Positions 1-64,000 of a DNA stretch of 64,000 bases are shown here, piece after piece. A model generated the notes under the pieces. The model did not search any database and was not told the origin of the DNA. It saw only the letters and a list, made by a program, of their open reading frames with translations. The stretch lies in NCBI RefSeq assembly GCF_000374125.1, contig NZ_KB893626.1:434001-498000 (forward strand), read 5' to 3'. The translations under genes were made by a program, and so were the position numbers. This stretch comes from Niabella aurantiaca DSM 17617 (GTDB taxonomy: Bacteria; Bacteroidota; Bacteroidia; Chitinophagales; Chitinophagaceae). The first letter of the stretch is position 1. Every line of letters starts with the position of its first letter.

Positions 1-807
1 GTACGGCTTGAAAGCATGCATGGTGTTTTTGGAATGGAGACCCTGGATCCGATGTACGGGGTGCCCTTAACCTATTTTACCATTATCCTCATCATCAATG
101 CGTATAATTTAATCGATGGTATTGATGGTCTTTCCGGAAGCCTGGGCCTGATGGCCACCCTGCTTTTCGGAACCTATTTCCTCCTGGCAAAAATGTATCC
201 GTACGCGGCCTTCTCCTTCGGGCTTTCCGCGGCATTGATGGCCTTCCTGATCTTTAACTATCATCCCGCGAAGATCTTTATGGGTGATTCCGGCTCGTTG
301 CTGGTAGGAATGGTTGTATCCATACTGGTATTGAAATTTATCAGCGTTGCCAGCGAGCCGGGTGCCGCGCTTCCGATAGCCTCTGCGGTTGCGGTGGGTG
401 TATCGGTGCTGATCGTACCGCTGGTGGATACGATCCGTGTTTTTGGGAACCGGATCCTGCGCGGGCGGTCTCCTTTTTCGCCGGACAGGAACCATGTGCA
501 CCACCTGTTGCTGGACAGGGGACTGGGGCATTCCACGGTGACGCTGATCTGCGTATCGGCCAATATTTCCCTGATCCTGGTTACGTATCTGTGCCGTAAT
601 TTCGGAGATACGGCCCTGATCCTGGCCTTATTTGGAACATCCTTTGTGGCGCTGGCCATTCTTTACTATACGTTACCCAAAAGAAAGCTGGTCATTCACC
701 GCAGGTATGTGGTCAATCAAACAAAACAGGAGCGGATCCCAACCGCGTCACAGTCCAAAGTGATCAACCTGCAAACCAAGGAAAAAGTTCAGAATCACGT
801 ACATTAG
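1..807 (+). CDS. WecA/MraY-family glycosyl-phosphate transferase (5' truncated)
   Basis: The reading frame is open from the left edge of the window, so the start lies upstream. The family moves a sugar-phosphate from a UDP-sugar to undecaprenyl phosphate in the inner membrane, the first step of O-antigen or exopolysaccharide synthesis. Visible family marks are the Asp-rich loop NLIDGIDGLSG (about 106-138), a later MGDSGSLLVG loop and the His motif HVHHLLLD near base 500, which is typical of WecA-like rather than MraY proteins. Several membrane spans surround these loops, and a basic tail of about 45 residues follows the last span. The substrate cannot be told from sequence alone. The next gene, frr, has its own promoter-like element, so this is probably the end of a separate unit. 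Confidence 0.88.
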   Translation, partial: VRLESMHGVFGMETLDPMYGVPLTYFTIILIINAYNLIDGIDGLSGSLGLMATLLFGTYFLLAKMYPYAAFSFGLSAALMAFLIFNYHPAKIFMGDSGSLLVGMVVSILVLKFISVASEPGAALPIASAVAVGVSVLIVPLVDTIRVFGNRILRGRSPFSPDRNHVHHLLLDRGLGHSTVTLICVSANISLILVTYLCRNFGDTALILALFGTSFVALAILYYTLPKRKLVIHRRYVVNQTKQERIPTASQSKVINLQTKEKVQNHVH

Positions 808-863
808 GCGATCGTAATTTCTTCATTTCAGGCACAGTACTCCATAGTTTCAGTTCCATTCAT

Positions 864-871
864 TAGATTTG
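864..871 (+). promoter_or_regulatory. -7 promoter element of frr
   Basis: TAGATTTG matches the Bacteroidota -7 consensus TAnnTTTG and lies 23 bases before the frr ATG. No clear -33 TTTG is seen at the usual distance. Confidence 0.45.
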
Positions 872-894
872 CAGTCTTTAAATTTTTTGATTTT

Positions 895-1458
895 ATGCAG
901 GAACAAGTAAGTAAGCTTATTGAATCGTCGGAGGAGAGTATGAAGAAAGCCATCACTCACCTGGAATCAGAGCTGGCCAAAATAAGGGCCGGGAAGGCAA
1001 CCCCGCAAATACTGGATGGAATTTATGTAGACTATTACGGATCTGCGATGCCGATCAACCAGGTGGGGAACATTACCGTGCTGGACGCCCGTACCCTCAA
1101 TATTCAACCCTGGGAAAAGAATATGCTGCAGCCCATTGAACGGGCCATCATTGCGGCAAACATTGGCCTGAATCCCCAGAACGATGGTGTCAATATCCGT
1201 TTGTTTTTGCCCCCGCTTACAGAAGAGCGCAGGAAGGAATTGGTAAAAAAGAGTCTTGGAGAGGGGGAAAATTCAAAGATCGGGGTCCGGAGTGCCCGGA
1301 GGGAAGTGATCGAGGGTATTAAAAGACTGCAGAAGGAAGGACTGAGCGAAGATGGAATGAAAGACGCCGAAGCCACCGCACAACAGCTGACAGACAAATA
1401 CATTGCGATTGTTGAAAAGTATCTTGCCGTAAAGGAAAAAGAAATAATGGCCGTTTGA
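895..1458 (+). CDS. frr: Ribosome recycling factor
   Basis: A 187-residue protein of normal length for RRF, which works with EF-G to split the post-termination ribosome in the cytoplasm. Recognisable blocks are the N-terminal helix with HLESELAKIRAGKATP (about 22-37), the region DARTLNIQPWEK, and NDGVNIRLFLPPLTEERRK followed by a long helical C-terminus. Together these make the two-domain L-shaped fold of the family. The ATG is preceded by an AT-rich stretch without a Shine-Dalgarno sequence, as is common in this phylum. In many bacteria frr follows pyrH or tsf; here it follows an unrelated glycosyl-phosphate transferase, so it is probably transcribed alone. Confidence 0.97.
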   Translation: MQEQVSKLIESSEESMKKAITHLESELAKIRAGKATPQILDGIYVDYYGSAMPINQVGNITVLDARTLNIQPWEKNMLQPIERAIIAANIGLNPQNDGVNIRLFLPPLTEERRKELVKKSLGEGENSKIGVRSARREVIEGIKRLQKEGLSEDGMKDAEATAQQLTDKYIAIVEKYLAVKEKEIMAV

Positions 1459-1525
1459 TGGGATGCCGTCTGTCCGGAACAACCAGTAATCCGAATCACT
1501 TTTTATAACTTAAAAACTCAATTAC

Positions 1526-1951
1526 ATGGGAATGTTTAAAGAATTTAAGGAATTTGCCATTAAGGGGAATGCGGTTGACCTCGCAGTGGGTGTGATCATC
1601 GGTGGTGCATTTGGTAAAATTGTTACCAGCATCATTGATGACCTGATCATGCCGGTTGTAGGCGCCATTATCGGAAAGCCTGATTTCAGCAGCCTTTACC
1701 TCGTGCTGAAAGGAAATGTGCCACCCGGAACCAAGCTGGAAGAAGCCCGCAAGATCGCCGACACGTCCATTTTTGCCTATGGTAACTTTATCACCATTGC
1801 AATTAATTTCCTGTTGCTGGCACTGGTCATCTTCTGGATGGTGAAAGCCATGAATAAAATGAAAAAAGAAACGCCGCCGCCCCCGGCTGAGGGACCATCT
1901 TCTACGGATCAGTTGCTGATGGAGATCCGGGACGCGTTGAAAAAGCAATAA
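1526..1951 (+). CDS. mscL: Large-conductance mechanosensitive channel
   Basis: A 141-residue inner-membrane protein with the MscL layout. The amphipathic N-terminus ([20 protein letters not shown]) leads into a glycine/alanine-rich first span ([23 protein letters not shown]). A periplasmic loop follows, then a second span near residues 88-108 and a charged, proline-rich tail (PPPPAEG). The channel opens under membrane tension to release solutes during osmotic downshock. It sits alone between frr and scpA and is followed closely by a strong intrinsic terminator, so it looks monocistronic or the last gene of a unit with frr (67-base gap). Confidence 0.97.
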
Positions 1952-1975
1952 AAAATCTGCCCAATTTATGCACAA

Positions 1976-2002
1976 ACGCCCTGTAACAGCAGGGCGTTTT
2001 TT
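1976..2002 (+). terminator. Intrinsic terminator after mscL
   Basis: An 8-bp perfect stem (ACGCCCTG at 1976-1983, CAGGGCGT at 1990-1997) with a 6-base loop and a T-run to 2002. Confidence 0.9.
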
Positions 2003-2022
2003 AGTGTCAGGGGCTTATTTGT

Positions 2023-2030
2023 TACATTTG
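2023..2030 (+). promoter_or_regulatory. -7 promoter element of scpA
   Basis: TACATTTG matches TAnnTTTG exactly, lies just after the mscL terminator and 30 bases before the scpA start. Confidence 0.5.
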
Positions 2031-2060
2031 TCTTCTTTTACCGATTTAAAGTTTTTTTAA

Positions 2061-2849
2061 GTGAGCACAACCTACCAGATAAAACTTTCGCAGTTTGAAG
2101 GCCCGTTTGATCTGCTCCTGTTCTTTATTGAACGGGATGAGCTGGATATTTACAATATCCCCATTACACAGATCACCAACGATTTTCTGGCGTACATAAG
2201 AGAACAGGATGCGCTGAACATCGAGTTATCCAGCGAATTCATTCTTTTTGTTTCCACGCTCATGCGCATCAAGGCAAAAATGCTGATCCCGCGCAAGGAG
2301 CTGGATGCGCAGGGCAATGAGATCGACCCGCGGGAGGAGCTGGTAAACAAAATACTGGAGTACAAGCGCTTTAAAGAGGCTTCTGCACAAATGGCCGAGC
2401 TGGAGGCGATGCGGATGCTGATGGTAAAGAGAGGCAATATTCAAAAGGAGCTGTCGGCCATTGGAGAGGAAGCAGGCGAAGGAACGGAGATCCATGCCAT
2501 CACGATGTTTAAACTCATGAAGGCCTTTGAAAAAGCGATGCAGCGGTATTCTGATAAGGTCAACCAGCCGGTACATACCGTAGTGCGGTACAATTATACG
2601 ATGGAGAACAGCCGGGCAAAGGTGATGGAGGAAGCAGGACGCTCCAAGACCCTTTCGTTTGAAAAACTTTTTGATTATGCAGAAACAAGGGTTCAGGCCA
2701 TCTTCCTTTTTCTTTCGGTGCTGGAGCTGGTGCAGCAAAGCTTTTTGAAGATCATGACCGGCGAAGGGAAGAACAACTTTATCCTGGAATTCGTTGAGCC
2801 GGAAGACCGGGAAGAGGCCATGACGACTATCGAATCTACATTCTCTTAA
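2061..2849 (+). CDS. scpA: Segregation and condensation protein A (kleisin)
   Basis: A 262-residue ScpA kleisin, which with ScpB and the SMC ATPase forms the bacterial condensin that compacts and separates chromosomes. The signature N-terminal block is present (QFEGPFDLLLFFIERDELDIYNIPI), followed by the helix that contacts the SMC neck and the sequence LMRIKAKMLIPR. The C-terminal winged-helix part ends near VEPEDREEA. The start is GTG at 2061; no ATG gives the full family N-terminus. scpB and smc are not in this window. The following OsmC gene begins 18 bases later and may be co-transcribed. Confidence 0.94.
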   Translation: MSTTYQIKLSQFEGPFDLLLFFIERDELDIYNIPITQITNDFLAYIREQDALNIELSSEFILFVSTLMRIKAKMLIPRKELDAQGNEIDPREELVNKILEYKRFKEASAQMAELEAMRMLMVKRGNIQKELSAIGEEAGEGTEIHAITMFKLMKAFEKAMQRYSDKVNQPVHTVVRYNYTMENSRAKVMEEAGRSKTLSFEKLFDYAETRVQAIFLFLSVLELVQQSFLKIMTGEGKNNFILEFVEPEDREEAMTTIESTFS

Positions 2850-2867
2850 CCATAAAATAATAAAGGC

Positions 2868-3284
2868 ATGAAACGTTTTGCAACAGCCAACTGGCAGGGA
2901 ACAGGTAAGGAAGGAACCGGTAAGACTTCCACGCAATCGGGCGTGTTGAACGATACCCCCTATTCCTTTAAGACACGGTTTGAGGAAGGCAATCCCGGTA
3001 CCAATCCCGAGGAGCTGGTAGCGGCGGCCCATGCAGGTTGCTTTACTATGAAGCTGAGTTTTGTATTGAATGAGGCCGGTTTTACGGCCACGAATATTGA
3101 TACAAAGTGTACGGTTACTTTTGAAAATGGCGCTGTAACAGAAAGCCATCTTGAGGTGCAGGCTGCTGTTCCGGGCATTGATCAGTTAACATTTGATGCC
3201 GCTATTAAAGATGCGGAAGCCAATTGCCCTATCAGCAAATTGCTGAATACAAAGATCACTTCTGCGGCTACATTGGTCGGCTGA
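2868..3284 (+). CDS. OsmC-family peroxiredoxin
   Basis: A 138-residue OsmC/Ohr-type protein. The family reduces organic hydroperoxides with two cysteines; here they are C58 in AAAHAGCFTMKLS and C120 in EANCPIS, the expected pair. The start MKRFATANWQGTGKEGTG and the block NPEELVAAAHA are typical of OsmC rather than Ohr. It is expected to be cytoplasmic. The gene starts 18 bases after scpA and converges with the patatin-like gene on the other strand. Confidence 0.93.
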   Translation: MKRFATANWQGTGKEGTGKTSTQSGVLNDTPYSFKTRFEEGNPGTNPEELVAAAHAGCFTMKLSFVLNEAGFTATNIDTKCTVTFENGAVTESHLEVQAAVPGIDQLTFDAAIKDAEANCPISKLLNTKITSAATLVG

Positions 3285-3340
3285 CCATCTTCCCGTGGTG
3301 TCTTCGGAAGGAGACGCCCGGGAAATGCATATCGGCTGCA

Positions 3341-4387
3341 TTATGCCCAATCGGTTTCCCCCGGCTTTAAATGGGCAACATAAGATTGAAGGGCGATCCT
3401 GCCCTGCTGAACCATGTGTTTCATCTTCTCCGGTTCAAAAACGAGTCCGCCCGGCCCGCCATCCAGGGCATTGTCGGGTTGTATCACGTGCAGCTTTATG
3501 GAAGCACCGTCTGCCGGGTTTTGGAAGCCTGGATGGGTGCTGCCGAAATAGCGCTCCAGGGCAGCCGCTGAAATACCGTCGGCCTTCATTGCCGCTTTTA
3601 CCTGGTTGATATAGTTGACAAACCGGATGTATTGCCGCGGGGCAAAAAGGTCATTGTCGGCCACATCTGTTATAAAAACGGCGATGGTCTGCATTAAAAC
3701 AGAAAGCAGGTCGTTATAAGTGCCGGGGTCTGGGGAGCTGCTCCTGGCCGAGAGCAGGATGGAAAACAACTCATCCGCGCCGGTTTCCAGCGCAATTCCG
3801 ATACCGGCATATTCGCGGGTTCCGCCATCAACATACTGGTATCCCGGGTTTGCAGCCCCCGGCATATCTTTGTCGATGCGTACCGGCGGCATAAATACCG
3901 GCTGACTGGCCGATGCCATTACGGCTCTCCTGAAATGCTCTGCATTTTGAATCTTTCTGATACGGTAGTAACTGCCGATGGCTGCAGGGTGGGGATCTGT
4001 TGTATATACCACCAGCTCCTGGGTTTGCAGGCAGGTAGTGGTCAGGTAGATCTTCTTGCGGGCGGCGATCAGACGGCTATAAAAAGCATCTGTATAGATC
4101 TGCCGCACCCGCGCTCCCAATCCATTGGCCGTATAGATAGAAGTGCCGTTCCATATACTGGCTCCGAGGTTGTGTTCTTCCAGGAGATCGCCGGTGGTAA
4201 CATTTGTGTACAGGGATTCCAGCACATCCAGCTCATTCATGGCTGCCAGTGGAGCGATCAGCGCACCGGTGCTGGTGCCTACTACCGTGTCAAAAACCAA
4301 CCGGTAGGTTACCGCCAGGTCTTTGACAACGCCAACAGCAAATGCGCCTTTGGATCCCCCGCCGCTTATGATGAGCGCTTTGTTCAT
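3341..4387 (-). CDS. Patatin-like phospholipase
   Basis: A 348-residue patatin-domain protein. The oxyanion-hole glycines are in SGGGSKGAF (8-16), the nucleophile S39 sits in GTSTG (37-41), and the catalytic aspartate D187 is in YVDGG. This Ser-Asp dyad hydrolyses acyl groups from lipids. There is no signal peptide, so it is probably cytoplasmic or peripherally membrane-bound; its true substrate is unknown. The gene lies directly downstream of a small exported protein on the same strand (6-base gap), so the two probably form an operon. It converges with the OsmC gene across about 56 bases. Confidence 0.9.
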   Translation of the reverse strand: MNKALIISGGGSKGAFAVGVVKDLAVTYRLVFDTVVGTSTGALIAPLAAMNELDVLESLYTNVTTGDLLEEHNLGASIWNGTSIYTANGLGARVRQIYTDAFYSRLIAARKKIYLTTTCLQTQELVVYTTDPHPAAIGSYYRIRKIQNAEHFRRAVMASASQPVFMPPVRIDKDMPGAANPGYQYVDGGTREYAGIGIALETGADELFSILLSARSSSPDPGTYNDLLSVLMQTIAVFITDVADNDLFAPRQYIRFVNYINQVKAAMKADGISAAALERYFGSTHPGFQNPADGASIKLHVIQPDNALDGGPGGLVFEPEKMKHMVQQGRIALQSYVAHLKPGETDWA

Positions 4388-4393
4388 AACCGT

Positions 4394-4933
4394 TTATTCA
4401 AATTGGTGTTTTACCTTTTTGGCTTTATTGAACTGGTAGGCGATAAATGACCGGAACCACCAGCTGTTCAGATGGTAATCCCGCTGGGCCGTAACCCCCA
4501 GCTGTATTTTTTGCAACAGTTCCAATCCAATGCCTCCGCCGGCCATTCTTTGCTGATGGGTGCCCCAGTTGGCTTCGGCCAGCAACTGCAAATTACCAAA
4601 AGCCAGTGCCATGGGTCTTTTCGTCCGCAAATCGGCCAGTTTTAAAGCTGCTGCCGGACCAAACAGCCCCGAAAGTTTTTTATTGTTGTAAACGATGCCG
4701 GCATTGGCGCCCAGTCGCAGCCGGTCGGCAATAACGGTCACCTGCGGACTTAAAGCCACCCCACCGCTATACAGGTCCGGTGTAGCGGTTCTGAAACCGG
4801 TTGTAAACCCATTGTCGAGTTTCAGTAATAAGATGCCGCCCTTTGTAAATTCGGTAATCTGCTTCTTCTGCGCATTTGCTGAAGGAAAAAGCAGCACCAG
4901 TATCAGAACGAGGGTTCCTGTTTTTATAGGCAT
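4394..4933 (-). CDS. Small exported protein of unknown function
   Basis: A 179-residue protein whose start is placed at the ATG at 4933. From there a clean signal peptide runs (MPIKTGTLVLILVLLFPSANAQ) and is cut after Ala-Gln, a common pattern in this phylum. Upstream in-frame codons would only add a non-signal extension. The mature part alternates hydrophobic and polar residues and is glycine-rich, ending in YQFNKAKK, which suggests a small outer-membrane or periplasmic beta protein. No family was recognised. It precedes the patatin-like gene by 6 bases and is probably co-transcribed with it. Confidence 0.6.
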   Translation of the reverse strand: MPIKTGTLVLILVLLFPSANAQKKQITEFTKGGILLLKLDNGFTTGFRTATPDLYSGGVALSPQVTVIADRLRLGANAGIVYNNKKLSGLFGPAAALKLADLRTKRPMALAFGNLQLLAEANWGTHQQRMAGGGIGLELLQKIQLGVTAQRDYHLNSWWFRSFIAYQFNKAKKVKHQFE

Positions 4934-5290
4934 CGGAGGAAGTTTCCTTAAAGTTACGATTTTGTACGCCGAAAGGATACCGCCAATTTGGGGGGTGCAT
5001 AACATTTTTCTGATTCGTGAGAACCCGAATCAGGGCGCGGCCCAATGTGGCGGGCCGGAAACCGGGAAGACAAAAAGGCGGGCCTGTCAATCTATAAGAC
5101 TTGCCGTCTTACTGACTTTCCGGCTGAAAAATACTTTTTAGTCAGCCCCACAATAAATGGATAAAGATAATTGGTACCGGTTCCTTATAAGGGCTGATCC
5201 TGTTTGATACCCGATGCCCATTCACACATAGTCACATTCGCACATCTCTACATGCTCAAATCAGCCATCTTGTGGCAAATGGACAGCCTT
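4934..5290. other. Intergenic region with a small palindrome
   Basis: No convincing gene is seen. A perfect 8-bp inverted repeat (CTGATTCG at 5010-5017, CGAATCAG at 5026-5033) lies about 80 bases upstream of the exported-protein start. It has no T-run in the direction of transcription, so it is not a terminator and could be an operator. Confidence 0.4.
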
Positions 5291-7432
5291 TTACCGGGAA
5301 GGTTCTTTCACCGGCCGTTCCTTATTGGCCCAATAGGTAAAATGATTGATGAGCACCCGTAGTTCGTGAAACTCAAAAACCGGTAGGGCGCTTTTGGCGA
5401 CGGTAATAGAAGCCCATTTTCCCGGCTCAAAAGCCTGGTTAAAGATGCGCAGTTGCTCTTCGGAGAAAAGGGTATGAATGTCGAGGATCCCAACCTGGGC
5501 AACCCGGGCAAAATGCCCGTAAACCGTGCTGACTGCCAGGTTGCGGGTAGCTGCAATTTCTTCCGGCGTCTTTCCTTCGTCCAGCAGGCTGTAGCTGACC
5601 AGGTGCGAAGGCCGGTCTTTTTCTTTTACATATGTTTCCATCGTTTTTTCCTCCGGCAGCAGTTTCTTCTCCAGGAACACTGCATTTTTCATCCCCCGCA
5701 GGTAGGCTTCCAGCTCTGTCATCAATGCTTCGAGGACCCGGGTGTAACTTTTAACGCCCTTCAGATTTTTAGTACTGGCGTAATGCACCTTCAGCGGAGT
5801 AAAGACCTGCTGTTGTACCTGGTCAAAAAAATAGTTCGCCGCAGCGGCACCTTTTTCGGGGATCTGCTCCCAAAGATCCGGAGGGGCATCACGCATTTTG
5901 CGCTGAACAAAATGTTCAAATTTGATGAAGGTGTTTTCGAGCGCCCGGCAGGTCTCTTTTACCTGCGCTGATACGGCGGAAAGCGCTTCCTGGCTGATCT
6001 GAAGATTGCCTTCACCGGCTTCTATCCAGCGTTCCATAGCCGTAAGAAAAGCAGCACAGTTGAGCGTGCGCAGCAGTTTGCTGACGGCAAAAGCATGTTT
6101 CTCTGTTTCGTAGATCTGCTCCATTTTTTCGGAGGCATTGGTAGCTTCATGAAAATCGGAGATCCGGGTATCCCTGAAAATATTGGAGGCCCTGATGGGC
6201 GATTTTAAAACAATGCCCTCCAGTGTGCGGCAGCGGCTTAAGGCCACGTACACCTGCCCGCTGGTAAATGAAGCACCCGCGTCAATGATCACCCGGTCAA
6301 AAGTAAGCCCCTGGCTTTTGTGGATGGTAACGGCCCAGGCCAGCCGGAAGGGATATTGTTCGTAGCTGCCCACGACCTCCTCCTGGATCTCTTTTTTATC
6401 ATTGAGGGAGTATTTTTTGTTTTCCCAGATCTCCCGTTCTACCGCCAGCTCGGCCTCCGAGCCTTCGGGGATTACGATGATCTTGTCTTCTTCTGCCCGT
6501 ACCACTTTGGCCAGCCGCCCATTATAATATTTTTTCGCCTCCGACCCGTCATTGCGGATGAACATCACCTGGGCTTCCGGTTTTAATACCAGGTTGGGAT
6601 CGTTGGGATAAAGCTGTTCTTTAAAATCACCGGTAATGACGGCCGGGCAGGAGATGCCGGATCCGGGCAGATCGTTCAGCCGGCGGGTATTGATGCCGTC
6701 GGCCATATAGTTGTGCGACACCAGGTATACATAGCGGTCCTGCGGCTCAAAGCCCGGCTGATACCGGGTATTCAGCAGGGGAAAATCAATCTGGTAGGTT
6801 TCGCCTTCGCGGATGGAATTGAGCAGCGCAATAAAAACGGGATCGCTTTGCCGGAATACGGTTGTAAGCTCAATGGTGACAAAAGGAGTGCTCTTGAGGG
6901 CCTTCGATTCAAAGAAATAAGGAGAGGAATAAAAGGCGGCCAGCAGTTTTTCCGAGGAAGCTTTTACCACCGGCGGAAGCTGGTACAGGTCGCCGATCAG
7001 TAAAAGCTGTACCCCGCCAAACGCCAGGGTAGAGCGCCTTGCGGTTTTGAGCGCCAGGTCGATCATGTCCAGCACATCGGCCCGGAGCATGGATACTTCA
7101 TCGATGATCAGGATCTCCAGCGCCCTCAAAAGCTCCAGCTTTTCTTTCCGGTATTTAAAATGGGGGAGCAGCTGTGGAATATTGATCGCTTCGTTCCGGT
7201 CAACGGGATCCATTGTGGGGATAAACGAAGTAAGCGGCAACCCGAACATGGAATGGATGGTGACCCCGCCGGCATTGATCGCAGCAATACCAGTGGGGGC
7301 TACCACGATGCTGTTTTTGATGGTTCTGCGGATAAAATCGTTCAGGAAGGTTGTTTTCCCGGTTCCGGCCTTCCCGGTTAAGAAAACGTTCCGCTGGGTG
7401 AACTCTATGATATTGTATATTTTTTCAGACAA
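5291..7432 (-). CDS. Pif1-like superfamily 1 helicase with C-terminal HTH
   Basis: A protein of about 713-726 residues. Numbered from the upstream TTG at 7471, Walker A is GKAGTGKT (33-40), Walker B is LIIDEVSM (121-128), the GDLYQLPPV motif follows, and motif VI-like VTIHKSQGLTFD is followed by VALSRC. These fit the Pif1/RecD-like branch of DNA helicases. The C-terminal 220 residues are unlike Pif1 and contain a helix-turn-helix-like block (EEIAATRNLAVSTVYGHFARV), as in bacterial fusions with a YpbB/RQC-type tail. The start is uncertain because no ATG precedes Walker A. The TTG at 7471 lies inside a perfect -7 promoter element, so the TTG at 7432 is preferred here. Confidence 0.88.
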   Translation of the reverse strand: MSEKIYNIIEFTQRNVFLTGKAGTGKTTFLNDFIRRTIKNSIVVAPTGIAAINAGGVTIHSMFGLPLTSFIPTMDPVDRNEAINIPQLLPHFKYRKEKLELLRALEILIIDEVSMLRADVLDMIDLALKTARRSTLAFGGVQLLLIGDLYQLPPVVKASSEKLLAAFYSSPYFFESKALKSTPFVTIELTTVFRQSDPVFIALLNSIREGETYQIDFPLLNTRYQPGFEPQDRYVYLVSHNYMADGINTRRLNDLPGSGISCPAVITGDFKEQLYPNDPNLVLKPEAQVMFIRNDGSEAKKYYNGRLAKVVRAEEDKIIVIPEGSEAELAVEREIWENKKYSLNDKKEIQEEVVGSYEQYPFRLAWAVTIHKSQGLTFDRVIIDAGASFTSGQVYVALSRCRTLEGIVLKSPIRASNIFRDTRISDFHEATNASEKMEQIYETEKHAFAVSKLLRTLNCAAFLTAMERWIEAGEGNLQISQEALSAVSAQVKETCRALENTFIKFEHFVQRKMRDAPPDLWEQIPEKGAAAANYFFDQVQQQVFTPLKVHYASTKNLKGVKSYTRVLEALMTELEAYLRGMKNAVFLEKKLLPEEKTMETYVKEKDRPSHLVSYSLLDEGKTPEEIAATRNLAVSTVYGHFARVAQVGILDIHTLFSEEQLRIFNQAFEPGKWASITVAKSALPVFEFHELRVLINHFTYWANKERPVKEPSR

Positions 7433-7468
7433 TGAAATGCGGCTTTTGGTATTTTCAGATAGGTGCTG

Positions 7469-7476
7469 CAAAGATA
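7469..7476 (-). promoter_or_regulatory. -7 promoter element of the Pif1-like helicase
   Basis: On the minus strand the bases read TATCTTTG, an exact TAnnTTTG match. Transcription would begin a few bases inside the longest possible reading frame, which argues for a start codon further in. Confidence 0.5.
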
Positions 7477-7943
7477 ACGGTTAATTTTTAATATGTAGAT
7501 CAGCAGGGATATAAGGACCCCGCCATTGTATGAACCACAGCGATCCGGAGAAACGGAAGTTACGCAGCGGGATGCCATTATCGCTCTGCGTAGATCTCAG
7601 CGGCTTATTGCTCCGCGCCAGCCCGGAAGATCCGTTCCGGCGGGGAGAAAGGGCGCATGATACAAAATGTTATACCCATAACCGTGGATGGATCAGGCTT
7701 CCGATTCAGAAGGATCATGGGTATTAAAGCTCCCGTTTTTATATGTGCAAACTGACCCCGGATGGCCTGCGGTCAGGTGAAGATCACCTTTAGGCGTATG
7801 GGGCAGGAACCGGCGGAAAGGCCTTTCCCAATGCTGCCGGACCGGACCGCCGGAAAATTACCCCAGAGGGTGATGTCTGCCTTGTACGCAGAAGCGCAGC
7901 AATGATAAAAATAGGCTATTTTTAGGGCCATAAAAATCATCAA
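7477..7943. other. Intergenic region between divergent genes
   Basis: About 470 bases between the helicase and the AI-2E family gene. A 65-codon open frame at 7530-7727 has no recognisable features. A near-consensus -7 element (TATTTTTA, 7917-7924) lies 19 bases before the downstream ATG. Nothing else is seen. Confidence 0.5.
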
Positions 7944-9017
7944 ATGAGCTACAGCAAAATCGATAACAATATACTCCGGCAGATCGTCTTGATCCTGTTG
8001 ATCGGGCTTCTTGGCTTTATGATCTTTTTTAATCTCCGGTACTTTACTCCCGGCGCTCTTGGCGCCATCACCCTGTACATTCTTTTCCGAAAGACTTTTT
8101 TCCGACTTACGGAGCAGCAAAACTGGCGCAAATCGGCGGCCAGCTTTTTCTTTATGTTTGTGACGTTGGCGGTCATTGCGTTGCCCCTGTGGCTGATCAT
8201 TGAGGTAATGATCCCGCAGATCAGCAATCTGCTGGCCAACAAGCAGGTGATCATCGAAAAGTTCAATGCGGTAAAAGCATTTATCGCCAGTAAGCCGCTG
8301 CTCAATCGTATCAACCTTTCTGACGAATCGCTGCTGCGTGCATTGGGGAAAGTGACCGCCTATTTCCCGGGTATTCTGAATTCTGTTGCCGAGATCTTTG
8401 TAAATATTTTTACCGCGCTGTTCATCCTTTATTTCATGCAGGTCAATGCAAGAGGTATGGAAAAGCGGATCCGGCTGTTCATACCGTTCAGTGATGACAA
8501 TACCCATACGCTGTGGGAAGAGACCAAAATGATGGTGCGTGCCAATGCCCTGGGCATCCCCATCCTGGCCTTATGCCAGGGGTTGGTGGCAGTACTGGGC
8601 TACTGGATCTTTGGGGTGGATAATTTTGTAATGTGGGGACTGGTCACCGGTGCGGCCTCCATGATCCCCGCGGTGGGCACTATGATCATCTGGGTACCGA
8701 TCTGTATTGTTGTTTTTGCCACCGGGCATGTGGGCAATGGGATCGGGCTTACATTGTACTGCCTGATCGCTGTGGGGGGCATAGACAATGTGCTGCGGTT
8801 TACCATTCTTAAAAGGATCGGAGACATCCACCCGCTGATCACCGTATTTGGGGTGATCCTCGGACTGAAGCTGTTTGGCATTATGGGGCTTATTTTCGGC
8901 CCGTTATTTATGTCTTATTTCCTGCTGCTGATCCAGGTTTACCGCATCGAGTTTGGCAGGAAGAGCGACAATCTTCCGCATGGACCGGAAACGGTTGGTG
9001 TGATCCAGAAAAAATAA
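7944..9017 (+). CDS. AI-2E family transporter (PerM/TqsA type)
   Basis: A 357-residue polytopic inner-membrane protein of the AI-2E transporter family. The layout is typical: two or three N-terminal spans (about 12-70), a soluble stretch around residues 90-150, and a cluster of C-terminal spans. The latter include the family blocks WGLVTGAASMIPAVGTM and HPLITVFGVILGLKLFGIMG-L-FGP. Family members export autoinducer-2 (TqsA) or act as ion antiporters and permeases, so the substrate is open. The S41 protease gene starts 8 bases after the stop, so the two are probably co-transcribed. Confidence 0.9.
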   Translation: MSYSKIDNNILRQIVLILLIGLLGFMIFFNLRYFTPGALGAITLYILFRKTFFRLTEQQNWRKSAASFFFMFVTLAVIALPLWLIIEVMIPQISNLLANKQVIIEKFNAVKAFIASKPLLNRINLSDESLLRALGKVTAYFPGILNSVAEIFVNIFTALFILYFMQVNARGMEKRIRLFIPFSDDNTHTLWEETKMMVRANALGIPILALCQGLVAVLGYWIFGVDNFVMWGLVTGAASMIPAVGTMIIWVPICIVVFATGHVGNGIGLTLYCLIAVGGIDNVLRFTILKRIGDIHPLITVFGVILGLKLFGIMGLIFGPLFMSYFLLLIQVYRIEFGRKSDNLPHGPETVGVIQKK

Positions 9018-9025
9018 TACCGCGG

Positions 9026-10453
9026 ATGAAGCTGCTGCAACTGACTGCCTTGTTTTTGTGGATCCAGGTTACCTGCGAAGCCCAGTACCTGTACGGAAGG
9101 CTGGAGCGGAAATATGCCCCGGAGGAAATGAAGGAGGATGTGGCGCAGCTTTATGGCGACCTGAAAAAAAATCATCCGGACCTTACCCGGTTTATAAGCA
9201 CCGGCGTTCTGCAAAAAGCTTTTGACAGTCTCCGGTCTGGTCTCACGGATTCATTAACGGCCCGGGATCTGTATTACCGCTTGCTTCCGGTACTAAGCAG
9301 GATCGGCGACGGGCATATCGGCATTAATTATTTTGAACCGGACAGGATCACCCCGGAGGATGCAGCAGGATATGCATTGGCCTACCATTCGCCGTTTGAC
9401 TCCCTAAGCCTGTGTTTCATAGGCAAAAAGATCTTCGTGCGGGATCACCGGGCAAAGCATAAAAGGATCCCTGCAGGTGCGGAGATCATAAGTATTAATA
9501 GTATAAGGTCCGGAGCGATCATCGATTCGCTGTTCCGGTTTACTTTTTCGGATGGATACAACACCACGTTCAAATATTTTTTTCTGAATTACCGGCGACC
9601 GGACGGGCTGTGGAACCATGTATTCCGGTCCTGCAAGTCGCTGCATATTGTGTACAGGGTCAAAAATATACCGGACAGCATCACGGTACAGGGTAAGCCG
9701 GCTGCAGCAGCGGCACTGAAACAGTCTCATCCTCAAAAAATGCCGTTTCTTGAGTTTAAACGCATCGATGCCGGTACGGCCTGCCTGAAAGTAAATACGT
9801 TTGAGCCGGCTTGGGATACGGCAGACCAACGCATGTTTGCCATGGTGCTCTTAAAGGAGTTTTCGCAAACAAGTCACCTGATCCTTGATCTGCGGGGAAA
9901 CAACGGAGGCCGGCAGGAACTGATGCTGATGTTGCTCAAAAGCCTGATCTCAAAGCCGGTACGGCCGGTGACCTTTCCGGAGGAGCTGGCTGCTGCTGCT
10001 TTGCCCTCATCCGCCGATACCGTCAGGATCAACCAGCAGAATTATATAAAGGAGTATCAATCCCTGGGCTGGGAGCAGGTCGGGCCTTTTAATACATCGT
10101 ATAAACAACGGCTTTATGTGCTGATCAATGGTGGTACTTTTTCAGCTGCTGCCATCATGGCCTATGCATTGGGCATTGATAAAAGAGCGGTGCTCATCGG
10201 GGAGGAAACGGGCGGTGGCAGAAACAGTACAACCGCGGGTATCATGTTCCATAACCAGACAAAATATACAGGCATCGCTTATTCTTTTGGCCTGGTGCCA
10301 TTCATGGCCACATACCCGTCTTCGGAAACGGGCCACGGTGTACAACCGGATATAAAAATATCCTATACGGTGGATGATTATTTGAATAACCGGGACCTTG
10401 AAATGGAACGCGCACTGCAATTGATCGAAGTGGATAAGCGCAAAGGAGAATAA
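9026..10453 (+). CDS. S41-family peptidase, exported
   Basis: A 475-residue protein with an N-terminal signal peptide ending in CEAQ (residue 20). The C-terminal half has the S41 (tail-specific protease) core: LILDLRGNNGG (285-295), the nucleophile S373 in INGGTFSAAA, and GEETGGG (392-398). The middle holds a weak PDZ-like segment (PAGAEIISINSIRSG). It probably acts in the periplasm on unfolded or C-terminal peptides, as related Bacteroidota S41 proteins are thought to do; no lysine of the Ser-Lys dyad could be assigned with certainty. It follows the AI-2E family gene by 8 bases. Confidence 0.88.
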   Translation: MKLLQLTALFLWIQVTCEAQYLYGRLERKYAPEEMKEDVAQLYGDLKKNHPDLTRFISTGVLQKAFDSLRSGLTDSLTARDLYYRLLPVLSRIGDGHIGINYFEPDRITPEDAAGYALAYHSPFDSLSLCFIGKKIFVRDHRAKHKRIPAGAEIISINSIRSGAIIDSLFRFTFSDGYNTTFKYFFLNYRRPDGLWNHVFRSCKSLHIVYRVKNIPDSITVQGKPAAAAALKQSHPQKMPFLEFKRIDAGTACLKVNTFEPAWDTADQRMFAMVLLKEFSQTSHLILDLRGNNGGRQELMLMLLKSLISKPVRPVTFPEELAAAALPSSADTVRINQQNYIKEYQSLGWEQVGPFNTSYKQRLYVLINGGTFSAAAIMAYALGIDKRAVLIGEETGGGRNSTTAGIMFHNQTKYTGIAYSFGLVPFMATYPSSETGHGVQPDIKISYTVDDYLNNRDLEMERALQLIEVDKRKGE

Positions 10454-10650
10454 TTTGAAAATTTGAGTCCCGATGATGACCGCATGTGCGTCAAGCTAAG
10501 GAAGATCATATTAAGATGAGGAGATATATGCGTCAGCATCTGCCATTAACGTATTATCAGATAAAAGCAGATCTTCGTCTGCAGATCGTCGGGCAGGAAA
10601 CAAAAAACCTGCCCGAACGGGCCGGAGGGTATCAAACCCGGAACAAAAAA

Positions 10651-11844
10651 TTATCCCAGCCGGTACAGCAGTTTTTTTACCAGTCTTGCATTGGTAACTA
10701 TTGCCATCAAAACAAGCGCAGCTGCCAGTAATACAACCGTCCAGTTTATGAAGGAAGACAGCTCCGGCCGGTTGAACATCACAAAATGATGAAAGGCCCA
10801 TTGCATGACCTGGGTACAGAGCAGGGCGGTCAGCACAATAAAAATATAGACGGGAATAAATTGATTGGATACATTTTTACCCAGCCACCGTGGCGAGTAA
10901 CCCAGGGTCAGCAACAGCTCCAGGTTTTGCCGGCTGCGGGCAATAACCAGTTGCAGGTAGAACGAAAACAGCATCAGCGCCAGGATCACGACCAGCAGTC
11001 CAAAAATACCCAGCCCGCTGAAGATCCCCTGTAATACGATCTTATTACGCCCCAGCAGGGTTTTATCGCGGCTGATCACATAGTCCTGGGCGTCGAGATA
11101 ACGGACCAGCTGCGGATCATTGACATCCTTTAATTTGAGGAACAGGCGGCTGGCGTCCTGGCGTTCTTTATGGGAAAAGGTCTTATTGGCCCACTGCAGA
11201 AAATTCTTGGGTACCAGTACGGAGTTCACCCGGTCGCTGAAGGCAACAATTCTGCCTGAAAAGGTAAATGCATTGTCCCTCCCGTAGCAGGTGATTTGTA
11301 CGGGGATGCCCATTGCTGTTTCTTTAGAAAGCTGGGGCAGGCCCTGGCCGGGCGCAAAGATGTTGTAGATCTCAAAAAAATCGGATGATAAAATAATAGG
11401 GATCTGCTGATCGCCTTCCTTCCAGGCGAAATTCGGCGGCAAGGTGTCAATAAAGTCATTATCCAGGGCTTCCAGGAACATATCGGTACTGAAGGGCAGT
11501 ACGCTCCCCGCGCTTAGCTGTACCCGGAAATCATTGGCCAGCAGGGGTGATACGCCGGCGATGAACGGTTGCTTTTTTACTGCTTCGATCTCATCGGCAT
11601 GAAACAGGTTCTTCTCCGGCTGTCCCATGGTTTCATTGGTGATGTTTTTGGTGATGGACACAAAATCAAAACCGTCTTTACGGATACTGCCTTCCTTCAG
11701 CAATTGCTGGATGTTGATGAACATCTGCACCGAGCATAAAAGCAACAGTACGCCAACGCCCAGACCAATATAGGAAAACCAGCGCGATGAGGCGTTGGTG
11801 CCGGTATGCAATAAAGGTTTTATGGGCTTAAAGGATAATGCCAC
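10651..11844 (-). CDS. FtsX-like ABC transporter permease
   Basis: A 397-residue membrane protein with the MacB/FtsX plan. One span lies near residues 25-45, then a periplasmic domain of about 230 residues, then three C-terminal spans (about 282-305, 330-350 and 368-390). The start is GTG at 11844, 9 bases after the stop of the ABC ATPase. It is smaller than MacB or LolC/E and has no fused ATPase. FtsX-like permeases usually transmit ATP-driven movement across the membrane rather than forming a pore, for example in lipoprotein release or cell-wall hydrolase control; the role here is unknown. It is the last gene of the DUF4836-ABC-permease cluster. Confidence 0.8.
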   Translation of the reverse strand: MALSFKPIKPLLHTGTNASSRWFSYIGLGVGVLLLLCSVQMFINIQQLLKEGSIRKDGFDFVSITKNITNETMGQPEKNLFHADEIEAVKKQPFIAGVSPLLANDFRVQLSAGSVLPFSTDMFLEALDNDFIDTLPPNFAWKEGDQQIPIILSSDFFEIYNIFAPGQGLPQLSKETAMGIPVQITCYGRDNAFTFSGRIVAFSDRVNSVLVPKNFLQWANKTFSHKERQDASRLFLKLKDVNDPQLVRYLDAQDYVISRDKTLLGRNKIVLQGIFSGLGIFGLLVVILALMLFSFYLQLVIARSRQNLELLLTLGYSPRWLGKNVSNQFIPVYIFIVLTALLCTQVMQWAFHHFVMFNRPELSSFINWTVVLLAAALVLMAIVTNARLVKKLLYRLG

Positions 11845-11853
11845 AATAAAGAT

Positions 11854-12495
11854 TTACAAATGATACAAATGCGTTGCCGGAAAACTGCCGGCCTTTTCAA
11901 GTTCCGCAAAAATGACCAGGGCCTTTCTATGGGCGGTCTCCTCAAGGATCAGCTCTGTAGCTTTTTTTGAGTTGGCATTGTCCAGGTGACTGAAAGGCTC
12001 ATCCATCAATAGAACGTCAAAAGGCTGCAACAGCGCCCGGATGATCACCGACCGTTGCTGCTCACCATAGGAGCAATTTTTGGCCAGGGCGTTCAGCCGG
12101 TGATCAACACCAAGTCGCCGGGCCATTTCGATGATCCGTTCCTGCGGATGGTAAGGGCTGAGCTGCCGTTTGATCTCCAGGTTTTCGAGAATGGTCTGTT
12201 CCTCAAAAAGCCGCATGTCCTGCAGGATAATGCTTACATGATCTTTGCGGAGAGCGGCGGTCTCTTCCCTGCTGAACTGTTGTAGCGGCTTGTCATCATA
12301 CAGCACCGTGCCGCTGTAGCTTTCCCTCATTTTATAAAGAAAATGGATCAGCGATGTTTTACCGGTACCGGAAGGTGCTACAATATTCACAAGGTCACCA
12401 TTGGAAAAGGAGCGCTCCTTTCCCCAGATCTCTGAGGTGGATTTGCGCTCCTCTTCAAAATATACCGGTAATAAATTCTGTATTTCAAGCGTCAT
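11854..12495 (-). CDS. ABC transporter ATP-binding protein lacking an H-loop histidine
   Basis: A 213-residue nucleotide-binding subunit. Walker A is APSGTGKTS (about 40-48), the Q-loop is LQDMRLF, the signature motif is the unusual CSYGEQQR in place of LSGGQ, and Walker B/D-loop is VLLMDEPFSHLD. The position where most ABC ATPases carry the H-loop histidine reads VIFAELEKA, so no histidine is present. The protein is short and ends soon after. It sits between the DUF4836 lipoprotein gene (11-base gap) and the FtsX-like permease (9-base gap), its likely partner. Confidence 0.85.
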   Translation of the reverse strand: MTLEIQNLLPVYFEEERKSTSEIWGKERSFSNGDLVNIVAPSGTGKTSLIHFLYKMRESYSGTVLYDDKPLQQFSREETAALRKDHVSIILQDMRLFEEQTILENLEIKRQLSPYHPQERIIEMARRLGVDHRLNALAKNCSYGEQQRSVIIRALLQPFDVLLMDEPFSHLDNANSKKATELILEETAHRKALVIFAELEKAGSFPATHLYHL

Positions 12496-12506
12496 GAAGG
12501 CATTGA

Positions 12507-14210
12507 TTAATTTACTGGGGACACAACAGCCGTTGTATCTGCTATTGTTGCATCGCCGGGGATATCGCTAACCACGATCCCCTCTTTTTCAGGAATGGCC
12601 TGGTACATTTTGTCGATGTACTGGTTCAATTGCTTCAGGGCGTTGGTCTGGGTGTCTGCCAGGTTGATCTCTATTTTGCTGATGGCCTCTCCACCCTTGA
12701 TATCGGAATGCATGGTGATCGTTTTCCAGAAATTGGCAGAAATTTCCAGGTTCTTTTTATAGGCCGTATCTTTTTTGCTGTTGGCCATAATGGTGGTGAA
12801 GATCTTCTGCAGGTTCACATATCCGCCCATGCTATGACCGGTAAATGCTTGTGCATAAGGCGGTTTTTTGCCGCCCGCAAGGAAGGCGTCCACTTCGGCA
12901 TCCGAACCGCCAAGGGCAAACCATTTGTCTGTGAGCCGGTTCTTGATACGCTCCAGGGTACTGTCCTTTACCGGCATCTCTTTATCCATTGTCTTTTTAA
13001 AGGCATCGATCAGCTTTTGGAAGCTCGGTTGATCGCCTACTGAAGAGCCGAATACGAAATCAAATTTGGTATCATCTTTTTCGTAAGAAATGGTTTCGCC
13101 ATTGTCCAGCGTAATGGCAGCAGGTTTGCCGGTTACGGTAACATCTGTTAAGGCAAAGGATTGGGTACCTCCGTTTGCTTTGGTAAAATCGTCTATGCTG
13201 ATTCCCAGTTGTGCCAGCCCCGCGTTTGCGATGCCATCAAATCCTAAAAGTTTGATCAGGTCTTTTATGTAGGATGGGGCATAGCTCATGCTGAATGCAG
13301 CCAGCACATCCTGCTCCGGTAAGTGGCTGATGGTTTCTTCGGTAATGTTGCTGCCGTTGTTTTTCTTCAGCAGGTCGGTCATTTCTTTTCCGTAGTAGTT
13401 CCTCATATCCGCGGTGATTTTCCCATTGTCAAAATTGGCCTTACCGGCCGTAATGGCGCCGTCCAGCAGTGCGTTGAATTTCATCATTGCCATGATGCCG
13501 CCGGCCAGCCCGCTATAAAGGTTGCCGCTGTTTACCCAGAAGTGCATGTCGGCCTTATCGCCGATCAGTTCGGCAAAGCGTTTGTCGCTGTCCAGTAATT
13601 TGCTGCCTTTCAGCTGGAAGGTACTTTTGGCGAAGAGCTTCAGACTGTCCAGCGGGTATTTTTCGGCGCGCCCTCCAAAACCGTTGCGTCCGCCGGCCAG
13701 TCCTTTGCTAACGCCGGATGCGTCGATAATGGCAACGAATAACCTGTCGTTAAAGTACACAACAGCATTGTCGTTATCCGGAGATCTTACAAAATTGTAT
13801 TCCCCGTCCTTTTCGATCTTTATATTTCCCTTGCCACCCTCTTCAATTACTTTGGAAAATTTGGCAGCGTCTTTCAGGGTTCCTTCAAATGCAACGTAGC
13901 CATTGCTGCCATTGCGTTTCATGAATACCACCAGGCTGCCCCTGGGGTCAATACCCGAGGTTTCCGGATCGTTGAGCAGCTGTTTTGCCAGGGAATCCGT
14001 AGTTTGATTCAGGGCTTTCGTGAACCAGGCAGTTTGTTTGATCTCTGCCCAGGTCAGCTTGGAGGAAAGGGAAGTGAGGTCCACATGGAGCACCATACCG
14101 GCGTCATTGGGTACCAGTAATCCGGTTTTGCCTCCCTTATTACAGGCAGTAATCAAAAGTACGAGGCTGATGCTTAAAAGGAGCAAGCCTTTGTTTTTCA
14201 CGTTTGTCAT
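12507..14210 (-). CDS. DUF4836-family lipoprotein
   Basis: A 567-residue protein starting at the ATG at 14210, which gives a lipoprotein signal (LLLLSISLVLLITAC, lipidated C23). An upstream in-frame start would bury this signal. The body resembles DUF4836, a Bacteroidota family of unknown function, with PNDAGMVLHVDLTSLSSKL near the N-terminus. It repeats an alpha/beta pattern in which short strands are followed by phrases about sums or differences of beta sheets. It should be anchored in the outer or inner membrane facing the periplasm. It is the first gene of a tight unit with an ABC ATPase and an FtsX-like permease. Confidence 0.78.
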   Translation of the reverse strand: MTNVKNKGLLLLSISLVLLITACNKGGKTGLLVPNDAGMVLHVDLTSLSSKLTWAEIKQTAWFTKALNQTTDSLAKQLLNDPETSGIDPRGSLVVFMKRNGSNGYVAFEGTLKDAAKFSKVIEEGGKGNIKIEKDGEYNFVRSPDNDNAVVYFNDRLFVAIIDASGVSKGLAGGRNGFGGRAEKYPLDSLKLFAKSTFQLKGSKLLDSDKRFAELIGDKADMHFWVNSGNLYSGLAGGIMAMMKFNALLDGAITAGKANFDNGKITADMRNYYGKEMTDLLKKNNGSNITEETISHLPEQDVLAAFSMSYAPSYIKDLIKLLGFDGIANAGLAQLGISIDDFTKANGGTQSFALTDVTVTGKPAAITLDNGETISYEKDDTKFDFVFGSSVGDQPSFQKLIDAFKKTMDKEMPVKDSTLERIKNRLTDKWFALGGSDAEVDAFLAGGKKPPYAQAFTGHSMGGYVNLQKIFTTIMANSKKDTAYKKNLEISANFWKTITMHSDIKGGEAISKIEINLADTQTNALKQLNQYIDKMYQAIPEKEGIVVSDIPGDATIADTTAVVSPVN

Positions 14211-14292
14211 GATATGTTGGTTTTGTTGTTTGTGTTTTTTGAATCTGCCTGCTTCCGTACTCATAAACATCCTACCCGGCAGCTTTTCATCC

Positions 14293-15663
14293 CTACTCAA
14301 AGCTATAATTCCCTAAATCGCCAAAGGTCACCTGTTTTTGTTCGCCGGAATGTAAATTTTTTATGATGATCTCCCCGGCTTCCAGTTCTTTGCTGCCCAG
14401 GATGGCCACATAAGGGATCGCTTTTTTATCGGCATATTTGAATTGTTTATCAAATTTTACCGGTTCATGAAAAAGTTCACATGCGATCCCCGCTGAGCGC
14501 AGTTCCTGCATCAGCTCAAACGCCTTTTGGGCCTCGGCAATGCCTAAGTTAAAAAACAACAGGCGGGTTCCGTTATGAACGTCGGCAGGGAACAGGTTTA
14601 ACTCGGTAAGTACGTCATAGATCCGGTCAACGCCAAAAGAAATGCCCACACCGGGCACGTCGGGTACTCCAAACAGGCCGGTGAGGTCGTCATAGCGGCC
14701 ACCGCCACCAATGCTCCCGATCTGTACGCCCAGGGCCTTTACTTCAAAAATAGTTCCGGTATAATAATTCAGACCACGGGCCAGGGTGACGTCTATCGAG
14801 ATTTGCGATTTGGGATTTGCGATTTGGGATCTTTCAATAATGTATTCCAGCTCCCGGACCCCCTCCTGCCCGGTGCTGTTCCCGGCAAAGATGGATTTCA
14901 GCCGTGCCAGTTTCTCTTCGTTGGTTCCGCCGATCTCAAGGAACTGCTGAATGAGGAGGGTCTGACTGTCTGAAAGGCCTCTTCCGGCCAGCTCTTCCTT
15001 TACTTTATCCAAGCCGATCTTGTCCAGCTTATCAATGGCGATAGCGATGTCGATCATTTTTTCGGTGCCGCCGCACTGTGCCGCCAATGCGGTGAGTATC
15101 TTCCGGTTATTGATCCGTATCTCTACCGGGAGGTCCAGCTTCTGAAAAACAGTGGCGTAAATAGCGGCCAGTTCCAGCTCGTTGATCAGGGAGCGGCTGC
15201 CCACCACATCTGCATCGCACTGGTAAAATTCCCGGTACCGTCCTTTCTGGGGCCGGTCGGCCCGCCATACCGGCTGCAGCTGGTAACGTTTAAAGGGAAG
15301 GGTCAGCTGGTTGTAGTTCATGGCTACATAGCGGGCAAAAGGAATGGTGAGGTCATAGCGCAGGGCCCGCTCGGTAATATCTTTGCTGGACCGGCCCGCC
15401 ATCACATTTTCAAAGCCGGCCTTTACTTTGTCAGCCTTCCCGGCGTTGTCCAGCCCGTTGTTCAGGATCTTAAAGATCAGCTTATCGCCTTCCTCACCGT
15501 ATTTACCCATGAGGGTATCCAGGTTTTCCATGGCCGGTGTTTCCAGCGGCTGAAAGCCATACAACTCAAAAACTTCTTTTATGGTAGTAAAAATATAATT
15601 GCGTTTGCGTACGGTTGCCGCGTCAAAATCTCTGGTTCCTTGTGGTAACGATGGTTTGCTCAC
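14293..15663 (-). CDS. hisS: Histidyl-tRNA synthetase
   Basis: A 456-residue class II synthetase that charges tRNA-His. Seen are motif 2 (QPVWRADRPQKGRYREFYQCD), the histidine-binding loop LARGLNYYTGTIFE, motif 3 (GVGISFGVDR) and a C-terminal anticodon-binding domain. The start is GTG at 15663; no ATG fits. Just before the LARGLNYYTG block, the residues SQIANPKSQ are encoded by a perfect 14-bp tandem duplication (14801-14828) that resembles a dispersed intergenic repeat. The gene follows the phosphatase gene by 33 bases and is probably co-transcribed with it. Confidence 0.96.
   Translation of the reverse strand: MSKPSLPQGTRDFDAATVRKRNYIFTTIKEVFELYGFQPLETPAMENLDTLMGKYGEEGDKLIFKILNNGLDNAGKADKVKAGFENVMAGRSSKDITERALRYDLTIPFARYVAMNYNQLTLPFKRYQLQPVWRADRPQKGRYREFYQCDADVVGSRSLINELELAAIYATVFQKLDLPVEIRINNRKILTALAAQCGGTEKMIDIAIAIDKLDKIGLDKVKEELAGRGLSDSQTLLIQQFLEIGGTNEEKLARLKSIFAGNSTGQEGVRELEYIIERSQIANPKSQISIDVTLARGLNYYTGTIFEVKALGVQIGSIGGGGRYDDLTGLFGVPDVPGVGISFGVDRIYDVLTELNLFPADVHNGTRLLFFNLGIAEAQKAFELMQELRSAGIACELFHEPVKFDKQFKYADKKAIPYVAILGSKELEAGEIIIKNLHSGEQKQVTFGDLGNYSFE
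14298..14305 (-). promoter_or_regulatory. -7 promoter element of the DUF4836-ABC cluster
   Basis: The minus strand reads TAGCTTTG, an exact TAnnTTTG match, inside the last codons of hisS. It would give a leader of about 80 bases for the DUF4836 gene. Confidence 0.4.
14801..14828. repeat. 14-bp tandem repeat inside hisS
   Basis: Two perfect copies of ATTTGCGATTTGGG (14801-14814 and 14815-14828) lie within the hisS frame. A related sequence (ATTTGGGGTTTGC) encodes the last residues of the neighbouring phosphatase near 15700. Confidence 0.9.
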
Positions 15664-15696
15664 ACTTACAAATTAAAATTTGTTATTTAGAATTTA

Positions 15697-16173
15697 CTAT
15701 TTGGGGTTTGCTATTTTCATCCGGTATTTTGCAATGATGGCATCGCTGGCTTTTTCCAGCAGGTCGTAAACTTCATGATAGCCCGGCTCAGGGCCGTACC
15801 AGGGGTCGGGTACATCCTGGTCTCCGCCGGGCTCCGTTTCATTCATGATGAGTTGTACTTTTGAGGCGTCGAACCGGTTGCGGGCGATATACCGGATTTC
15901 GTCAATAACATCCCCTGCCATTGCGTAAATTTTGTCGAACCGGTCAAAGTCAGCTGCTGCAAAATCTCTTGCCCGCTGCCCTGAAATATCGATCCCGTGT
16001 AAGGCTGCCACTTTTTGCGACAGGCGGTGCGGTGCTTCCCCGGTATGATAGCCGTTTGTTCCGGCGCTGTCGATCTCCCAGTCCAATCCCTGCTCCGCCG
16101 CTTTTTTTTGTAAAATCCCCTCCGCCAGCGGGCTTCTGCAAATATTGCCCAGGCATACCATTAAAATCTTCAT
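15697..16173 (-). CDS. Low-molecular-weight protein-tyrosine phosphatase
   Basis: A 158-residue cytoplasmic phosphatase. The P-loop CLGNICRS starts at the nucleophile C7 and ends with R13, and the general acid D123 lies in DPWYG. Both are standard for the LMW-PTP family; in bacteria these often dephosphorylate tyrosine kinases of polysaccharide export. The last residues (KIANPK) fall in a repeat-like sequence shared with hisS, so the tail may be an accretion. A perfect -7 element ends four bases before the ATG. hisS follows 33 bases downstream. Confidence 0.94.
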   Translation of the reverse strand: MKILMVCLGNICRSPLAEGILQKKAAEQGLDWEIDSAGTNGYHTGEAPHRLSQKVAALHGIDISGQRARDFAAADFDRFDKIYAMAGDVIDEIRYIARNRFDASKVQLIMNETEPGGDQDVPDPWYGPEPGYHEVYDLLEKASDAIIAKYRMKIANPK

Positions 16174-16177
16174 GCGG

Positions 16178-16185
16178 CAAAGATA
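16178..16185 (-). promoter_or_regulatory. -7 promoter element of the phosphatase gene (leaderless type)
   Basis: The minus strand reads TATCTTTG followed by CCGC and then ATG. The four-base gap puts the predicted transcription start at or next to the start codon. Confidence 0.6.
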
Positions 16186-16280
16186 ACCATCGTTTTTTGT
16201 TTTTTATTTTGCCGTTTCGGGCAATTCCTGTTTTCACCCGGCCCCGCTGTGCCGGCTTGCGGAAGCTGTACGGGCTGAAA

Positions 16281-16310
16281 AGAACAAAACCCCCGGGTTG
16301 GAGGGGTTTT
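16281..16310 (-). terminator. Intrinsic terminator after the 16357 lipoprotein gene
   Basis: A GC-rich stem (AAAACCCC at 16286-16293, GGGGTTTT at 16303-16310) is followed on the minus strand by the T-rich run TTTTGTTCTTTT. Confidence 0.7.
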
Positions 16311-16356
16311 GACCGGACACGCTGGTGTACGGTGGGTGAAACGGTTATCGGCGTCG

Positions 16357-16905
16357 TTAAAATTTTCCGGAGAATTTTCCGCTGCTCAGATTGATATTGG
16401 CATTGGTTGTTTCGTTGATACAGTAGGCATCAAAGGTTCCTTCAATTTCGTTATCGGTGAGCCTGGTGATGCTGAAATTGCCGGTCTTGGAAGCGTAGGC
16501 TTCCTGGCTGGCGCCGGCATTGGAAATGCCAATGGTAAGCACGGCCTGTGTACTGGCGGTGCTGCCATTCTCAAATTTACCGCTGATAGCCCCGGTTTGT
16601 CCCTGGGGTAGGTGTATCACCAGCATGGCCGTGCCGATCTGTGTTCCGTTCATCTGGACAGCGGTAATACTGATCTGTGTTTTGTTTACCGTGTTTACTT
16701 TCGACACCAGGCCTCCTGTAACGGAATTGGATTTAAATTCATTTTTGCCCCCAAATGCTTTGCTGGTAGAGAACCGGATGGAGGCCTTGCCCAGGCTGGC
16801 ATCGGAATCATCGCCGGCACCGGATTTTTTACACGCGGTAAAAGTGAACGCTGCCAGCAGAATGGCGGTAAAGAAAATGTTGCAGGTCGTTTTGCTTTTT
16901 GTCAT
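16357..16905 (-). CDS. Lipoprotein of unknown function
   Basis: A 182-residue protein with a lipoprotein signal (AAFTFTACKKSG, lipidated C25). The mature part is rich in Ser, Thr, Asn and Gly and looks like a single beta-sandwich, with strands such as KASIRFSTSKAF and TQISITAVQMNG. The C-terminal block EIEGTFDAYCINETTNANINLSSGKFSGKF resembles the ends of many small Bacteroidota lipoproteins. No enzyme motif is seen. It lies 20 bases downstream of the 16926 gene on the same strand, so the two are probably one operon ending at the terminator near 16290. Confidence 0.65.
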   Translation of the reverse strand: MTKSKTTCNIFFTAILLAAFTFTACKKSGAGDDSDASLGKASIRFSTSKAFGGKNEFKSNSVTGGLVSKVNTVNKTQISITAVQMNGTQIGTAMLVIHLPQGQTGAISGKFENGSTASTQAVLTIGISNAGASQEAYASKTGNFSITRLTDNEIEGTFDAYCINETTNANINLSSGKFSGKF

Positions 16906-16925
16906 GATCGTTTTTTTTATGAAGA

Positions 16926-17999
16926 TTATTTTTTCAGCAGGATGGATTTCGCAATAAATGCATCGGCATATTTATCGAGCGATCGTTTTGCTGCTTCCCT
17001 GTATTTTGCCCGGGTGGTTTCAATCACTACCGGGTTTAAGGATTTGGCAAAGGCAAATCCGTTCCGTTTCAGGCGAGAGGGGTCCTGTGATATTTTTTCG
17101 GAATAGCTTTCATCCCCTTCAAGGTTGTTCATGATCACTATTGTCTCTACTCCGCCTTTCCCGTTTAGAAGCATGGATAATGCAGCGTTGGCTCTGGTGT
17201 TGGCGCTCACAACCATTTGAGGAATTACTGTGCCGGAATATTTGAACGACCTTGTTTTTTCAATTGTATAAATATGCTGCTTTTCGGAACTTTTGATTTT
17301 TACGTCCAGCAAAATATCGGCAAAATCCAACGTAAGATAAAAATAGCCGGCGTCGGCTCCCAGTTCATCACAAAAGCGCATGGCTTTTTTGGCCTTGCCA
17401 AAAGCAAATCCCGTTTTGCCGCCCCACAGCGTATTCCCGTTGTTGGCATTGGTAGCTATGATTACCTGCTCCCTGTCGAATTCCGGCTTCTTATCGTCCT
17501 GTTTTTTATAAAAATCGGTATTGGTAATGACGCCCCAGGATACGGTATCGATTCCTGCCGCCTTCAGTTTCTTTTGAAAGGAATGATAAAAATAGTCGGT
17601 GATCTCCTGGAAGTCTTCCTGTGTCAGCTGCCCGTCTGTGGTTTCGAGGAAGGCTTTCAGCTTTGCTCCGGCAATAGCGCCGGTGCTTCTTTCCTTACCA
17701 ATCGTCGATTCGCTGGTATTCAGCTTATAGGTTATGCTGAGTTGGGCAATGGCAAACTTTTGAAGATTGGGGAGTATTTTCGGCTTTGCAAAAGTACCCG
17801 CCAGCATCAGCTTTAGTTTTTCGGCATTCTGTTTATCTTCCGTGCTTACCTGGGCATAACCCGCTAAATGGGTCAGGCTGCAGAAAATAAGCAAGATAAT
17901 GGGTAGCAGGTGGGCAGCGTGCTTTAAATGGTTCGTTATCGCCGATCCGGGGATCTTTGAATGGCGGATGCCGTCATGTAAAGAAGTTGTTTGGTTCAT
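16926..17999 (-). CDS. Exported protein of unknown function
   Basis: A 357-residue protein; the ATG at 17999 is chosen over an upstream start because it gives a plausible, if long, signal region (HLLPIILLIFCSLTHLAGYAQ, cut near residue 50). The mature part is mixed alpha/beta, with a helix-rich middle (EDFQEITDYFYHSFQKKLKAAGID) and strands near DAGYFYLTLDFADILLDVKI. No catalytic pattern was recognised. It precedes a small lipoprotein gene by 20 bases and diverges from the TPR sensor kinase at 18156. A functional link with that kinase is possible but not shown. Confidence 0.6.
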   Translation of the reverse strand: MNQTTSLHDGIRHSKIPGSAITNHLKHAAHLLPIILLIFCSLTHLAGYAQVSTEDKQNAEKLKLMLAGTFAKPKILPNLQKFAIAQLSITYKLNTSESTIGKERSTGAIAGAKLKAFLETTDGQLTQEDFQEITDYFYHSFQKKLKAAGIDTVSWGVITNTDFYKKQDDKKPEFDREQVIIATNANNGNTLWGGKTGFAFGKAKKAMRFCDELGADAGYFYLTLDFADILLDVKIKSSEKQHIYTIEKTRSFKYSGTVIPQMVVSANTRANAALSMLLNGKGGVETIVIMNNLEGDESYSEKISQDPSRLKRNGFAFAKSLNPVVIETTRAKYREAAKRSLDKYADAFIAKSILLKK

Positions 18000-18155
18000 T
18001 TTTATTGTTTTTGAAAGTTTTGAAAGGGATCTCAATGATAAGACCGGCAGCTATTTCACCGCAAATCACGAAAGAAAATTGCAGGTAAACAATAGTGCAG
18101 ATGTACTATACGGGAATTCGCCGCATGGCAAATATTTTGTAAACTTGCGATAGAA

Positions 18156-20078
18156 ATGGACACTGCTATGAGAATGAAACAATTCTTATCATCAACCCTG
18201 CTGTTGTTTACCGGCTTTTTGGCTTTTGGCCAGCAGCAGGGAACTTCCGTTTTGCTGAAGAGGCTGAAGACCGCATCGGGTTACGAGCAAAAGGCGGACA
18301 TCCTCTACGACATATGCCAACGTTACCAGAACTCCGCTCCCGATTCTGCCTACCATTTTGCCGCACAGCTCGAAACGCTGGCAAAGGCACACAGCGATCA
18401 GCAACGGCAATACCGGGCACAGTTGTTAATAGCCCAGTATTTTACCAGTACCGGCCGGGCAAAAGAGGGTCTTGCTATTTGCGAAAAAGCGATGGTGCAG
18501 CTGCAGCATGATAAAAAGAACGCAGATCTGGTCATTGACTTCTGGCGCCTCAGGGGTGGTTGCCTGATGCAGTTGAACAAACAGCAGGAAGCCCTGAACA
18601 CATTTTATGAATTGCTGAAAATAAGCGAGCAGAACGGTTCCGTTTATGGAAGAGTGGCGGCCATTACCAATATTGGCTGGGTGTATATGGAGCTGTTTCA
18701 ATTCGACCGGGCCATAGCCGAGTTTAATACCGCAAAATTGCTGGCGGAACAGTATTCCACAGCGGTACCCCCGTTTTATGTGCCCAAGATTTATAACAAC
18801 ATGGCATCCTGTTACGGTGCAAAAGGGGAAACCGATTCTGCTTACCTGTACACCAACAAAGGGATAGCCGCCGCATTGAAGGTTAACGACTATGCTACTG
18901 CTGCCAATGGGCTGAACATCCTGGGAACGGCATTGATGGAAGAAAAAAAATACAGGGAAGCATTGGAAAAATTGCTGCATGCAAAATCACTCAGGCAGAA
19001 AGTGGGCAACCCGTTTTTTGTTGTGTCTGATATGGCCACGCTGGCAACCCTTTATAACGCGATGGGAAATACCGGGGCGGGTATTAAAACAAGCAAGGAG
19101 GCATTGGCCATTGCAAAAGAAAACAACATTGATGCAAAGCTGCCCATGTTGTACCTGTCGCTGGCTAATGGCTATGAAGCATCGGGAAATTATAAGGAGG
19201 CCGCAGGTGCCTACAAGTTGTTGGGCAGTCTTAAAGACACCCTGTTTGAAAAAGCAAACAGCGAAGCGATCGCTAACATGCGCGTGCAATATGAAACGGA
19301 AAAAAAGGAAAACGAAAATAAGTTATTAAAGAACGAAAATGCTTTAAAGGAGGCGCGCATCAGCAATAAAAACCGCACCATTTATATACTTGTGGCATCG
19401 ACGTTGTTTGTGGCAGCATTGATGTTTGGCTGGGTAACACGGATACGTTTGCGCAGAAGAGAAAGCGAGCTGAAAGCCATTGCCGATCTGCAAAAGGAAA
19501 AAGAACGCATTGCCCGCGACCTGCACGATAATGTAGGCGGGCAGCTGTCGTATATCATTTATTCGCTCGACGGCATTCATGAGGAAAATAAAGAAAAACG
19601 GGCCGAGATCGCAGCAAACATCGACCTGTCGGTACGCAGTGTTATCGGCAGCCTGCGTGAAACCATCTGGGCCATCAGCGATGCCAATATCTCCCTGCAG
19701 GATTTTTCTGACAAACTAAAACTGTATGTCCGGAACCTTTTTAACCGCGGCGATGTGAAAATTGTGTTCACGGAAAGCGTACAAGCCGGAAAAGAGCTGA
19801 ATGCATTGCTGGGTCTGAACCTGTACCGTATTTGCCAGGAAATCCTTACCAATGCATTTAAGTACAGCCTGGCAGATGAACTGAAAGTAGATCTGCGGTC
19901 AGATACGGCAAAACTGATGATTGCTATCGGCGATAACGGGATGGGGTTTGATGCGGCACTACAGAAGGAGGAGGGCTATGGTTTGCAAAACATCCGGAAG
20001 CGTGCCGGGGAATTCGGAATTGAGCTTATCATGGAAACCGCTGCGGGTAATGGCACACACTACAGGTTGATAGTATAG
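18156..20078 (+). CDS. TPR-domain sensor histidine kinase (HisKA_3 type)
   Basis: A 640-residue kinase counted from the ATG at 18156; the ATG at 18174 (MKQFLSSTLLLFTGFLAFGQ) gives a tidier signal peptide and may be the real start. Order of parts: signal peptide, periplasmic TPR-like helices (about 40-370), coiled coil, one membrane span (408-427), H-box ERIARDLHDNVGGQ with phospho-acceptor H457, then HATPase with N566, GDNGMGF and GYGLQNIRKRAG. This is the NarX/LytS-like layout that pairs with NarL-type regulators; its regulator lies 51 bases downstream. The TPR part probably senses a periplasmic partner. Confidence 0.92.
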   Translation: MDTAMRMKQFLSSTLLLFTGFLAFGQQQGTSVLLKRLKTASGYEQKADILYDICQRYQNSAPDSAYHFAAQLETLAKAHSDQQRQYRAQLLIAQYFTSTGRAKEGLAICEKAMVQLQHDKKNADLVIDFWRLRGGCLMQLNKQQEALNTFYELLKISEQNGSVYGRVAAITNIGWVYMELFQFDRAIAEFNTAKLLAEQYSTAVPPFYVPKIYNNMASCYGAKGETDSAYLYTNKGIAAALKVNDYATAANGLNILGTALMEEKKYREALEKLLHAKSLRQKVGNPFFVVSDMATLATLYNAMGNTGAGIKTSKEALAIAKENNIDAKLPMLYLSLANGYEASGNYKEAAGAYKLLGSLKDTLFEKANSEAIANMRVQYETEKKENENKLLKNENALKEARISNKNRTIYILVASTLFVAALMFGWVTRIRLRRRESELKAIADLQKEKERIARDLHDNVGGQLSYIIYSLDGIHEENKEKRAEIAANIDLSVRSVIGSLRETIWAISDANISLQDFSDKLKLYVRNLFNRGDVKIVFTESVQAGKELNALLGLNLYRICQEILTNAFKYSLADELKVDLRSDTAKLMIAIGDNGMGFDAALQKEEGYGLQNIRKRAGEFGIELIMETAAGNGTHYRLIV

Positions 20079-20129
20079 ATGCACTATTTTATTTCATGAA
20101 GGGCAACCGTAATTTTAAGTAAAAACCAT

Positions 20130-20792
20130 ATGATCCATATTGCCATCACAGACGATAAGAAACATTTGAGGAAGACCTTGCAGGAAAAACTGAGCGAAGC
20201 CGGCAAATACGAGGTATTATTTACGGCTGAAAATGGTAAAGATTTCCTGGAGAAAATGATGGAAGCCCGTAAATCTGTTTGTCCGGATGTGGTACTGATG
20301 GATATTGATATGCCGGTAATGGATGGAGTGGAAGCAGTGTTGCAGGGGAAAAAACGCTATCCGCAAACCCGGTTTTTGATGCTCACTATTTTTGATGAAG
20401 ACGCAAAGATCTTCAATGCTATAAAAGCAGGCGCCAGTGGTTATCTGCTGAAAGACGAACCCATCGAAGCGATTAAAAAGGCCATCACGCAATTAATGGA
20501 TGAGGAGGGTGCTCCTATGTCGCCCAGCATTGCCCGGCGCGCCCTGAACATGCTGATGAATGCCACCCTTGATCTGAAAGGTAGTACGTCAAAACAGGAA
20601 ACGGACGAATTTAAGCTGAGCGGTCGTGAAAAGGAAGTACTGACCTTGTTGGTCGATGGGTTGGAATACAAGGAAATAGGACAACAGATGAACGTGAGCC
20701 CCAACACCATCCGCAACCATATTGCCAACATCTACAGGAAGCTGCACGTAACCTCAAAAGCACAGGCGATCAGGGTATTTGGAAGGGAGTAG
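20130..20792 (+). CDS. NarL/LuxR-family response regulator
   Basis: A 220-residue regulator. The receiver domain has acidic residues D8-D9, phospho-acceptor D58 in VVLMDIDMPVMDG, T86 and K108. The LuxR-type helix-turn-helix spans about 163-217 (LSGREKEVLTLL through TIRNHIANIYRKL). Phosphorylation by the kinase encoded just upstream should allow dimerisation and DNA binding. The 51-base gap suggests co-transcription with the kinase. Target genes are not evident; the divergent 16926-16357 pair is a candidate by position only. Confidence 0.95.
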   Translation: MIHIAITDDKKHLRKTLQEKLSEAGKYEVLFTAENGKDFLEKMMEARKSVCPDVVLMDIDMPVMDGVEAVLQGKKRYPQTRFLMLTIFDEDAKIFNAIKAGASGYLLKDEPIEAIKKAITQLMDEEGAPMSPSIARRALNMLMNATLDLKGSTSKQETDEFKLSGREKEVLTLLVDGLEYKEIGQQMNVSPNTIRNHIANIYRKLHVTSKAQAIRVFGRE

Positions 20793-20859
20793 TAAAGAAA
20801 AGAGGTAAAACTTACCGGGCACCGGCGGCAAATCAAAACCCGCGAACCGAAAACCGGCG

Positions 20860-20867
20860 TATCTTTG
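20860..20867 (+). promoter_or_regulatory. -7 promoter element of rlmN (leaderless type)
   Basis: TATCTTTG is followed by CCGG and then the rlmN ATG, the same four-base spacing seen at other genes here. Confidence 0.6.
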
Positions 20868-20871
20868 CCGG

Positions 20872-21918
20872 ATGAACACAAAGCAGCAGAACATCCGCAC
20901 CCTCAGTCTTACCGACCTGGAGGATTATTTTTTATCCATCGGGGAGAAAAAATTCCGGGCAAAACAGGTTTACGACTGGTTGTGGCTGAAGCCGGTACAA
21001 GATTTTGACGCGATGAGCAATATCAGCAAGGAGCTGCGGCAGAAACTGGCTGACCGGTTTGATTTTCCGGCGCTGAGGATTGATACCACGCAGCATTCAG
21101 AAGATGGCACCATCAAATCCCGCTTTAAAACCGTTGAGGGCCACCTGACAGAGGGGGTACTGATCCCTACTGACGAGCGCAAAACGGCCTGCGTCAGTTC
21201 ACAGATCGGTTGCAGCCTCAGCTGTAAATTCTGCGCTACCGGTTATATTGAGCGGAAAAGGAACCTGAGCTTTGACGAGATCTATGATGAAGTGGCACTG
21301 ATCAACCAGCAGTCGCTGGAAGTGTATGATAAAAAGCTGACAAACATCGTATTTATGGGCATGGGAGAACCGTTACTGAACTATAAGAACGTTTTAAAAG
21401 CGATCGAAAAGATCACTTCCCCCGATGCCCTCGGCATGAGCCCGCGGAGGATCACCGTTTCCACAGCCGGGGTGGCCAAGCAGATCCGGCAGCTGGGCGA
21501 TGACCGGGTGAAATTCAAGCTGGCGCTGTCGCTGCATGCGGCCACTGACAGGAAGCGCCACGAGATCATGCCCATTAACGACAGCAATAATATTCAGTCG
21601 CTTATTGAAGCGCTCAATTATTTTTATAAGCAAACGAAGAACGAGATCACTTTTGAGTATATCCTCTTTAATAATTTTAATGATTCGCTGGAAGATGCGG
21701 ATGAGCTGATCAAAATTTACCGCCAGGTGCCGGCCGATCTGGTGAACCTGATCGAATACAACCCCATCGAATTTGCAAAATTCACCAAGCCTTCCGAGGA
21801 AAAAGTAGAAGCTTTTATGAGCTACCTGGAAAAAAACAGGGTAAATGCCCGGTTGCGCCGCAGCAGGGGAAAAGACATCGATGCCGCCTGTGGCCAGCTG
21901 GCCAATAAGGGCAACTGA
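20872..21918 (+). CDS. rlmN: Dual-specificity RNA methyltransferase RlmN
   Basis: A 348-residue radical-SAM enzyme that methylates C2 of A2503 in 23S rRNA and, in some bacteria, A37 of certain tRNAs. The iron-sulfur cysteines C114, C118 and C121 form CSLSCKFC, and C340 in DAACGQL is the conserved C-terminal cysteine that forms the transient RNA adduct. The blocks FMGMGEPLLNY and HAATDRKRHEIMPIN are also standard. Length and motifs are complete. It has its own promoter-like element directly before the ATG and appears monocistronic. Confidence 0.97.
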   Translation: MNTKQQNIRTLSLTDLEDYFLSIGEKKFRAKQVYDWLWLKPVQDFDAMSNISKELRQKLADRFDFPALRIDTTQHSEDGTIKSRFKTVEGHLTEGVLIPTDERKTACVSSQIGCSLSCKFCATGYIERKRNLSFDEIYDEVALINQQSLEVYDKKLTNIVFMGMGEPLLNYKNVLKAIEKITSPDALGMSPRRITVSTAGVAKQIRQLGDDRVKFKLALSLHAATDRKRHEIMPINDSNNIQSLIEALNYFYKQTKNEITFEYILFNNFNDSLEDADELIKIYRQVPADLVNLIEYNPIEFAKFTKPSEEKVEAFMSYLEKNRVNARLRRSRGKDIDAACGQLANKGN

Positions 21919-22291
21919 GATGGCTAGCAGGGAAAAGTGTGCATATGTTAGTTTTCTCTCGGATTACACGGATGTTCACAGATTTGTTGTAGCTATTTTG
22001 TGATCGGTGTAATTCTCGCACCTCCTTATTTACCCGGTCTCCGACTCTTAAGGATTTCTGTAAAAATCTGTGTATGCTATGAGCATAATTGTTTGCGGTT
22101 ATTTCCCAACGGATGGCAGCCGCCCACATACGTATAAAAAGAGATCCTCTTCTTTGCCGGGGTCCCTGTAAGTAAATAACTCGAAAACCGGTCAGGACAA
22201 CGGAAAGTGAAACGCGTAAAAATGGCATGGACGACCTGTTGCGTTTTTGAAAGAAAAAACGTTTCTGATCATAAACAAAACCTGAATGATT
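21919..22291. other. Intergenic region with a degraded direct-repeat element
   Basis: No gene is seen. Bases 21959-22078 contain phrases such as GGATTACACGGATGTTCACAG and, further on, ATCGGTGTAATT and AAAATCTGTGTATG, which look like a decayed member of an intergenic repeat built from GGATTACACGGAT-type words. Confidence 0.4.
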
Positions 22292-22720
22292 ATGAAAGCT
22301 ACACAATTGCTGCCCATTCTTGGCCTCACACTGCTGATGGCTGCCTGTGAGAAATCTGCAGATAACCAACCAACCACACTTGAGGGCAAATGGGAGATGA
22401 GAACTACCTGGGGTGATATGCCTTTGACGACTTACCCGGAAGGGAACGGAAATCAGCTGCAGTTCAACAATAACCATTATGTGCGCCTGGAAAATAACGA
22501 AGTAAAAAAAACCGGCACCTTCAGCCTGGTAAAAGACAAGAGTGCCGAGGCTACTGTTGGACTGGTGATACCGGAAGGACAGTTTGAATCCCGGATCATA
22601 TTTGAATCTGACCCGGGGCAAAAGGTATTTTACCAGTTCTCCAACGACACCCTTTACCTGCTCCAGGGCTTTTTTCCAACCGATGGCGGTTCTAAGACGG
22701 GCTATGTGCGGATCCAGTAA
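22292..22720 (+). CDS. Small lipoprotein of unknown function
   Basis: A 142-residue protein read from the ATG at 22292, two codons after another ATG. It has a lipoprotein signal (LPILGLTLLMAACEKS, lipidated Cys near residue 19). The mature part begins with LEGKWEMRTTWGD, the opening of the lipocalin-like small lipoproteins common in Bacteroidota, and continues as beta strands (HYVRLENNEVKKTGTFSLV). Function is unknown. Its 3' end overlaps the aminotransferase gene on the opposite strand by 29 bases. Confidence 0.7.
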   Translation: MKATQLLPILGLTLLMAACEKSADNQPTTLEGKWEMRTTWGDMPLTTYPEGNGNQLQFNNNHYVRLENNEVKKTGTFSLVKDKSAEATVGLVIPEGQFESRIIFESDPGQKVFYQFSNDTLYLLQGFFPTDGGSKTGYVRIQ

Positions 22721-23540
22721 CCGACTCTCCGAGCCGGATGAACTGTTCCCGTAGCTGCCGGGTCAGGGCGCCAGCCTTCCCGTTTCCGATGCGGATGCCG
22801 TCAATTTCTGTTACCGGTAAAATGCGTTTGGTGGTGCTGGTCATGAAGACCTCGGCTGCCTGTTTTAGTTCGGTAAGGGATATATCACGTGTTTCGGCAG
22901 GCAGGATCCCACCGGCAAATGCAAGTGTTTTTTTGCGGGTAACGCCGGCCAGTATATTGTGCGCAGGCGTTACAAGCTGTCCCTGCGGTGTTACCATAAA
23001 AATATTGGCGCGCGGAAATTCTGAAATGATGTTGTTCTGAAAATAGAGCACATCATCCAGCCCCTTTTCTTTTAACCGTTTTTGCAGCCAGATGCCCATA
23101 ACATAATTGGTGGACTTTACCGCGGGGAGGTCCCGCTGATAGGCATACGTCATGATCTTTATACCCTGTTCAAATTGAATGCTGTCCGGTAATGCCAGGG
23201 GCTGCTGCTGCAGGATAAAGTTTCCCTGCACCGGCGTGTAGTTATCGGGTGCGTAACCGCCTGTTGCGATCATCCGGATGCCGCTTTGGGGGATATTGTT
23301 TTTTTTGATGAGTTGCGAAATGATCTCTTTTACGGCCGCCTGGGGGTGCGGAATGGAAATTGAGAGTTCCTTTGCAGAGTTAAAAAAACGATCCAGGTAA
23401 TCGTCCAGGAACAGGGGCTGATTGTTGATGGTCCTGAAATAATCAAAAACGGCATATCCCCGTTGTATGGCCAGGTCATTGGTCTGAATCACTGATCTTC
23501 CCTCTCCTGCAAAGTCATTGTTTACGAATGTCCATCTCAT
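22692..23540 (-). CDS. Class IV aminotransferase
   Basis: A 282-residue PLP enzyme of fold type IV, the group containing branched-chain aminotransferase, D-amino acid aminotransferase and aminodeoxychorismate lyase. The PLP lysine is K142 in AVKSTNY, and E174 in SEFPRANIF is the expected pyridine-nitrogen contact. Which substrate it uses is not clear from sequence. Its ATG overlaps the stop of the P1 peptidase gene (ATGA at 23537-23540), so translation is probably coupled. The partnership hints at use of amino acids released by that peptidase. Confidence 0.88.
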   Translation of the reverse strand: MRWTFVNNDFAGEGRSVIQTNDLAIQRGYAVFDYFRTINNQPLFLDDYLDRFFNSAKELSISIPHPQAAVKEIISQLIKKNNIPQSGIRMIATGGYAPDNYTPVQGNFILQQQPLALPDSIQFEQGIKIMTYAYQRDLPAVKSTNYVMGIWLQKRLKEKGLDDVLYFQNNIISEFPRANIFMVTPQGQLVTPAHNILAGVTRKKTLAFAGGILPAETRDISLTELKQAAEVFMTSTTKRILPVTEIDGIRIGNGKAGALTRQLREQFIRLGESVTGSAHSPS

Positions 23541-24682
23541 GGCTGGTACCGGTTGTATTTTTTTAATATCGAAATTACGGCTTCCTTTGGCAGCGCTTCC
23601 ACTTTATTTCCATTGCGGCCGGTCATTGTTTTTGCGGCAAAGAGCGCATTCACGATGGCCTCTTCGGTGGCTTCAATGGCTGCAAGGAACAGGGGCGAAA
23701 GGTCGTCGTTAAAGAGGGTGGTTGCCGTATGCAGTGGTTGCTCCGATTGGTGAGGGATCCGGACAGAAGGGTGGGTGGAAAAAGCGATGACATAGTCGCC
23801 GCTGCCGTTACTGGCAATACCACCGGTTTTGGCCAGTCCCATAAAGGCCCGTTTGGCCAGGCGCTCCAGGCTGTGGGCCTGCAGCGGGGCGTCAGTGGCA
23901 AGAACGATCATGCAACTTCCGTCTGCAGGATTATTGAGCCGGTCGCTTAAAAAGTAACGGCCCAGTTCTTTACCCACGGGCACCCCGGCAATTTCCAGCA
24001 CCCCGCCAAAATTGGCCTGAACCAGAACGCCAACAGTATATCCTCCCAACGTTTTGGGAAGCACTCTTGATGCAGACCCGATCCCTCCTTTAAATCCAAA
24101 GCAAACGGTTCCGGTGCCGGCACCTGTATTGCCCTGCTCCACGGCTCCCGGTTTTGCGATGTGAATGGTTTCAAGGATGTCTTCCTCGGTAACATGCCTG
24201 CCCCGGATGTCATTGAGATAGCCGTCGTTGGTTTCTCCTACCACGATGTTGACGCTTTGTACATCCTGGTTCCCTTTTTGTGCAAGTGTGTAACTGACGC
24301 CTGCATTGATACCAGCTGCTACATTCAGGGTGTTGGTAAGGATCACCGGGCTCTCGATATTCCCCAGCTCCCGGATCTGTGTAATGCCTGCCAGCTTGCC
24401 AAACCCGTTACCTACATAAACGGCTGCGGGCACTTTTTCCCGGAAGAGATTTCCGCCATGCGGCAGTACGACCGTTGCGCCCGTTCTTACGGAACTGCCC
24501 CTGATCAGCGTTTTATGCCCGACCTGCACACCCGCTACATCCGTAATGGCATTATAGGTTCCACGCGGCAATACACCGATCCGTACAGGGCTACCGGAAG
24601 TTATTTTTGGTTGCGCCTTTACCGGAATAATGGACACGGCATTGCTGATCAGGATAAAAATAAGGCAGTATAGCTGTTTCAT
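23537..24682 (-). CDS. P1-family peptidase (DmpA/BapA-like aminopeptidase)
   Basis: A 381-residue protein with a signal peptide ending near VKAQ (residue 24). It has the P1/S58 blocks ITDVAGVQVGHKTL, TVVLPHGG, GETNDGYLNDIRG and FKGGIGSASRVLP (197-209). In the family the precursor cuts itself just before the serine of the last block, which becomes the N-terminal nucleophile. Relatives release N-terminal amino acids, including D- or beta-residues, from short peptides. The signal peptide implies a periplasmic enzyme. It is the first gene of a two-gene unit with the aminotransferase. Confidence 0.92.
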   Translation of the reverse strand: MKQLYCLIFILISNAVSIIPVKAQPKITSGSPVRIGVLPRGTYNAITDVAGVQVGHKTLIRGSSVRTGATVVLPHGGNLFREKVPAAVYVGNGFGKLAGITQIRELGNIESPVILTNTLNVAAGINAGVSYTLAQKGNQDVQSVNIVVGETNDGYLNDIRGRHVTEEDILETIHIAKPGAVEQGNTGAGTGTVCFGFKGGIGSASRVLPKTLGGYTVGVLVQANFGGVLEIAGVPVGKELGRYFLSDRLNNPADGSCMIVLATDAPLQAHSLERLAKRAFMGLAKTGGIASNGSGDYVIAFSTHPSVRIPHQSEQPLHTATTLFNDDLSPLFLAAIEATEEAIVNALFAAKTMTGRNGNKVEALPKEAVISILKKYNRYQP

Positions 24683-24799
24683 ACGGATTCAATATAGGCA
24701 ATGAACCGCAGGTGCTTCCTGCAGCATTGAAAAATAGCGGAGCTGGTAAACCCTTTACAGGATGGACCCCGGCCAGAGGAAATGACCTGTATGGCGGGA

Positions 24800-25270
24800 T
24801 CAGAACCTGGATGTTACGGCTCCGATACCAAAGCCGAGAAACGCAATGATGTAAAACCCGATCACTACGATGGTGAGGATACCGGTAAACCGGAAAAAAT
24901 TTTTGAGGTAACGCAATCCTTCGTTCAGATCCGAAAGGTTCTCCGCCTGTATCGCCCTTCGGGTGACGCTTCCGAATTTATACAGGTACAGGGAGGGAAA
25001 GAAATAAAGCAAGGCCATGATGATGTAGATCAAACCGAGAAAAGCGCCTGAAAAAGGCATCCCGCTGTTTTGTACAAGGGCGGAACCGGCCATAAGCACA
25101 CCCAGGCCGGCTATGAGGATGAAGAAGAGGGCTATAAAGCCGATAATGCCCAGGAACCGGGCCCATTTGGAGGCTTCGTCAATATATGCCTTTCCCTGGT
25201 CGTTGATTTCTAGATGTTTAAAAAGCCCACCTTCCTCCGGCTGGGGAGCGGGTTGATAGAGATCTTCCAT
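24800..25270 (-). CDS. DUF5362-family membrane protein
   Basis: A 156-residue protein with a proline-rich cytoplasmic start (MEDLYQPAPQPEEGG), a helix (IDEASKWARFLGIIGF) and four predicted spans near residues 38-60, 75-97, 125-145 and a shorter one. This pattern fits DUF5362, small membrane proteins of unknown function in Bacteroidota. A TATATTTA sequence upstream may be the -7 element. It stands alone, downstream of no same-strand gene closer than the 64-residue protein at 25517. Confidence 0.7.
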   Translation of the reverse strand: MEDLYQPAPQPEEGGLFKHLEINDQGKAYIDEASKWARFLGIIGFIALFFILIAGLGVLMAGSALVQNSGMPFSGAFLGLIYIIMALLYFFPSLYLYKFGSVTRRAIQAENLSDLNEGLRYLKNFFRFTGILTIVVIGFYIIAFLGFGIGAVTSRF

Positions 25271-25516
25271 ATTGTCTGGTTTTAAGCGTTACGTATTATT
25301 GTAAATATACCGCGAATTTGCGACGATCGTGTGAGGTAGGCGCTCTTTATCAAGGAATGAGGGCAAACGCCCGGTACCGGAACGCCGGCTTGAAGAATTG
25401 GCATGCCTGTTCCGGACCATGCAATAGCCCGCAGATTGTACCCATAACGGGTCACAGCTGCCTGCCGGATCACCGATCGCAGGCACTTACGAGGATAAAA
25501 CAATGAAGGGGAAGGC

Positions 25517-25711
25517 TTATGCTTCATCATTTCCCTGGGGATGTTCCACATGCCCTTTTTTATCTCCGATCTTGTCGATGGTTTCTTTTCCTCTTTGTAA
25601 CAGAGATGATACCGGGCCTTCCATATCTTCCTGGGGATCCCCTTCATGCTTTTTGAGTGGATCTTTTAAGTCCTCTTTTTCGTTTTCGTTATGTTGTTCT
25701 TTTGGATTCAT
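25517..25711 (-). CDS. Small, highly charged protein of unknown function
   Basis: A 64-residue protein made almost entirely of charged and polar residues (MNPKEQHNENEKEDLKDPLKK and so on), with no membrane span or cysteine. The composition resembles small disordered stress-type proteins found in many Chitinophagaceae genomes, but no named family was recognised. An ATG start and lack of overlap with other genes support it. Confidence 0.5.
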   Translation of the reverse strand: MNPKEQHNENEKEDLKDPLKKHEGDPQEDMEGPVSSLLQRGKETIDKIGDKKGHVEHPQGNDEA

Positions 25712-25865
25712 GATAACTCCGGAGGATGTTTATTTATACCTACAAGTTACCAAAAAATAATGAGATTTTTTTCCGGGGGCTGCAGATCAATGTAAAAGAT
25801 GCTGTATTCCATTCATAGTCTTTCAATTTTAGCTACCTTTAACTTTTAATACACATTTCAACTCG

Positions 25866-26213
25866 ATGAATTTTATTTTAAAAGTGCTCATAACCGGACT
25901 CATCGCTTATTTGCTTCCAGCTATATTGCCGGGTGTTAAGGTAGCGGATATCAAAACCGCGGCATTATTTGCGCTTGTGCTGGCCCTGCTGAATGCCATT
26001 GTAAAACCGGTGCTGGTGATCCTGACCATTCCGGTCACTTTAATTACGCTTGGTCTTTTTTTACTCGTGATCAACGCTCTTATGGTATTGATCGCAGCCA
26101 ACTTTTTTAAGGGGGTAGAAGTGAACGGTTTTTGGTGGGCCTTGATATTCAGCATCTTGCTTTCGCTCGGATCTTCGGTGCTTTATTCGCTGGTAGGAGG
26201 TGGTAAAAATTAA
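25866..26213 (+). CDS. Phage-holin-family (superfamily IV) membrane protein
   Basis: A 115-residue protein with four hydrophobic spans. It carries the family phrases LLNAIVKPVLVILTIPVTLITLG and VINALMVLIAANFFKGVEVNGFWWA. Despite its family name this is a common chromosomal membrane protein, and no phage genes are nearby. Function is unknown. A near-consensus -7 element (TACCTTTA, 25834-25841) lies 24 bases before the ATG. A perfect hairpin follows the stop and is shared with the Fur gene on the other strand. Confidence 0.82.
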   Translation: MNFILKVLITGLIAYLLPAILPGVKVADIKTAALFALVLALLNAIVKPVLVILTIPVTLITLGLFLLVINALMVLIAANFFKGVEVNGFWWALIFSILLSLGSSVLYSLVGGGKN

Positions 26214-26278
26214 GATATTTTATTTGGAAAACATGGCTTCCGGCTGTAAATTAGCAGTTAGTCAAAACATTAATCAAA

Positions 26279-26304
26279 AGTCCTGATGTGTCTACATCAG
26301 GACT
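26279..26304. terminator. Bidirectional terminator between the holin-family gene and fur
   Basis: An 11-bp perfect stem (AGTCCTGATGT at 26279-26289, ACATCAGGACT at 26294-26304) with a 4-base loop, and T-rich runs on both strands. Confidence 0.85.
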
Positions 26305-26309
26305 TTCTT

Positions 26310-26729
26310 TTATAGATGATTACAGGATTTACAAACGCCCTTCACCACCACTTCTACCTGCTGTATGGTGTACTCGCGCGGCAGCTTTACCGTTGGGGTT
26401 ACTACATCATCCAGGCATAAGGTATTGCCGCACCGGGTGCACACCAGGTGCACATGATGGTCATGATGGTGCCCCTCCCAACAGTCGTTCTTACACAATG
26501 CATATTTGATGCTGTTATCAGAGGTAGGAATAGTATGGATGATCCCTTTATCTACAAAGGATTGCAGGGTCCGGTAAACGGTCACGCGGTCAAAATGACC
26601 ATCGGTGTTCTTTTCAATATCCGCATGGGCCAGCGCACCATTGCTGTTCAGGAAAAGCGACAGGATCTTGCGCCGCCCTTCCGTTACACTTAAATTATTT
26701 TGTTTTAATATATGAACAATGCTATCCAT
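26310..26729 (-). CDS. Fur-family metal-responsive repressor
   Basis: A 139-residue regulator. A winged helix (about 10-75, with DRVTVYRTLQSFVDKG as recognition helix region) is followed by a dimerisation domain. That domain has the structural zinc cysteines C97/C100 (CTRC) and C133/C136 (CKSC) and a dense histidine cluster at 87-94 (HHHDHHVH). The family senses iron, zinc, manganese or peroxide; the two CxxC pairs and histidine cluster are compatible with a zinc or iron sensor, but the metal is not decided. It lies 13 bases after the SCO1 gene and has its own -7-like element. Confidence 0.92.
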   Translation of the reverse strand: MDSIVHILKQNNLSVTEGRRKILSLFLNSNGALAHADIEKNTDGHFDRVTVYRTLQSFVDKGIIHTIPTSDNSIKYALCKNDCWEGHHHDHHVHLVCTRCGNTLCLDDVVTPTVKLPREYTIQQVEVVVKGVCKSCNHL

Positions 26730-26733
26730 ACCT

Positions 26734-26741
26734 TAAAGTTA
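26734..26741 (-). promoter_or_regulatory. -7-like element before the Fur-family gene
   Basis: The minus strand reads TAACTTTA (7 of 8 to TAnnTTTG), then AGGT, then ATG: again a four-base gap. Confidence 0.4.
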
Positions 26742-26742
26742 A

Positions 26743-27363
26743 TTAATTTTTTGAAGCATCTTTTAGCTCGTCCGCGATGTCCGCGATCAGCCGGTTGATC
26801 TCTTTTTGCTTGAGTCCGTCATAGATTTTTAATACATTGCCTTTTCGATCCACCAGCGCCCAGAATTGGGTATGCAAAAAATCATCTTCGTCCGAGTTAA
26901 AATAATTCTTGGGATCGTCAATAGTGTAACTCAGGCGTGCCATTTTATAAAGACTGTCCTTACGACCAGTTAAAAACACCCATTGGTGCGTATCTACCTT
27001 CATCGAATCGGCATAGTGTTTTAACTGGGCGGCGGAATCATTTTCAGGATCGCAGGTATGCGACAGGATCAGGAAGCCCGGTGTACCCTTGTATTTTTTG
27101 TAAACCTGTTTCATATTGTCATTCATCATCGGGCAAATGCCCGGACAGGTCGTATAAAAATATTCGGCCACATATATTTTGCCTTCCACATCTTTATTGG
27201 AAAAAGGCTTTCCGTCCTGATCGGTAAATGTAAATTTTCCCACCTTGCTGATGGGCTCCAGTTTACGGTCATTGAAACCAGGGATAAAATAGACCGCTGT
27301 CAGATAAAATGCAATGGACAGAAAAACGAAAAATGCGATATAAAAGATAGCCTTTTTTGACAT
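26743..27363 (-). CDS. SCO1/SenC-family copper chaperone
   Basis: A 206-residue protein starting at the ATG at 27363, which places a single N-terminal membrane anchor at about 5-27. The thioredoxin-like domain carries the copper site C73 and C77 in CPGICP and H164 in FLHTQFW. SCO proteins deliver copper to subunit II of cytochrome c oxidase or keep its cysteines reduced. The upstream in-frame start would add 14 residues and is less likely. A -7 element TACATTTG lies at 27381-27388. The Fur-family gene follows 13 bases downstream. Confidence 0.92.
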   Translation of the reverse strand: MSKKAIFYIAFFVFLSIAFYLTAVYFIPGFNDRKLEPISKVGKFTFTDQDGKPFSNKDVEGKIYVAEYFYTTCPGICPMMNDNMKQVYKKYKGTPGFLILSHTCDPENDSAAQLKHYADSMKVDTHQWVFLTGRKDSLYKMARLSYTIDDPKNYFNSDEDDFLHTQFWALVDRKGNVLKIYDGLKQKEINRLIADIADELKDASKN

Positions 27364-27380
27364 GGTTGAAAATTGAAGTG

Positions 27381-27388
27381 CAAATGTA
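27381..27388 (-). promoter_or_regulatory. -7 promoter element of the SCO1 gene
   Basis: The minus strand reads TACATTTG, an exact TAnnTTTG match, 17 bases before the ATG. Confidence 0.5.
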
Positions 27389-27448
27389 TTCCAACAGTTT
27401 AACAATTGACGCCTGAAAACGTTTATTCCACTGGAAGTAAATTAAATA

Positions 27449-27478
27449 TTTGCAACAACGTTTCTTTTTTTATTTTTG
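27449..27478 (+). promoter_or_regulatory. Full -33/-7 promoter of the MerC-like gene (leaderless type)
   Basis: TTTG at 27449-27452, an 18-base spacer and TATTTTTG at 27471-27478, followed by CAAC and ATG at 27483. This is the best two-part promoter in the window. Confidence 0.65.
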
Positions 27479-27482
27479 CAAC

Positions 27483-27884
27483 ATGCGATCAAAAATCAAT
27501 TGGGATGCCTTGGGCATTTCGGCCTCCGTGATTTGCGCCATTCATTGCGCTATTTTGCCTCTTTTTATGGCCAGCCTCCCGCTTTTTGGCATCAATATCA
27601 TTGAAAATGTGGCTTTTGAGCTGGGAATGATCCTCCTGGCATTTTTGATCGGCATTTATGCGTTGCATCACGGGTATAAATATCACCATCATAATAAATG
27701 GCCGATCCTGCTGTTTGCCACCGGCATTCTTTTTTTAGTGCTGAAGCAGGTATTTCTTCAGTATCATACCCTGCTGCTGGTGCCCGCGGTGGTGCTGATC
27801 ATAACGGCACATCTGGTCAATTACCGGTATTGCCGCAGTCACAATCATGCGCACGCAGACGATTGTGATCATGATCATTATTAG
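27483..27884 (+). CDS. MerC-domain membrane protein
   Basis: A 133-residue protein with four spans. The first holds the MerC-type cysteine pair C18 and C22 (ICAIHCAILP). A histidine patch (HHGYKYHHHNK) lies between spans two and three, and the tail is His/Asp-rich (SHNHAHADDCDHDHY), probably metal-binding. MerC proteins of mercury operons import mercury, but isolated chromosomal copies may handle other metals. The ATG at 27483 is chosen because a complete promoter ends four bases before it. The gene diverges from SCO1-fur, suggesting a shared metal-handling role. Confidence 0.87.
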   Translation: MRSKINWDALGISASVICAIHCAILPLFMASLPLFGINIIENVAFELGMILLAFLIGIYALHHGYKYHHHNKWPILLFATGILFLVLKQVFLQYHTLLLVPAVVLIITAHLVNYRYCRSHNHAHADDCDHDHY

Positions 27885-28246
27885 GGGAGCGATGAGTTTT
27901 TAGCTTTCAGCGTCTTGTCTTAATCGCCATCCATTTCCGGAGCGAACCTGAAACTTTAAACCAGAAACCTGGAACAGCTTGCGGTCATCAGTTTTCGGCC
28001 ATACTCCTGAAAATACAGCCTCTGGGCACCGGTTTTTACAATGTGGTTGGAAAATGGCAACTTTTTCGAAATCTGGGTGACCTTAAGGGGCATTTTACCC
28101 TGATTTTTAAAAAGATATCGGGAAACTGGAGGATCATCCAGGATCACAGCAGTTAGAGGGATATATAGCGTTAAGGTCCTTTAGGGGTCTATGTGTCGTC
28201 TCTTTCAAAAGGGCAATCGTCTTTATGATAAATGGGCGTATCCCGG
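27885..28246. other. Intergenic region with one repeat-like motif
   Basis: No gene is supported. Bases 27945-27974 contain CCTGAAAC and AAACCTGGAAC, the same words that form the hairpin after proS near 49350, suggesting a decayed copy of a dispersed element. Confidence 0.4.
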
Positions 28247-28942
28247 TTAATCCACCCGAACTACAAACGCTTTATTTTCTGTTAATGTCTTCATATCAAA
28301 CCCGATCCAATAGGGATTTGTTTCGGAAAGCTTTGGTAAATCGTTGTACACATCCTGGTTTACATCGGGTGTCTCAAACCTGAAAGAGGCATATTGATTA
28401 GCAGTTTGGTTGTTGCCCGGGATAATGCTATTTACTAAACTTCCGGACAAACCGATGTAAAAAGCGCCCCTGGTATTGAGCCTGATGCCGATTTTGAATT
28501 GATAACCCGTTTCTTTAAAGCTGAAGTGCTGAACAGTGCCGGTGTTATAGTTCCAGTATACATTGTATTGAGGATCGTAGTAACCCGAGGAAACTGACAG
28601 GGGAAGCTGGAGGGGATTGATAAACTGACAAAACCCGCCTGGCGGAACCAATGTTTGTTTCGTAAGCACTTTATAAATGAAGGGAATATCAAACCTGACG
28701 GTGTCGACCCGGATTGCTGTTTTATTTTTTACATCCGGCAGTGTTTTGGATGACAGGGCGGCCTCTATCCAAATGGTATCGCCAACGGCATATGCTTTTT
28801 TAACAGGGTAAATCCGGAGCGGTATTTCTATAATTATCGGCTTCTCCTGTTTGGCCGGTAATTCCCTGTCCTTTCCGCATTGAAAGTTAAATGATAATAA
28901 GGAGAACAGCGTTAGTACAGAAAGGGCGGCGGATTTTCTCAT
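28247..28942 (-). CDS. Lipoprotein of unknown function
   Basis: A 231-residue protein starting at the ATG at 28942, which gives a lipoprotein-type signal (LTLFSLLSFNFQCGKD, Cys near 22). The mature protein is rich in aromatic residues and beta-strand patterns (AYAVGDTIWIEAALSS, YQFKIGIRLNTRGAFYIGLSGS). The phrase VGDTIWIEA resembles the start of Ig-like beta-sandwich domains in Bacteroidota lipoproteins. No catalytic residues are evident. It stands alone, with the DUF4834 gene upstream on the same strand (66 bases away). Confidence 0.62.
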   Translation of the reverse strand: MRKSAALSVLTLFSLLSFNFQCGKDRELPAKQEKPIIIEIPLRIYPVKKAYAVGDTIWIEAALSSKTLPDVKNKTAIRVDTVRFDIPFIYKVLTKQTLVPPGGFCQFINPLQLPLSVSSGYYDPQYNVYWNYNTGTVQHFSFKETGYQFKIGIRLNTRGAFYIGLSGSLVNSIIPGNNQTANQYASFRFETPDVNQDVYNDLPKLSETNPYWIGFDMKTLTENKAFVVRVD

Positions 28943-29008
28943 ATTGGGAAGTTTCAATACCAAACGCAGAAAAAGAACCGTTTGCAACAATAGGGGGCAC
29001 TTTTCTGG

Positions 29009-29239
29009 TTATTTTACCTCCTCAAAATCGATATATTCCCCCAGCTTGGATTTTTCCTTTTTGGGTGGTGTTTGAGGTGCGGGGCCCGGTTGCGGGTTGC
29101 CCTCCTGCTGCTGGTACTGTTGTTTCATCTGCGAGAATTGCTTTTTTATCTGGCGGGTGGTCCGGTACACGGGCAGGATCACTTTTACAATAAGATTGTA
29201 AAGGAAAAAAAACAATATGGCGTATAAAATAACAGACAT
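29009..29239 (-). CDS. DUF4834-family small membrane protein
   Basis: A 76-residue protein with one N-terminal span (VILYAILFFFLYNLIVKVILPVY) and a Gln/Pro-rich tail ending KSKLGEYIDFEEVK, the DUF4834 signature. The family is restricted to Bacteroidota and has no known function. It lies directly upstream of, and divergent from, the rimP-nusA-infB operon. Confidence 0.78.
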   Translation of the reverse strand: MSVILYAILFFFLYNLIVKVILPVYRTTRQIKKQFSQMKQQYQQQEGNPQPGPAPQTPPKKEKSKLGEYIDFEEVK

Positions 29240-29396
29240 GCGCTGAAAGAAGTACTAAATTACACAGAAATAACGCAGTATCTGTGAAATTGTTGTTGCG
29301 GCGGGTATTTTTATGAAAGATCCCGGGGAATCGACGCCTGCGTTCACGCCCTTTAGAAAATAGTTTCAAAAACTTCGCTTTTTGCCATAATTGTCT

Positions 29397-29404
29397 TAAT
29401 TTTG
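29397..29404 (+). promoter_or_regulatory. -7 promoter element of the rimP-nusA-infB operon
   Basis: TAATTTTG matches TAnnTTTG exactly. A TTTG at 29381-29384 is only 12 bases upstream, too close to be the normal -33 box. Confidence 0.55.
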
Positions 29405-29423
29405 CGGCAGAAAAGGAGATTGA

Positions 29424-29453
29424 GGGAACGGAGGCGTTCCCTTCTTCTTTTTT
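29424..29453 (+). promoter_or_regulatory. Terminator-like hairpin in the rimP-nusA-infB leader (possible attenuator)
   Basis: A perfect 7-bp stem (GGGAACG at 29424-29430, CGTTCCC at 29435-29441) with loop GAGG is followed by the T-rich run TTCTTCTTTTTT, ending 8 bases before the rimP ATG. Its place, after the predicted transcription start and before the first gene, suggests control of read-through. Confidence 0.6.
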
Positions 29454-29460
29454 CAGAAAT

Positions 29461-29931
29461 ATGGATAAAGAGGGAATCATTCAAAAGTTACAGGAAAAAG
29501 TAGTTGCGTTGCTGACGGAAAACCCGTCTCATTTTTTAGTAGATATCCGTATAAAACCTACCAATAACTTTAAAATATTTATTGACGGTGATAATGGCGT
29601 GGGCATTGATGACCTTGTAAAGTATAACCGGGCGCTGTATAAGCAGATCGAAGAAGAGGGGTTATTTCCGGAAGGCGATTTTTCGCTGGAAGTATCTTCA
29701 GCGGGGCTGGATGAACCGCTGAAACTGCACCGGCAGTATGTAAAAAATACGGGACGTCATGTGGAGGTCATTCAATCAGACGGACAAAAGACGGAGGGAG
29801 TGCTGTTATCTGTGAACGATGCAGCAATTGTGGTGGAAGCGATCAGCGGCCATGGAAAGAAAATGGAAAAAACAGAACATACTATTTTATTGGAAACGAT
29901 TAAAACAACAAAAATTCAAATTAAATTTTAA
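29461..29931 (+). CDS. rimP: Ribosome maturation factor RimP
   Basis: A 156-residue protein needed for 30S subunit maturation. The family blocks IFIDGDNGVGIDDLVKYNR and FSLEVSSAGLDEPLK (about 38-90) are complete, followed by the small SH3-like C-terminal domain. It is the first gene of the rimP-nusA-infB operon, whose order is conserved across bacteria; nusA starts 50 bases later. A hairpin with a U-tract lies just before the start codon. Confidence 0.95.
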   Translation: MDKEGIIQKLQEKVVALLTENPSHFLVDIRIKPTNNFKIFIDGDNGVGIDDLVKYNRALYKQIEEEGLFPEGDFSLEVSSAGLDEPLKLHRQYVKNTGRHVEVIQSDGQKTEGVLLSVNDAAIVVEAISGHGKKMEKTEHTILLETIKTTKIQIKF

Positions 29932-29981
29932 AAGTAACAGCTCAGGGGCTGTGATTTCATTAAGGTAAATCGTACTTCATT

Positions 29982-31229
29982 ATGGCAAGTATTAATTTAA
30001 TTGAGGCATTCCAGGATTTTAAAGATGCAGAAAATATAGATCGCCCTACAATGATGAAAGTCGTTGAGGACGTATTCAAAACATTACTCCGCAAGAAATA
30101 CGGAAGCGATGAAAATTTTGATGTAATCGTGAATGCAGAAAAGGGAGACCTGGAGATCGTGCGGCACCGTACCATTGTAGAAGATGGAGAAGTGGAGGAT
30201 CCGTTGGCCCAGGTTGCCTATTCCGAGGCGGTGAAGCTGGAACCGGACTATGAAGTGGGAGAAGACCTGTATGAGGAAATTGACCTGATCGATTTTGGCC
30301 GCAGAGCCATCCTGGCTGCGAAACAAACGCTGGCCGGGCGCATCAGCGATTTAAAGAAGAACGTACTGGCTAAGAAATACGAAGACCGGATCGGTGAGAT
30401 CATCAGCGCCGAAGTGTACCAGGTGTGGAAGAAAGAGATCTTATTGCTGGATGAGGAAGGTAATGAATTGATCCTTCCCAAAAGCGAGCAGATACCCCAG
30501 GACTACTTTAAGAAAGGGGAAAACATCCGTGCAGTGGTGACCCGGGTGGATCTGAAGAACAACAACCCGGTGATCATTCTTTCCCGGACGGCTCCCGATT
30601 TTCTGGCAAAACTGCTGGAAATAGAGGTGCCCGAGATCTTTGACGGGCTGATCATTATAAAAAAGATCGTAAGGGAACCGGGTGAAAGGGCAAAAGTGGC
30701 GGTGGAATCTTATGACGACCGCATTGACCCGGTGGGCGCCTGCGTAGGTATGAAAGGAAGCCGGATCCACGGTATCGTGCGGGAGTTAAAGAACGAAAAT
30801 ATTGATGTGATCAACTGGACCACCAATATGCAATTGCTGATCCAGCGCTCGCTGACCCCCGCAAAGATCACCAGTATGAGCCTGGATCAGGAAGGCCGGC
30901 ATGCCAGTATCTTTTTAAAACCCGACCAGGTTTCACTGGCGATCGGAAAAAGAGGGGTCAATATTAAACTGGCCTCAGATCTTACAGGATATGAGCTGGA
31001 CGTATACCGCGATACTGAAGATGAAGAAGAAGAGTTTGATGTGGACCTGGAAGAATTTTCAGATGAAATTGATGAATGGGTGATCGATGCGTTAAAGAAA
31101 ATAGGATGCGATACGGCGCGCAGTGTATTGCGCATGTCGCCCGGCGAGCTTGAAAAAAGGGCCGATCTGGAAAAAGAGACGGTAGATGATGTTCGAAAAA
31201 TTTTACAAGAAGAACTGGAGCGGGAATGA
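29982..31229 (+). CDS. nusA: Transcription termination/antitermination factor NusA
   Basis: A 415-residue NusA, which binds RNA polymerase and nascent RNA to modulate pausing, termination and antitermination. It has the N-terminal polymerase-binding domain (about 1-125), an S1 domain (GEIISAEVYQVWKKE), and two KH domains (VGACVGMKGSRIHGIVREL and SLAIGKRGVNIKLAS). An acidic linker (DTEDEEEEFDVDLEEF) leads to a helical C-terminus. The two extra acidic repeats of E. coli NusA are absent, as in most bacteria. It is the second gene of the rimP operon. Confidence 0.97.
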   Translation: MASINLIEAFQDFKDAENIDRPTMMKVVEDVFKTLLRKKYGSDENFDVIVNAEKGDLEIVRHRTIVEDGEVEDPLAQVAYSEAVKLEPDYEVGEDLYEEIDLIDFGRRAILAAKQTLAGRISDLKKNVLAKKYEDRIGEIISAEVYQVWKKEILLLDEEGNELILPKSEQIPQDYFKKGENIRAVVTRVDLKNNNPVIILSRTAPDFLAKLLEIEVPEIFDGLIIIKKIVREPGERAKVAVESYDDRIDPVGACVGMKGSRIHGIVRELKNENIDVINWTTNMQLLIQRSLTPAKITSMSLDQEGRHASIFLKPDQVSLAIGKRGVNIKLASDLTGYELDVYRDTEDEEEEFDVDLEEFSDEIDEWVIDALKKIGCDTARSVLRMSPGELEKRADLEKETVDDVRKILQEELERE

Positions 31230-31315
31230 TGATGCTACCCCGGCATCATTAGCGGATTTTGTGTGAACGATAAACAAAAGGTTCTGCTAAAGCGGAACAA
31301 GGGATAAAAAATTTT

Positions 31316-34210
31316 ATGGCAGAAAAGAAACTTCCAAGATTATTACAAGCGGCTAAGGAATTTAACATTGGCCAGGATACACTTGTTGAGTTCTTAGCAG
31401 GTAAAGGTTTTGATCGGGACGAGCTGAAACCCTCCACTAAGCTGACAGATGCGATGTATGCTGCCCTGCAACAGGGATTTCATGGTGATAAAGCCGCAAA
31501 GATTATCAGCGACCAGGTTGATTTACCAAAGGGATTGGGTGGAGAGAACAAAAAACGTCGCGAGGAGGAAGAGTCGCCAAAACCGGCAGCGCGACCGGCC
31601 ACCAAGGAAGAGCCGGCTGCCGAGCCCCCTCCGGTTGTTGAGGCCGCTCCTGCAGCCCCCGAAGCTCCGGTTAAAGAGGCAGAACTGCCTGCGGCTGAGC
31701 CGGAACCCGCGCCGCAACCTGAGATAAAGGAAAATACAGAAGCGGAAAAAGAAGTGCCTGTGGCGAAAGTACAGGCTCCTGATATTGAAGGCCCGAAGAT
31801 CATCAGTAAGATTGACCTTTCGGCGATTGACTTTTCGACCCGGCCGAAAAAGGCGGCGAAAAAGGAAACCCCGGCGGCGGAAACACCACAGCAGAAGGCA
31901 GAAGAGCCGGTTACAGCCCAGAAGCCGGTGGCTGAAACGCCACCTGCTGAAACTGCAGCTCCGGTTAAGGAAACGCCTGCAGAGGAGGAAAAACCCGCAG
32001 AAGTGCAGATCACCAATATCCAGGCTGAAAAAATTGAAGGACCAAAGATCCTCGGAAAGATCGAGCTGCCTGTAGACAGCGATACCCGGCCCAAGCGGGA
32101 TGAAAAGCGGAAACGGAAACGCATCCCGATCGAGAAAAAAGAGGTAAAAGCAGATCCGGACCAGCGCAGGGCGCACGGTGGTGGTCAGCAGAACCAGGCC
32201 GGCCGGAGCGGTCATCAGCATGGCGGCGGCCATCACGGAAAAGGAAACTTCAGGGACCGGCACCGGCCACACCGTGAGGAAAAACAGATCGACGAGAAAG
32301 AGATCCAGGAAAAGATACGGGAAACCCAGGCCAAACTGAGCGGTGGCGGTGGTAACAAGCAGAAGAGCATGCGCGCAAAAGCACGCAGGGACAAACGCAA
32401 CGAGGCTGCCGAAGCGATGGAGGAAGAAGGGGTTGATAAAACATTAAGAGTAACGGAATTCATCAGCGTAAGCGAGCTGGCAAGCCTGATGGACGTAAGC
32501 TTTGCAGATGTGATCAGCAAATGTATGAGCCTCGGGATCATGGTTTCCATCAACCAGCGTCTTGATGCGGAAGTGATTGAGCTGGTTGCCAGTGAATTCG
32601 GGTATGATGTATCCTTTATTGATATGGAACAGCAGATGGAGATGGAAGAAGAGGCCGATGAAGTGGATGATGAGGCCGACCTGATCCCGAGAAGCCCGAT
32701 CGTTACGATCATGGGACACGTTGACCATGGTAAGACCTCGCTGCTGGACTATATCCGCAATGCCAATGTGGTTGCGGGCGAGGCCGGGGGTATTACACAG
32801 CATATCGGCGCCTACCGGGTAAAAGTGGCCGACGGAAAGGACATCACCTTCCTGGATACACCGGGGCACGAAGCCTTTACCGCTATGCGTGCCCGTGGTG
32901 CAAAGGTTACGGATATTGCCGTGATCGTGGTGGCTGCGGATGATGCCGTGATGCCGCAGACAAAAGAAGCGATCAGCCACGCGCAGGCCGCTGGTGTGCC
33001 CATGATCTTTGCCGTTAACAAAATTGATAAGGACGGTGCCAACCCCCAGAAGATCTATGAGCAGTTGTCGCAGATGAACATCCTGGTGGAAGAATGGGGC
33101 GGTAAATTCCAGAGCCAGGAATTGAGCGCCAAACAAGGCCTGAATGTAGATAAGTTACTGGAAAAAATATTGCTGGAAGCAGAATTGCTGGATCTGAAAG
33201 CCAATCCCGACCGGGAAGCTACGGGTACCATCATTGAAGCAACCCTGGATAAAGGAAGGGGCTATGTAGCCACGCTCCTGGTGGAGAATGGTACACTGCG
33301 ACCCGGTGATCTGATCGTAAGCGGTCAGTATTTTGGACGGGTAAAAGCGATGTTCAATGAACGGAACAAGCGGGAAGATGCCGCCGGCCCTTCCGCACCG
33401 GCCGTGGTGCTGGGATTGAACGGTGCTCCCCAGGCTGGTGAGAAATTTAAAGTGTACGAGGAAGAAGCAGAAGCCAAGAGCATTGCCAACCGCCGTTCGC
33501 AGATCCTGCGCGAGCAGGGAATGCGTACCAAGAAACATATTACCCTTGATGAAATTGGCCGGCGCCTGGCATTGGGTAACTTTAAAGAGCTGAATGTCAT
33601 CATCAAAGGGGATGTGGATGGTTCTGTAGAGGCCCTGAGCGACTCGCTGCAGAAACTTTCAACGGAAGAGATCCTGGTAAATGTGATCCATAAAGGCGTG
33701 GGTCAGATCAATGAGAGTGACATCGTACTGGCAGAAGCTTCGGATGCGATTGTGATCGCCTTTAACGTGCGTCCGTCGCAGCAGGCATCGCAGCTGGCTG
33801 CCAACGCCGGCATCGAAATCAAAATGTACTCGATCATTTACACAGCGATCGATGAAGTGAAGAGCGCAATGGAGGGTATGCTGGAGCCTACCATGAAGGA
33901 AAAGATCGTGGGCAATGTGGAGATCCGTGAAGTGTTCAAATTTGATAAAGCCGTAGTGGCCGGATGTTTTGTGCTGGATGGCCGCATTAAACGCGATAAT
34001 AAGATCCGCCTGATCCGGGATGGTATTGTGATTTATCCGACGGGTGAAAATGCGGTGGCCGAACTGGGCTCGCTAAAGCGGTTCAAAGATGATGCAAAAG
34101 AGGTGCTGACAGGAATGGAATGCGGTTTGACCATTAAGAACTATAATGACATTAAGATAGGGGATGTGGTAGAAGCGTATGAGCTGGAAGAAGTAAAGCG
34201 TACCTTGTAA
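31316..34210 (+). CDS. infB: Translation initiation factor IF-2
   Basis: A 964-residue IF-2, the GTPase that delivers initiator tRNA to the 30S subunit. An N-terminal IF2_N helix bundle (1-55) is followed by a long low-complexity Pro/Ala/Glu region and then a Gly/His/Arg-rich part (to about 380). The G domain follows with G1 GHVDHGKT (467-474), DTPGHE and NKID, then domains II to IV. The low-complexity region holds two copies of the motif EGPKIxxKIxL followed by TRPK, about 80 residues apart. It ends the rimP-nusA-infB operon, and a strong terminator follows. Confidence 0.97.
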
Positions 34211-34241
34211 GGAGGCTCCCCAACAGTAAAATATCATTAAA

Positions 34242-34272
34242 ACATCAGCCGGCACACCCGGCTGGTGTTTTT
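34242..34272 (+). terminator. Intrinsic terminator of the rimP-nusA-infB operon
   Basis: An 11-bp stem with one G-U pair (34242-34252 with 34258-34268), loop CACAC and a T-run to 34272. Confidence 0.85.
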
Positions 34273-34345
34273 CGTTGTGCGGCAACGGGCAACAAAATAT
34301 TTGTTAAATACGGTACTGTTTGGAGCAGGATGCCCCGGGCAGGAT

Positions 34346-34353
34346 TATTTTTG
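34346..34353 (+). promoter_or_regulatory. -7 promoter element of the SurA-like gene (leaderless type)
   Basis: TATTTTTG is followed by AGCT and the ATG at 34358. A TTTG at 34319-34322 is 23 bases upstream, within the 17-23 range reported for this phylum's promoters. Confidence 0.6.
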
Positions 34354-34357
34354 AGCT

Positions 34358-35767
34358 ATGTTTATTATGAATAAAAGAACAGGTCTTTTTTCAGTAAAAG
34401 GAATGCTGGCTGCTTTGGGTGTATTGCTTTCCGTCACAGGGATGGCGCAGGGCCAGTCCAGCAAAGAGGTCATTGACAAAATCATCGGGGTGGTAGGAGA
34501 CCGGATCATCCTGAATTCCGATGTTCAGAATTCGATTAAGGATATGGAACGCAATGGCGAAAAAGTTCCTGCCGGAGCGGATTGTATGATCATGGAGCAG
34601 ATCATGCTTTCAAAGATCCTGGCGTTGCAGGCAGAAAGGGATTCCATACCGCTTACGGAAGAAGAAGTGGAGGCGCAGATGGACCTTCGCGTGCGTGAGT
34701 GGATCATGCGGTTCGGCAGCCAGGCGGAGCTCGAAGCCGTTGCCGGGAAGACCGTTTATCAGCTGAAGGACGACCAGCGTCCGCTGATCAAAGAGCAGAT
34801 GCTTGGGGAACGTATGCGGAACAAGGTCGTTAGCGGTGTGCATATTACCCCCACAGAAGTAAAGGCCTTTTTTGATAAGGTTCCTACAGACAGCCTTCCG
34901 TTCCTGGAGTCGGAGCTTGAGATAGGACAGATCTCCATCCTGCCGCCGGCATCGAAGGATGTAGAGGAGTATATCTATAACGAAATGCTGAACTATAAAA
35001 AGCAGATAGAGGCGGGTACCACCACCTTCGAGGCGCTGGCAAAACGGGTTTCCGAAGACCCCGGCAGCCGTGAGCGCGGAGGTACGTACGAGATCAACCG
35101 GTCCGACAAATCTACCTGGGATCCCGTATTCCTTTCTACAGCTTTCCGTTTAAAAGCCGGCGAGATCTCACAGCCGGTAAAATCCAACCGGTTTGGCTAT
35201 TTCCTGATCCAGCAGGTGAGCCGGCGCGGCGATAATGCCCAGGTCAAAATGATCCTCCGCGTGCCGCCCGTTACCGAAAATGAATTGAAAGAGGCCCGTG
35301 TACGGCTGGACTCTGTGCGTGCAGAGATCGAGTCCCCAAAGATCAGTTTTAAGGACGCCGCCTATAAATACAGTGATGATGAAAATGTAAAGAACTACGG
35401 ACCATTTGTGTTAAACAGGGATGGGTCTACCTACGTGAATATCGATGCACTGGACAAGGATATGGTGAACACGATAAAAAACATGAAGGTGGGCGACCTG
35501 TCGCAACCCGTGAACTTTACCAACGACCAGGGTAAAAAAGGTGTAAGGCTGGTGTACCTGAAATCCCGTTCGGAGCCACACCGGTTAAACCTCAATGATG
35601 ACTATGCCAAGATCGCAGACATGGCACTGAACCAGAAGAAGAATGAGGAACTGGATAAATGGCTGCAAAAAAAGATACCTACTTTCTATATCCTGGTAGA
35701 TAAGGAAAAGACCAATGGCTGCCCGAGTCTTTTAAAGTACCAGACCACGGCGAACAGGGGTTTTTAA
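34358..35767 (+). CDS. SurA-like periplasmic peptidyl-prolyl isomerase
   Basis: A 469-residue exported chaperone/isomerase with an N-terminal signal ending near GMAQ (residue 31). A SurA N-domain follows (VIDKIIGVVGDRIILNSDVQN), then two parvulin-type domains. The first spans about residues 175-290, with FEALAKRVSEDPGSRERGG and FRLKAGEISQPVKSNRFGYFLIQ; the second is more divergent (about 290-420). SurA homologs help fold outer-membrane beta-barrels. The ATG at 34358 is chosen because a -7 element ends four bases before it. gmk follows 118 bases downstream. Confidence 0.92.
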   Translation: MFIMNKRTGLFSVKGMLAALGVLLSVTGMAQGQSSKEVIDKIIGVVGDRIILNSDVQNSIKDMERNGEKVPAGADCMIMEQIMLSKILALQAERDSIPLTEEEVEAQMDLRVREWIMRFGSQAELEAVAGKTVYQLKDDQRPLIKEQMLGERMRNKVVSGVHITPTEVKAFFDKVPTDSLPFLESELEIGQISILPPASKDVEEYIYNEMLNYKKQIEAGTTTFEALAKRVSEDPGSRERGGTYEINRSDKSTWDPVFLSTAFRLKAGEISQPVKSNRFGYFLIQQVSRRGDNAQVKMILRVPPVTENELKEARVRLDSVRAEIESPKISFKDAAYKYSDDENVKNYGPFVLNRDGSTYVNIDALDKDMVNTIKNMKVGDLSQPVNFTNDQGKKGVRLVYLKSRSEPHRLNLNDDYAKIADMALNQKKNEELDKWLQKKIPTFYILVDKEKTNGCPSLLKYQTTANRGF

Positions 35768-35885
35768 TCCGTACCGGAAGGGGCCTGCTACGGTCATTTC
35801 AGGCTGTTTTTGTTCCGGCAAAAGCCGGTTTCGGATGGAAGGATATTGTTTGTCCTGTCGTTATAATTTAGTATTTTGCGGGTGC

Positions 35886-36512
35886 ATGATATTAGCCAAT
35901 CGTCCGTTTTTGTATGCTCCGGTTGTCTCCGGCTCAAAAGAGCATCATAAGATCATTATTCTTACGGCTCCTTCAGGTGCCGGAAAAACTTCGATCACCC
36001 ATCATTTGTTAAAGAAGATCCCGCAGCTGTCCTTCTCCATCTCTGCAGCTACGAGGGAGGCCCGCAGCGGGGAGGTAGACGGCAGCGATTACTATTTTAT
36101 CAGTGAGGAAGCGTTTACTGAAAAGATCAAGGCCAATGAGTTTGTAGAGTGGGAAATGGTTTATGAAGGGAAATACTATGGAACCCTGAAAAGCGAGTTG
36201 CAGCGCCTTTGGAAGAAGGACAAATACCCCTTGCTGGATATTGATGTGAAGGGTGCGATCCATGTGCAGCAGCAGTATCCTGAAGAGAGCCTTTCTATTT
36301 TTATAGAGCCGCCTTCTGTAAAAGAGCTGAGGAGGCGCCTGATCTCCCGGGGCAGCGAGAGTGAAGAGTCGTTGCAGACCCGTCTGAACAAGGCAGAATA
36401 CGAACTGTCGTTTATCAATTATTTTAACAAGGTGGTGGTAAATGATGACCTGGAAGAAGCCTGCACCGAAACGGAGACCCTGGTGCGAAAATTCCTGAAT
36501 ATACCTGCCTAA
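35886..36512 (+). CDS. gmk: Guanylate kinase
   Basis: A 208-residue kinase that converts GMP to GDP. The P-loop is TAPSGAGKTS (28-37), preceded by about 26 residues with no counterpart in E. coli Gmk. The GMP-binding block AATREARSGEVDGSDYYFIS and the lid region RLISRGSESEESLQTRL are complete. The ATG at 35886 is preferred over an upstream start at 35835, whose extension (Cys-rich, no family match) is unlikely. A TATTTTG sequence lies just before the ATG. Confidence 0.95.
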   Translation: MILANRPFLYAPVVSGSKEHHKIIILTAPSGAGKTSITHHLLKKIPQLSFSISAATREARSGEVDGSDYYFISEEAFTEKIKANEFVEWEMVYEGKYYGTLKSELQRLWKKDKYPLLDIDVKGAIHVQQQYPEESLSIFIEPPSVKELRRRLISRGSESEESLQTRLNKAEYELSFINYFNKVVVNDDLEEACTETETLVRKFLNIPA

Positions 36513-36540
36513 ACAAAAACGTTTCATGTAGCATTTTATA

Positions 36541-36548
36541 TATCTTTA
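36541..36548 (+). promoter_or_regulatory. -7-like element of the CBS/CorC gene (leaderless type)
   Basis: TATCTTTA (7 of 8 to TAnnTTTG) is followed by TCTT and the ATG at 36553, again four bases. Confidence 0.45.
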
Positions 36549-36552
36549 TCTT

Positions 36553-37800
36553 ATGGAATGGCAGCTATTAATGTGGATCGTTTCTTTGCTGTTCATGATC
36601 TTCTTTGCCGGCGTGGAAATGGCATTTTACGGAGCCAGCAGGCTGAACATCGAACTGAAGCGGAAACAGGGAAGCTTTACAGGCAGGTTGCTTGGTAAAT
36701 TTGTTGACACACCGGCGATCTTTTGGGGAACTACCGTAATCGGATACATTACGGCCCTCACCATTTTTGTATTGCAAACCAGTGAAGTACTCATCCCTTT
36801 CTGGCAAAAAAGCGGGATCAGCTCAAGAACGGCCCAGATCCTGCTGGAGATCGCCTTTAACACACTCATCATTCTGATATTTGTGGAATTCATACCCCGG
36901 GCGGTTTTCAGGGCCAACAGCAATACGCTGCTCAGCCGCCTGGCGGTGATCATCAATTTCTTTCTGTGGCTGCTGTACCCCATTACAGCTGCGCTGTTCC
37001 GTATGGCGAACTGGATCCTGAAGTATGTATTCAACGTGCGGCTGGACAAAGGTAAATCGCCTTTTGCCCGTAATGATCTGCAATTTATGTTCCGAGACAG
37101 CCGGACGACCCTTCGGGAGGAAACCAGTACCCACCTTCTTGAAAATGCACAGGAACTGGCCAATATCAAAATCCGGCAGAGCATGGTGCCCCGCAAAGAG
37201 ATCATAGCCGTTGAGGTCCATGCCCCGGTTGAGACGTTGATGGCAAAATTTATGGAGACCAAAAGAAGCCGGATCATTGTGTACGAATCCAACATCGACA
37301 ATATCCTCGGGTTTGTCCATGAACTGGACCTTTTTAAAAAGCCGGGGGATATTGCGTCGATCCTGATCCCCATTATTGCCGTTCCGGAAAGCATGACCGC
37401 TGTGGGGCTGATCAATAAATTCAGCAAGGAATCGAAAAGCATTGCCTGGGTAGTGGATGAGTTTGGAGGTACCGCAGGAATCATCACCATGGAGGATGTA
37501 TTGGAGGAGCTGTTCGGTGAAATATGGGATGAGTATGATACCCAGATGTTTGTAGAAAAAAGGATCTCGGAAGATGAATATATTTTTTCCGGGAGGATGG
37601 AGCTGGACCACCTGGAGAAGAAATATGACTTTGAATTTGAGGATAAGGACGATTCGGAAACCTTATCAGGATATATCATCAATTTTTATGAAACCATTCC
37701 CGCTCAGAAGGAGCGGATCATTATCGGCGATTTTGAATTTGACATTCTTGGGGTAAACGATACCCGGATAGAGATGGTGAAAATGAAAAAATTAAAATAG
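36553..37800 (+). CDS. DUF21/CBS/CorC-HlyC membrane protein
   Basis: A 415-residue protein. The N-terminal DUF21 membrane part has about four spans (1-160), followed by a CBS pair (about 200-325; SMVPRKEIIAVEV and WVVDEFGGTAGIITMEDVLEELFGEI) and a C-terminal CorC_HlyC domain (about 340-410). Relatives include magnesium/cobalt efflux-type proteins (CorC, CNNM) and the gliding protein GldE of Bacteroidota. Without a neighbouring gliding gene the role cannot be fixed. tatC follows on the same strand after 63 bases. Confidence 0.88.
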   Translation: MEWQLLMWIVSLLFMIFFAGVEMAFYGASRLNIELKRKQGSFTGRLLGKFVDTPAIFWGTTVIGYITALTIFVLQTSEVLIPFWQKSGISSRTAQILLEIAFNTLIILIFVEFIPRAVFRANSNTLLSRLAVIINFFLWLLYPITAALFRMANWILKYVFNVRLDKGKSPFARNDLQFMFRDSRTTLREETSTHLLENAQELANIKIRQSMVPRKEIIAVEVHAPVETLMAKFMETKRSRIIVYESNIDNILGFVHELDLFKKPGDIASILIPIIAVPESMTAVGLINKFSKESKSIAWVVDEFGGTAGIITMEDVLEELFGEIWDEYDTQMFVEKRISEDEYIFSGRMELDHLEKKYDFEFEDKDDSETLSGYIINFYETIPAQKERIIIGDFEFDILGVNDTRIEMVKMKKLK

Positions 37801-37863
37801 ATGTACCAAAGCCTGACTTTTGAGCATTTTATACGCATCTTTGTCCTCCATTTTTGATATACA

Positions 37864-38712
37864 ATGGCTTTACTGGATTTTTTAAAGAAAAGAAGTGGTG
37901 GCGGGGATGAGATGTCCTTTATAGATCACCTGGAAGTTTTAAGATGGCATTTGATACGTAGCGTGATCGCCGTACTGGTTTGCGCGATCCTCGTTTTTAT
38001 ATTTTCCAATTTTTTTGTGGACGACATCATTTTCGGGCCAACGCGTCCGGACTTTATCTCTGTGCAATGGCTTTGTAAGCTGGGCCAGAAAATGGGCATT
38101 GATGGACTTTGCCTTAAGGTAGAGCCCCGGTTTCAGGAAACCACGATGACGGGACAGTTCATCGCTTCTTTTACCGTCGCCTTTGTAGGAGGCTTTATAC
38201 TGGCCTTCCCCTATATATTCTGGGAAATATGGCGTTTTGTAAAGCCGGCCTTGTCGGATAAAGAAACAAAAGGAACACGCGGTATTATTTTGTGGGTTTC
38301 CATTTTGTTCTTTTTAGGGGTAGCATTCGGATATTTTATCCTCACCCCGCTGATGGTGAACTTCTACTTTAGCTATAAGCTGAGCGCGCAGATCGAGATC
38401 ATTCCTACCTTTACAGATTACCTGGAGAATGTGGTATATACAACAGTGGGCATTGGGCTGCTTTTCCAATTGCCGCTGGTGGTGCTGTTGCTGGCAAAAT
38501 CCGGAATTCTTACCGGATCGATGTTGAAAAAATACCGCAGGCATGCCTTTGTTGTAGTTTTGATAGCAGCGGCCATCATTACTCCCACAACGGATCCGTT
38601 TAGCCTTGCAGTTGTTACCGCTCCGCTGTACATCCTTTTTGAAGTAAGCGTGGCGCTGGCCTCAAAAATTGAACGAAAACGATTATTGGAAGATCCACAG
38701 GAGTGGAGTTAA
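37864..38712 (+). CDS. tatC: Sec-independent translocase subunit TatC
   Basis: A 282-residue six-span membrane protein of the twin-arginine export system. The N-terminal block MSFIDHLEVLRWHLIRS and the large second-loop block FTVAFVGGFILAFPYIFWEIWRFVKPAL match TatC, as does the conserved loop after FGYFILTPLMVNF. TatA/TatB are not in the window. The rpiB gene starts 11 bases after the stop, so the two may be co-transcribed. Confidence 0.96.
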   Translation: MALLDFLKKRSGGGDEMSFIDHLEVLRWHLIRSVIAVLVCAILVFIFSNFFVDDIIFGPTRPDFISVQWLCKLGQKMGIDGLCLKVEPRFQETTMTGQFIASFTVAFVGGFILAFPYIFWEIWRFVKPALSDKETKGTRGIILWVSILFFLGVAFGYFILTPLMVNFYFSYKLSAQIEIIPTFTDYLENVVYTTVGIGLLFQLPLVVLLLAKSGILTGSMLKKYRRHAFVVVLIAAAIITPTTDPFSLAVVTAPLYILFEVSVALASKIERKRLLEDPQEWS

Positions 38713-38723
38713 AAATACTTGTT

Positions 38724-39179
38724 ATGGAAGCAATATTTGACACCCAAAAGCCCATTGCCATTGGCAGTGATCATGCGGGCTTTGAGTACAAGCAGTATGT
38801 AATTTCTTTTCTGGAAGGGAAAGGGCTGACGTTTAAGGATTTTGGGGCTCATTCTACGGAATCGGCTGATTACCCGGATTTTGCACATCCCGTGGCTGCG
38901 GCTGTTGAAAGCGGGGATTATGCCTTTGGCATCCTGCTTTGTGGCAGCGGCAACGGGGTTGCCATTACCGCCAATAAGCACCAGGGGGTGCGGGCCGCGC
39001 TCTGCTGGGACAAGGAAATTGCTGAGCTGGCCCGTAAACACAACAATGCGAATGTTTTGTGCATACCGGCCCGGTTCATTCCTGAAGACGTAGCCGAAGT
39101 GATGGTAGAAGCATTCATCGATACTGCATTTGAAGGCGGCCGTCATGAGAACAGGGTATCCAAGATCAGCTGCGGGTAG
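38724..39179 (+). CDS. rpiB: Ribose 5-phosphate isomerase B
   Basis: A 151-residue RpiB/LacAB-type isomerase that interconverts ribose 5-phosphate and ribulose 5-phosphate. The active-site blocks are IAIGSDHAGFEYK (near the N-terminus), the cysteine-containing loop LLCGSGNGVAI and the following KHQGVRAALCWD. The ATG at 38724 is chosen; the GTG at 38703 would overlap tatC. It lies in a run of same-strand genes with tatC before it and the M28 peptidase 32 bases after it. Confidence 0.95.
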   Translation: MEAIFDTQKPIAIGSDHAGFEYKQYVISFLEGKGLTFKDFGAHSTESADYPDFAHPVAAAVESGDYAFGILLCGSGNGVAITANKHQGVRAALCWDKEIAELARKHNNANVLCIPARFIPEDVAEVMVEAFIDTAFEGGRHENRVSKISCG

Positions 39180-39211
39180 CGGCGGGGCTGCGGACACGGA
39201 AAAAGATCAAT

Positions 39212-40753
39212 ATGAGGAAATTTATTTTAGCAGCGGCTGCTGCTTTTATAGTGGCAACAGGGATGGCTCAAAAAAAAGCCAACCCCGCTGTTTTTGCGCG
39301 CACCATTACCACAAAGGATCTGAAAAGCCATCTGGGTGTCATTGCCAGTGCAGAGATGGAGGGGCGGGATACGCCTTCTCCCGGGCTGGAAAAGGCGGCA
39401 GCATATATTACCGCACATTTTAAGAAGCTGGGGCTGAAACCCGGTAATAACGGGAGTTACCGGCAAACATTCGGGTTATCGAAGGACTCGCTGGTAAGGC
39501 TGGACCTGTCTGTTAACGGAATACCGTTTGAGGCATTTAAAGATATAGCGCCCCTATGGGTGCAGGGAGAAAAGATCGACCTGGATTTTAAAGAATATGT
39601 TTTTGCGGGATATGGGATCGTGGATCAGAACAGGGATGATTATACAGGTATGGAGGTTAAAGGTAAGCTGGTAGTGATCATCGCCGGCAGCCCCAAGGGC
39701 TTTATACCGTCAACAGAGGGAAGGCAGGCTTCAACCACTATGACGGCAAAAGTTAGAAATGCCCTGCTCAAAGGTGCTGCTGCAGTACTGATCGCCACCA
39801 GGCAGATCCCTTCCCGTGCTGAAAGGCCCGTTGTTTACAGGCCAGACTGGGAAAGAACTGCTCCGGCTGATGCACCTCCGGTTTTTTATATAGGCGCCAA
39901 CGTAGTGGAAAAAGTAAGCGGCCATAGTTATGAAGAGGTAAAAACAGCCCTGGACAATGGCCAGGCAGCACCGGAGATCAGTGAGGCCACTGTAATGCTG
40001 CATTATCAGCTGCAAAAAGACAGGGCTGCTGCATCCAATGTACTGGGGGTAATAGAGGGCACCGATAAAAAAGATGAATACCTGTTCATTACGGCGCATT
40101 ATGATCATGTTGGTAAGGATGCAGAGGGCAATATTTATTACGGTGCGGATGACGATGGTTCCGGAACCGTGAGTGTTCTGGAGATGGCCGAAGCGTTTGC
40201 GCTGGCAAAAAAAGCAGGGAAGGGTCCCCGGAGAACCATTGTATTTATGACGGTAAGCGGTGAGGAAAAAGGATTGTGGGGCTCGGAATATTATTCGGAA
40301 AACCCTGTTTTCCCATTGGATAAAACCACGGCCGACCTGAATATTGATATGATCGGCCGTATCGATACCGAAAGAATGAGCGCCGATACCCTGAACTACG
40401 TCTATGTGATCGGACATGATAAACTAAGCACTGATCTTCCGGTGATCAACGAGGGTATGAATAACCGATACACCAAACTGGTGCTGGATTACAAGTTTGA
40501 TGATCCCAATGATAAAGAACAGATCTATTACCGCAGCGATCATTATAATTTTGCGCGGAAAGGCGTTCCGATCCTTTTCTTTTATGACGGGATGCTGAAA
40601 GCCGATTACCACAAGCCCACCGATACCATTGAAAAGATCAACTTCCCGTTGATGGCTAAAAGGGCACAGATGATCTTTTACACCGCCTGGGAAATGGCCA
40701 ACAGGGATCAGATGCTGAAGCGGGATCTGAAGCTGCCTGAACAGGCGCAGTAA
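39212..40753 (+). CDS. M28-family metallopeptidase, exported
   Basis: A 513-residue protein with a signal peptide ending near GMAQ (residue 19). It has a PA-like domain in the middle (about 100-250) and a zinc-peptidase core: HYDHVG (from H296), GADDDGSGTVSVLEMAEA, SGEEKGLWGS and a later SDHYNFARKG. These supply the two-zinc ligands of M28 aminopeptidases. It is expected in the periplasm or anchored outside, releasing amino acids from peptides. Confidence 0.93.
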   Translation: MRKFILAAAAAFIVATGMAQKKANPAVFARTITTKDLKSHLGVIASAEMEGRDTPSPGLEKAAAYITAHFKKLGLKPGNNGSYRQTFGLSKDSLVRLDLSVNGIPFEAFKDIAPLWVQGEKIDLDFKEYVFAGYGIVDQNRDDYTGMEVKGKLVVIIAGSPKGFIPSTEGRQASTTMTAKVRNALLKGAAAVLIATRQIPSRAERPVVYRPDWERTAPADAPPVFYIGANVVEKVSGHSYEEVKTALDNGQAAPEISEATVMLHYQLQKDRAAASNVLGVIEGTDKKDEYLFITAHYDHVGKDAEGNIYYGADDDGSGTVSVLEMAEAFALAKKAGKGPRRTIVFMTVSGEEKGLWGSEYYSENPVFPLDKTTADLNIDMIGRIDTERMSADTLNYVYVIGHDKLSTDLPVINEGMNNRYTKLVLDYKFDDPNDKEQIYYRSDHYNFARKGVPILFFYDGMLKADYHKPTDTIEKINFPLMAKRAQMIFYTAWEMANRDQMLKRDLKLPEQAQ

Positions 40754-40781
40754 CAGTCAAATGTTTGAGAATAAATATTTT

Positions 40782-40806
40782 GGGAGGCTTTGATGCCCCC
40801 CTTTTT
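40782..40806 (+). terminator. Possible terminator after the M28 peptidase gene
   Basis: A 7-bp stem with one mismatch (40782-40788 with 40795-40801) is followed by five T's. Confidence 0.45.
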
Positions 40807-40888
40807 ATGCTTCAATTCGCAGACTTCACTTTTTTTTCATAATACGGCACTACCTTAATCCCTTTATTTATCTATTCAATCTTATTCC

Positions 40889-41437
40889 ATGCGTGTAAAA
40901 TTCCTTTTACCGGCGCTCCTGGTGGTGCTGCTTTTTTCCTGTAGCAAAGACAAGGAGGACTCCGGGCCCGCTAATGAAGAAAAACTGACTGCCAGCTCCT
41001 GGCAGCAAACAAATACGGCAGCGACAACTGATGAACAAAAGCCGGTAGCTACCTTTAATGCTAATCACGACTTTAGCCTGAGCCTGAACAGCGCCGTTTC
41101 CGGTGCCGGCAGCTACAGCAATATTGGTGCGGACATTACCGGTAAGTGGAGCTACGATGGAAGCAATATTGTGATCTCCGATATTGCTGTCGGCTATCGG
41201 GTCAATGGCAATACCACCGCTGATTTGAAGGCCGTTGTAGACGCTTACGCGGGAGGACTTGTAGCATTCAACGCATTTGTACAGGCCTATTGTAGCTTGT
41301 TGCAGGTAGATGCTTCCGGTGATCTTACGATAAAGGGGGCATCTTCCAACAAAGTAATATGGGTCGTAAACCAGCTTACACCGGATATACTGGTAGTGGC
41401 TTCGGCGGGAGCTTCAGCCAGTTTTTCGGCGGAATAG
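40889..41437 (+). CDS. Lipoprotein of unknown function
   Basis: A 182-residue protein with a lipoprotein signal (LLPALLVVLLFSCSKDKED, lipidated C18) and a Ser/Ala-rich mature part. The phrases TGKWSYDGSNIVISDIAVGYRV and FNANHDFSLSLN resemble small beta-rich lipoproteins of the DUF5004 type, but the family assignment is tentative. No catalytic residues were found. It stands alone between the M28 gene and the convergent DHS-like gene. Confidence 0.65.
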   Translation: MRVKFLLPALLVVLLFSCSKDKEDSGPANEEKLTASSWQQTNTAATTDEQKPVATFNANHDFSLSLNSAVSGAGSYSNIGADITGKWSYDGSNIVISDIAVGYRVNGNTTADLKAVVDAYAGGLVAFNAFVQAYCSLLQVDASGDLTIKGASSNKVIWVVNQLTPDILVVASAGASASFSAE

Positions 41438-41455
41438 TAGTTCATTTCATGTTTG

Positions 41456-41485
41456 AAAAAGGGGGGCCGTGCTCCTCTTTTTTTG
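41456..41485 (+). terminator. Possible terminator after the 40889 lipoprotein gene
   Basis: AAAAAGGGGGG (41456-41466) pairs with CTCCTCTTTTT (41472-41482) with G-U pairs, ending in T's. Confidence 0.5.
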
Positions 41486-41503
41486 CATTTGAGGCAATAG
41501 CAA

Positions 41504-41525
41504 AAAAGGGCCGACAGGCCCTTTT
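41504..41525. terminator. Bidirectional terminator after the DHS-like gene
   Basis: A perfect 9-bp stem (AAAAGGGCC at 41504-41512, GGCCCTTTT at 41517-41525) with loop GACA; the minus strand continues into a T-run. Confidence 0.8.
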
Positions 41526-41547
41526 GGATTGAATAATATTATTGGGC

Positions 41548-42522
41548 TTACCAGCCCAGGATCCAGGCAAATACCAGTGGGGCAACAATGGTGGCATCGC
41601 TTTCGATGATGTATTTGGGCGTGTCAATATCCAGTTTTCCCCAGGTGATCTTTTCATTGGGAACGGCTCCCGAGTAAGACCCGAAGGAGGTGGTACTGTC
41701 GCTGATCTGGCAGAAATAGCTCCAGAACGGAACATCATGCCACTCCAGGTCCTGGTACATCATCGGTACTACACAGATGGGGAAATCGCCCGCAATACCA
41801 CCGGCAATCTGGAAAAAGCCAACGCCTTTGCCGCTGCTGTTGTTGCGGTACCAGTCGGCCAGCCAGGTCATGTATTCGATCCCGCTTTTTACCGTGCCGG
41901 CTTTCAGCTCGCCTTTGATCACATAGCTGGCAAAAATATTTCCGGTGGTGCTGTCTTCCCATCCGGGCACGACGATCGGGATGTTCTTTTCGGCTGCGGC
42001 AACGATCCAGCTATCTTTCGGGTCAATTTCGTAGTACTGTACCAGGTCCCCGCTGAGCACCGTTTTGTACAGGAATTCGTGCGGGAAATAGCGTTCGCCT
42101 TTTTCTTCGGCTTCCTTCCATTGTTTTACAAGGTGTTTCTGAAGACGGCGGAAAGCCTCCTCCTCGGGAATACAGGTATCTGTGACCCGGTTGTAGTGGT
42201 TTTCCAGCAGGTCCCATTCATCCTTCGGCGTCAGATCGCGGTAGTTCGGAACCCGTTTATAATGTGAATGTGCCACCAGATTCATGACATCTTCTTCCAG
42301 GTTGGCACCCGTACAGGAGATGATCTGTACCTTGTCCTGCCGGATCATTTCCGCCAGCGAAATACCCAGCTCAGCGGTGCTCATGGCGCCGGCAAGGGTG
42401 ATCATCATTTTGCCTCCGGCTTCCATATGGGCTTCATAGCCCTTGGCAGCATCGATCAGCGCCGCTGCGTTGAAATGCCGGTAATGATGTTCAATAAATT
42501 GAGAAACAGGTCCTTTGCTCAT
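41548..42522 (-). CDS. Deoxyhypusine-synthase-like enzyme
   Basis: A 324-residue protein of the deoxyhypusine synthase fold. Family blocks include GGKMMITLAGAMSTAELG, ISCTGANLEEDV, VPGWEDSTTGN and the C-terminal EKITWGKLDID-x14-APLVFAWILG. The last keeps the Trp-Gly-Lys of the human enzyme's active site (K296 here). In eukaryotes the enzyme transfers an aminobutyl group from spermidine to eIF5A, but bacteria lack that substrate, so this homolog probably makes a polyamine such as homospermidine or modifies something unknown. A -7 element TATTTTTG on the minus strand (42580-42587) precedes it. Confidence 0.85.
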   Translation of the reverse strand: MSKGPVSQFIEHHYRHFNAAALIDAAKGYEAHMEAGGKMMITLAGAMSTAELGISLAEMIRQDKVQIISCTGANLEEDVMNLVAHSHYKRVPNYRDLTPKDEWDLLENHYNRVTDTCIPEEEAFRRLQKHLVKQWKEAEEKGERYFPHEFLYKTVLSGDLVQYYEIDPKDSWIVAAAEKNIPIVVPGWEDSTTGNIFASYVIKGELKAGTVKSGIEYMTWLADWYRNNSSGKGVGFFQIAGGIAGDFPICVVPMMYQDLEWHDVPFWSYFCQISDSTTSFGSYSGAVPNEKITWGKLDIDTPKYIIESDATIVAPLVFAWILGW

Positions 42523-42579
42523 AATTTTTTTGAATTTATTACGCCTTCAGATCACAATAGGGTGAGACATTGCGAAGGG

Positions 42580-42587
42580 CAAAAATA
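42580..42587 (-). promoter_or_regulatory. -7 promoter element of the DHS-like gene
   Basis: The minus strand reads TATTTTTG, an exact TAnnTTTG match, about 58 bases before the ATG. Confidence 0.4.
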
Positions 42588-42588
42588 A

Positions 42589-42834
42589 AGATTTGGTGAA
42601 AACGGGCGTGATGAAATCTTTGTGACGGTAGAATTGCTATCCGGCAACAAAAAGCACGATCTGCAGCCAAAGAAGCAACTCTATGAAACCTTTGGAGTAA
42701 AAGCATATTTTATTGTGAACCCCGCCGATAAAGAAGGGGCCCCTTACTATTTTGACGGGAAGAAATTCGTTTTACAGGAAGCCCGGAAAGGAAAGGTAAA
42801 ATCAAAGCTGCTGCGGAAGACGGTCGTCTTCTGA
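42589..42834 (+). pseudogene. Remnant of an Uma2-family (DUF820) endonuclease-like gene
   Basis: An open stretch of about 81 codons without a convincing ATG reads as the C-terminal half of an Uma2/DUF820 protein: VTVELLS, then KKQLYETFGVKAYFIVNPAD and a short tail. The first half, with the remaining nuclease residues, is missing, and a stop lies directly upstream in frame. It begins close to the divergent DHS-like gene, so the 5' part may have been lost in a rearrangement there. Confidence 0.6.
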
Positions 42835-42960
42835 TCAACCGTATTGCGCACATAAGTATTGCGCCCCATGCCCCGGGCGTTCGTGAAGGGGATTTCCTGC
42901 CTCAACGTAAAAGATATTCATGGTAAAGCGTACCTTTACTGATTCAAATTTTTAGATACA

Positions 42961-44808
42961 GTGGCTGACAAGATCCTTTTATTACCCGATAATATTGCGA
43001 ACCAGATAGCCGCCGGTGAGGTCATCCAGCGCCCGGCCAGTGCGGTAAAGGAACTGTTGGAAAATGCTGTGGATGCAGGCGCTACTTCTGTGCAGCTGAT
43101 CGTGGTGGATGCAGGCAAGACCCTGTTACAGGTGATCGACAACGGCGGTGGCATGAGCGAAACGGATGCCCGTATGTGTTTTGAGCGGCATGCCACGTCC
43201 AAGATCCGGGAAATTGATGACCTGTTTCATATCCACACCATGGGGTTCCGGGGAGAGGCGCTGGCCTCTATTGCGGCGGTGGCACAGGTGGAGCTGAAAA
43301 CAAAACGGGCGGAGGACGAAACGGGAACCTATATTGAAGTGGCCAATAGCGTGGTGGTAAATCAGGAGCCGGTTGCGGCGCCCAATGGCACCAGCATTGC
43401 GATGAAGAACCTTTTTTTTAATGTGCCGGCCAGAAGGAATTTTCTGAAAAGCAATGCTGCAGAAATGCGGCATATTGTGGAAGAGTTTACCAGGGTGACC
43501 ATGGCATTTCCTCATATCCTGTTTACGCTTACCAGCAACGGGCAGCAATTGATGCACCTGGAGCCGGGAAGCCTGAAACAGCGGATCGTGCAGTTGCTGG
43601 GCAACAGCTATAACGCCAAAATGGTGTCCGTAACGGAGCAAACGGACTATATGAACATTCACGGGTTTACGGGTAAGCCGGAAACGGCCAAAAAGACCCG
43701 GGGCGATCAGTATTTTTTTGTAAATAACCGGTTTATTAAAAGCGCTTACCTGAACCATGCGGTGATGAACGCCTACCAGGAGCTGCTTCCTGCAGACAGC
43801 TTTCCGATGTATGTATTGTTCATTGACCTGGATCCCGCACAGGTGGATGTGAACGTGCATCCTACCAAGCAGGAGATCAAATTTGAAGATGAGAAGATCG
43901 TATATGCATTTGTGCAGGCGGCAGTAAAGCATGCGCTGGCGCAGTTCAGCATTACTCCTACCCTGGATTTTGACCTGGACGCCTCCATTCAGCAGTTGCC
44001 TTCGGTAAGCCAGCCGTTTACCAGTGAAAAACAGGAAAAAGCATCCGGATCTTCCTTATACCAGGGCTTTACACAAAAGCACCAGGCGCATTTTATTGAA
44101 AAACCCTCTGGCCAGGAATTGAAAGGCTGGAGGGAGTTTTATGCACCTCTGCCAAAGGAGGACGCGCTTTTTGATTATGAGAAAACGGAACAGCAGGAAA
44201 ACCTGGTCGTTCAGAACAAAAAGCACCGCTTTGAAATAGATGCGGATACAGAGCTGAACCAGGTACTGAACACGTATATCATCATGCCTGCGGAAAAGAG
44301 CTTTCTGCTGATCAACCAGCAGGCGGCGCACGAGCGGGTATTGTATGCGCAGATGAAGCGGGCTGCATCCGGAGCCCCGGTCACGATTCAGAAAACAATG
44401 TTTCCCGTAACCCTGGAACTTTCCCCGGCCGACGCCGTGTTGCTGCAGGAGCTGTTACCGGATCTGTTATTGCTGGGGTATGAAATAGAACCGTTTGGCA
44501 AGAACAGTTTTGTGGTACAGGGCACACCTGCCGACCTGGAGGATACGGATGAGAAGCACCTGATCGATTTTACGCTGGAACAATACAAGCATTTCAGCAG
44601 CGATATCCGTGTTTCCAACCGCGAGAAGCTGATCCGCTCCCTGGCACGCCAGCGGGCTATAAAGAACGGGAACCGTTTAACCGAGCGGGAGATGCGGCAG
44701 CTGGTAACGGACCTGTTTCAGTGCGAGCCATTCAATATGGCTCCGGACGGGAATCCGACCTACCTGGAGTTCAAGCAGGAGCAGATCGAAAAGATGTTCG
44801 GGCGGTAG
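42961..44808 (+). CDS. mutL: DNA mismatch repair protein MutL
   Basis: A 615-residue MutL. The N-terminal GHKL ATPase has LLPDNIANQIAAGEV, VIDNGGGMSE, HATSKI and GFRGEALASIAAVA; the transducer domain has NVHPTKQEIKFED. A poorly conserved linker (about 330-430) leads to the C-terminal dimerisation domain. The endonuclease motif DQHA(X)2E(X)4E found in many MutL proteins is degenerate here (NQQAAHERVLYA, from N452), so nicking activity is doubtful. The start is GTG at 42961. Confidence 0.96.
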   Translation: MADKILLLPDNIANQIAAGEVIQRPASAVKELLENAVDAGATSVQLIVVDAGKTLLQVIDNGGGMSETDARMCFERHATSKIREIDDLFHIHTMGFRGEALASIAAVAQVELKTKRAEDETGTYIEVANSVVVNQEPVAAPNGTSIAMKNLFFNVPARRNFLKSNAAEMRHIVEEFTRVTMAFPHILFTLTSNGQQLMHLEPGSLKQRIVQLLGNSYNAKMVSVTEQTDYMNIHGFTGKPETAKKTRGDQYFFVNNRFIKSAYLNHAVMNAYQELLPADSFPMYVLFIDLDPAQVDVNVHPTKQEIKFEDEKIVYAFVQAAVKHALAQFSITPTLDFDLDASIQQLPSVSQPFTSEKQEKASGSSLYQGFTQKHQAHFIEKPSGQELKGWREFYAPLPKEDALFDYEKTEQQENLVVQNKKHRFEIDADTELNQVLNTYIIMPAEKSFLLINQQAAHERVLYAQMKRAASGAPVTIQKTMFPVTLELSPADAVLLQELLPDLLLLGYEIEPFGKNSFVVQGTPADLEDTDEKHLIDFTLEQYKHFSSDIRVSNREKLIRSLARQRAIKNGNRLTEREMRQLVTDLFQCEPFNMAPDGNPTYLEFKQEQIEKMFGR

Positions 44809-44811
44809 GCT

Positions 44812-44856
44812 TTATATATACCTGTTAGGTTTTAGAAACTTAACAGGTATATATAA
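44812..44856. repeat. Long palindrome after mutL
   Basis: A 16-bp perfect inverted repeat (44812-44827 with 44841-44856) extends by 5 further pairs to a 3-base loop, so a 21-bp hairpin can form. Core word ACCTGTTAGGTTT; see the similar hairpin at 57099-57142. Confidence 0.85.
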
Positions 44857-44879
44857 AAAAGCCCCGGAAGATCCGGGGC
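44855..44879 (-). terminator. Intrinsic terminator after the FadL-like gene
   Basis: An 8-bp perfect stem (GCCCCGGA at 44861-44868, TCCGGGGC at 44872-44879) is followed on the minus strand by TTTTTT. Confidence 0.88.
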
Positions 44880-44909
44880 CAATAACTAAATCATCAGAGA
44901 AAGATATGC

Positions 44910-46421
44910 TTAGATTTTAAAGCCCAGTGTCAGCACCACCCTTGAGCCGTTTGCTTTAAGTGTAGCGGGGCTGAACGCGCTTTTGTCTTCCAAGCGATAG
45001 GGATAGTACACGTCATCTTTTGCCGTGTAAATATATCCGAGATCGATAAAGAATCCGTGGTTGCGGTAACCGAGGCCCGCAGTGCCCTGGTAAATATTGC
45101 CTTTTTCGCCTGCGAGGTCTTTATAGGGGTTGCCATAATAGGCGCCGCCCACGCGGGCCATAATGGTATTGAATTTTAATTCTGCTCCCAAACGGGCATT
45201 TAAGACGCCTTTATAAGCATCGTCGATGGCACTGTTCAGGCCTCGGTAATAGTTCTTATCAGCAATGCCGTTTGCATCATAGGCCTTGAACTGGGATGCC
45301 ATATAGTTCACGTATTCCACATCTGCCGTCACCAGGCCCTTCTGGCTGGAAACATTGTTCACATCACCAAAAAGATAGGTAACGCTTCCCAGCAGTTTAT
45401 AAGGCGTTTGCAGGGAATAATCATACACCAGCGATTCCCTGGGGATGGATTCTACCTCGTTTTGACCTTCATTTTCGGGCAGGTTCTCCGTATTTGCCCA
45501 GGCGCGGGCGTCATAACGGTCTGTAAGCGAATACCATGTTGGCGTATGGGCGGCAATACCGATCCTGAAATTCTGAGTGGGTGTAAACACGGCACCAAGC
45601 TTTACATTCACCCCCATACCCTTGGTTACCAGGTCGTCGTCAAACTGCGCTGCGTCAAACATATTTACATCCTGGGTAGGATCTACTTCATCAAATGTAC
45701 GGGTGGCACCATAGCGCAGGGCAGGAAGTCCTACTGAGCCGCCCAGGTACACCTTATCATTCAGGTTCAAACCGCCTCCGATGGTTACTTCTGTAATGCC
45801 CCCATTGGTTTTTAATGTCCCTTCCTGAATAAGGCCGGTACTTGTTGCCAGGGGGCTGGCAGGAGAGAACATGGGGCTGTTTGCATCTTTTCGTGTCATC
45901 CAATGCACGTCGTAAGCAAGCCCGGATCCGTAATCATTGAAATCCCCAAAGGCATTGTAGTCTTCAATGAACATATCGGCCATGGAACTTTTAGTGTTCA
46001 CGCCTCCGAACTTGACAACGTTGTTGAAGTCTGCGATCCGTGAAACGCCGATACTGAACGCCGAACTCCGGATGGAGCGGTTGCCCCGGTGCTCATTTCC
46101 GAACACGACTCCGGAGGTTCCGAAAAATCCTGCTGTTTTATTTGCACTGTTTGAGGTGCCAAAGTAGTTGGCGCTGTTGCTGTTGATGTTAACTCCCCCC
46201 GAGATCACCAGGTCGCCTGATTTATAGAACCCGAGGTTTCCCGGGTTGGAAAAAAGTGTTGAGATCTCACCCCCGATAGATCCGCTGGCGCCTCCCAGGG
46301 CCTGAACACGGGCCGTTCCGGAGGCAGTTTGCCAGGAGTACCGGAGGGCATCTTCCGGTACCTGCGCATTTACCGTGCCCGCAGCAGAAAGAATAAGAGC
46401 GGCTACGATTATTTTTTTCAT
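44910..46421 (-). CDS. FadL/OmpP1-family outer-membrane transport protein
   Basis: A 503-residue beta-barrel protein with a signal peptide ending in TVNAQ (residue 20). The N-terminal plug region RVQALGGASGSIGGEISTLFSNPGNLGFY matches the Bacteroidota OmpP1/FadL type. The rest alternates strand patterns to the aromatic/hydrophobic C-terminus (VVLTLGFKI). FadL relatives pass hydrophobic compounds across the outer membrane. It follows a Tyr/Gly/Trp-rich lipoprotein gene by 31 bases and ends at a strong terminator, so the two form an operon. Confidence 0.9.
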   Translation of the reverse strand: MKKIIVAALILSAAGTVNAQVPEDALRYSWQTASGTARVQALGGASGSIGGEISTLFSNPGNLGFYKSGDLVISGGVNINSNSANYFGTSNSANKTAGFFGTSGVVFGNEHRGNRSIRSSAFSIGVSRIADFNNVVKFGGVNTKSSMADMFIEDYNAFGDFNDYGSGLAYDVHWMTRKDANSPMFSPASPLATSTGLIQEGTLKTNGGITEVTIGGGLNLNDKVYLGGSVGLPALRYGATRTFDEVDPTQDVNMFDAAQFDDDLVTKGMGVNVKLGAVFTPTQNFRIGIAAHTPTWYSLTDRYDARAWANTENLPENEGQNEVESIPRESLVYDYSLQTPYKLLGSVTYLFGDVNNVSSQKGLVTADVEYVNYMASQFKAYDANGIADKNYYRGLNSAIDDAYKGVLNARLGAELKFNTIMARVGGAYYGNPYKDLAGEKGNIYQGTAGLGYRNHGFFIDLGYIYTAKDDVYYPYRLEDKSAFSPATLKANGSRVVLTLGFKI

Positions 46422-46452
46422 ATAGATTTTTTGTTGTTAGGTCTTTGATAAA

Positions 46453-47538
46453 TTAAAAACGTCTTCCCGATGCGCCGCCACTGCTGCGTCCGCCGCCACC
46501 GCCGCTGCTTCCACTGCTTCCGCCGGAGGATGCCGGGGGTGAATAGGAGGGAGTAGACGAGCGGGACTCTACGCTGGGCCGGCTGTAGCTTTCAGAACGG
46601 CTGGGAGGCGTATAACGATCGTAAGACGAAGAAGAGCGGCTATTGCTGATCCTGCCGTTGGTGCTGCTGTTGCCGGAGTAGCGCCCCCTGACCGCATTGG
46701 AACGGCCCTGGGCACTGGAGTTTGAGCTATTGGTGTTCACGCTCTGGTTTGACCGTACACCATAGGTACCGTAATTGCCGGTGCTTCTTCGGGTGATGAT
46801 CGCATTCCGGGTATCTCTTTCGGCACCATAGGTACGGGTATTGCCGCTCCTGTCGCTGTAAGAACCCCTGTTTTGTGCATTCCCCCTGTTGAGTATATTG
46901 GGATTGTAGGTATTCAGGTTTGTGCGGCGCTGGCCATAGTTTACACGGGACCCTACGATAACGCCCGGTCCGTAGCCGTAGTAATAGGGACTACCCCACC
47001 AGCCGGTATACCAGGGATCGTACCATCCGCCCCCCCAGCCATACCCGTACCCCCAGCCACCATAGTAGCCACCGTACCAGGGGTTATACCATCCGCCCCC
47101 CCAACCATAGCCCATGCCCATTCCCCAGCCGCCGTACCAGCCGGAATAGTAGGGGTTATAGTACATGTTCCAGTAGCTTACCGGGCTCCAGGGACTGTTC
47201 CAGTAGAAAGGGTCGTTCCAGTAATACCAGTTGTTGTAGTAGCTGAAATTATAGCGGTTGCCATAATAGTACCAGTCGTCCAGGTCGGACCACCGGTAGC
47301 GGTTGCGCACCTTCATGCGTAAATAACGGTCATCGTAGTCGGCATACTCCTCATCATCATAAGATTCGTAGTCGCGATAACGTCTTTCATCCGACTTTTT
47401 TACATTGGCATATTCATCCTGAGGCGGAGCCGGAGAACTGTAAACATCGTCAGGTGTCTGGCCGGTCTTGTATGCTGTGGTACAGCCTCCGATAAAGAAA
47501 GCGCAGCCGAGCAGCAGTATCAATGTTCTGATGTTCAT
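46453..47538 (-). CDS. Tyr/Gly/Trp-rich lipoprotein of unknown function
   Basis: A 361-residue lipoprotein (signal ending FFIGGCTTAY, lipidated C19). An acidic Asp/Glu/Tyr-rich N-terminal part (about 40-75) is followed by an aromatic region (about 85-200) built of repeated Gly-Trp/Tyr-Gly phrases. Two copies of a YGWGGGWY-PWY unit are visible. The C-terminal 160 residues are Ser/Asn/Arg/Gly-rich and probably disordered, ending SSGGASGRRF. The gene lies in an operon with the FadL-like porin 31 bases downstream and diverges from proS. Confidence 0.8.
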   Translation of the reverse strand: MNIRTLILLLGCAFFIGGCTTAYKTGQTPDDVYSSPAPPQDEYANVKKSDERRYRDYESYDDEEYADYDDRYLRMKVRNRYRWSDLDDWYYYGNRYNFSYYNNWYYWNDPFYWNSPWSPVSYWNMYYNPYYSGWYGGWGMGMGYGWGGGWYNPWYGGYYGGWGYGYGWGGGWYDPWYTGWWGSPYYYGYGPGVIVGSRVNYGQRRTNLNTYNPNILNRGNAQNRGSYSDRSGNTRTYGAERDTRNAIITRRSTGNYGTYGVRSNQSVNTNSSNSSAQGRSNAVRGRYSGNSSTNGRISNSRSSSSYDRYTPPSRSESYSRPSVESRSSTPSYSPPASSGGSSGSSGGGGGRSSGGASGRRF

Positions 47539-47852
47539 TTTTTGGCGATATTTTAAATAGTTTATGAATCAGATTGTTATAATTAATCACCAATTGCAGC
47601 TAATTGTTACCCTTTTAAATATACATTTGCAATTGCTGATAAAGTTACGTTAATATTGACGTTCTTTTGCGAAAAAAGATGCATAATATGTTGTTAATTC
47701 ACAACGAGTTTAACGTAAAAAAGGTTCAAAACGCAACAGGGTGGGCCGTTTAGGGTTTTTAGCCTGGCGTCCGGTATTTTTGGCGTCTTTTTTACCGTTG
47801 TTCGTCCATGTATAAAACTATTCGACCTGGATAATTAACTATTAACTATTAT
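47539..47852. other. Divergent intergenic region before proS
   Basis: About 314 bases, AT-rich, between the lipoprotein gene and proS. It holds a short palindrome (GTTGT-taattc-ACAAC around 47692-47705) and a doubled word TTAACTATT just before the proS ATG. No gene was seen. Confidence 0.5.
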
Positions 47853-49328
47853 ATGAGCAAGGAAGTTACTTCGAGAGCTGAAGATTATGCGCAATGGTAC
47901 AATGACCTGGTGATCAAAGGCGGATTGGCCGATTATTCCGCAGTAAGGGGATGTATGGTGATCAAGCCCTACGGCTTCACCCTTTGGGAGCATATGCGCG
48001 ACGCACTGGATAAGATGTTTAAAGATACCGGCCACGTTAATGCCTATTTCCCGTTGTTTATTCCCAAAAGCTTTTTGAGTAAAGAGGCGGCCCATGTGGA
48101 AGGATTTGCCAAAGAATGTGCCGTGGTTACCCATTACCGGTTAAAAAATGACCCCGACGGGAAAGGAGTGGTGGTAGATCCCGAAGCAAAACTGGAAGAA
48201 GAGCTGATCGTCAGACCAACGAGCGAAACCATCATCTGGAGCACTTATAAGGACTGGATCCAGTCTTACCGCGATTTGCCCCTGCTGGTAAACCAGTGGG
48301 CCAACGTGGTGCGGTGGGAGATGCGTACCCGCCTGTTCCTGCGCACGGCGGAATTTTTGTGGCAGGAAGGGCATACCGCACATGCTACAAAGGAGGAGGC
48401 GGTGGAGGAAGCGCGTAAAATGCTGGATGTATATGCCACTTTTGCCGAGGAATTTATGGCTGTTCCGGTAATAAAAGGCGTAAAAACCGCCAGCGAACGT
48501 TTTGCAGGAGCTGAAGATACCTATTGTATCGAGTCGCTGATGCAGGACGGCAAAGCACTACAGGCCGGTACCTCCCATTTCCTGGCGCAGAATTTTGCAA
48601 AGGCTTTTGATGTAAAATTCCTGAATAAAGAAAATCAGCTGGAATATGTATGGGCTACCAGCTGGGGCGTAAGCACCCGCCTGATAGGAGCCCTGATCAT
48701 GGCGCACAGCGATGATGAAGGTCTGGTGTTGCCGCCTAAGATCGCCCCCCTGCAGGTAGTGATCATCCCTATTTATAAAGGAGCAGATCAGAAAACACTG
48801 ATCGATGCAAAGGCCAACGAGATCATGGAGAACCTGAAGAGCAAGGGCATTCGTGTGAAGTATGACGACAATGACAACAACCGCCCCGGGTGGAAATTTG
48901 CGGAATATGAAATGAAAGGCGTTCCTGTACGGCTGGTGCTGGGTGCCCGTGACCTCGAAAACAATAAAATTGAAGTGGCCCGGCGCGATACGCGGGAAAA
49001 GGAAACGGTAAACCTGGATGGCATTTCGCAATACGTGGACGGACTGCTTATAAAAATACAGTTTGAGATGCTGCAACGGGCGCGGAATTTTACCACGGAA
49101 AAGACCACGCCTGTAGATACCTGGGACGATTTTGTAAAAACGCTGGATGAAAAAGGAGGGTTTGTTGCGGCTCACTGGGACGGCACAGCAGAAACCGAAG
49201 CCGCCATCAAGGAAAAAACAAAGGCCACCATCCGCTGTATTCCCTTAAACAATCCGCAGGAAGAAGGGATTTGTATCTTATCTGGCAAACCGTCTAAAGA
49301 ACGGGTGTTGTTTGCGAGAGCTTATTAA
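47853..49328 (+). CDS. proS: Prolyl-tRNA synthetase (short, archaeal/eukaryotic type)
   Basis: A 491-residue class II synthetase for proline. Its length and the absence of the inserted editing domain mark it as the archaeal/eukaryotic type, which occurs in many Bacteroidota. Motif 2 is around [48 protein letters not shown] forms motif 3. A C-terminal anticodon domain follows, and the extreme C-terminus ends in AY, as in this subfamily. A hairpin separates it from the convergent B12-binding gene. Confidence 0.97.
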
Positions 49329-49331
49329 TTG

Positions 49332-49383
49332 TTTCAGGTTCCAGGTTTCACGTTCGAAAAACCTGGAACTATGAAGCCTGAAA
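49332..49383. repeat. Inverted repeat between proS and the B12-binding gene
   Basis: Two nested pairs: GTTCCAGGTTT (49338-49348) with AAACCTGGAAC (49359-49369), and TTTCAGG (49332-49338) with CCTGAAA (49377-49383). It may terminate transcription from both sides. The same words occur at 27945-27974. Confidence 0.7.
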
Positions 49384-49390
49384 TAAAAAA

Positions 49391-49798
49391 TTAAAAATTC
49401 CGCCTCTTAGCAACCTCCGTCTTAATATAATCTGCTATGGATTGCGTGGTGCTGCCGGGTGCAAAGATCCGGCCTACGCCCAAGGCGGTTAGTTGTGTGG
49501 TATCATCTTCCGGAACAATGCCCCCGCCCACCAGCAGCACATCATCCATCTGTTTTGCTTTCATCAGCTCCAGCACTTTGGGGAACACGGTCATATGTGC
49601 ACCGCTCAGGATGCTGATGCCGATCACGTCGACATCTTCCTGGATAGCCGCATGAATGACCATTTCCGGTGTTTGCCGCAGACCGGTATAGATCACTTCC
49701 ATACCGGCGTCCCGCAGGGCGGTGGCGATCACTTTGGCGCCACGGTCATGACCGTCCAAGCCGATCTTGGCAACTAAAACACGAATGGGTCTGTTCAT
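49391..49798 (-). CDS. Stand-alone B12-binding domain protein
   Basis: A 135-residue cobalamin-binding domain of the methylmalonyl-CoA mutase type. The lower-ligand motif DGHDRG (15-20; D15, H17, G20) and the later GISILSGAH and [10 protein letters not shown] loops are complete. Such small proteins usually form the second subunit of a split acyl-CoA mutase or accompany a G-protein chaperone; no catalytic subunit is in this window. A -7 element (TACATTTG) ends five bases before the ATG. Confidence 0.9.
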
Positions 49799-49803
49799 GC
49801 ATA

Positions 49804-49811
49804 CAAATGTA
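49804..49811 (-). promoter_or_regulatory. -7 promoter element of the B12-binding gene
   Basis: The minus strand reads TACATTTG, then TATGC, then ATG: a five-base gap, close to the leaderless type seen elsewhere. Confidence 0.5.
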
Positions 49812-49958
49812 TGTATTTAGTTGCTATGCCAGGCAGTTGCTCATCTTCCTGATTTTTTAGTGTTGAATTTATAATCGAAGTGCGATAAAGGGTCCGGAGC
49901 TTCTATGCCTCCTCGTTTTGTCATTGTATACTGTGTATCTATCCTACTGCAACAGCCA

Positions 49959-51575
49959 TTACTCCGTTATCGCTCTTACTGTTTTACTGTATTCAAATCT
50001 GCCGTCTTTATCTACCTGTTTTATCCTTATAAATAGCGCCTTCGCATTTATATCTGCAGGGGCATCGTTTTTAGTGCAGCTTATAACCAATAGCACGCCG
50101 GCCAATACGAGCGCCATGGCCCATTGATTGCGGCGTTTTTTAAACCCGGCCAACACGAATAGCAATACGGCGGGTGCAGCCAATAAGGAGGCGGCGCTTG
50201 CCGAAAACGCATAGTCTAATTCCATAGTGCTATTGCCCCCGGTGGCTTTAGAAAGGACGGTGCCTATTTTATAAAACGAACGGCCATCGGTAGCAGCTTC
50301 TATGTCAAAATGATCGTTGTTCGTTTCGGTTGTCGTACGCCAGTTAATGTATAAGCGGTTATTTTGGATATAGGCAAAAACCTGCGAAAAATTTACAGGC
50401 AATACGGCCGTATATTCGTAAGCGCCCAAATCGACAGCATTGCCCACTATGCGTGGACCGCCGGTTATATCTGTACTATTACCCGGTACATCACTATTAT
50501 TTCCCGCGTTTATCGCGATACTTCCTGCTTTTAAACGATAATCGCCTGCTGTGGTAGGCGCCATATCGGCACCCACAGGCCCTGCAAATACATCGGCCGC
50601 GGTAATGTTGCTGCCATCTAAGTTATGATTGCCGACATTGGCAGCCATACCCTGCACCAGGCTGTATGTAATCGTTGCGGTGGAGTTGTTGTTATAAATA
50701 CCCGTATTATTACCCAAAATAATGCTGTTATGTATGGTGAGCGAGGAATAGCTGGTGTTGCTGATGCCGCCGCCGGAGTTGGCTGTATTGCCCGAAAAGG
50801 TACAATTGCTGATGGTGGACGAGGAGGCGGAGTAGTTGTATATGCCACCGCCATAGGACCTGGCCTTATTGCCCGAAAAGATACAATTACTGATGGTGGG
50901 CTTAGAGGAAGTGTTGCTGATGCCGCCGCCGTAATAGCTGGCTGTATTGCCCAAAAAGGCACAATTGCTGATGGTGGGCGAGGAGGAGAAGTTTTCTATG
51001 CCGCCGCCGGTGGAGGTAGCTATATTGCCCGAAAAGAGACAATTGCTGATGCCGGGTGAGGATTTATCGTTGCTGATGCCACCGCCGGAGTTGCCGGCTG
51101 TATTGCCCGAAAGGGTACAATTGCTGATGGTGGGCGAGGATGAGATGTTGGTGATGCCGCCGCCGAAGCTGGCCGCCTTGCCGTTGGTAATCGTAAAGCC
51201 ATCTAATAGCGCCGCCGCTGTAAGGCCGTTGTTATGGTTGGTAATTACGGTTAGGGTACTTTGTCCGTCTAAAATGGTGGTGGGGTTTATACCGTTTACG
51301 GGGTTTATGGCCGGCCTTTCGGTTCCCGTGCCGGTAAAGCTGCCATATATTTTTACGCCTTCTTTCATTTGAATAGAGGCGGAGAGCTTGTAGACACCTG
51401 CTTTTACCCAAACCTGGTCCCCGGTAACCGCAGCATCAATCATGCCTTGCAAATTACCGGAGGCATCGTTCCAGGAAGTTCCCGTTCCCGAGCCATCGAC
51501 GGCTACATAGTGAATGGTTTGCCCAAAAGCCGCTGCTGTACCTAGCAGCAATACAATTAAAAGAAATATTCTCAT
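49959..51575 (-). CDS. Right-handed beta-helix surface protein with 26-residue repeats
   Basis: A 538-residue protein with a signal peptide ending in AFGQ (residue 19). The N-terminal block VAVDGSGTGTSWNDASGNLQGMIDAA is typical of choice-of-anchor Q proteins. About five 26-residue repeats (roughly residues 135-270) each read like SSPTISNCxFSGNTA-xxx-GGGISN, a parallel beta-helix. A beta-sandwich-like region follows (LPVNFSQVFAYIQNNRLYINWRTTTETNNDHFDIE). The tail is odd: two hydrophobic spans separated by FKKRRNQ, the second ending in VISC (C500) like a lipobox, then 38 more residues. Confidence 0.85.
   Translation of the reverse strand: MRIFLLIVLLLGTAAAFGQTIHYVAVDGSGTGTSWNDASGNLQGMIDAAVTGDQVWVKAGVYKLSASIQMKEGVKIYGSFTGTGTERPAINPVNGINPTTILDGQSTLTVITNHNNGLTAAALLDGFTITNGKAASFGGGITNISSSPTISNCTLSGNTAGNSGGGISNDKSSPGISNCLFSGNIATSTGGGIENFSSSPTISNCAFLGNTASYYGGGISNTSSKPTISNCIFSGNKARSYGGGIYNYSASSSTISNCTFSGNTANSGGGISNTSYSSLTIHNSIILGNNTGIYNNNSTATITYSLVQGMAANVGNHNLDGSNITAADVFAGPVGADMAPTTAGDYRLKAGSIAINAGNNSDVPGNSTDITGGPRIVGNAVDLGAYEYTAVLPVNFSQVFAYIQNNRLYINWRTTTETNNDHFDIEAATDGRSFYKIGTVLSKATGGNSTMELDYAFSASAASLLAAPAVLLFVLAGFKKRRNQWAMALVLAGVLLVISCTKNDAPADINAKALFIRIKQVDKDGRFEYSKTVRAITE
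50795..51180. repeat. Tandem repeats of about 78 bp encoding beta-helix coils
   Basis: The word ACAATTGCTGATG or a close variant recurs at about 50802, 50883, 50961, 51039 and 51117, spaced 78-81 bases, all in frame with the beta-helix gene. Confidence 0.85.
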
Positions 51576-51820
51576 CCGGGTTATTTATTTTTATATGATT
51601 TTGAATACGAAACATCAACCCTGCCATTAAGTCTTACCAGACAACACTACTGCTAAATCATAATGCACAATTAATCCTCCACCACGCTTATTACGCCAGA
51701 CATTTTCTTTGTACCGTCAAGATCCTGCTCTGTTATACGGATGTATTTGTAGCTGTTACTATTGTCCGTTGTGGACGCAACATTTTTGTTACAGGGATAA
51801 TAAAATCTTTTGCATAATCG

Positions 51821-52015
51821 TTATTGTTTAAAAGTTTTAAAGTTGCCAGAGGGGATTTTCACCCTGGTTATAACAGAGGTCTGTTTTATTTCCCGGTTAA
51901 TTTTTGCCACGTGTATATCTGTAAAAATGACCAGCAGCAGGATCAATACCAGTACGAGCAGCAGTATAATGATCAGGTTGCTGTATTTTTTAACAAAGTG
52001 CATGATACGTTTCAC
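51821..52015 (-). CDS. Small single-span membrane protein
   Basis: A 64-residue protein: a short basic start (MKRIMHFVKKYS), one strongly hydrophobic helix (about 14-33) and a polar C-terminus (KINREIKQTSVITRVKIP). The positive-inside pattern predicts the N-terminus in the cytoplasm. No family was recognised. It is favoured over the overlapping plus-strand frame because that one lacks any coherent feature. Confidence 0.45.
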   Translation of the reverse strand: MKRIMHFVKKYSNLIIILLLVLVLILLLVIFTDIHVAKINREIKQTSVITRVKIPSGNFKTFKQ

Positions 52016-52181
52016 CTAATTTACGCCCGGAGTGATCTGGTCTGCAAGTTTTTTGGCTGGCAATTGCCTGTCAGCTACCTGTCAAAATCCTGTCAGGGGG
52101 ATTGGAAGGCTGATCGTAAACGGCTTATAAAAGAAGAGTGGGTCCGACAGGAACGATCGGATTTTATTTTTTGACGGGTTA

Positions 52182-53858
52182 TCAGATCGCGGCAATAATG
52201 GTTTCCAGCTCACTTGTGGTGGCGGTACCAAAGCGTTGCCGCAGGCGGTGGCGGGTTTTGTGCACACTGTCTGCACCGATACCTTGCATGGCGGCTATCT
52301 GCTTTGTATTGAGCCGGATCTTTACCAGCGCAGCCATCCGTTGCTCCGCCTCGGTAATGCCGGGTGCTTTATCGCGGAGCAGTTTGAAAAATGCCGGGTA
52401 TGTTTTTTCAAAAAGCGATTTGAAATGCTGCCAGTCATTTTCGGTCAATATCATCTGGCGGCTCAGTTCTTCGATGGTTTGTGCATCATATAGCTTATGC
52501 TGCTGCAGCTCAATGCTTGCCTGCAGTTCTTCGATCCGGCTGTTCTTTTTTATGATTTCTTCTTTAAACGATTCCAGTGCCCCGGCTGCCAGCTGCTGCC
52601 GTTTTTCTGCTTTTTTCCGGCTTCGGTTCAACCACCAGGCTGCGATGGCTGCTATAAAAACAAGCAGCGCAATACTCCTGTTTCTTTTATTGATGGCCTG
52701 GCGTTTCTCTTCGGTCATTTCTTTTAATGCCAGCTGCTCTTTTTCATAGGCTGCCTTTATAAAAACGTAGCGGTTGGTACGCAGTTCGCGGGCACGGCTC
52801 ACACTGTCATTATAACTCCGCACAAGCTTTGAATAGGGGTATGCTTTACCCGGCTGCCCAAGGTTTTCATAACAGACGGCCAGGGCTTCATATACCCGGT
52901 TCAATAATTCCTGGTACCTTCCCTTGTTCAATGCGGCGCTTTTCAGCAGGGACGGGATCGCTTTTTGAAAATCTTTTTCCTTCATGGCTATTTTACCCAT
53001 CATCTCATAAGCGATCAATGAATCTTCCGGTTCCCTGCTGTGCGTGGCAATTTCAAAAAGGCGGGCATCAATCGCTTTTGCGCTATCCAGCATATCCAGT
53101 GCAACAAATGAAGGCAGCCGGTTCTTATAGGCTATTTCCTGCCAAGCTGCTTTTTTAATTTCAGCGCAATATTTTTGGAGCTTTTCAAAATAGAACAGCG
53201 CCGAATCATGTTTTTGCAGTTCCCGGTAGGCCAGCCCAAGATTATTGTACGTGTACATAAAACGGAACGGCTTTACCAGCGTGTCTGCAAGCTTCAAACC
53301 CGTACGCAGGTAATCGATCGCATCCCGGGGATAGCCGTCAACAAGCAGGGCTTCGCCCACCCACATGTAAAAAATGCTTACGGCTGCAAAGTTTTCTAAA
53401 CCAAGGTAGTGATGTAACTGCAGCGAAGTGGTGGCATATTGAACAGCGAGTGCCGTTTGGTTCAGGGAATTCAACATTTCGGCGTACCACCGGCCAAATT
53501 CTGCCTGCAAATAGGGGTCTTCCATTTCAACGGCCTCAGTCAGGCATGTTTTCATCTGTGCTGCGTACAGGGAATCGCCTTCTTTAAGGTAATAAAAGAG
53601 CAGTTTTGCCTTTACCGACCGGCCCATAAGCCGCAGCCGTTTGTTTCCGGTAGCACAAGCTTTCTCTATTTCGAAGGCAGCTTTGACCCTTGAAGCAGAA
53701 TCGATCTTCGTGATATCGTAGTAAACGGAGTAGTGCTTAATAACCTGTGATTTACTGTTATCGTCCAGCCGCTTTACCCAATCGGAAACAGGAAGATCCT
53801 GTCCCATTGAAAAAAATGAGCATCCGATAAAAAAGACGACCAGGAATATGGCTTTCAT
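52182..53858 (-). CDS. Membrane-tethered TPR regulator with C-terminal LuxR-like HTH
   Basis: A 558-residue protein from the ATG at 53858, which gives a signal peptide (MKAIFLVVFFIGCSFFSMGQ). The periplasmic part is TPR-like helices (about 30-370). One membrane span (around IALLVFIAAIAAWWL) leads to a coiled coil (about 420-470) and a C-terminal HTH (GITEAEQRMAALVKIRLNTKQIAAMQGIGADSVHKTRHRLRQRFG). There is no kinase or receiver domain, so the signal probably passes directly through the membrane to the DNA-binding end. Several Bacteroidota regulators have this build. No neighbouring target is obvious. Confidence 0.85.
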   Translation of the reverse strand: MKAIFLVVFFIGCSFFSMGQDLPVSDWVKRLDDNSKSQVIKHYSVYYDITKIDSASRVKAAFEIEKACATGNKRLRLMGRSVKAKLLFYYLKEGDSLYAAQMKTCLTEAVEMEDPYLQAEFGRWYAEMLNSLNQTALAVQYATTSLQLHHYLGLENFAAVSIFYMWVGEALLVDGYPRDAIDYLRTGLKLADTLVKPFRFMYTYNNLGLAYRELQKHDSALFYFEKLQKYCAEIKKAAWQEIAYKNRLPSFVALDMLDSAKAIDARLFEIATHSREPEDSLIAYEMMGKIAMKEKDFQKAIPSLLKSAALNKGRYQELLNRVYEALAVCYENLGQPGKAYPYSKLVRSYNDSVSRARELRTNRYVFIKAAYEKEQLALKEMTEEKRQAINKRNRSIALLVFIAAIAAWWLNRSRKKAEKRQQLAAGALESFKEEIIKKNSRIEELQASIELQQHKLYDAQTIEELSRQMILTENDWQHFKSLFEKTYPAFFKLLRDKAPGITEAEQRMAALVKIRLNTKQIAAMQGIGADSVHKTRHRLRQRFGTATTSELETIIAAI

Positions 53859-54077
53859 CCGGAATTCTAAACAGAACTTTGCTTTGGCTTTCAGCACTTT
53901 AAGTTTTCTCTATAAAGGACATACAGATTGCGTCTATCCGGGTACAAATTTAGGTTGAATTTTTCAATTCGGTTATACATTAACGTTCCGGGGCAGGGCG
54001 GACTAAGCGGCCGACTACTCTCCAAACGCCGAAGTGGGTGGCACAACCGTTGCTGATAGCAACACTGAAGCCGGTCA

Positions 54078-54104
54078 TTATGCAAAACTTAAAGCTTTGC
54101 ATAA
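54078..54104. repeat. Palindrome upstream of the 54138 gene
   Basis: TTATGCAAA (54078-54086) pairs with TTTGCATAA (54096-54104), nine perfect pairs with a 9-base loop, 33 bases before the ATG. Confidence 0.6.
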
Positions 54105-54137
54105 CGTGTACGATTTGTAAAATCGCGCATTATTTTT

Positions 54138-54467
54138 ATGTATTTTGAAGAAGTTCACCATCTGGCGGACGCCGCAAAGAGCTGGAAAAGCTGCCTCGAC
54201 TATGGAAAACTTTATGCACGGGAAAAACGGTTTACAAAGGCCTGGCAGCTGCTCCAAAGATCCGATTCCCTGCTTTTAAAGATCTTTCCGCTGAATAGTG
54301 CTTCTTTTAAGAAGATGCAGAAGCATTACGGAGAAATACAGTTCCATACCGGGTTGGTGGCTGGGGCGGGTATGACGGGCAAGGAAGCCGCACGCCCTTA
54401 TTTTGTAAAAGCAAAGGAATACGGATTTCCCCTGCCCGACCAGCTTAGGCAGGCATTTGATTTATAA
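54138..54467 (+). CDS. Small helical protein of unknown function
   Basis: A 109-residue protein with a helical, TPR-like look: SLDYGKLYAREKRFTKAWQLLQRSDSLL reads as one helical hairpin and ARPYFVKAKEYGF as another. There is no signal peptide, membrane span or cysteine pair beyond a single C19. The gene has an ATG start and is preceded by a nine-base palindrome. No family was recognised. Confidence 0.5.
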   Translation: MYFEEVHHLADAAKSWKSCLDYGKLYAREKRFTKAWQLLQRSDSLLLKIFPLNSASFKKMQKHYGEIQFHTGLVAGAGMTGKEAARPYFVKAKEYGFPLPDQLRQAFDL

Positions 54468-54576
54468 TAAGGGATAAAATGTGGCCCGGACCGATAACCA
54501 GACAGCCAGGATATAGACGGTCCCTGAAGTGTGCGACGCAAGTTTGCTGACTGGAGTGCTAACGCCGGGTCAGAGA

Positions 54577-55197
54577 TCAAAACAACTTGTAATCCATCAT
54601 ACTGAGCTTTTCCCTGCAGAATTGATATTCTACCTCATCATTGCTGCCTACCAATACCAGCCGGTCCTTACAGTATTGTTCGATCAGTGTATAGTAAAGA
54701 TCAATGCCCTGCCGGTCGAGGTTGGTGCAGGGCTCATCCAGCAGTACAACGGGAGTGTCCGAGTAAATGCATTGCGCCAGCTTGACGCGCTGCTTCATGC
54801 CGCTGGAAAATTGTTGGATGCGCTTGTGGGCTGCGGCCTGTAATCCAAGTTCCGCTATGATCTTCTTTGTGGTGAACCCGGCAATAAAAGGCTTAAACTG
54901 CTGATGAAAATCCAGGAATTCCAGGAGGGTCATCTCTTCGATCAGCTCAAGATACGGGGCACAGCAGCCGATGTGGCGGTAAATTTTTTCCGGAGGAACG
55001 GGCTTCCCGGCGGTCCAGCTGCAGCTGCCTTCATTTAAATGCAGCGCGCCGGCAATGACCTGTAAAAAAGTGCTTTTTCCGGAGCCGTTGGCCCCAATGA
55101 TGGCATAGCTGTTCCCGGATTCGAACCGGCAGGAGAGGTTTCGGAAGATCCAGTCGCGGTTGAACCGTTTTCCAGCCTTATTCAAGGCTATCGTCAT
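54577..55197 (-). CDS. ABC transporter ATP-binding protein (CcmA-like)
   Basis: A 206-residue nucleotide-binding protein. The ATG at 55197 is chosen because an AAAGGA-like sequence lies a normal distance before it, whereas it would touch the ATG at 55203. Walker A is GANGSGKST, the signature is FSSGMKQR and Walker B is VVLLDEPCTNLD. The H-loop position reads VGSNDEVE, with no histidine. Its start overlaps the end of lpxA by 20 bases, so it is translated with lpxA. No permease lies nearby; the partner must be elsewhere. Confidence 0.87.
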   Translation of the reverse strand: MTIALNKAGKRFNRDWIFRNLSCRFESGNSYAIIGANGSGKSTFLQVIAGALHLNEGSCSWTAGKPVPPEKIYRHIGCCAPYLELIEEMTLLEFLDFHQQFKPFIAGFTTKKIIAELGLQAAAHKRIQQFSSGMKQRVKLAQCIYSDTPVVLLDEPCTNLDRQGIDLYYTLIEQYCKDRLVLVGSNDEVEYQFCREKLSMMDYKLF

Positions 55198-55984
55198 CGC
55201 CATTTCCTTTGGTATATCGTTTGATAATGCCACGCGTGCTTTCCTGAACAAATGTCAGGATCTCATCCCGCTCATCGGTAACCGGAAATTCCTCTTCCAA
55301 AAGCTGTACCGCCTGGGTTACATTGAGCCCCCGGTTGTAGATCACCCGGTAAATATCCAGGATATGATTGATCTTTTCTACAGAGTAACCATTTCGTTTG
55401 AGCCCAACGGAGTTGATGCCGGCGTAGCTCAATGGCTGCCGGGCTGCTTTAATATAGGGCGGAACATCTTTGCTTACCAGCGATCCGCCGCTGATGAAGG
55501 CATAAGCGCCTACTTTTACAAACTGGTGCACGGCACATACGCCGCCAAATCCTACATGACTTCCTAAAATCACATGCCCGGCGATCTGTGTGCTGTTGCT
55601 GAGGGTACAGTAATCGCCGATCACACAGTCGTGGCCGATATGGCTGTAGGCCAGGATCCAGCAGCCTTTACCCACCACTGTTTTCCAGCGGTCGCGGGTG
55701 CCGCGGTGGATAGTGACAAATTCCCGTACCACACAGTCGTCCCCGATCTCTACCGTGGTCTTTTCCCCTTCAAACTTTTTATCCTGAGGTTCCGAACCGA
55801 TTACGGTTCCGGGAAAGATCTTACAGTTCTTTCCGATCCGGGTGCCTTCCAGTATGGTTACGTTTGAACCGATCCATGTACCTTCACCGATTTCAACATC
55901 CTGATGGATCACAGTAAACGGGTCTATCTTTACATTCCGGGCAACTTTTGCATCCGGATGTATATATGAATTAAAATGGATCAT
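55178..55984 (-). CDS. lpxA: UDP-N-acetylglucosamine acyltransferase
   Basis: A 268-residue left-handed beta-helix acyltransferase that starts lipid A synthesis by adding a hydroxy-fatty acid to UDP-GlcNAc. Hexapeptide repeats fill residues 1-185, and the catalytic histidine lies in SHIGHDC (114-120, H118). The helical C-terminus is complete. The presence of lpxA confirms a Gram-negative envelope. The downstream ABC ATPase overlaps its 3' end. A -7 element TAAATTTG on the minus strand (56025-56032) precedes it. Confidence 0.95.
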   Translation of the reverse strand: MIHFNSYIHPDAKVARNVKIDPFTVIHQDVEIGEGTWIGSNVTILEGTRIGKNCKIFPGTVIGSEPQDKKFEGEKTTVEIGDDCVVREFVTIHRGTRDRWKTVVGKGCWILAYSHIGHDCVIGDYCTLSNSTQIAGHVILGSHVGFGGVCAVHQFVKVGAYAFISGGSLVSKDVPPYIKAARQPLSYAGINSVGLKRNGYSVEKINHILDIYRVIYNRGLNVTQAVQLLEEEFPVTDERDEILTFVQESTRGIIKRYTKGNGDDDSLE

Positions 55985-56024
55985 GTACTTACAGGGTCAA
56001 CCAATATTAAATAAAATAATGGCG

Positions 56025-56032
56025 CAAATTTA
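56025..56032 (-). promoter_or_regulatory. -7 promoter element of lpxA
   Basis: The minus strand reads TAAATTTG, an exact TAnnTTTG match, 40 bases before the lpxA ATG. Confidence 0.45.
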
Positions 56033-56137
56033 GACATTCAACAACTAATTGTAATTATTTTTTTAATAATAGGTTGCAAATCAGCTATTATTACCAAGAA
56101 TTGACATTCTTTTGTTGGCTTTATAACAGATTGCGAA

Positions 56138-56145
56138 TACCTTTG
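56138..56145 (+). promoter_or_regulatory. -7 promoter element of the AraC-family gene
   Basis: TACCTTTG matches TAnnTTTG; a TTTG at 56111-56114 lies 23 bases upstream. It is nine bases before the ATG at 56155 and inside any longer frame from the TTG at 56074, so the ATG is the better start. Confidence 0.55.
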
Positions 56146-56154
56146 CTCCCTGTT

Positions 56155-57093
56155 ATGACGGATGCTGAGGATATTATAAGATTAAGTTTCAAGGACTTGG
56201 ATCGCCCTTCTTCGCTGGAACTAATGATGCAGCGGGGGCAGCAGATCCCCGGAGCGGTTCAATATGAGATCCGGCGGTACAGCCGGTCGGTGAATATTTT
56301 GACCGAGGATATGGGAATGCTGGTGTATGAATACAATAGCCAGAAACCAAAGGAAAATAACCTGAAGCTGAAGTTTTGCATCGCCGGAAATATGTATTGT
56401 TCCCGGGAAAACTGCAGTAAATGCACAGTGGGGCAATCCAAAGATTGTGAAAACAGTAAGGACAGCCTTGATGTAGTAAGCGTTCAGTTTACGCCGGCGC
56501 ATTTGTCCCAGTTTATAAAAACGAGGACCTCAAACAGTTTTAGCGATTCCCTGTTGAAATTTAAGCACAAAGTATCTTTTACCCGTACACTACCCCTGTG
56601 CTGCAAAACCAAAACGGTGATCGAAGGGTTGCTGGAGCACAGTTATGACGGTACCCTGGAAAACATTTATGTGAATGCGCAGCTGCAAATGTTGTTATTG
56701 CTGACCATGGATTCGATGGCGGACGATAAGCAACTGGAGGTGATCAGCTGTAAATTCCTATCCAACGAAGCGGATAAGGATAAGGTGGAGAAAGCCCGGG
56801 AAATCCTGATCAGGCATATCGGTGAGCCCATCACCATTAAGGAGCTGAGCCGGAAAGTGGCCATGAATGAGTGTTATCTCAAAAAAGGGTTCAAGGAAAT
56901 GTATGGCTCTACCATTTTTGATTTTTACCAGAACCAGCGCATGGAGCATGCAAAATACCTGCTTTATGAAAAAGGACTGAGCGTAACCGATGTTTCCATG
57001 ATGCTGGGGTATTCTTCCATCTCACATTTCAGCACCGCGTTCAAACGGCTAACGGGACTGAAACCCTGCGAGCTGTTGTTTGCCTCTAAATAA
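56155..57093 (+). CDS. AraC-family transcriptional regulator
   Basis: A 312-residue regulator from the ATG at 56155. The C-terminal AraC domain has two HTH motifs: ITIKELSRKVAMNECYLKKGFKEMYG and LSVTDVSMMLGYSSISHFSTAFKRLTGLKP. The N-terminal 180 residues have four cysteines in one short segment (CIAGNMYCSRENCSKCTVGQSKDC, about residues 80-103), unusual for an arabinose-type sensor; a metal or redox sensor is possible. It converges with the FucP-type transporter gene, which it may control. Confidence 0.88.
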   Translation: MTDAEDIIRLSFKDLDRPSSLELMMQRGQQIPGAVQYEIRRYSRSVNILTEDMGMLVYEYNSQKPKENNLKLKFCIAGNMYCSRENCSKCTVGQSKDCENSKDSLDVVSVQFTPAHLSQFIKTRTSNSFSDSLLKFKHKVSFTRTLPLCCKTKTVIEGLLEHSYDGTLENIYVNAQLQMLLLLTMDSMADDKQLEVISCKFLSNEADKDKVEKAREILIRHIGEPITIKELSRKVAMNECYLKKGFKEMYGSTIFDFYQNQRMEHAKYLLYEKGLSVTDVSMMLGYSSISHFSTAFKRLTGLKPCELLFASK

Positions 57094-57142
57094 AAAAACC
57101 TATAAGGTTTAATTGATCCGACGTGGCGGAAAACCTTATAGG
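57092..57142 (-). terminator. Palindromic terminator between the AraC and FucP-type genes
   Basis: CCTATAAGGTTT (57099-57110) pairs perfectly with AAACCTTATAGG (57131-57142). The minus strand continues into a T-run (57092-57098), so it ends the transporter transcript; the plus-strand tail is weaker. Confidence 0.8.
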
Positions 57143-57167
57143 CTGGGTTTTGCGCCACGCGCAGCAA

Positions 57168-58457
57168 TTACTTTTTCAAACTGCCAAGACCCACTTTGTG
57201 ACCGCTGATCGCAAAATACAGGATATAGAGATAGCAGGGCATAACCAAAATAAAGTAAGACAACTGAAAATTGATATGCAGGCTGTCTTTTAAAAAGCCA
57301 TATAATATGGGCAAAATGGCTCCTCCGGCAATACCCATGATCATGATGGCGGAGCCGATCTTGGTAAATTTACCCAAATGACTGATACCTAAAGGAAAAA
57401 TAGCCGGCCACATGAGTGAGTTTGCCAGTCCCAGCAATGCAATAAAGATCACAGATGTATAACCGGAGCTGAAATAAGCGATAATAGAGAATACAATACC
57501 CAGGATAGCGCAGATCCGCAGCGCTGCCTGTTGTGAAAGGATTTTGGGAATGGTGAAAATACCTACCACATAACCCAACAGCATACCACCAAGGGTTAAT
57601 GAAGTGAAGTATTTGGCCTGGTCTGCATGGATACCCAGCTCTTTTCCGTATACCCCGATGATATCGCCCGCCATTACCTCGGCTCCTACATACACAAAAA
57701 TGCAAAGCGCTCCCAGGAAAAGATGGGGAAACTGGAAAATGCTTCTGTGATGTACCACTTCTCCGCTGGCTTCATCTATCACATCTTCTTCGGGATTTAC
57801 TTCCGGAAGGTGCAAAAATTTAATCAATACCGCAAACAGGATAAATACAATGGCCAGTACAATATAAGGCGTATTTACCCGGCCCAGTACATCATTCAGT
57901 AGTTGTTCTTTTTCTGTACCGGTTGCCGCAGCAATTTTAGCCTCTGTTTCAGCCGCATTTTTTAAAAACACAGCGCCCATGATAAACGGCACGATCATTC
58001 CTGCAAATTTGTTACAGATACCGGCCATGCTGATCCTTTTGGCCGCGCTTTCGATGGGGCCGATGATGGAAAGATAGGGATTGGACGCTGTTTGCAACAG
58101 TGCAAGTGCAGCACCCTGTACAAAAATACCGGTAAGGAATAATTCAAACGATCTGGATTTAGCGGCGGGAATAAAAATAAGGGAACCCAGGGCCAGTATG
58201 ACCAATCCCAGCACCAGGCCGGTCTTAAAGCCGGTCTTTTTCAGGATCCAGGAAGAAGGGAGGGCCAGCACGAAATAGGCCATATAGGAGGAAAACGTAA
58301 CCAAAAAAGCTTGTATATCCGAAAGGCCAAAGGACAATTTAAAAAAGGGAATAAGCGTTCCGTTTGCCCATGTTATAAACCCGAAAATGAAAAAAAGCCC
58401 GCAGATCGTAGCCAATGGAAGCAAAATGTTTTGGGAATTGGAATTGGTTCCTGCCAT
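57168..58457 (-). CDS. FucP-type sugar MFS transporter
   Basis: A 429-residue permease of twelve spans, read from the ATG at 58457. The N-terminal block FIFGFITWANGTLIPFFK and the inner helix phrase QTASNPYLSIIGP are signatures of the fucose/galactose/glucose proton symporters. The upstream in-frame start would add residues without family support. The sugar is not fixed by sequence. It converges with the AraC regulator across a palindromic terminator, a frequent arrangement for sugar uptake genes. Confidence 0.92.
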   Translation of the reverse strand: MAGTNSNSQNILLPLATICGLFFIFGFITWANGTLIPFFKLSFGLSDIQAFLVTFSSYMAYFVLALPSSWILKKTGFKTGLVLGLVILALGSLIFIPAAKSRSFELFLTGIFVQGAALALLQTASNPYLSIIGPIESAAKRISMAGICNKFAGMIVPFIMGAVFLKNAAETEAKIAAATGTEKEQLLNDVLGRVNTPYIVLAIVFILFAVLIKFLHLPEVNPEEDVIDEASGEVVHHRSIFQFPHLFLGALCIFVYVGAEVMAGDIIGVYGKELGIHADQAKYFTSLTLGGMLLGYVVGIFTIPKILSQQAALRICAILGIVFSIIAYFSSGYTSVIFIALLGLANSLMWPAIFPLGISHLGKFTKIGSAIMIMGIAGGAILPILYGFLKDSLHINFQLSYFILVMPCYLYILYFAISGHKVGLGSLKK

Positions 58458-58487
58458 TACAAATCGTTTAAAATGAATTAATGGCTC

Positions 58488-58495
58488 TAAAAATA
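58488..58495 (-). promoter_or_regulatory. -7-like element of the FucP-type transporter gene
   Basis: The minus strand reads TATTTTTA (7 of 8 to TAnnTTTG), about 30 bases before the ATG. Confidence 0.4.
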
Positions 58496-58545
58496 GGGAA
58501 ATTATTGCTGAGAATGGCAATTGCTGCAACCGATTGCGCATAAAA

Positions 58546-58572
58546 AAAGCATGAATGACCGGTTCATGCTTT
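58546..58572 (-). terminator. Intrinsic terminator after the DUF6580 gene
   Basis: A 10-bp perfect stem (AAAGCATGAA at 58546-58555, TTCATGCTTT at 58563-58572) is followed on the minus strand by a T-run. Confidence 0.85.
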
Positions 58573-58591
58573 CATGATTTAGATTTATATA

Positions 58592-59167
58592 TCAGGCTTT
58601 TGAATACCGTAATGAAGGCAGGCGCTTTTGAGCCAGGGCATATACTCCAAACAAAACAGCGCTGTAAAAAAGATCACCGCCAAAGGCTCCCAGGAACAGC
58701 TGGTTGCTGAACTGGTTATAAAAGGGCAATGCCCTTAAGTAGGTCATGCCCAGAGTAAGGCCGGGCTCATATTCCACGCTACCGGGAATACCGCTGGCAA
58801 CCCACACGCCAAAGTTGGAGATGATCCAGAAAATGGCGGAGCCGGTGAGCGCATAGCCCAGTATCTTTATTGCTTTTGGCTGGCGGAGCATAGTGCCCAG
58901 CGCGGTTACCAGGAGCATACCCCCATAAACAAATAACTGGCTGATGCCGTAAAAGCCCCTCGATCCTGTAAGACTGATGACCAGGTCCGAGAGCAGGTAG
59001 GCGAGCAGCGGCATTATGTATGCCCACTGTTTTTTATCAAAAGTGGCACCGCTGAACAAGGCCATGGCCACCAACGGAGTAAAATTATAGGGATGGGGGA
59101 GAATGCGGCTTAAGGCGGCCACCAATATCATCAATGTAATGATCCAGAATTTACTTGTTACTTTCAT
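58592..59167 (-). CDS. DUF6580-family putative transport membrane protein
   Basis: A 191-residue protein with five or six spans. Blocks such as ALSRILPHPYNFTPLVAMALFSGA, LLAYLLSDLVISL and FWIISNFGVWV match DUF6580, which resembles the membrane (S) component of ECF vitamin transporters. No ECF ATPase or T component is in the window, so substrate and partners are open. It stands alone between a terminator and a gene-poor stretch. Confidence 0.75.
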   Translation of the reverse strand: MKVTSKFWIITLMILVAALSRILPHPYNFTPLVAMALFSGATFDKKQWAYIMPLLAYLLSDLVISLTGSRGFYGISQLFVYGGMLLVTALGTMLRQPKAIKILGYALTGSAIFWIISNFGVWVASGIPGSVEYEPGLTLGMTYLRALPFYNQFSNQLFLGAFGGDLFYSAVLFGVYALAQKRLPSLRYSKA

Positions 59168-59942
59168 GATCCGAAATGAAGTTTATATAGTGTAAAAGTA
59201 AACAACTTTTAGGAATTGGTTCAAAAAGCTGTTTTTGAGACCGGGCAAACGCATTTAAATTGTAGAAAAAGGAGCTTAGCCCCGATATTGCCTGATAAGC
59301 GGTGGCCATTTACCCGAGTTTCGGGTTATCCGCGTCGTGCCGCTTCTGAATACGGTATTACCGGGCGACATGGCCATATCCTTTTTAAAATACGTGAGAA
59401 TAATTTGATTACCGGGCCAACAGGGGCGCTGGACAGCCTGGGATACCAGATGACTGCCAACCAGCGTTCGATATACAACTATACCTGCCCAACGGATGGA
59501 AGGCTGGTGCTGCCGGGCTTTAAAGGCAAAATAGCCTATGCCGGTTCAGAAGCCGCCATACGAGGCACCGGTTATTGAGCTGATGCTGGCAAAGACTACC
59601 GGATAATAACTATAGACGACCGTTTTTGGAACAGGGCTGTTTTTCAAAATACGGAAGACAGCCCTTTTTTAATGAGGCCGTGGAATATGAAGGGAAAGGG
59701 GCTTCCGGTTGTTTGGCAGATGCCCCGATATCGGTGCCGGTGCCGTGTCAATACCCTATTTAAGTCAGGCTGAAGCATGTTTTTTTAGGAATATTAAATG
59801 TATATTTATAGGGCTTTCAGCATATGAAGGCTGTTTAATCTGTAGCAACGGTTTTGTGAGCATTTTACATGAGAGAAAGCCGTGGAAGTAAGGCCCTTTT
59901 GATCCATTCTACGTATTATTCACTAAATCAATATACCCTGTT
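59168..59942. other. Gene-poor stretch with an orphan terminator
   Basis: About 775 bases. An open frame of 120 codons (59216-59578) without an ATG start ends just before an intrinsic terminator (59633-59670), so it may be the end of a decayed gene. A second short frame (59709-59891) has no features. Confidence 0.4.
59633..59670 (+). terminator. Orphan intrinsic terminator
   Basis: An 8-bp perfect stem (AGGGCTGT at 59633-59640, ACAGCCCT at 59658-59665) with a T-run to 59670. No complete gene precedes it. Confidence 0.65.
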
Positions 59943-60734
59943 ATGAAACATTTTAAAACGGCGGCATTGTTGCTACTCACGAGCAGTGTTTTCACTGCCT
60001 GTCAGAAGACCGGTTTGACTGAACAAAATGAACCGGTTCCCGAAACGATGGCCGCTATTTCTCCGGAATTTCAGCATCTGAAGGTATGCACCGAACTTTA
60101 TCCCGAAGGAACATCCCCGAGAGGTGCTACCATTAAGACCAAGCAATGGCCAAACGGAACTATTCTTAAAGTAAGCCTGAATGGCGGTACCGCATTTGTT
60201 CGAAGCAAGGTCATTGAATTTGCCAGACAGTGGGAGACCTATGCGAACATAAAATTCAATTTTGTGACCAAAGACCGGAAAGCTACCATCCGGGTTACCT
60301 TTTCACCCGGCGGTTCCTGGTCTTATATTGGCACAGATGCTTATGCCATAAAAGGGGGTAAAGCCACCATGAATTTCGGATGGTTCGATAATGCTACTCC
60401 GGATGAAGAGTTCAGCCGTGTGGCTATTCACGAATTTGGACATGCGTTGGGCATGATCCATGAACATCAGCATCCGCTGGCCGATATACCCTGGGATAAG
60501 CCTAAAGTTTACGAGTACTACAAGCAAACCCAGGGCTGGACCACGCAGCAGGTAGATGTGAACCTCTTTCAAAAATATTCGACTTCTCAAACAAATTTCA
60601 GTGCATATGACAAAACTTCAATTATGCATTACCCGGTGGAAGAAGAGCTGACGATCGGCAACTTTTCCGTTGGCTGGAATACGGTGCTTTCCAGTACTGA
60701 TAAATCGTTTATCGGTGCCGTTTATCCGAAGTAA
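59943..60734 (+). CDS. Astacin-like (M12A) metallopeptidase lipoprotein
   Basis: A 263-residue secreted zinc peptidase. It has a lipoprotein signal (LLLLTSSVFTACQKTG, lipidated C20), a short pro-region and a catalytic domain. That domain holds the zinc motif HEFGHALGMIHE (163-174; H163, H167, H173) and the Met-turn SIMHYP (M228), both of the astacin family. Relatives cut extracellular proteins. The enzyme is probably displayed on the cell surface. A terminator follows before the next gene. Confidence 0.92.
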   Translation: MKHFKTAALLLLTSSVFTACQKTGLTEQNEPVPETMAAISPEFQHLKVCTELYPEGTSPRGATIKTKQWPNGTILKVSLNGGTAFVRSKVIEFARQWETYANIKFNFVTKDRKATIRVTFSPGGSWSYIGTDAYAIKGGKATMNFGWFDNATPDEEFSRVAIHEFGHALGMIHEHQHPLADIPWDKPKVYEYYKQTQGWTTQQVDVNLFQKYSTSQTNFSAYDKTSIMHYPVEEELTIGNFSVGWNTVLSSTDKSFIGAVYPK

Positions 60735-60757
60735 GCAGCGTATATATGCTATTGGTG

Positions 60758-60794
60758 ATACCTGGCAGAACGATTACTGCCGGGTATTTTTTTT
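60758..60794 (+). terminator. Intrinsic terminator after the astacin-like gene
   Basis: An 11-bp stem with one G-U pair (60758-60768 with 60777-60787) is followed by seven T's. Confidence 0.85.
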
Positions 60795-60827
60795 AAACCA
60801 TGCAGAAAAAAGGTAATTTTATTTTAT

Positions 60828-61709
60828 ATGTGTCCCGTCAGAATAATTTGCCTTTTCCTGCTCTTGCAGTATAGTGCTGCTTTTTGCCTGAACGCACAAA
60901 GGAACGAGATCCTCGTTTCAGCTGGGTACGGCATAGCCGATCTGCATTGGTCCATAGCGGGAAATTCGGACGGCAAAGATCCGGATATCCTGTCCGAACT
61001 GGTGTGGCGCCGGTTGCGGGGACCGGCCTGGAATGCGGGCGTACGGTATTCCTTTAATAAAAGATGGGGAATGGAGCTCAGCGGGGGGTATCACGATTTG
61101 AAAAGGGGAACGGTAACGGATAAGGACTATGCGCAGGATGACCGGCAGGAGAACTATTATAATGAATCGTTTAACAGCCAGGGTAAAAGCATCAACCTAA
61201 ACGCGGTGCTGAACTATTACGCAGGAAACCTATCAGGGTTTCAGATCCGCCCCTTTATCGGTTATATTTTAGAAAAACAGGAGGCGCTGTTACTGGGAGA
61301 TGCGGAAAGGGTGCGTGACCTGCACAGCTCTTATAAAACCACGTGGGAGGGGGGGCAGGCCGGAATAAATGCAGCGAGGGCATTTAACCGGCTGGACCTG
61401 CGCATCGATCTTTCCGGCGGGCTTTTAAAGTATCATGCAAAGGCACTGTGGAACCTGATCGACGAATTTGCAAAGCCGGTAAGTTTCCGGCATTATACAG
61501 AGGCTTACCAGCTAAAAGGAAAGTTGGAGCTGGGCTATACATTGGGCCGGAAATTAAGGGTCATGAGCTACTACTGCATAGCGCACTCAGATGCCTGGAA
61601 GGGTACCGACAGGGCTTATTATACGGATGGCAGCACGATCGATACCCGGCTGAACTGGGTAACCACTACCAACACTGCTTTTGGAGCAGGATTGGGCTAT
61701 CTGTTTTAG
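60828..61709 (+). CDS. Predicted outer-membrane beta-barrel protein
   Basis: A 293-residue protein with a signal peptide (ICLFLLLQYSAAFCLNAQ, cut near residue 23). Alternating strands and short turns run through the rest (NAGVRYSFNKRWGMELSGGYH; INLNAVLNYYAGNL), ending in a typical barrel C-terminus (TNTAFGAGLGYLF with terminal Phe). No specific family was recognised. It follows the astacin-like gene but is separated by a terminator, so co-regulation is uncertain. Confidence 0.7.
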   Translation: MCPVRIICLFLLLQYSAAFCLNAQRNEILVSAGYGIADLHWSIAGNSDGKDPDILSELVWRRLRGPAWNAGVRYSFNKRWGMELSGGYHDLKRGTVTDKDYAQDDRQENYYNESFNSQGKSINLNAVLNYYAGNLSGFQIRPFIGYILEKQEALLLGDAERVRDLHSSYKTTWEGGQAGINAARAFNRLDLRIDLSGGLLKYHAKALWNLIDEFAKPVSFRHYTEAYQLKGKLELGYTLGRKLRVMSYYCIAHSDAWKGTDRAYYTDGSTIDTRLNWVTTTNTAFGAGLGYLF

Positions 61710-61968
61710 CGCCAAAGCAGGTCACGGACCTTATTTTCTCTTTTTTTAACTGCTTCCTGCCTTTTTCAGGCATTATGTTCTAAACCAGGCATTGAAATGC
61801 CATTACGCGTTTGATCACCGGCCCGTACTTTAATGGATTCCAGCCCGGCGATCCCCCTTATTTTTAGATAAAATTAATTTTTTGTCTTTATTTATGAATA
61901 AATACTATTTTTATTGCGATTGTGAGCGTTTAAATTGTATTTATTTAACAAAACTAATTAGCTGAACG

Positions 61969-63267
61969 ATGCATTATGGTATCATTACTTTCGGTTCCAG
62001 GGGAGATGTACAGCCCTATATAGCATTGGCCCTGGAGCTTCTGGAACAAGGAAATAGTGTGAGCATTGTGGGGAATGAAAATTTCTCCGATTTTGTGCCG
62101 AAATATGGCATCCCCTTTTATCCGCTTCCGGGTGACACGCAAAAAATGCTGCAGTCACCGGAAATAGCGGGGATTCTTAAATCCGGGAATGTGATCACCT
62201 ATTTACGGGAGCTGGGGAAATTGATCCGGAAAGGTCAGGGAGCCGTTCTGCAAAAGATGGTCGGTTATTGCGAAACTTTTGATGTACTTGTAGCCGCCCC
62301 GCTGACCGTAGCATGGGTGTTTTCGGTAGCGGAACGTTTGAGAAAGCCGTGGGCGATTGTTCAGTTAACGGTTCCTTCCGTGCCAACGGCGGTCTTTCCG
62401 TACCTTGGGCTCGACTTTTTTAATTCGCCCGTCTATAACCGGTTTACATACCGGCTGATGCGATGGTTTTTTTGGACGGAACATAAAAAAGATATACAGG
62501 AACAGCGGGCATTGTTAAAACTGCCACCTCTTAAAAAATCACTGCCGAAAAAGATCGATGAGCAACGGGTATTGCAGTTACATGCATTCAGCCGTTTTCT
62601 TCTTGAACGGCCTTCCGACTGGCCGGAAGAGGCTGCGATCACCGGGTTTTTAGACATGGCAGGGGTAAAAACGCCACTGGCCGGGCAGGACCGGGGCACG
62701 GATGACACGATCAGTAACTGGCTGGCACAGGGTGCACCGCCCGTTTATATTGGTTTTGGGAGCTTCCCGGTTCCGGATCCGACAATTTTTTACGGGATCC
62801 TGGAACATTTACTGAACTACACAGAAGAACGTTATATTTTCTGCCAGGGCTGGAGCCAGCCCGCCGGATTGCCCAAAAGTCAGCGGGTTTTTGAAGTAAA
62901 AGCTGTGGACCATTCCTGGTTATTTCCTCAATGCAAGCTGGCCGTTGTTCATGGCGGAATCGGAACGGTAGGGGCCGTGCTCCGCGCTAAAATACCTGTG
63001 GTGATTGTTTCCGTGTTAGGTGATCAGCCGATCTGGGGAAGATTTCTTAAAAGGAAAGGTTGGGGGGCGCATTTGCCGTTTAAGAAACTAACGGCTCCAA
63101 AACTTTTAAATGCAATTCAGGAGGCTGATCAGGATGCGATCAGGGCCTCCGTTCTGCGAACTGGCAGCATGATGGAGCGGGAAAACGGAGCGGCAGAAGC
63201 TGTTTCAAAGCTGGAGGCGTATTTTAAAGAACCGGAACAAGTGCTGCGGATGCAAATGGGTTCTTAA
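61969..63267 (+). CDS. GT1-family glycosyltransferase (UGT/MGT type)
   Basis: A 432-residue enzyme of the two-domain GT-B fold. The N-terminal block MHYGIITFGSRGDVQPYIALALELLEQGN is the hallmark of sterol- and antibiotic-type glucosyltransferases. The C-terminal donor-binding region has PPVYIGFGSFP and VVHGGIGTVGAVLRAKIPVVIVSVLGDQPIW, the equivalent of the family's UDP-sugar loop. It transfers a sugar to a small lipophilic acceptor such as a sterol, lipid or polyketide. It is cytoplasmic, with no signal peptide, and stands alone. Confidence 0.92.
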   Translation: MHYGIITFGSRGDVQPYIALALELLEQGNSVSIVGNENFSDFVPKYGIPFYPLPGDTQKMLQSPEIAGILKSGNVITYLRELGKLIRKGQGAVLQKMVGYCETFDVLVAAPLTVAWVFSVAERLRKPWAIVQLTVPSVPTAVFPYLGLDFFNSPVYNRFTYRLMRWFFWTEHKKDIQEQRALLKLPPLKKSLPKKIDEQRVLQLHAFSRFLLERPSDWPEEAAITGFLDMAGVKTPLAGQDRGTDDTISNWLAQGAPPVYIGFGSFPVPDPTIFYGILEHLLNYTEERYIFCQGWSQPAGLPKSQRVFEVKAVDHSWLFPQCKLAVVHGGIGTVGAVLRAKIPVVIVSVLGDQPIWGRFLKRKGWGAHLPFKKLTAPKLLNAIQEADQDAIRASVLRTGSMMERENGAAEAVSKLEAYFKEPEQVLRMQMGS

Positions 63268-63405
63268 AACTGTTTAAATCTGCGCAAAACCCGGGTTATC
63301 TGCGGGAGATCGTCGGGTATGTATATTTTCAGATCGTTCCCGGCAATTATGCTGCATGGTAGTGGTAAACATAAAAGTGCCGGTGGTACGGATAGGAATA
63401 AAGGA

Positions 63406-64000
63406 TCACAGTGCTTTATTCAGCGCCTTCTTGAGCATACTTTCCGCATGTTCCCGTTCGCCGTGGTTGGCAATTTCCAGCGTTAAGGCTTTTTGATAAT
63501 ACCCGATGGCTTTTTTATAATCCCTGTTCTGATAAGAGTAATCGCCGGCAATGATATAGCTGTTGTAAAAATTTGGATTTTCGGCTACCAGGCTGTCGGG
63601 GTTGATCTTTTTACCCTCCTGGATCGCCGCCCGGTAATGGCGGAACTGCTCAAAACGTTTGAACTCAGGAGTATAAATAAAGGGATCGGCCGGTATGGTG
63701 TAGGGCGCTTCATTGACTTCCTGGTTCTGTTGCATTCCCCGCAGGGTAAATATTTTTTTAAGATCGTAACATACATAGGGCCCCAGCTGCCAGGGTGCGG
63801 TGGAAACCCAAACCAACAATTTTTGTGGTTCAAAAACAATGGAGTGGTGTGCGATGAACTGGTTTACCGCTTTTTCATTTCCCAGGCCGATATCCGCATT
63901 GTTCATGCCCTTGTAGTTGCGGAGGATGTCAATGGTTTTTTGCACCGAGTTCTTTCCGTTTCCGTTTAACAGCTGGTTCAGTCGGTTGTAACGGTAAACC
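63406..64000 (-). CDS. C45-family acyltransferase-like protein (5' truncated)
   Basis: The frame is open to the right edge, so the first part of the gene, including any signal peptide and the autocatalytic cysteine, lies outside the window. What is seen is the C-terminal part of a C45 (acyl-CoA:6-aminopenicillanate acyltransferase-like) protein: NADIGLGNEKAVNQFIAHHSIVFEP and VSTAPWQLGPYVCYDL are characteristic. After it, residues read as a TPR-like helical hairpin (YSYQNRDYKKAIGYYQKALTLEIANHG). Relatives are self-cleaving hydrolases of amides; the substrate here is unknown. Confidence 0.78.
   Translation of the reverse strand, partial: VYRYNRLNQLLNGNGKNSVQKTIDILRNYKGMNNADIGLGNEKAVNQFIAHHSIVFEPQKLLVWVSTAPWQLGPYVCYDLKKIFTLRGMQQNQEVNEAPYTIPADPFIYTPEFKRFEQFRHYRAAIQEGKKINPDSLVAENPNFYNSYIIAGDYSYQNRDYKKAIGYYQKALTLEIANHGEREHAESMLKKALNKAL

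Follow-up and report, generated by a model that had tools for sequence, protein, structure and literature searches.

Some genes in the genome of Niabella aurantiaca DSM 17617 (5.93 Mb, 25 contigs) appear to form a class that is leaderless or nearly so, a conclusion well supported at sequence level by a gene-anchored spacing peak and by conserved spacing at six genes. Their common feature is TAnnTTTG, the -7 element used by sigma-ABfr, the housekeeping sigma factor of Bacteroidota. Its position would make RNA polymerase begin transcription on the A of the ATG or up to two bases upstream of it. The 5' leader of the resulting mRNA would be missing or minimal, and the ribosome would bind directly to the AUG at the 5' end, with no need for a Shine-Dalgarno sequence. 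With the Fur site excluded, we give this explanation a probability of roughly 85%.

In the window, i.e., the whole stretch of 64,000 nucleotides that was analysed (434001-498000 of contig NZ_KB893626.1), six elements are located exactly four bases in front of an ATG, as the first-pass annotation had reported. Four of them are exact and two, those of the Fur and the CorC-like gene, are one-base variants with A instead of G as the last base. The five-base spacer proposed for the B12-binding gene was found as well (Table 1). The sigma-ABfr element, in its refined form TAHHTTTG, is exactly matched at the rlmN, phosphatase, MerC-like, SurA-like, and B12-binding genes. The rlmN product matches TIGR00048. 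A palindrome beside the MerC-like gene was also sought in the window, with 3 matches (at most 2 mismatches) compared to 3.32 expected, a single-genome count that is uninformative.

Table 1. Near-start TAnnTTTG-type elements in the window (positions of the 64-kb stretch).
Feature	Span	Strand	Element	Spacer before ATG	Gene	Remark
LMW tyrosine phosphatase promoter	16171..16185	-	TATCTTTG (16178-16185)	4	15697-16173	exact TAnnTTTG
rlmN promoter	20860..20874	+	TATCTTTG (20860-20867)	4	20872-21918	exact TAnnTTTG
Fur-family site	26727..26741	-	TAACTTTA (26734-26741)	4	26310-26729	judged not a conserved promoter
MerC-family promoter	27471..27485	+	TATTTTTG (27471-27478)	4	27483-27884	exact TAnnTTTG
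SurA-like peptidyl-prolyl isomerase promoter	34346..34360	+	TATTTTTG (34346-34353)	4	34358-35767	exact
CNNM/CBS/CorC-like promoter	36541..36555	+	TATCTTTA (36541-36548)	4	36553-37800	one-base variant
B12-binding (methylmalonyl-CoA mutase C-terminal type) promoter	49796..49811	-	TACATTTG	5	49391-49798	ATG ending at 49798

Genome-wide, TAnnTTTG-N4-ATG occurs 132 times in the 5.93-Mb genome compared to 59 occurrences of the reversed pattern. With k denoting the number of bases from TAnnTTTG to ATG, raw counts that ignore genes are weakly spacing-specific (132 for k = 4, 93 for k = 5, and 94 for k = 9, the latter being an unclean control due to its different codon phase). Across 59 genomes, k = 4 outnumbers k = 9 in 40, including 16 of the 17 genomes of the genus, but only 10 out of 23 genomes from the order's other families. 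Raw counts are weak, since their background is determined by codon phase and by motif copies within genes, and were replaced by gene-anchored counts.

For these, genes were called by a simple codon-usage script in 80 systematic 20-kb stretches (60 across nine of the larger contigs and 20 more from the largest contig, with the window left out), and for each TAnnTTTG the distance to in-frame ATGs close to the gene start was measured. A complete annotation would contain more genes than the 926 called here, which include those of the window. Counts of 3, 1, 1, and 2 for k = 0-3 are followed by 9, 7, and 7 for k = 4, 5, and 6, by a trough at k = 7-14 (3, 3, 1, 4, 1, 1, 3, and 2; sum 18, mean 2.25), and by a rise at k = 15-23 (6, 5, 5, 5, 3, 6, 4, 8, and 6), with a total of 67 for k = 15-30. 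At k = 4-6 there are 23 occurrences, whereas the trough would predict 6.75 (Poisson p = 7e-7), so that the element precedes start codons at a short, fixed spacing more often than by chance in this genome. The peak at k = 4-6 is restricted to ATG and is absent before GTG or other triplets. An earlier count with 60 stretches and the window gave a curve of the same shape. Very roughly, about a sixth of the exact-consensus elements that are located no more than 60 bases from a gene are estimated to be situated at k = 4-6 after background subtraction. The first-pass annotation had considered the recurring four-base spacing hard to explain by chance. Exact TANNTTTG-N4-ATG occurs four times in the window versus a mean of 0.81 in shuffled sequence, none of 100 shuffles reached four, and, in addition to the gene-anchored p value, 29 permuted motifs (mean of about 0.8 per k, none above 9 over k = 4-6) are without a peak.

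The distances are readily translated into leader lengths. In Flavobacterium johnsoniae, many -7 elements are located 4 or 5 bases before the transcription start (PMC6847099), so that k = 4-6 would mean a leader of about 0-2 bases. With this geometry, transcription would start on the A of the ATG for k = 4, on the A or one base before it for k = 5, and one or two bases before it for k = 6. We infer both the mode of translation and, from F. johnsoniae, the actual start base. Leaders of about 2-10 bases would fall into the trough at k = 7-14, and ordinary leaders into the hump that begins at k = 15. From peak, trough, and hump, two classes thus appear, leaderless and leadered, with few genes in between.

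The near elements have further marks of real promoters in common with the leadered ones, a weak indication with n = 27 near sites. In F. johnsoniae, neither free position of the -7 element is occupied by G, which gives TAHHTTTG (PMC6847099). In N. aurantiaca, G occupies these positions in 4% and 4% of the 27 near sites (including 4 from the window), in 7% and 1% of the leadered elements (n = 71), and in 12% and 17% of the motif copies inside genes (n = 514). A C follows TTTG in 63% of the near sites, 49% of the leadered elements, and 31% of the coding copies. By inspection of the upstream base tables, a -33 TTTG peak was not evident; this element is described as weak in F. johnsoniae (PMC6847099).

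To assess conservation of the spacing, 30 loci per gene were examined out of the genomes matched (39 for rlmN, 36 for the phosphatase, 27 for Fur, 23 for MerC, 38 for SurA, 38 for CorC, 39 for B12, and 38 for the control). Second copies of Fur (L156-L158), second copies or fragments of MerC (L182-L188), and B12 paralogues (L396-L398; 41-43% identity inside frames of more than 700 codons) were left out before counting. In case of several in-frame ATGs the smallest spacing was taken, and thus two control loci read 10, where the later ATG gives 22. Element and spacing are conserved between species within the genus for rlmN and the CorC-like, SurA-like, phosphatase, MerC-like, and B12-binding genes, the orthologue counts being derived from related genomes that are not independent of one another.

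Conservation is most pronounced for rlmN. Of 17 same-genus loci, 16 have TATCTTTG or a similar element at k = 4, and in the 17th (L083), the frame of which is broken, it was read by eye. The spacing is kept in 5 out of 7 other genera of the family and in 3 out of 6 loci of other families, where it is also readable in one more (G048). In the alignment of the 16 same-genus loci, none of the eight element columns varies, compared to a mean majority of 0.47 at positions -60 to -21. With the looser motif TAnnTTT[AG], the CorC-like gene shows k = 4-6 in all 17 same-genus loci, nearly always as TATCTTTA, and keeps the spacing in 4 out of 7 family loci and in none of 6 beyond the family. The SurA-like gene (k = 4-5 in 15/17 same-genus loci, with the near spacing kept in 2/7 family and 0/6 more distant loci) has relatives with a different N-terminus (L198, L200-L202, L204, L209, and L210), in which the first ATG is still situated 4-5 bases past the element. 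For the phosphatase, k = 4-5 was observed in 13 of 16 same-genus loci, the near element being missing in the other three, and the near spacing is kept in 2/6 loci of the family and 1/8 beyond. Longer spacings (19-22) of the SurA-like and phosphatase genes occur in several other genera of the family. The MerC-like gene, with k = 4-6 in 13/17 same-genus loci (exactly 4 in 11/17), 1/4 family loci, and 0/2 beyond, is predicted to be leaderless in the near clade; k = 6-7 occurs in 5/17 same-genus loci, three of them at 7. In case of the B12-binding gene, k = 5 was found in 8 of 10 same-genus orthologues and k = 17 in the other two, and the short spacing is absent from all 17 loci beyond the genus (0/6 in the family and 0/11 farther away).

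A leadered control gene (895-1458) shows k = 4-6 in none of 15 same-genus loci, with spacings from 18 to 38. In the syntenic regions of five relatives, k is kept at rlmN and the SurA-like gene in all five, at the phosphatase in four out of five, and at the B12-binding gene in four out of four. Leadered spacings in the same relatives drift (40 versus 34, 34, 35, and 36; 57 versus 23, 58, 59, and 59). For gene 29461-29931, the 56-base spacing of a distant element is unchanged in 4/5 relatives, and constant spacing alone is thus no proof.

The Fur gene does not belong to the class. Its element shows k = 4-6 in 3 of 17 same-genus loci (all k = 4), with three more at k = 3, and in 0/6 family loci and 1/4 beyond, and is thus not conserved. 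A SCO1/SenC gene (Pfam PF02630) ends with its stop codon at 26743-26745, and the Fur ATG follows after 13 bases; the SCO1/SenC gene has an element of its own, 17 bases before its ATG. Due to the loss of the element in most relatives and the position close behind SCO1/SenC, Fur was rejected as a leaderless gene. Judging from gene order, it is probably expressed from the SCO1/SenC operon, and close or coupled re-initiation within this operon would be the better account. The class of leaderless genes suggested by the first-pass annotation is well supported by the spacing peak and by conservation at the phosphatase, rlmN, SurA-like, MerC-like, CorC-like, and B12-binding genes, but Fur has to be taken out of it.

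The predicted leaderless layout of rlmN reaches other orders of Bacteroidota. Among the best 80 of 589 related stretches from genome records, a set in which distant groups are under-sampled, the element was found at k = 3-6 in 46 loci (37 at 4, 6 at 5, and 3 at 6), compared to a mean of 0.24 and a maximum of 4 for permuted motifs. By identity band, it is present in 23/26 loci at 65% or more, in 16/29 of the middle band, and in 7/25 of the lowest. The set includes Pedobacter, Mucilaginibacter, Sphingobacterium, Saprospiraceae, Pontibacter, and Adhaeribacter, and the closest named relatives of the protein among the best 80 are Chitinophagaceae and similar bacteria, namely Paraflavitalea, Flavihumibacter, Sediminibacterium, and Arachidicoccus (at most 79% identity). 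Within the same 80, the element is absent in Dyadobacter, Emticicia, Spirosoma, several Flavobacteriales, and others, and 11 of the 46 loci with the element start with GTG, all at k = 4 and mostly of Sphingobacteriaceae type.

RlmN is the methylase of 23S rRNA A2503 and tRNA A37, and 5'-terminal start codons favour undissociated 70S ribosomes. One may guess, doubtful as this is, that a coupling of rlmN expression to the state of the ribosomes modified by RlmN keeps the gene leaderless, and that the GTG loci of Sphingobacteriaceae type would represent a leaderless GUG start. If true, rlmN expression would depend on how many free or unmodified ribosomes are available.

Other readings of the near elements have to be weighed. 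The nearest ATG may not be the start, in which case an ordinary promoter would give a short leader and a later in-frame ATG would be used (k = 16 for the phosphatase and k = 13 for the SurA-like gene). A second ATG is indeed situated 12 bases further on in the phosphatase and 9 in the SurA-like gene, but rlmN and the B12-binding gene, for which the examined reach contains no second ATG, keep k = 4 or 5, and SurA-like relatives that lack the second ATG hold k = 4-5 to the first one. Furthermore, the Pfam match of the phosphatase begins at residue 3, so that a start at its second ATG would cut into what we take to be the first conserved strand of the family. Considering also the ATG specificity of the peak, use of a later ATG is quite unlikely. 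Unlikely as well is a role of the near element as a secondary promoter with a minor start, the main transcript being leadered and coming from upstream. At least two TAnnTTTG-like copies are present at the MerC-like gene in some relatives, but a 120-base scan upstream of rlmN revealed no second conserved TAnnTTTG at a fixed place.

That the elements occur by chance in AT-rich upstream regions, or represent a translational A/T-rich signal resembling TAnnTTTG, is hardly credible, since permuted motifs of the same letters show no peak, the rlmN element is invariant while its flanks diverge, and the 46 rlmN loci among the best 80 of 589 across the phylum stand against at most 4 for permuted motifs. 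Chance is already largely refuted for rlmN and the SurA-like, CorC-like, and phosphatase genes; the Fur element fits it, being preceded by a stop codon, having A as its last base, and being lost from the majority of relatives. Leaderless transcription of the six genes other than Fur is thus the preferred reading.

To our knowledge, Bacteroidota do without Shine-Dalgarno sequences, and the choice of start codons by their ribosomes is still being worked out. Genes with a leaderless state under selection would represent natural test mRNAs, and a rule of element plus 4-6 bases plus ATG would improve start-site annotation in Bacteroidota. The case of rlmN raises the question why one housekeeping gene would stay leaderless for so long.

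Leaderless mRNA is already known in Bacteroidota as a minority class. Published values are 5.5% leaderless mRNAs in F. psychrophilum (PMC9723704), about 3.7% of mRNAs with a leader under 10 nt in B. thetaiotaomicron (PMC7366714), and, in F. johnsoniae, 13% at 10 nt or less among genes for which a promoter is probable (PMC6847099). These organisms share the phylum and the -7 element with N. aurantiaca, but their figures are RNA-seq counts from one strain each, whereas the present data are spacing and conservation in another order. A discussion of single-gene conservation of the leaderless state was not found in the excerpts of PMC6847099, PMC9723704, and PMC7366714, nor, supplementary tables aside, a report on conserved leaderless genes of Bacteroidota in the open-licence literature, nor, in its excerpted text, a link between rlmN and leaderless mRNA. 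As far as the open-licence literature shows, the two-class spacing in Chitinophagaceae and the deep gene-specific conservation at rlmN are new. Leaderless genes of Actinobacteria and Deinococcus-Thermus have, according to a 2011 survey, a TA-like signal near the start codon (PMC3160421). Of 37 Bacteroidetes/Chlorobi genomes in this survey, 1 had the signal, and since Pribnow-like promoters only were sought, TAnnTTTG could not be seen (PMC3160421). In both systems the start codon is preceded, at a short and fixed distance, by a promoter element, which is the Pribnow box in Actinobacteria and Deinococcus-Thermus (PMC3160421), whereas it is TAnnTTTG here.

The A of the variant -7 element TATCTTTA upstream of the CNNM/CBS/CorC-like gene is retained in nearly all same-genus relatives according to the orthologue comparison, and this element is a candidate for a selected promoter of weak or variant type. 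In case of the AraC-family regulator gene, k (the number of bases between element and start codon) is 9 or 10 in four relatives, compared to 9 in the window; for this gene a conserved, very short leader of approximately 4-6 bases is predicted, situated within the general k trough.

Sequence features upstream of three genes
Feature	Position	Context
TATCTTTA in place of TATCTTTG	36541-36548	-7 element of the CorC-like gene
TGCAACAACGTTTCT	27451-27465	5' of the MerC-like gene, 5 bases ahead of its -7 element
TACCTTTG, spacer and ATG	56138-56157	AraC-family regulator gene; ATG at 56155, k=9

Comparison of the upstream regions of MerC-like orthologues showed that, where the window has TGCAACAACGTTTCT, relatives carry more distinct palindromes with the pattern TGCAACATTGTTGCA. 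This site is a putative operator for the adjoining Fur-family regulator.

Several searched genes contain stop codons or frame breaks in three same-genus genomes (loci L082, L083, and L090 of G012, G002, and G003, respectively), which are probably assembly errors.

In rlmN of Sphingobacteriaceae-type genomes (loci L275, L278, L280, L281, L283, L284, and L288), the element is followed by exactly four bases and a GTG start, and judging from this arrangement a leaderless GUG start is possible.
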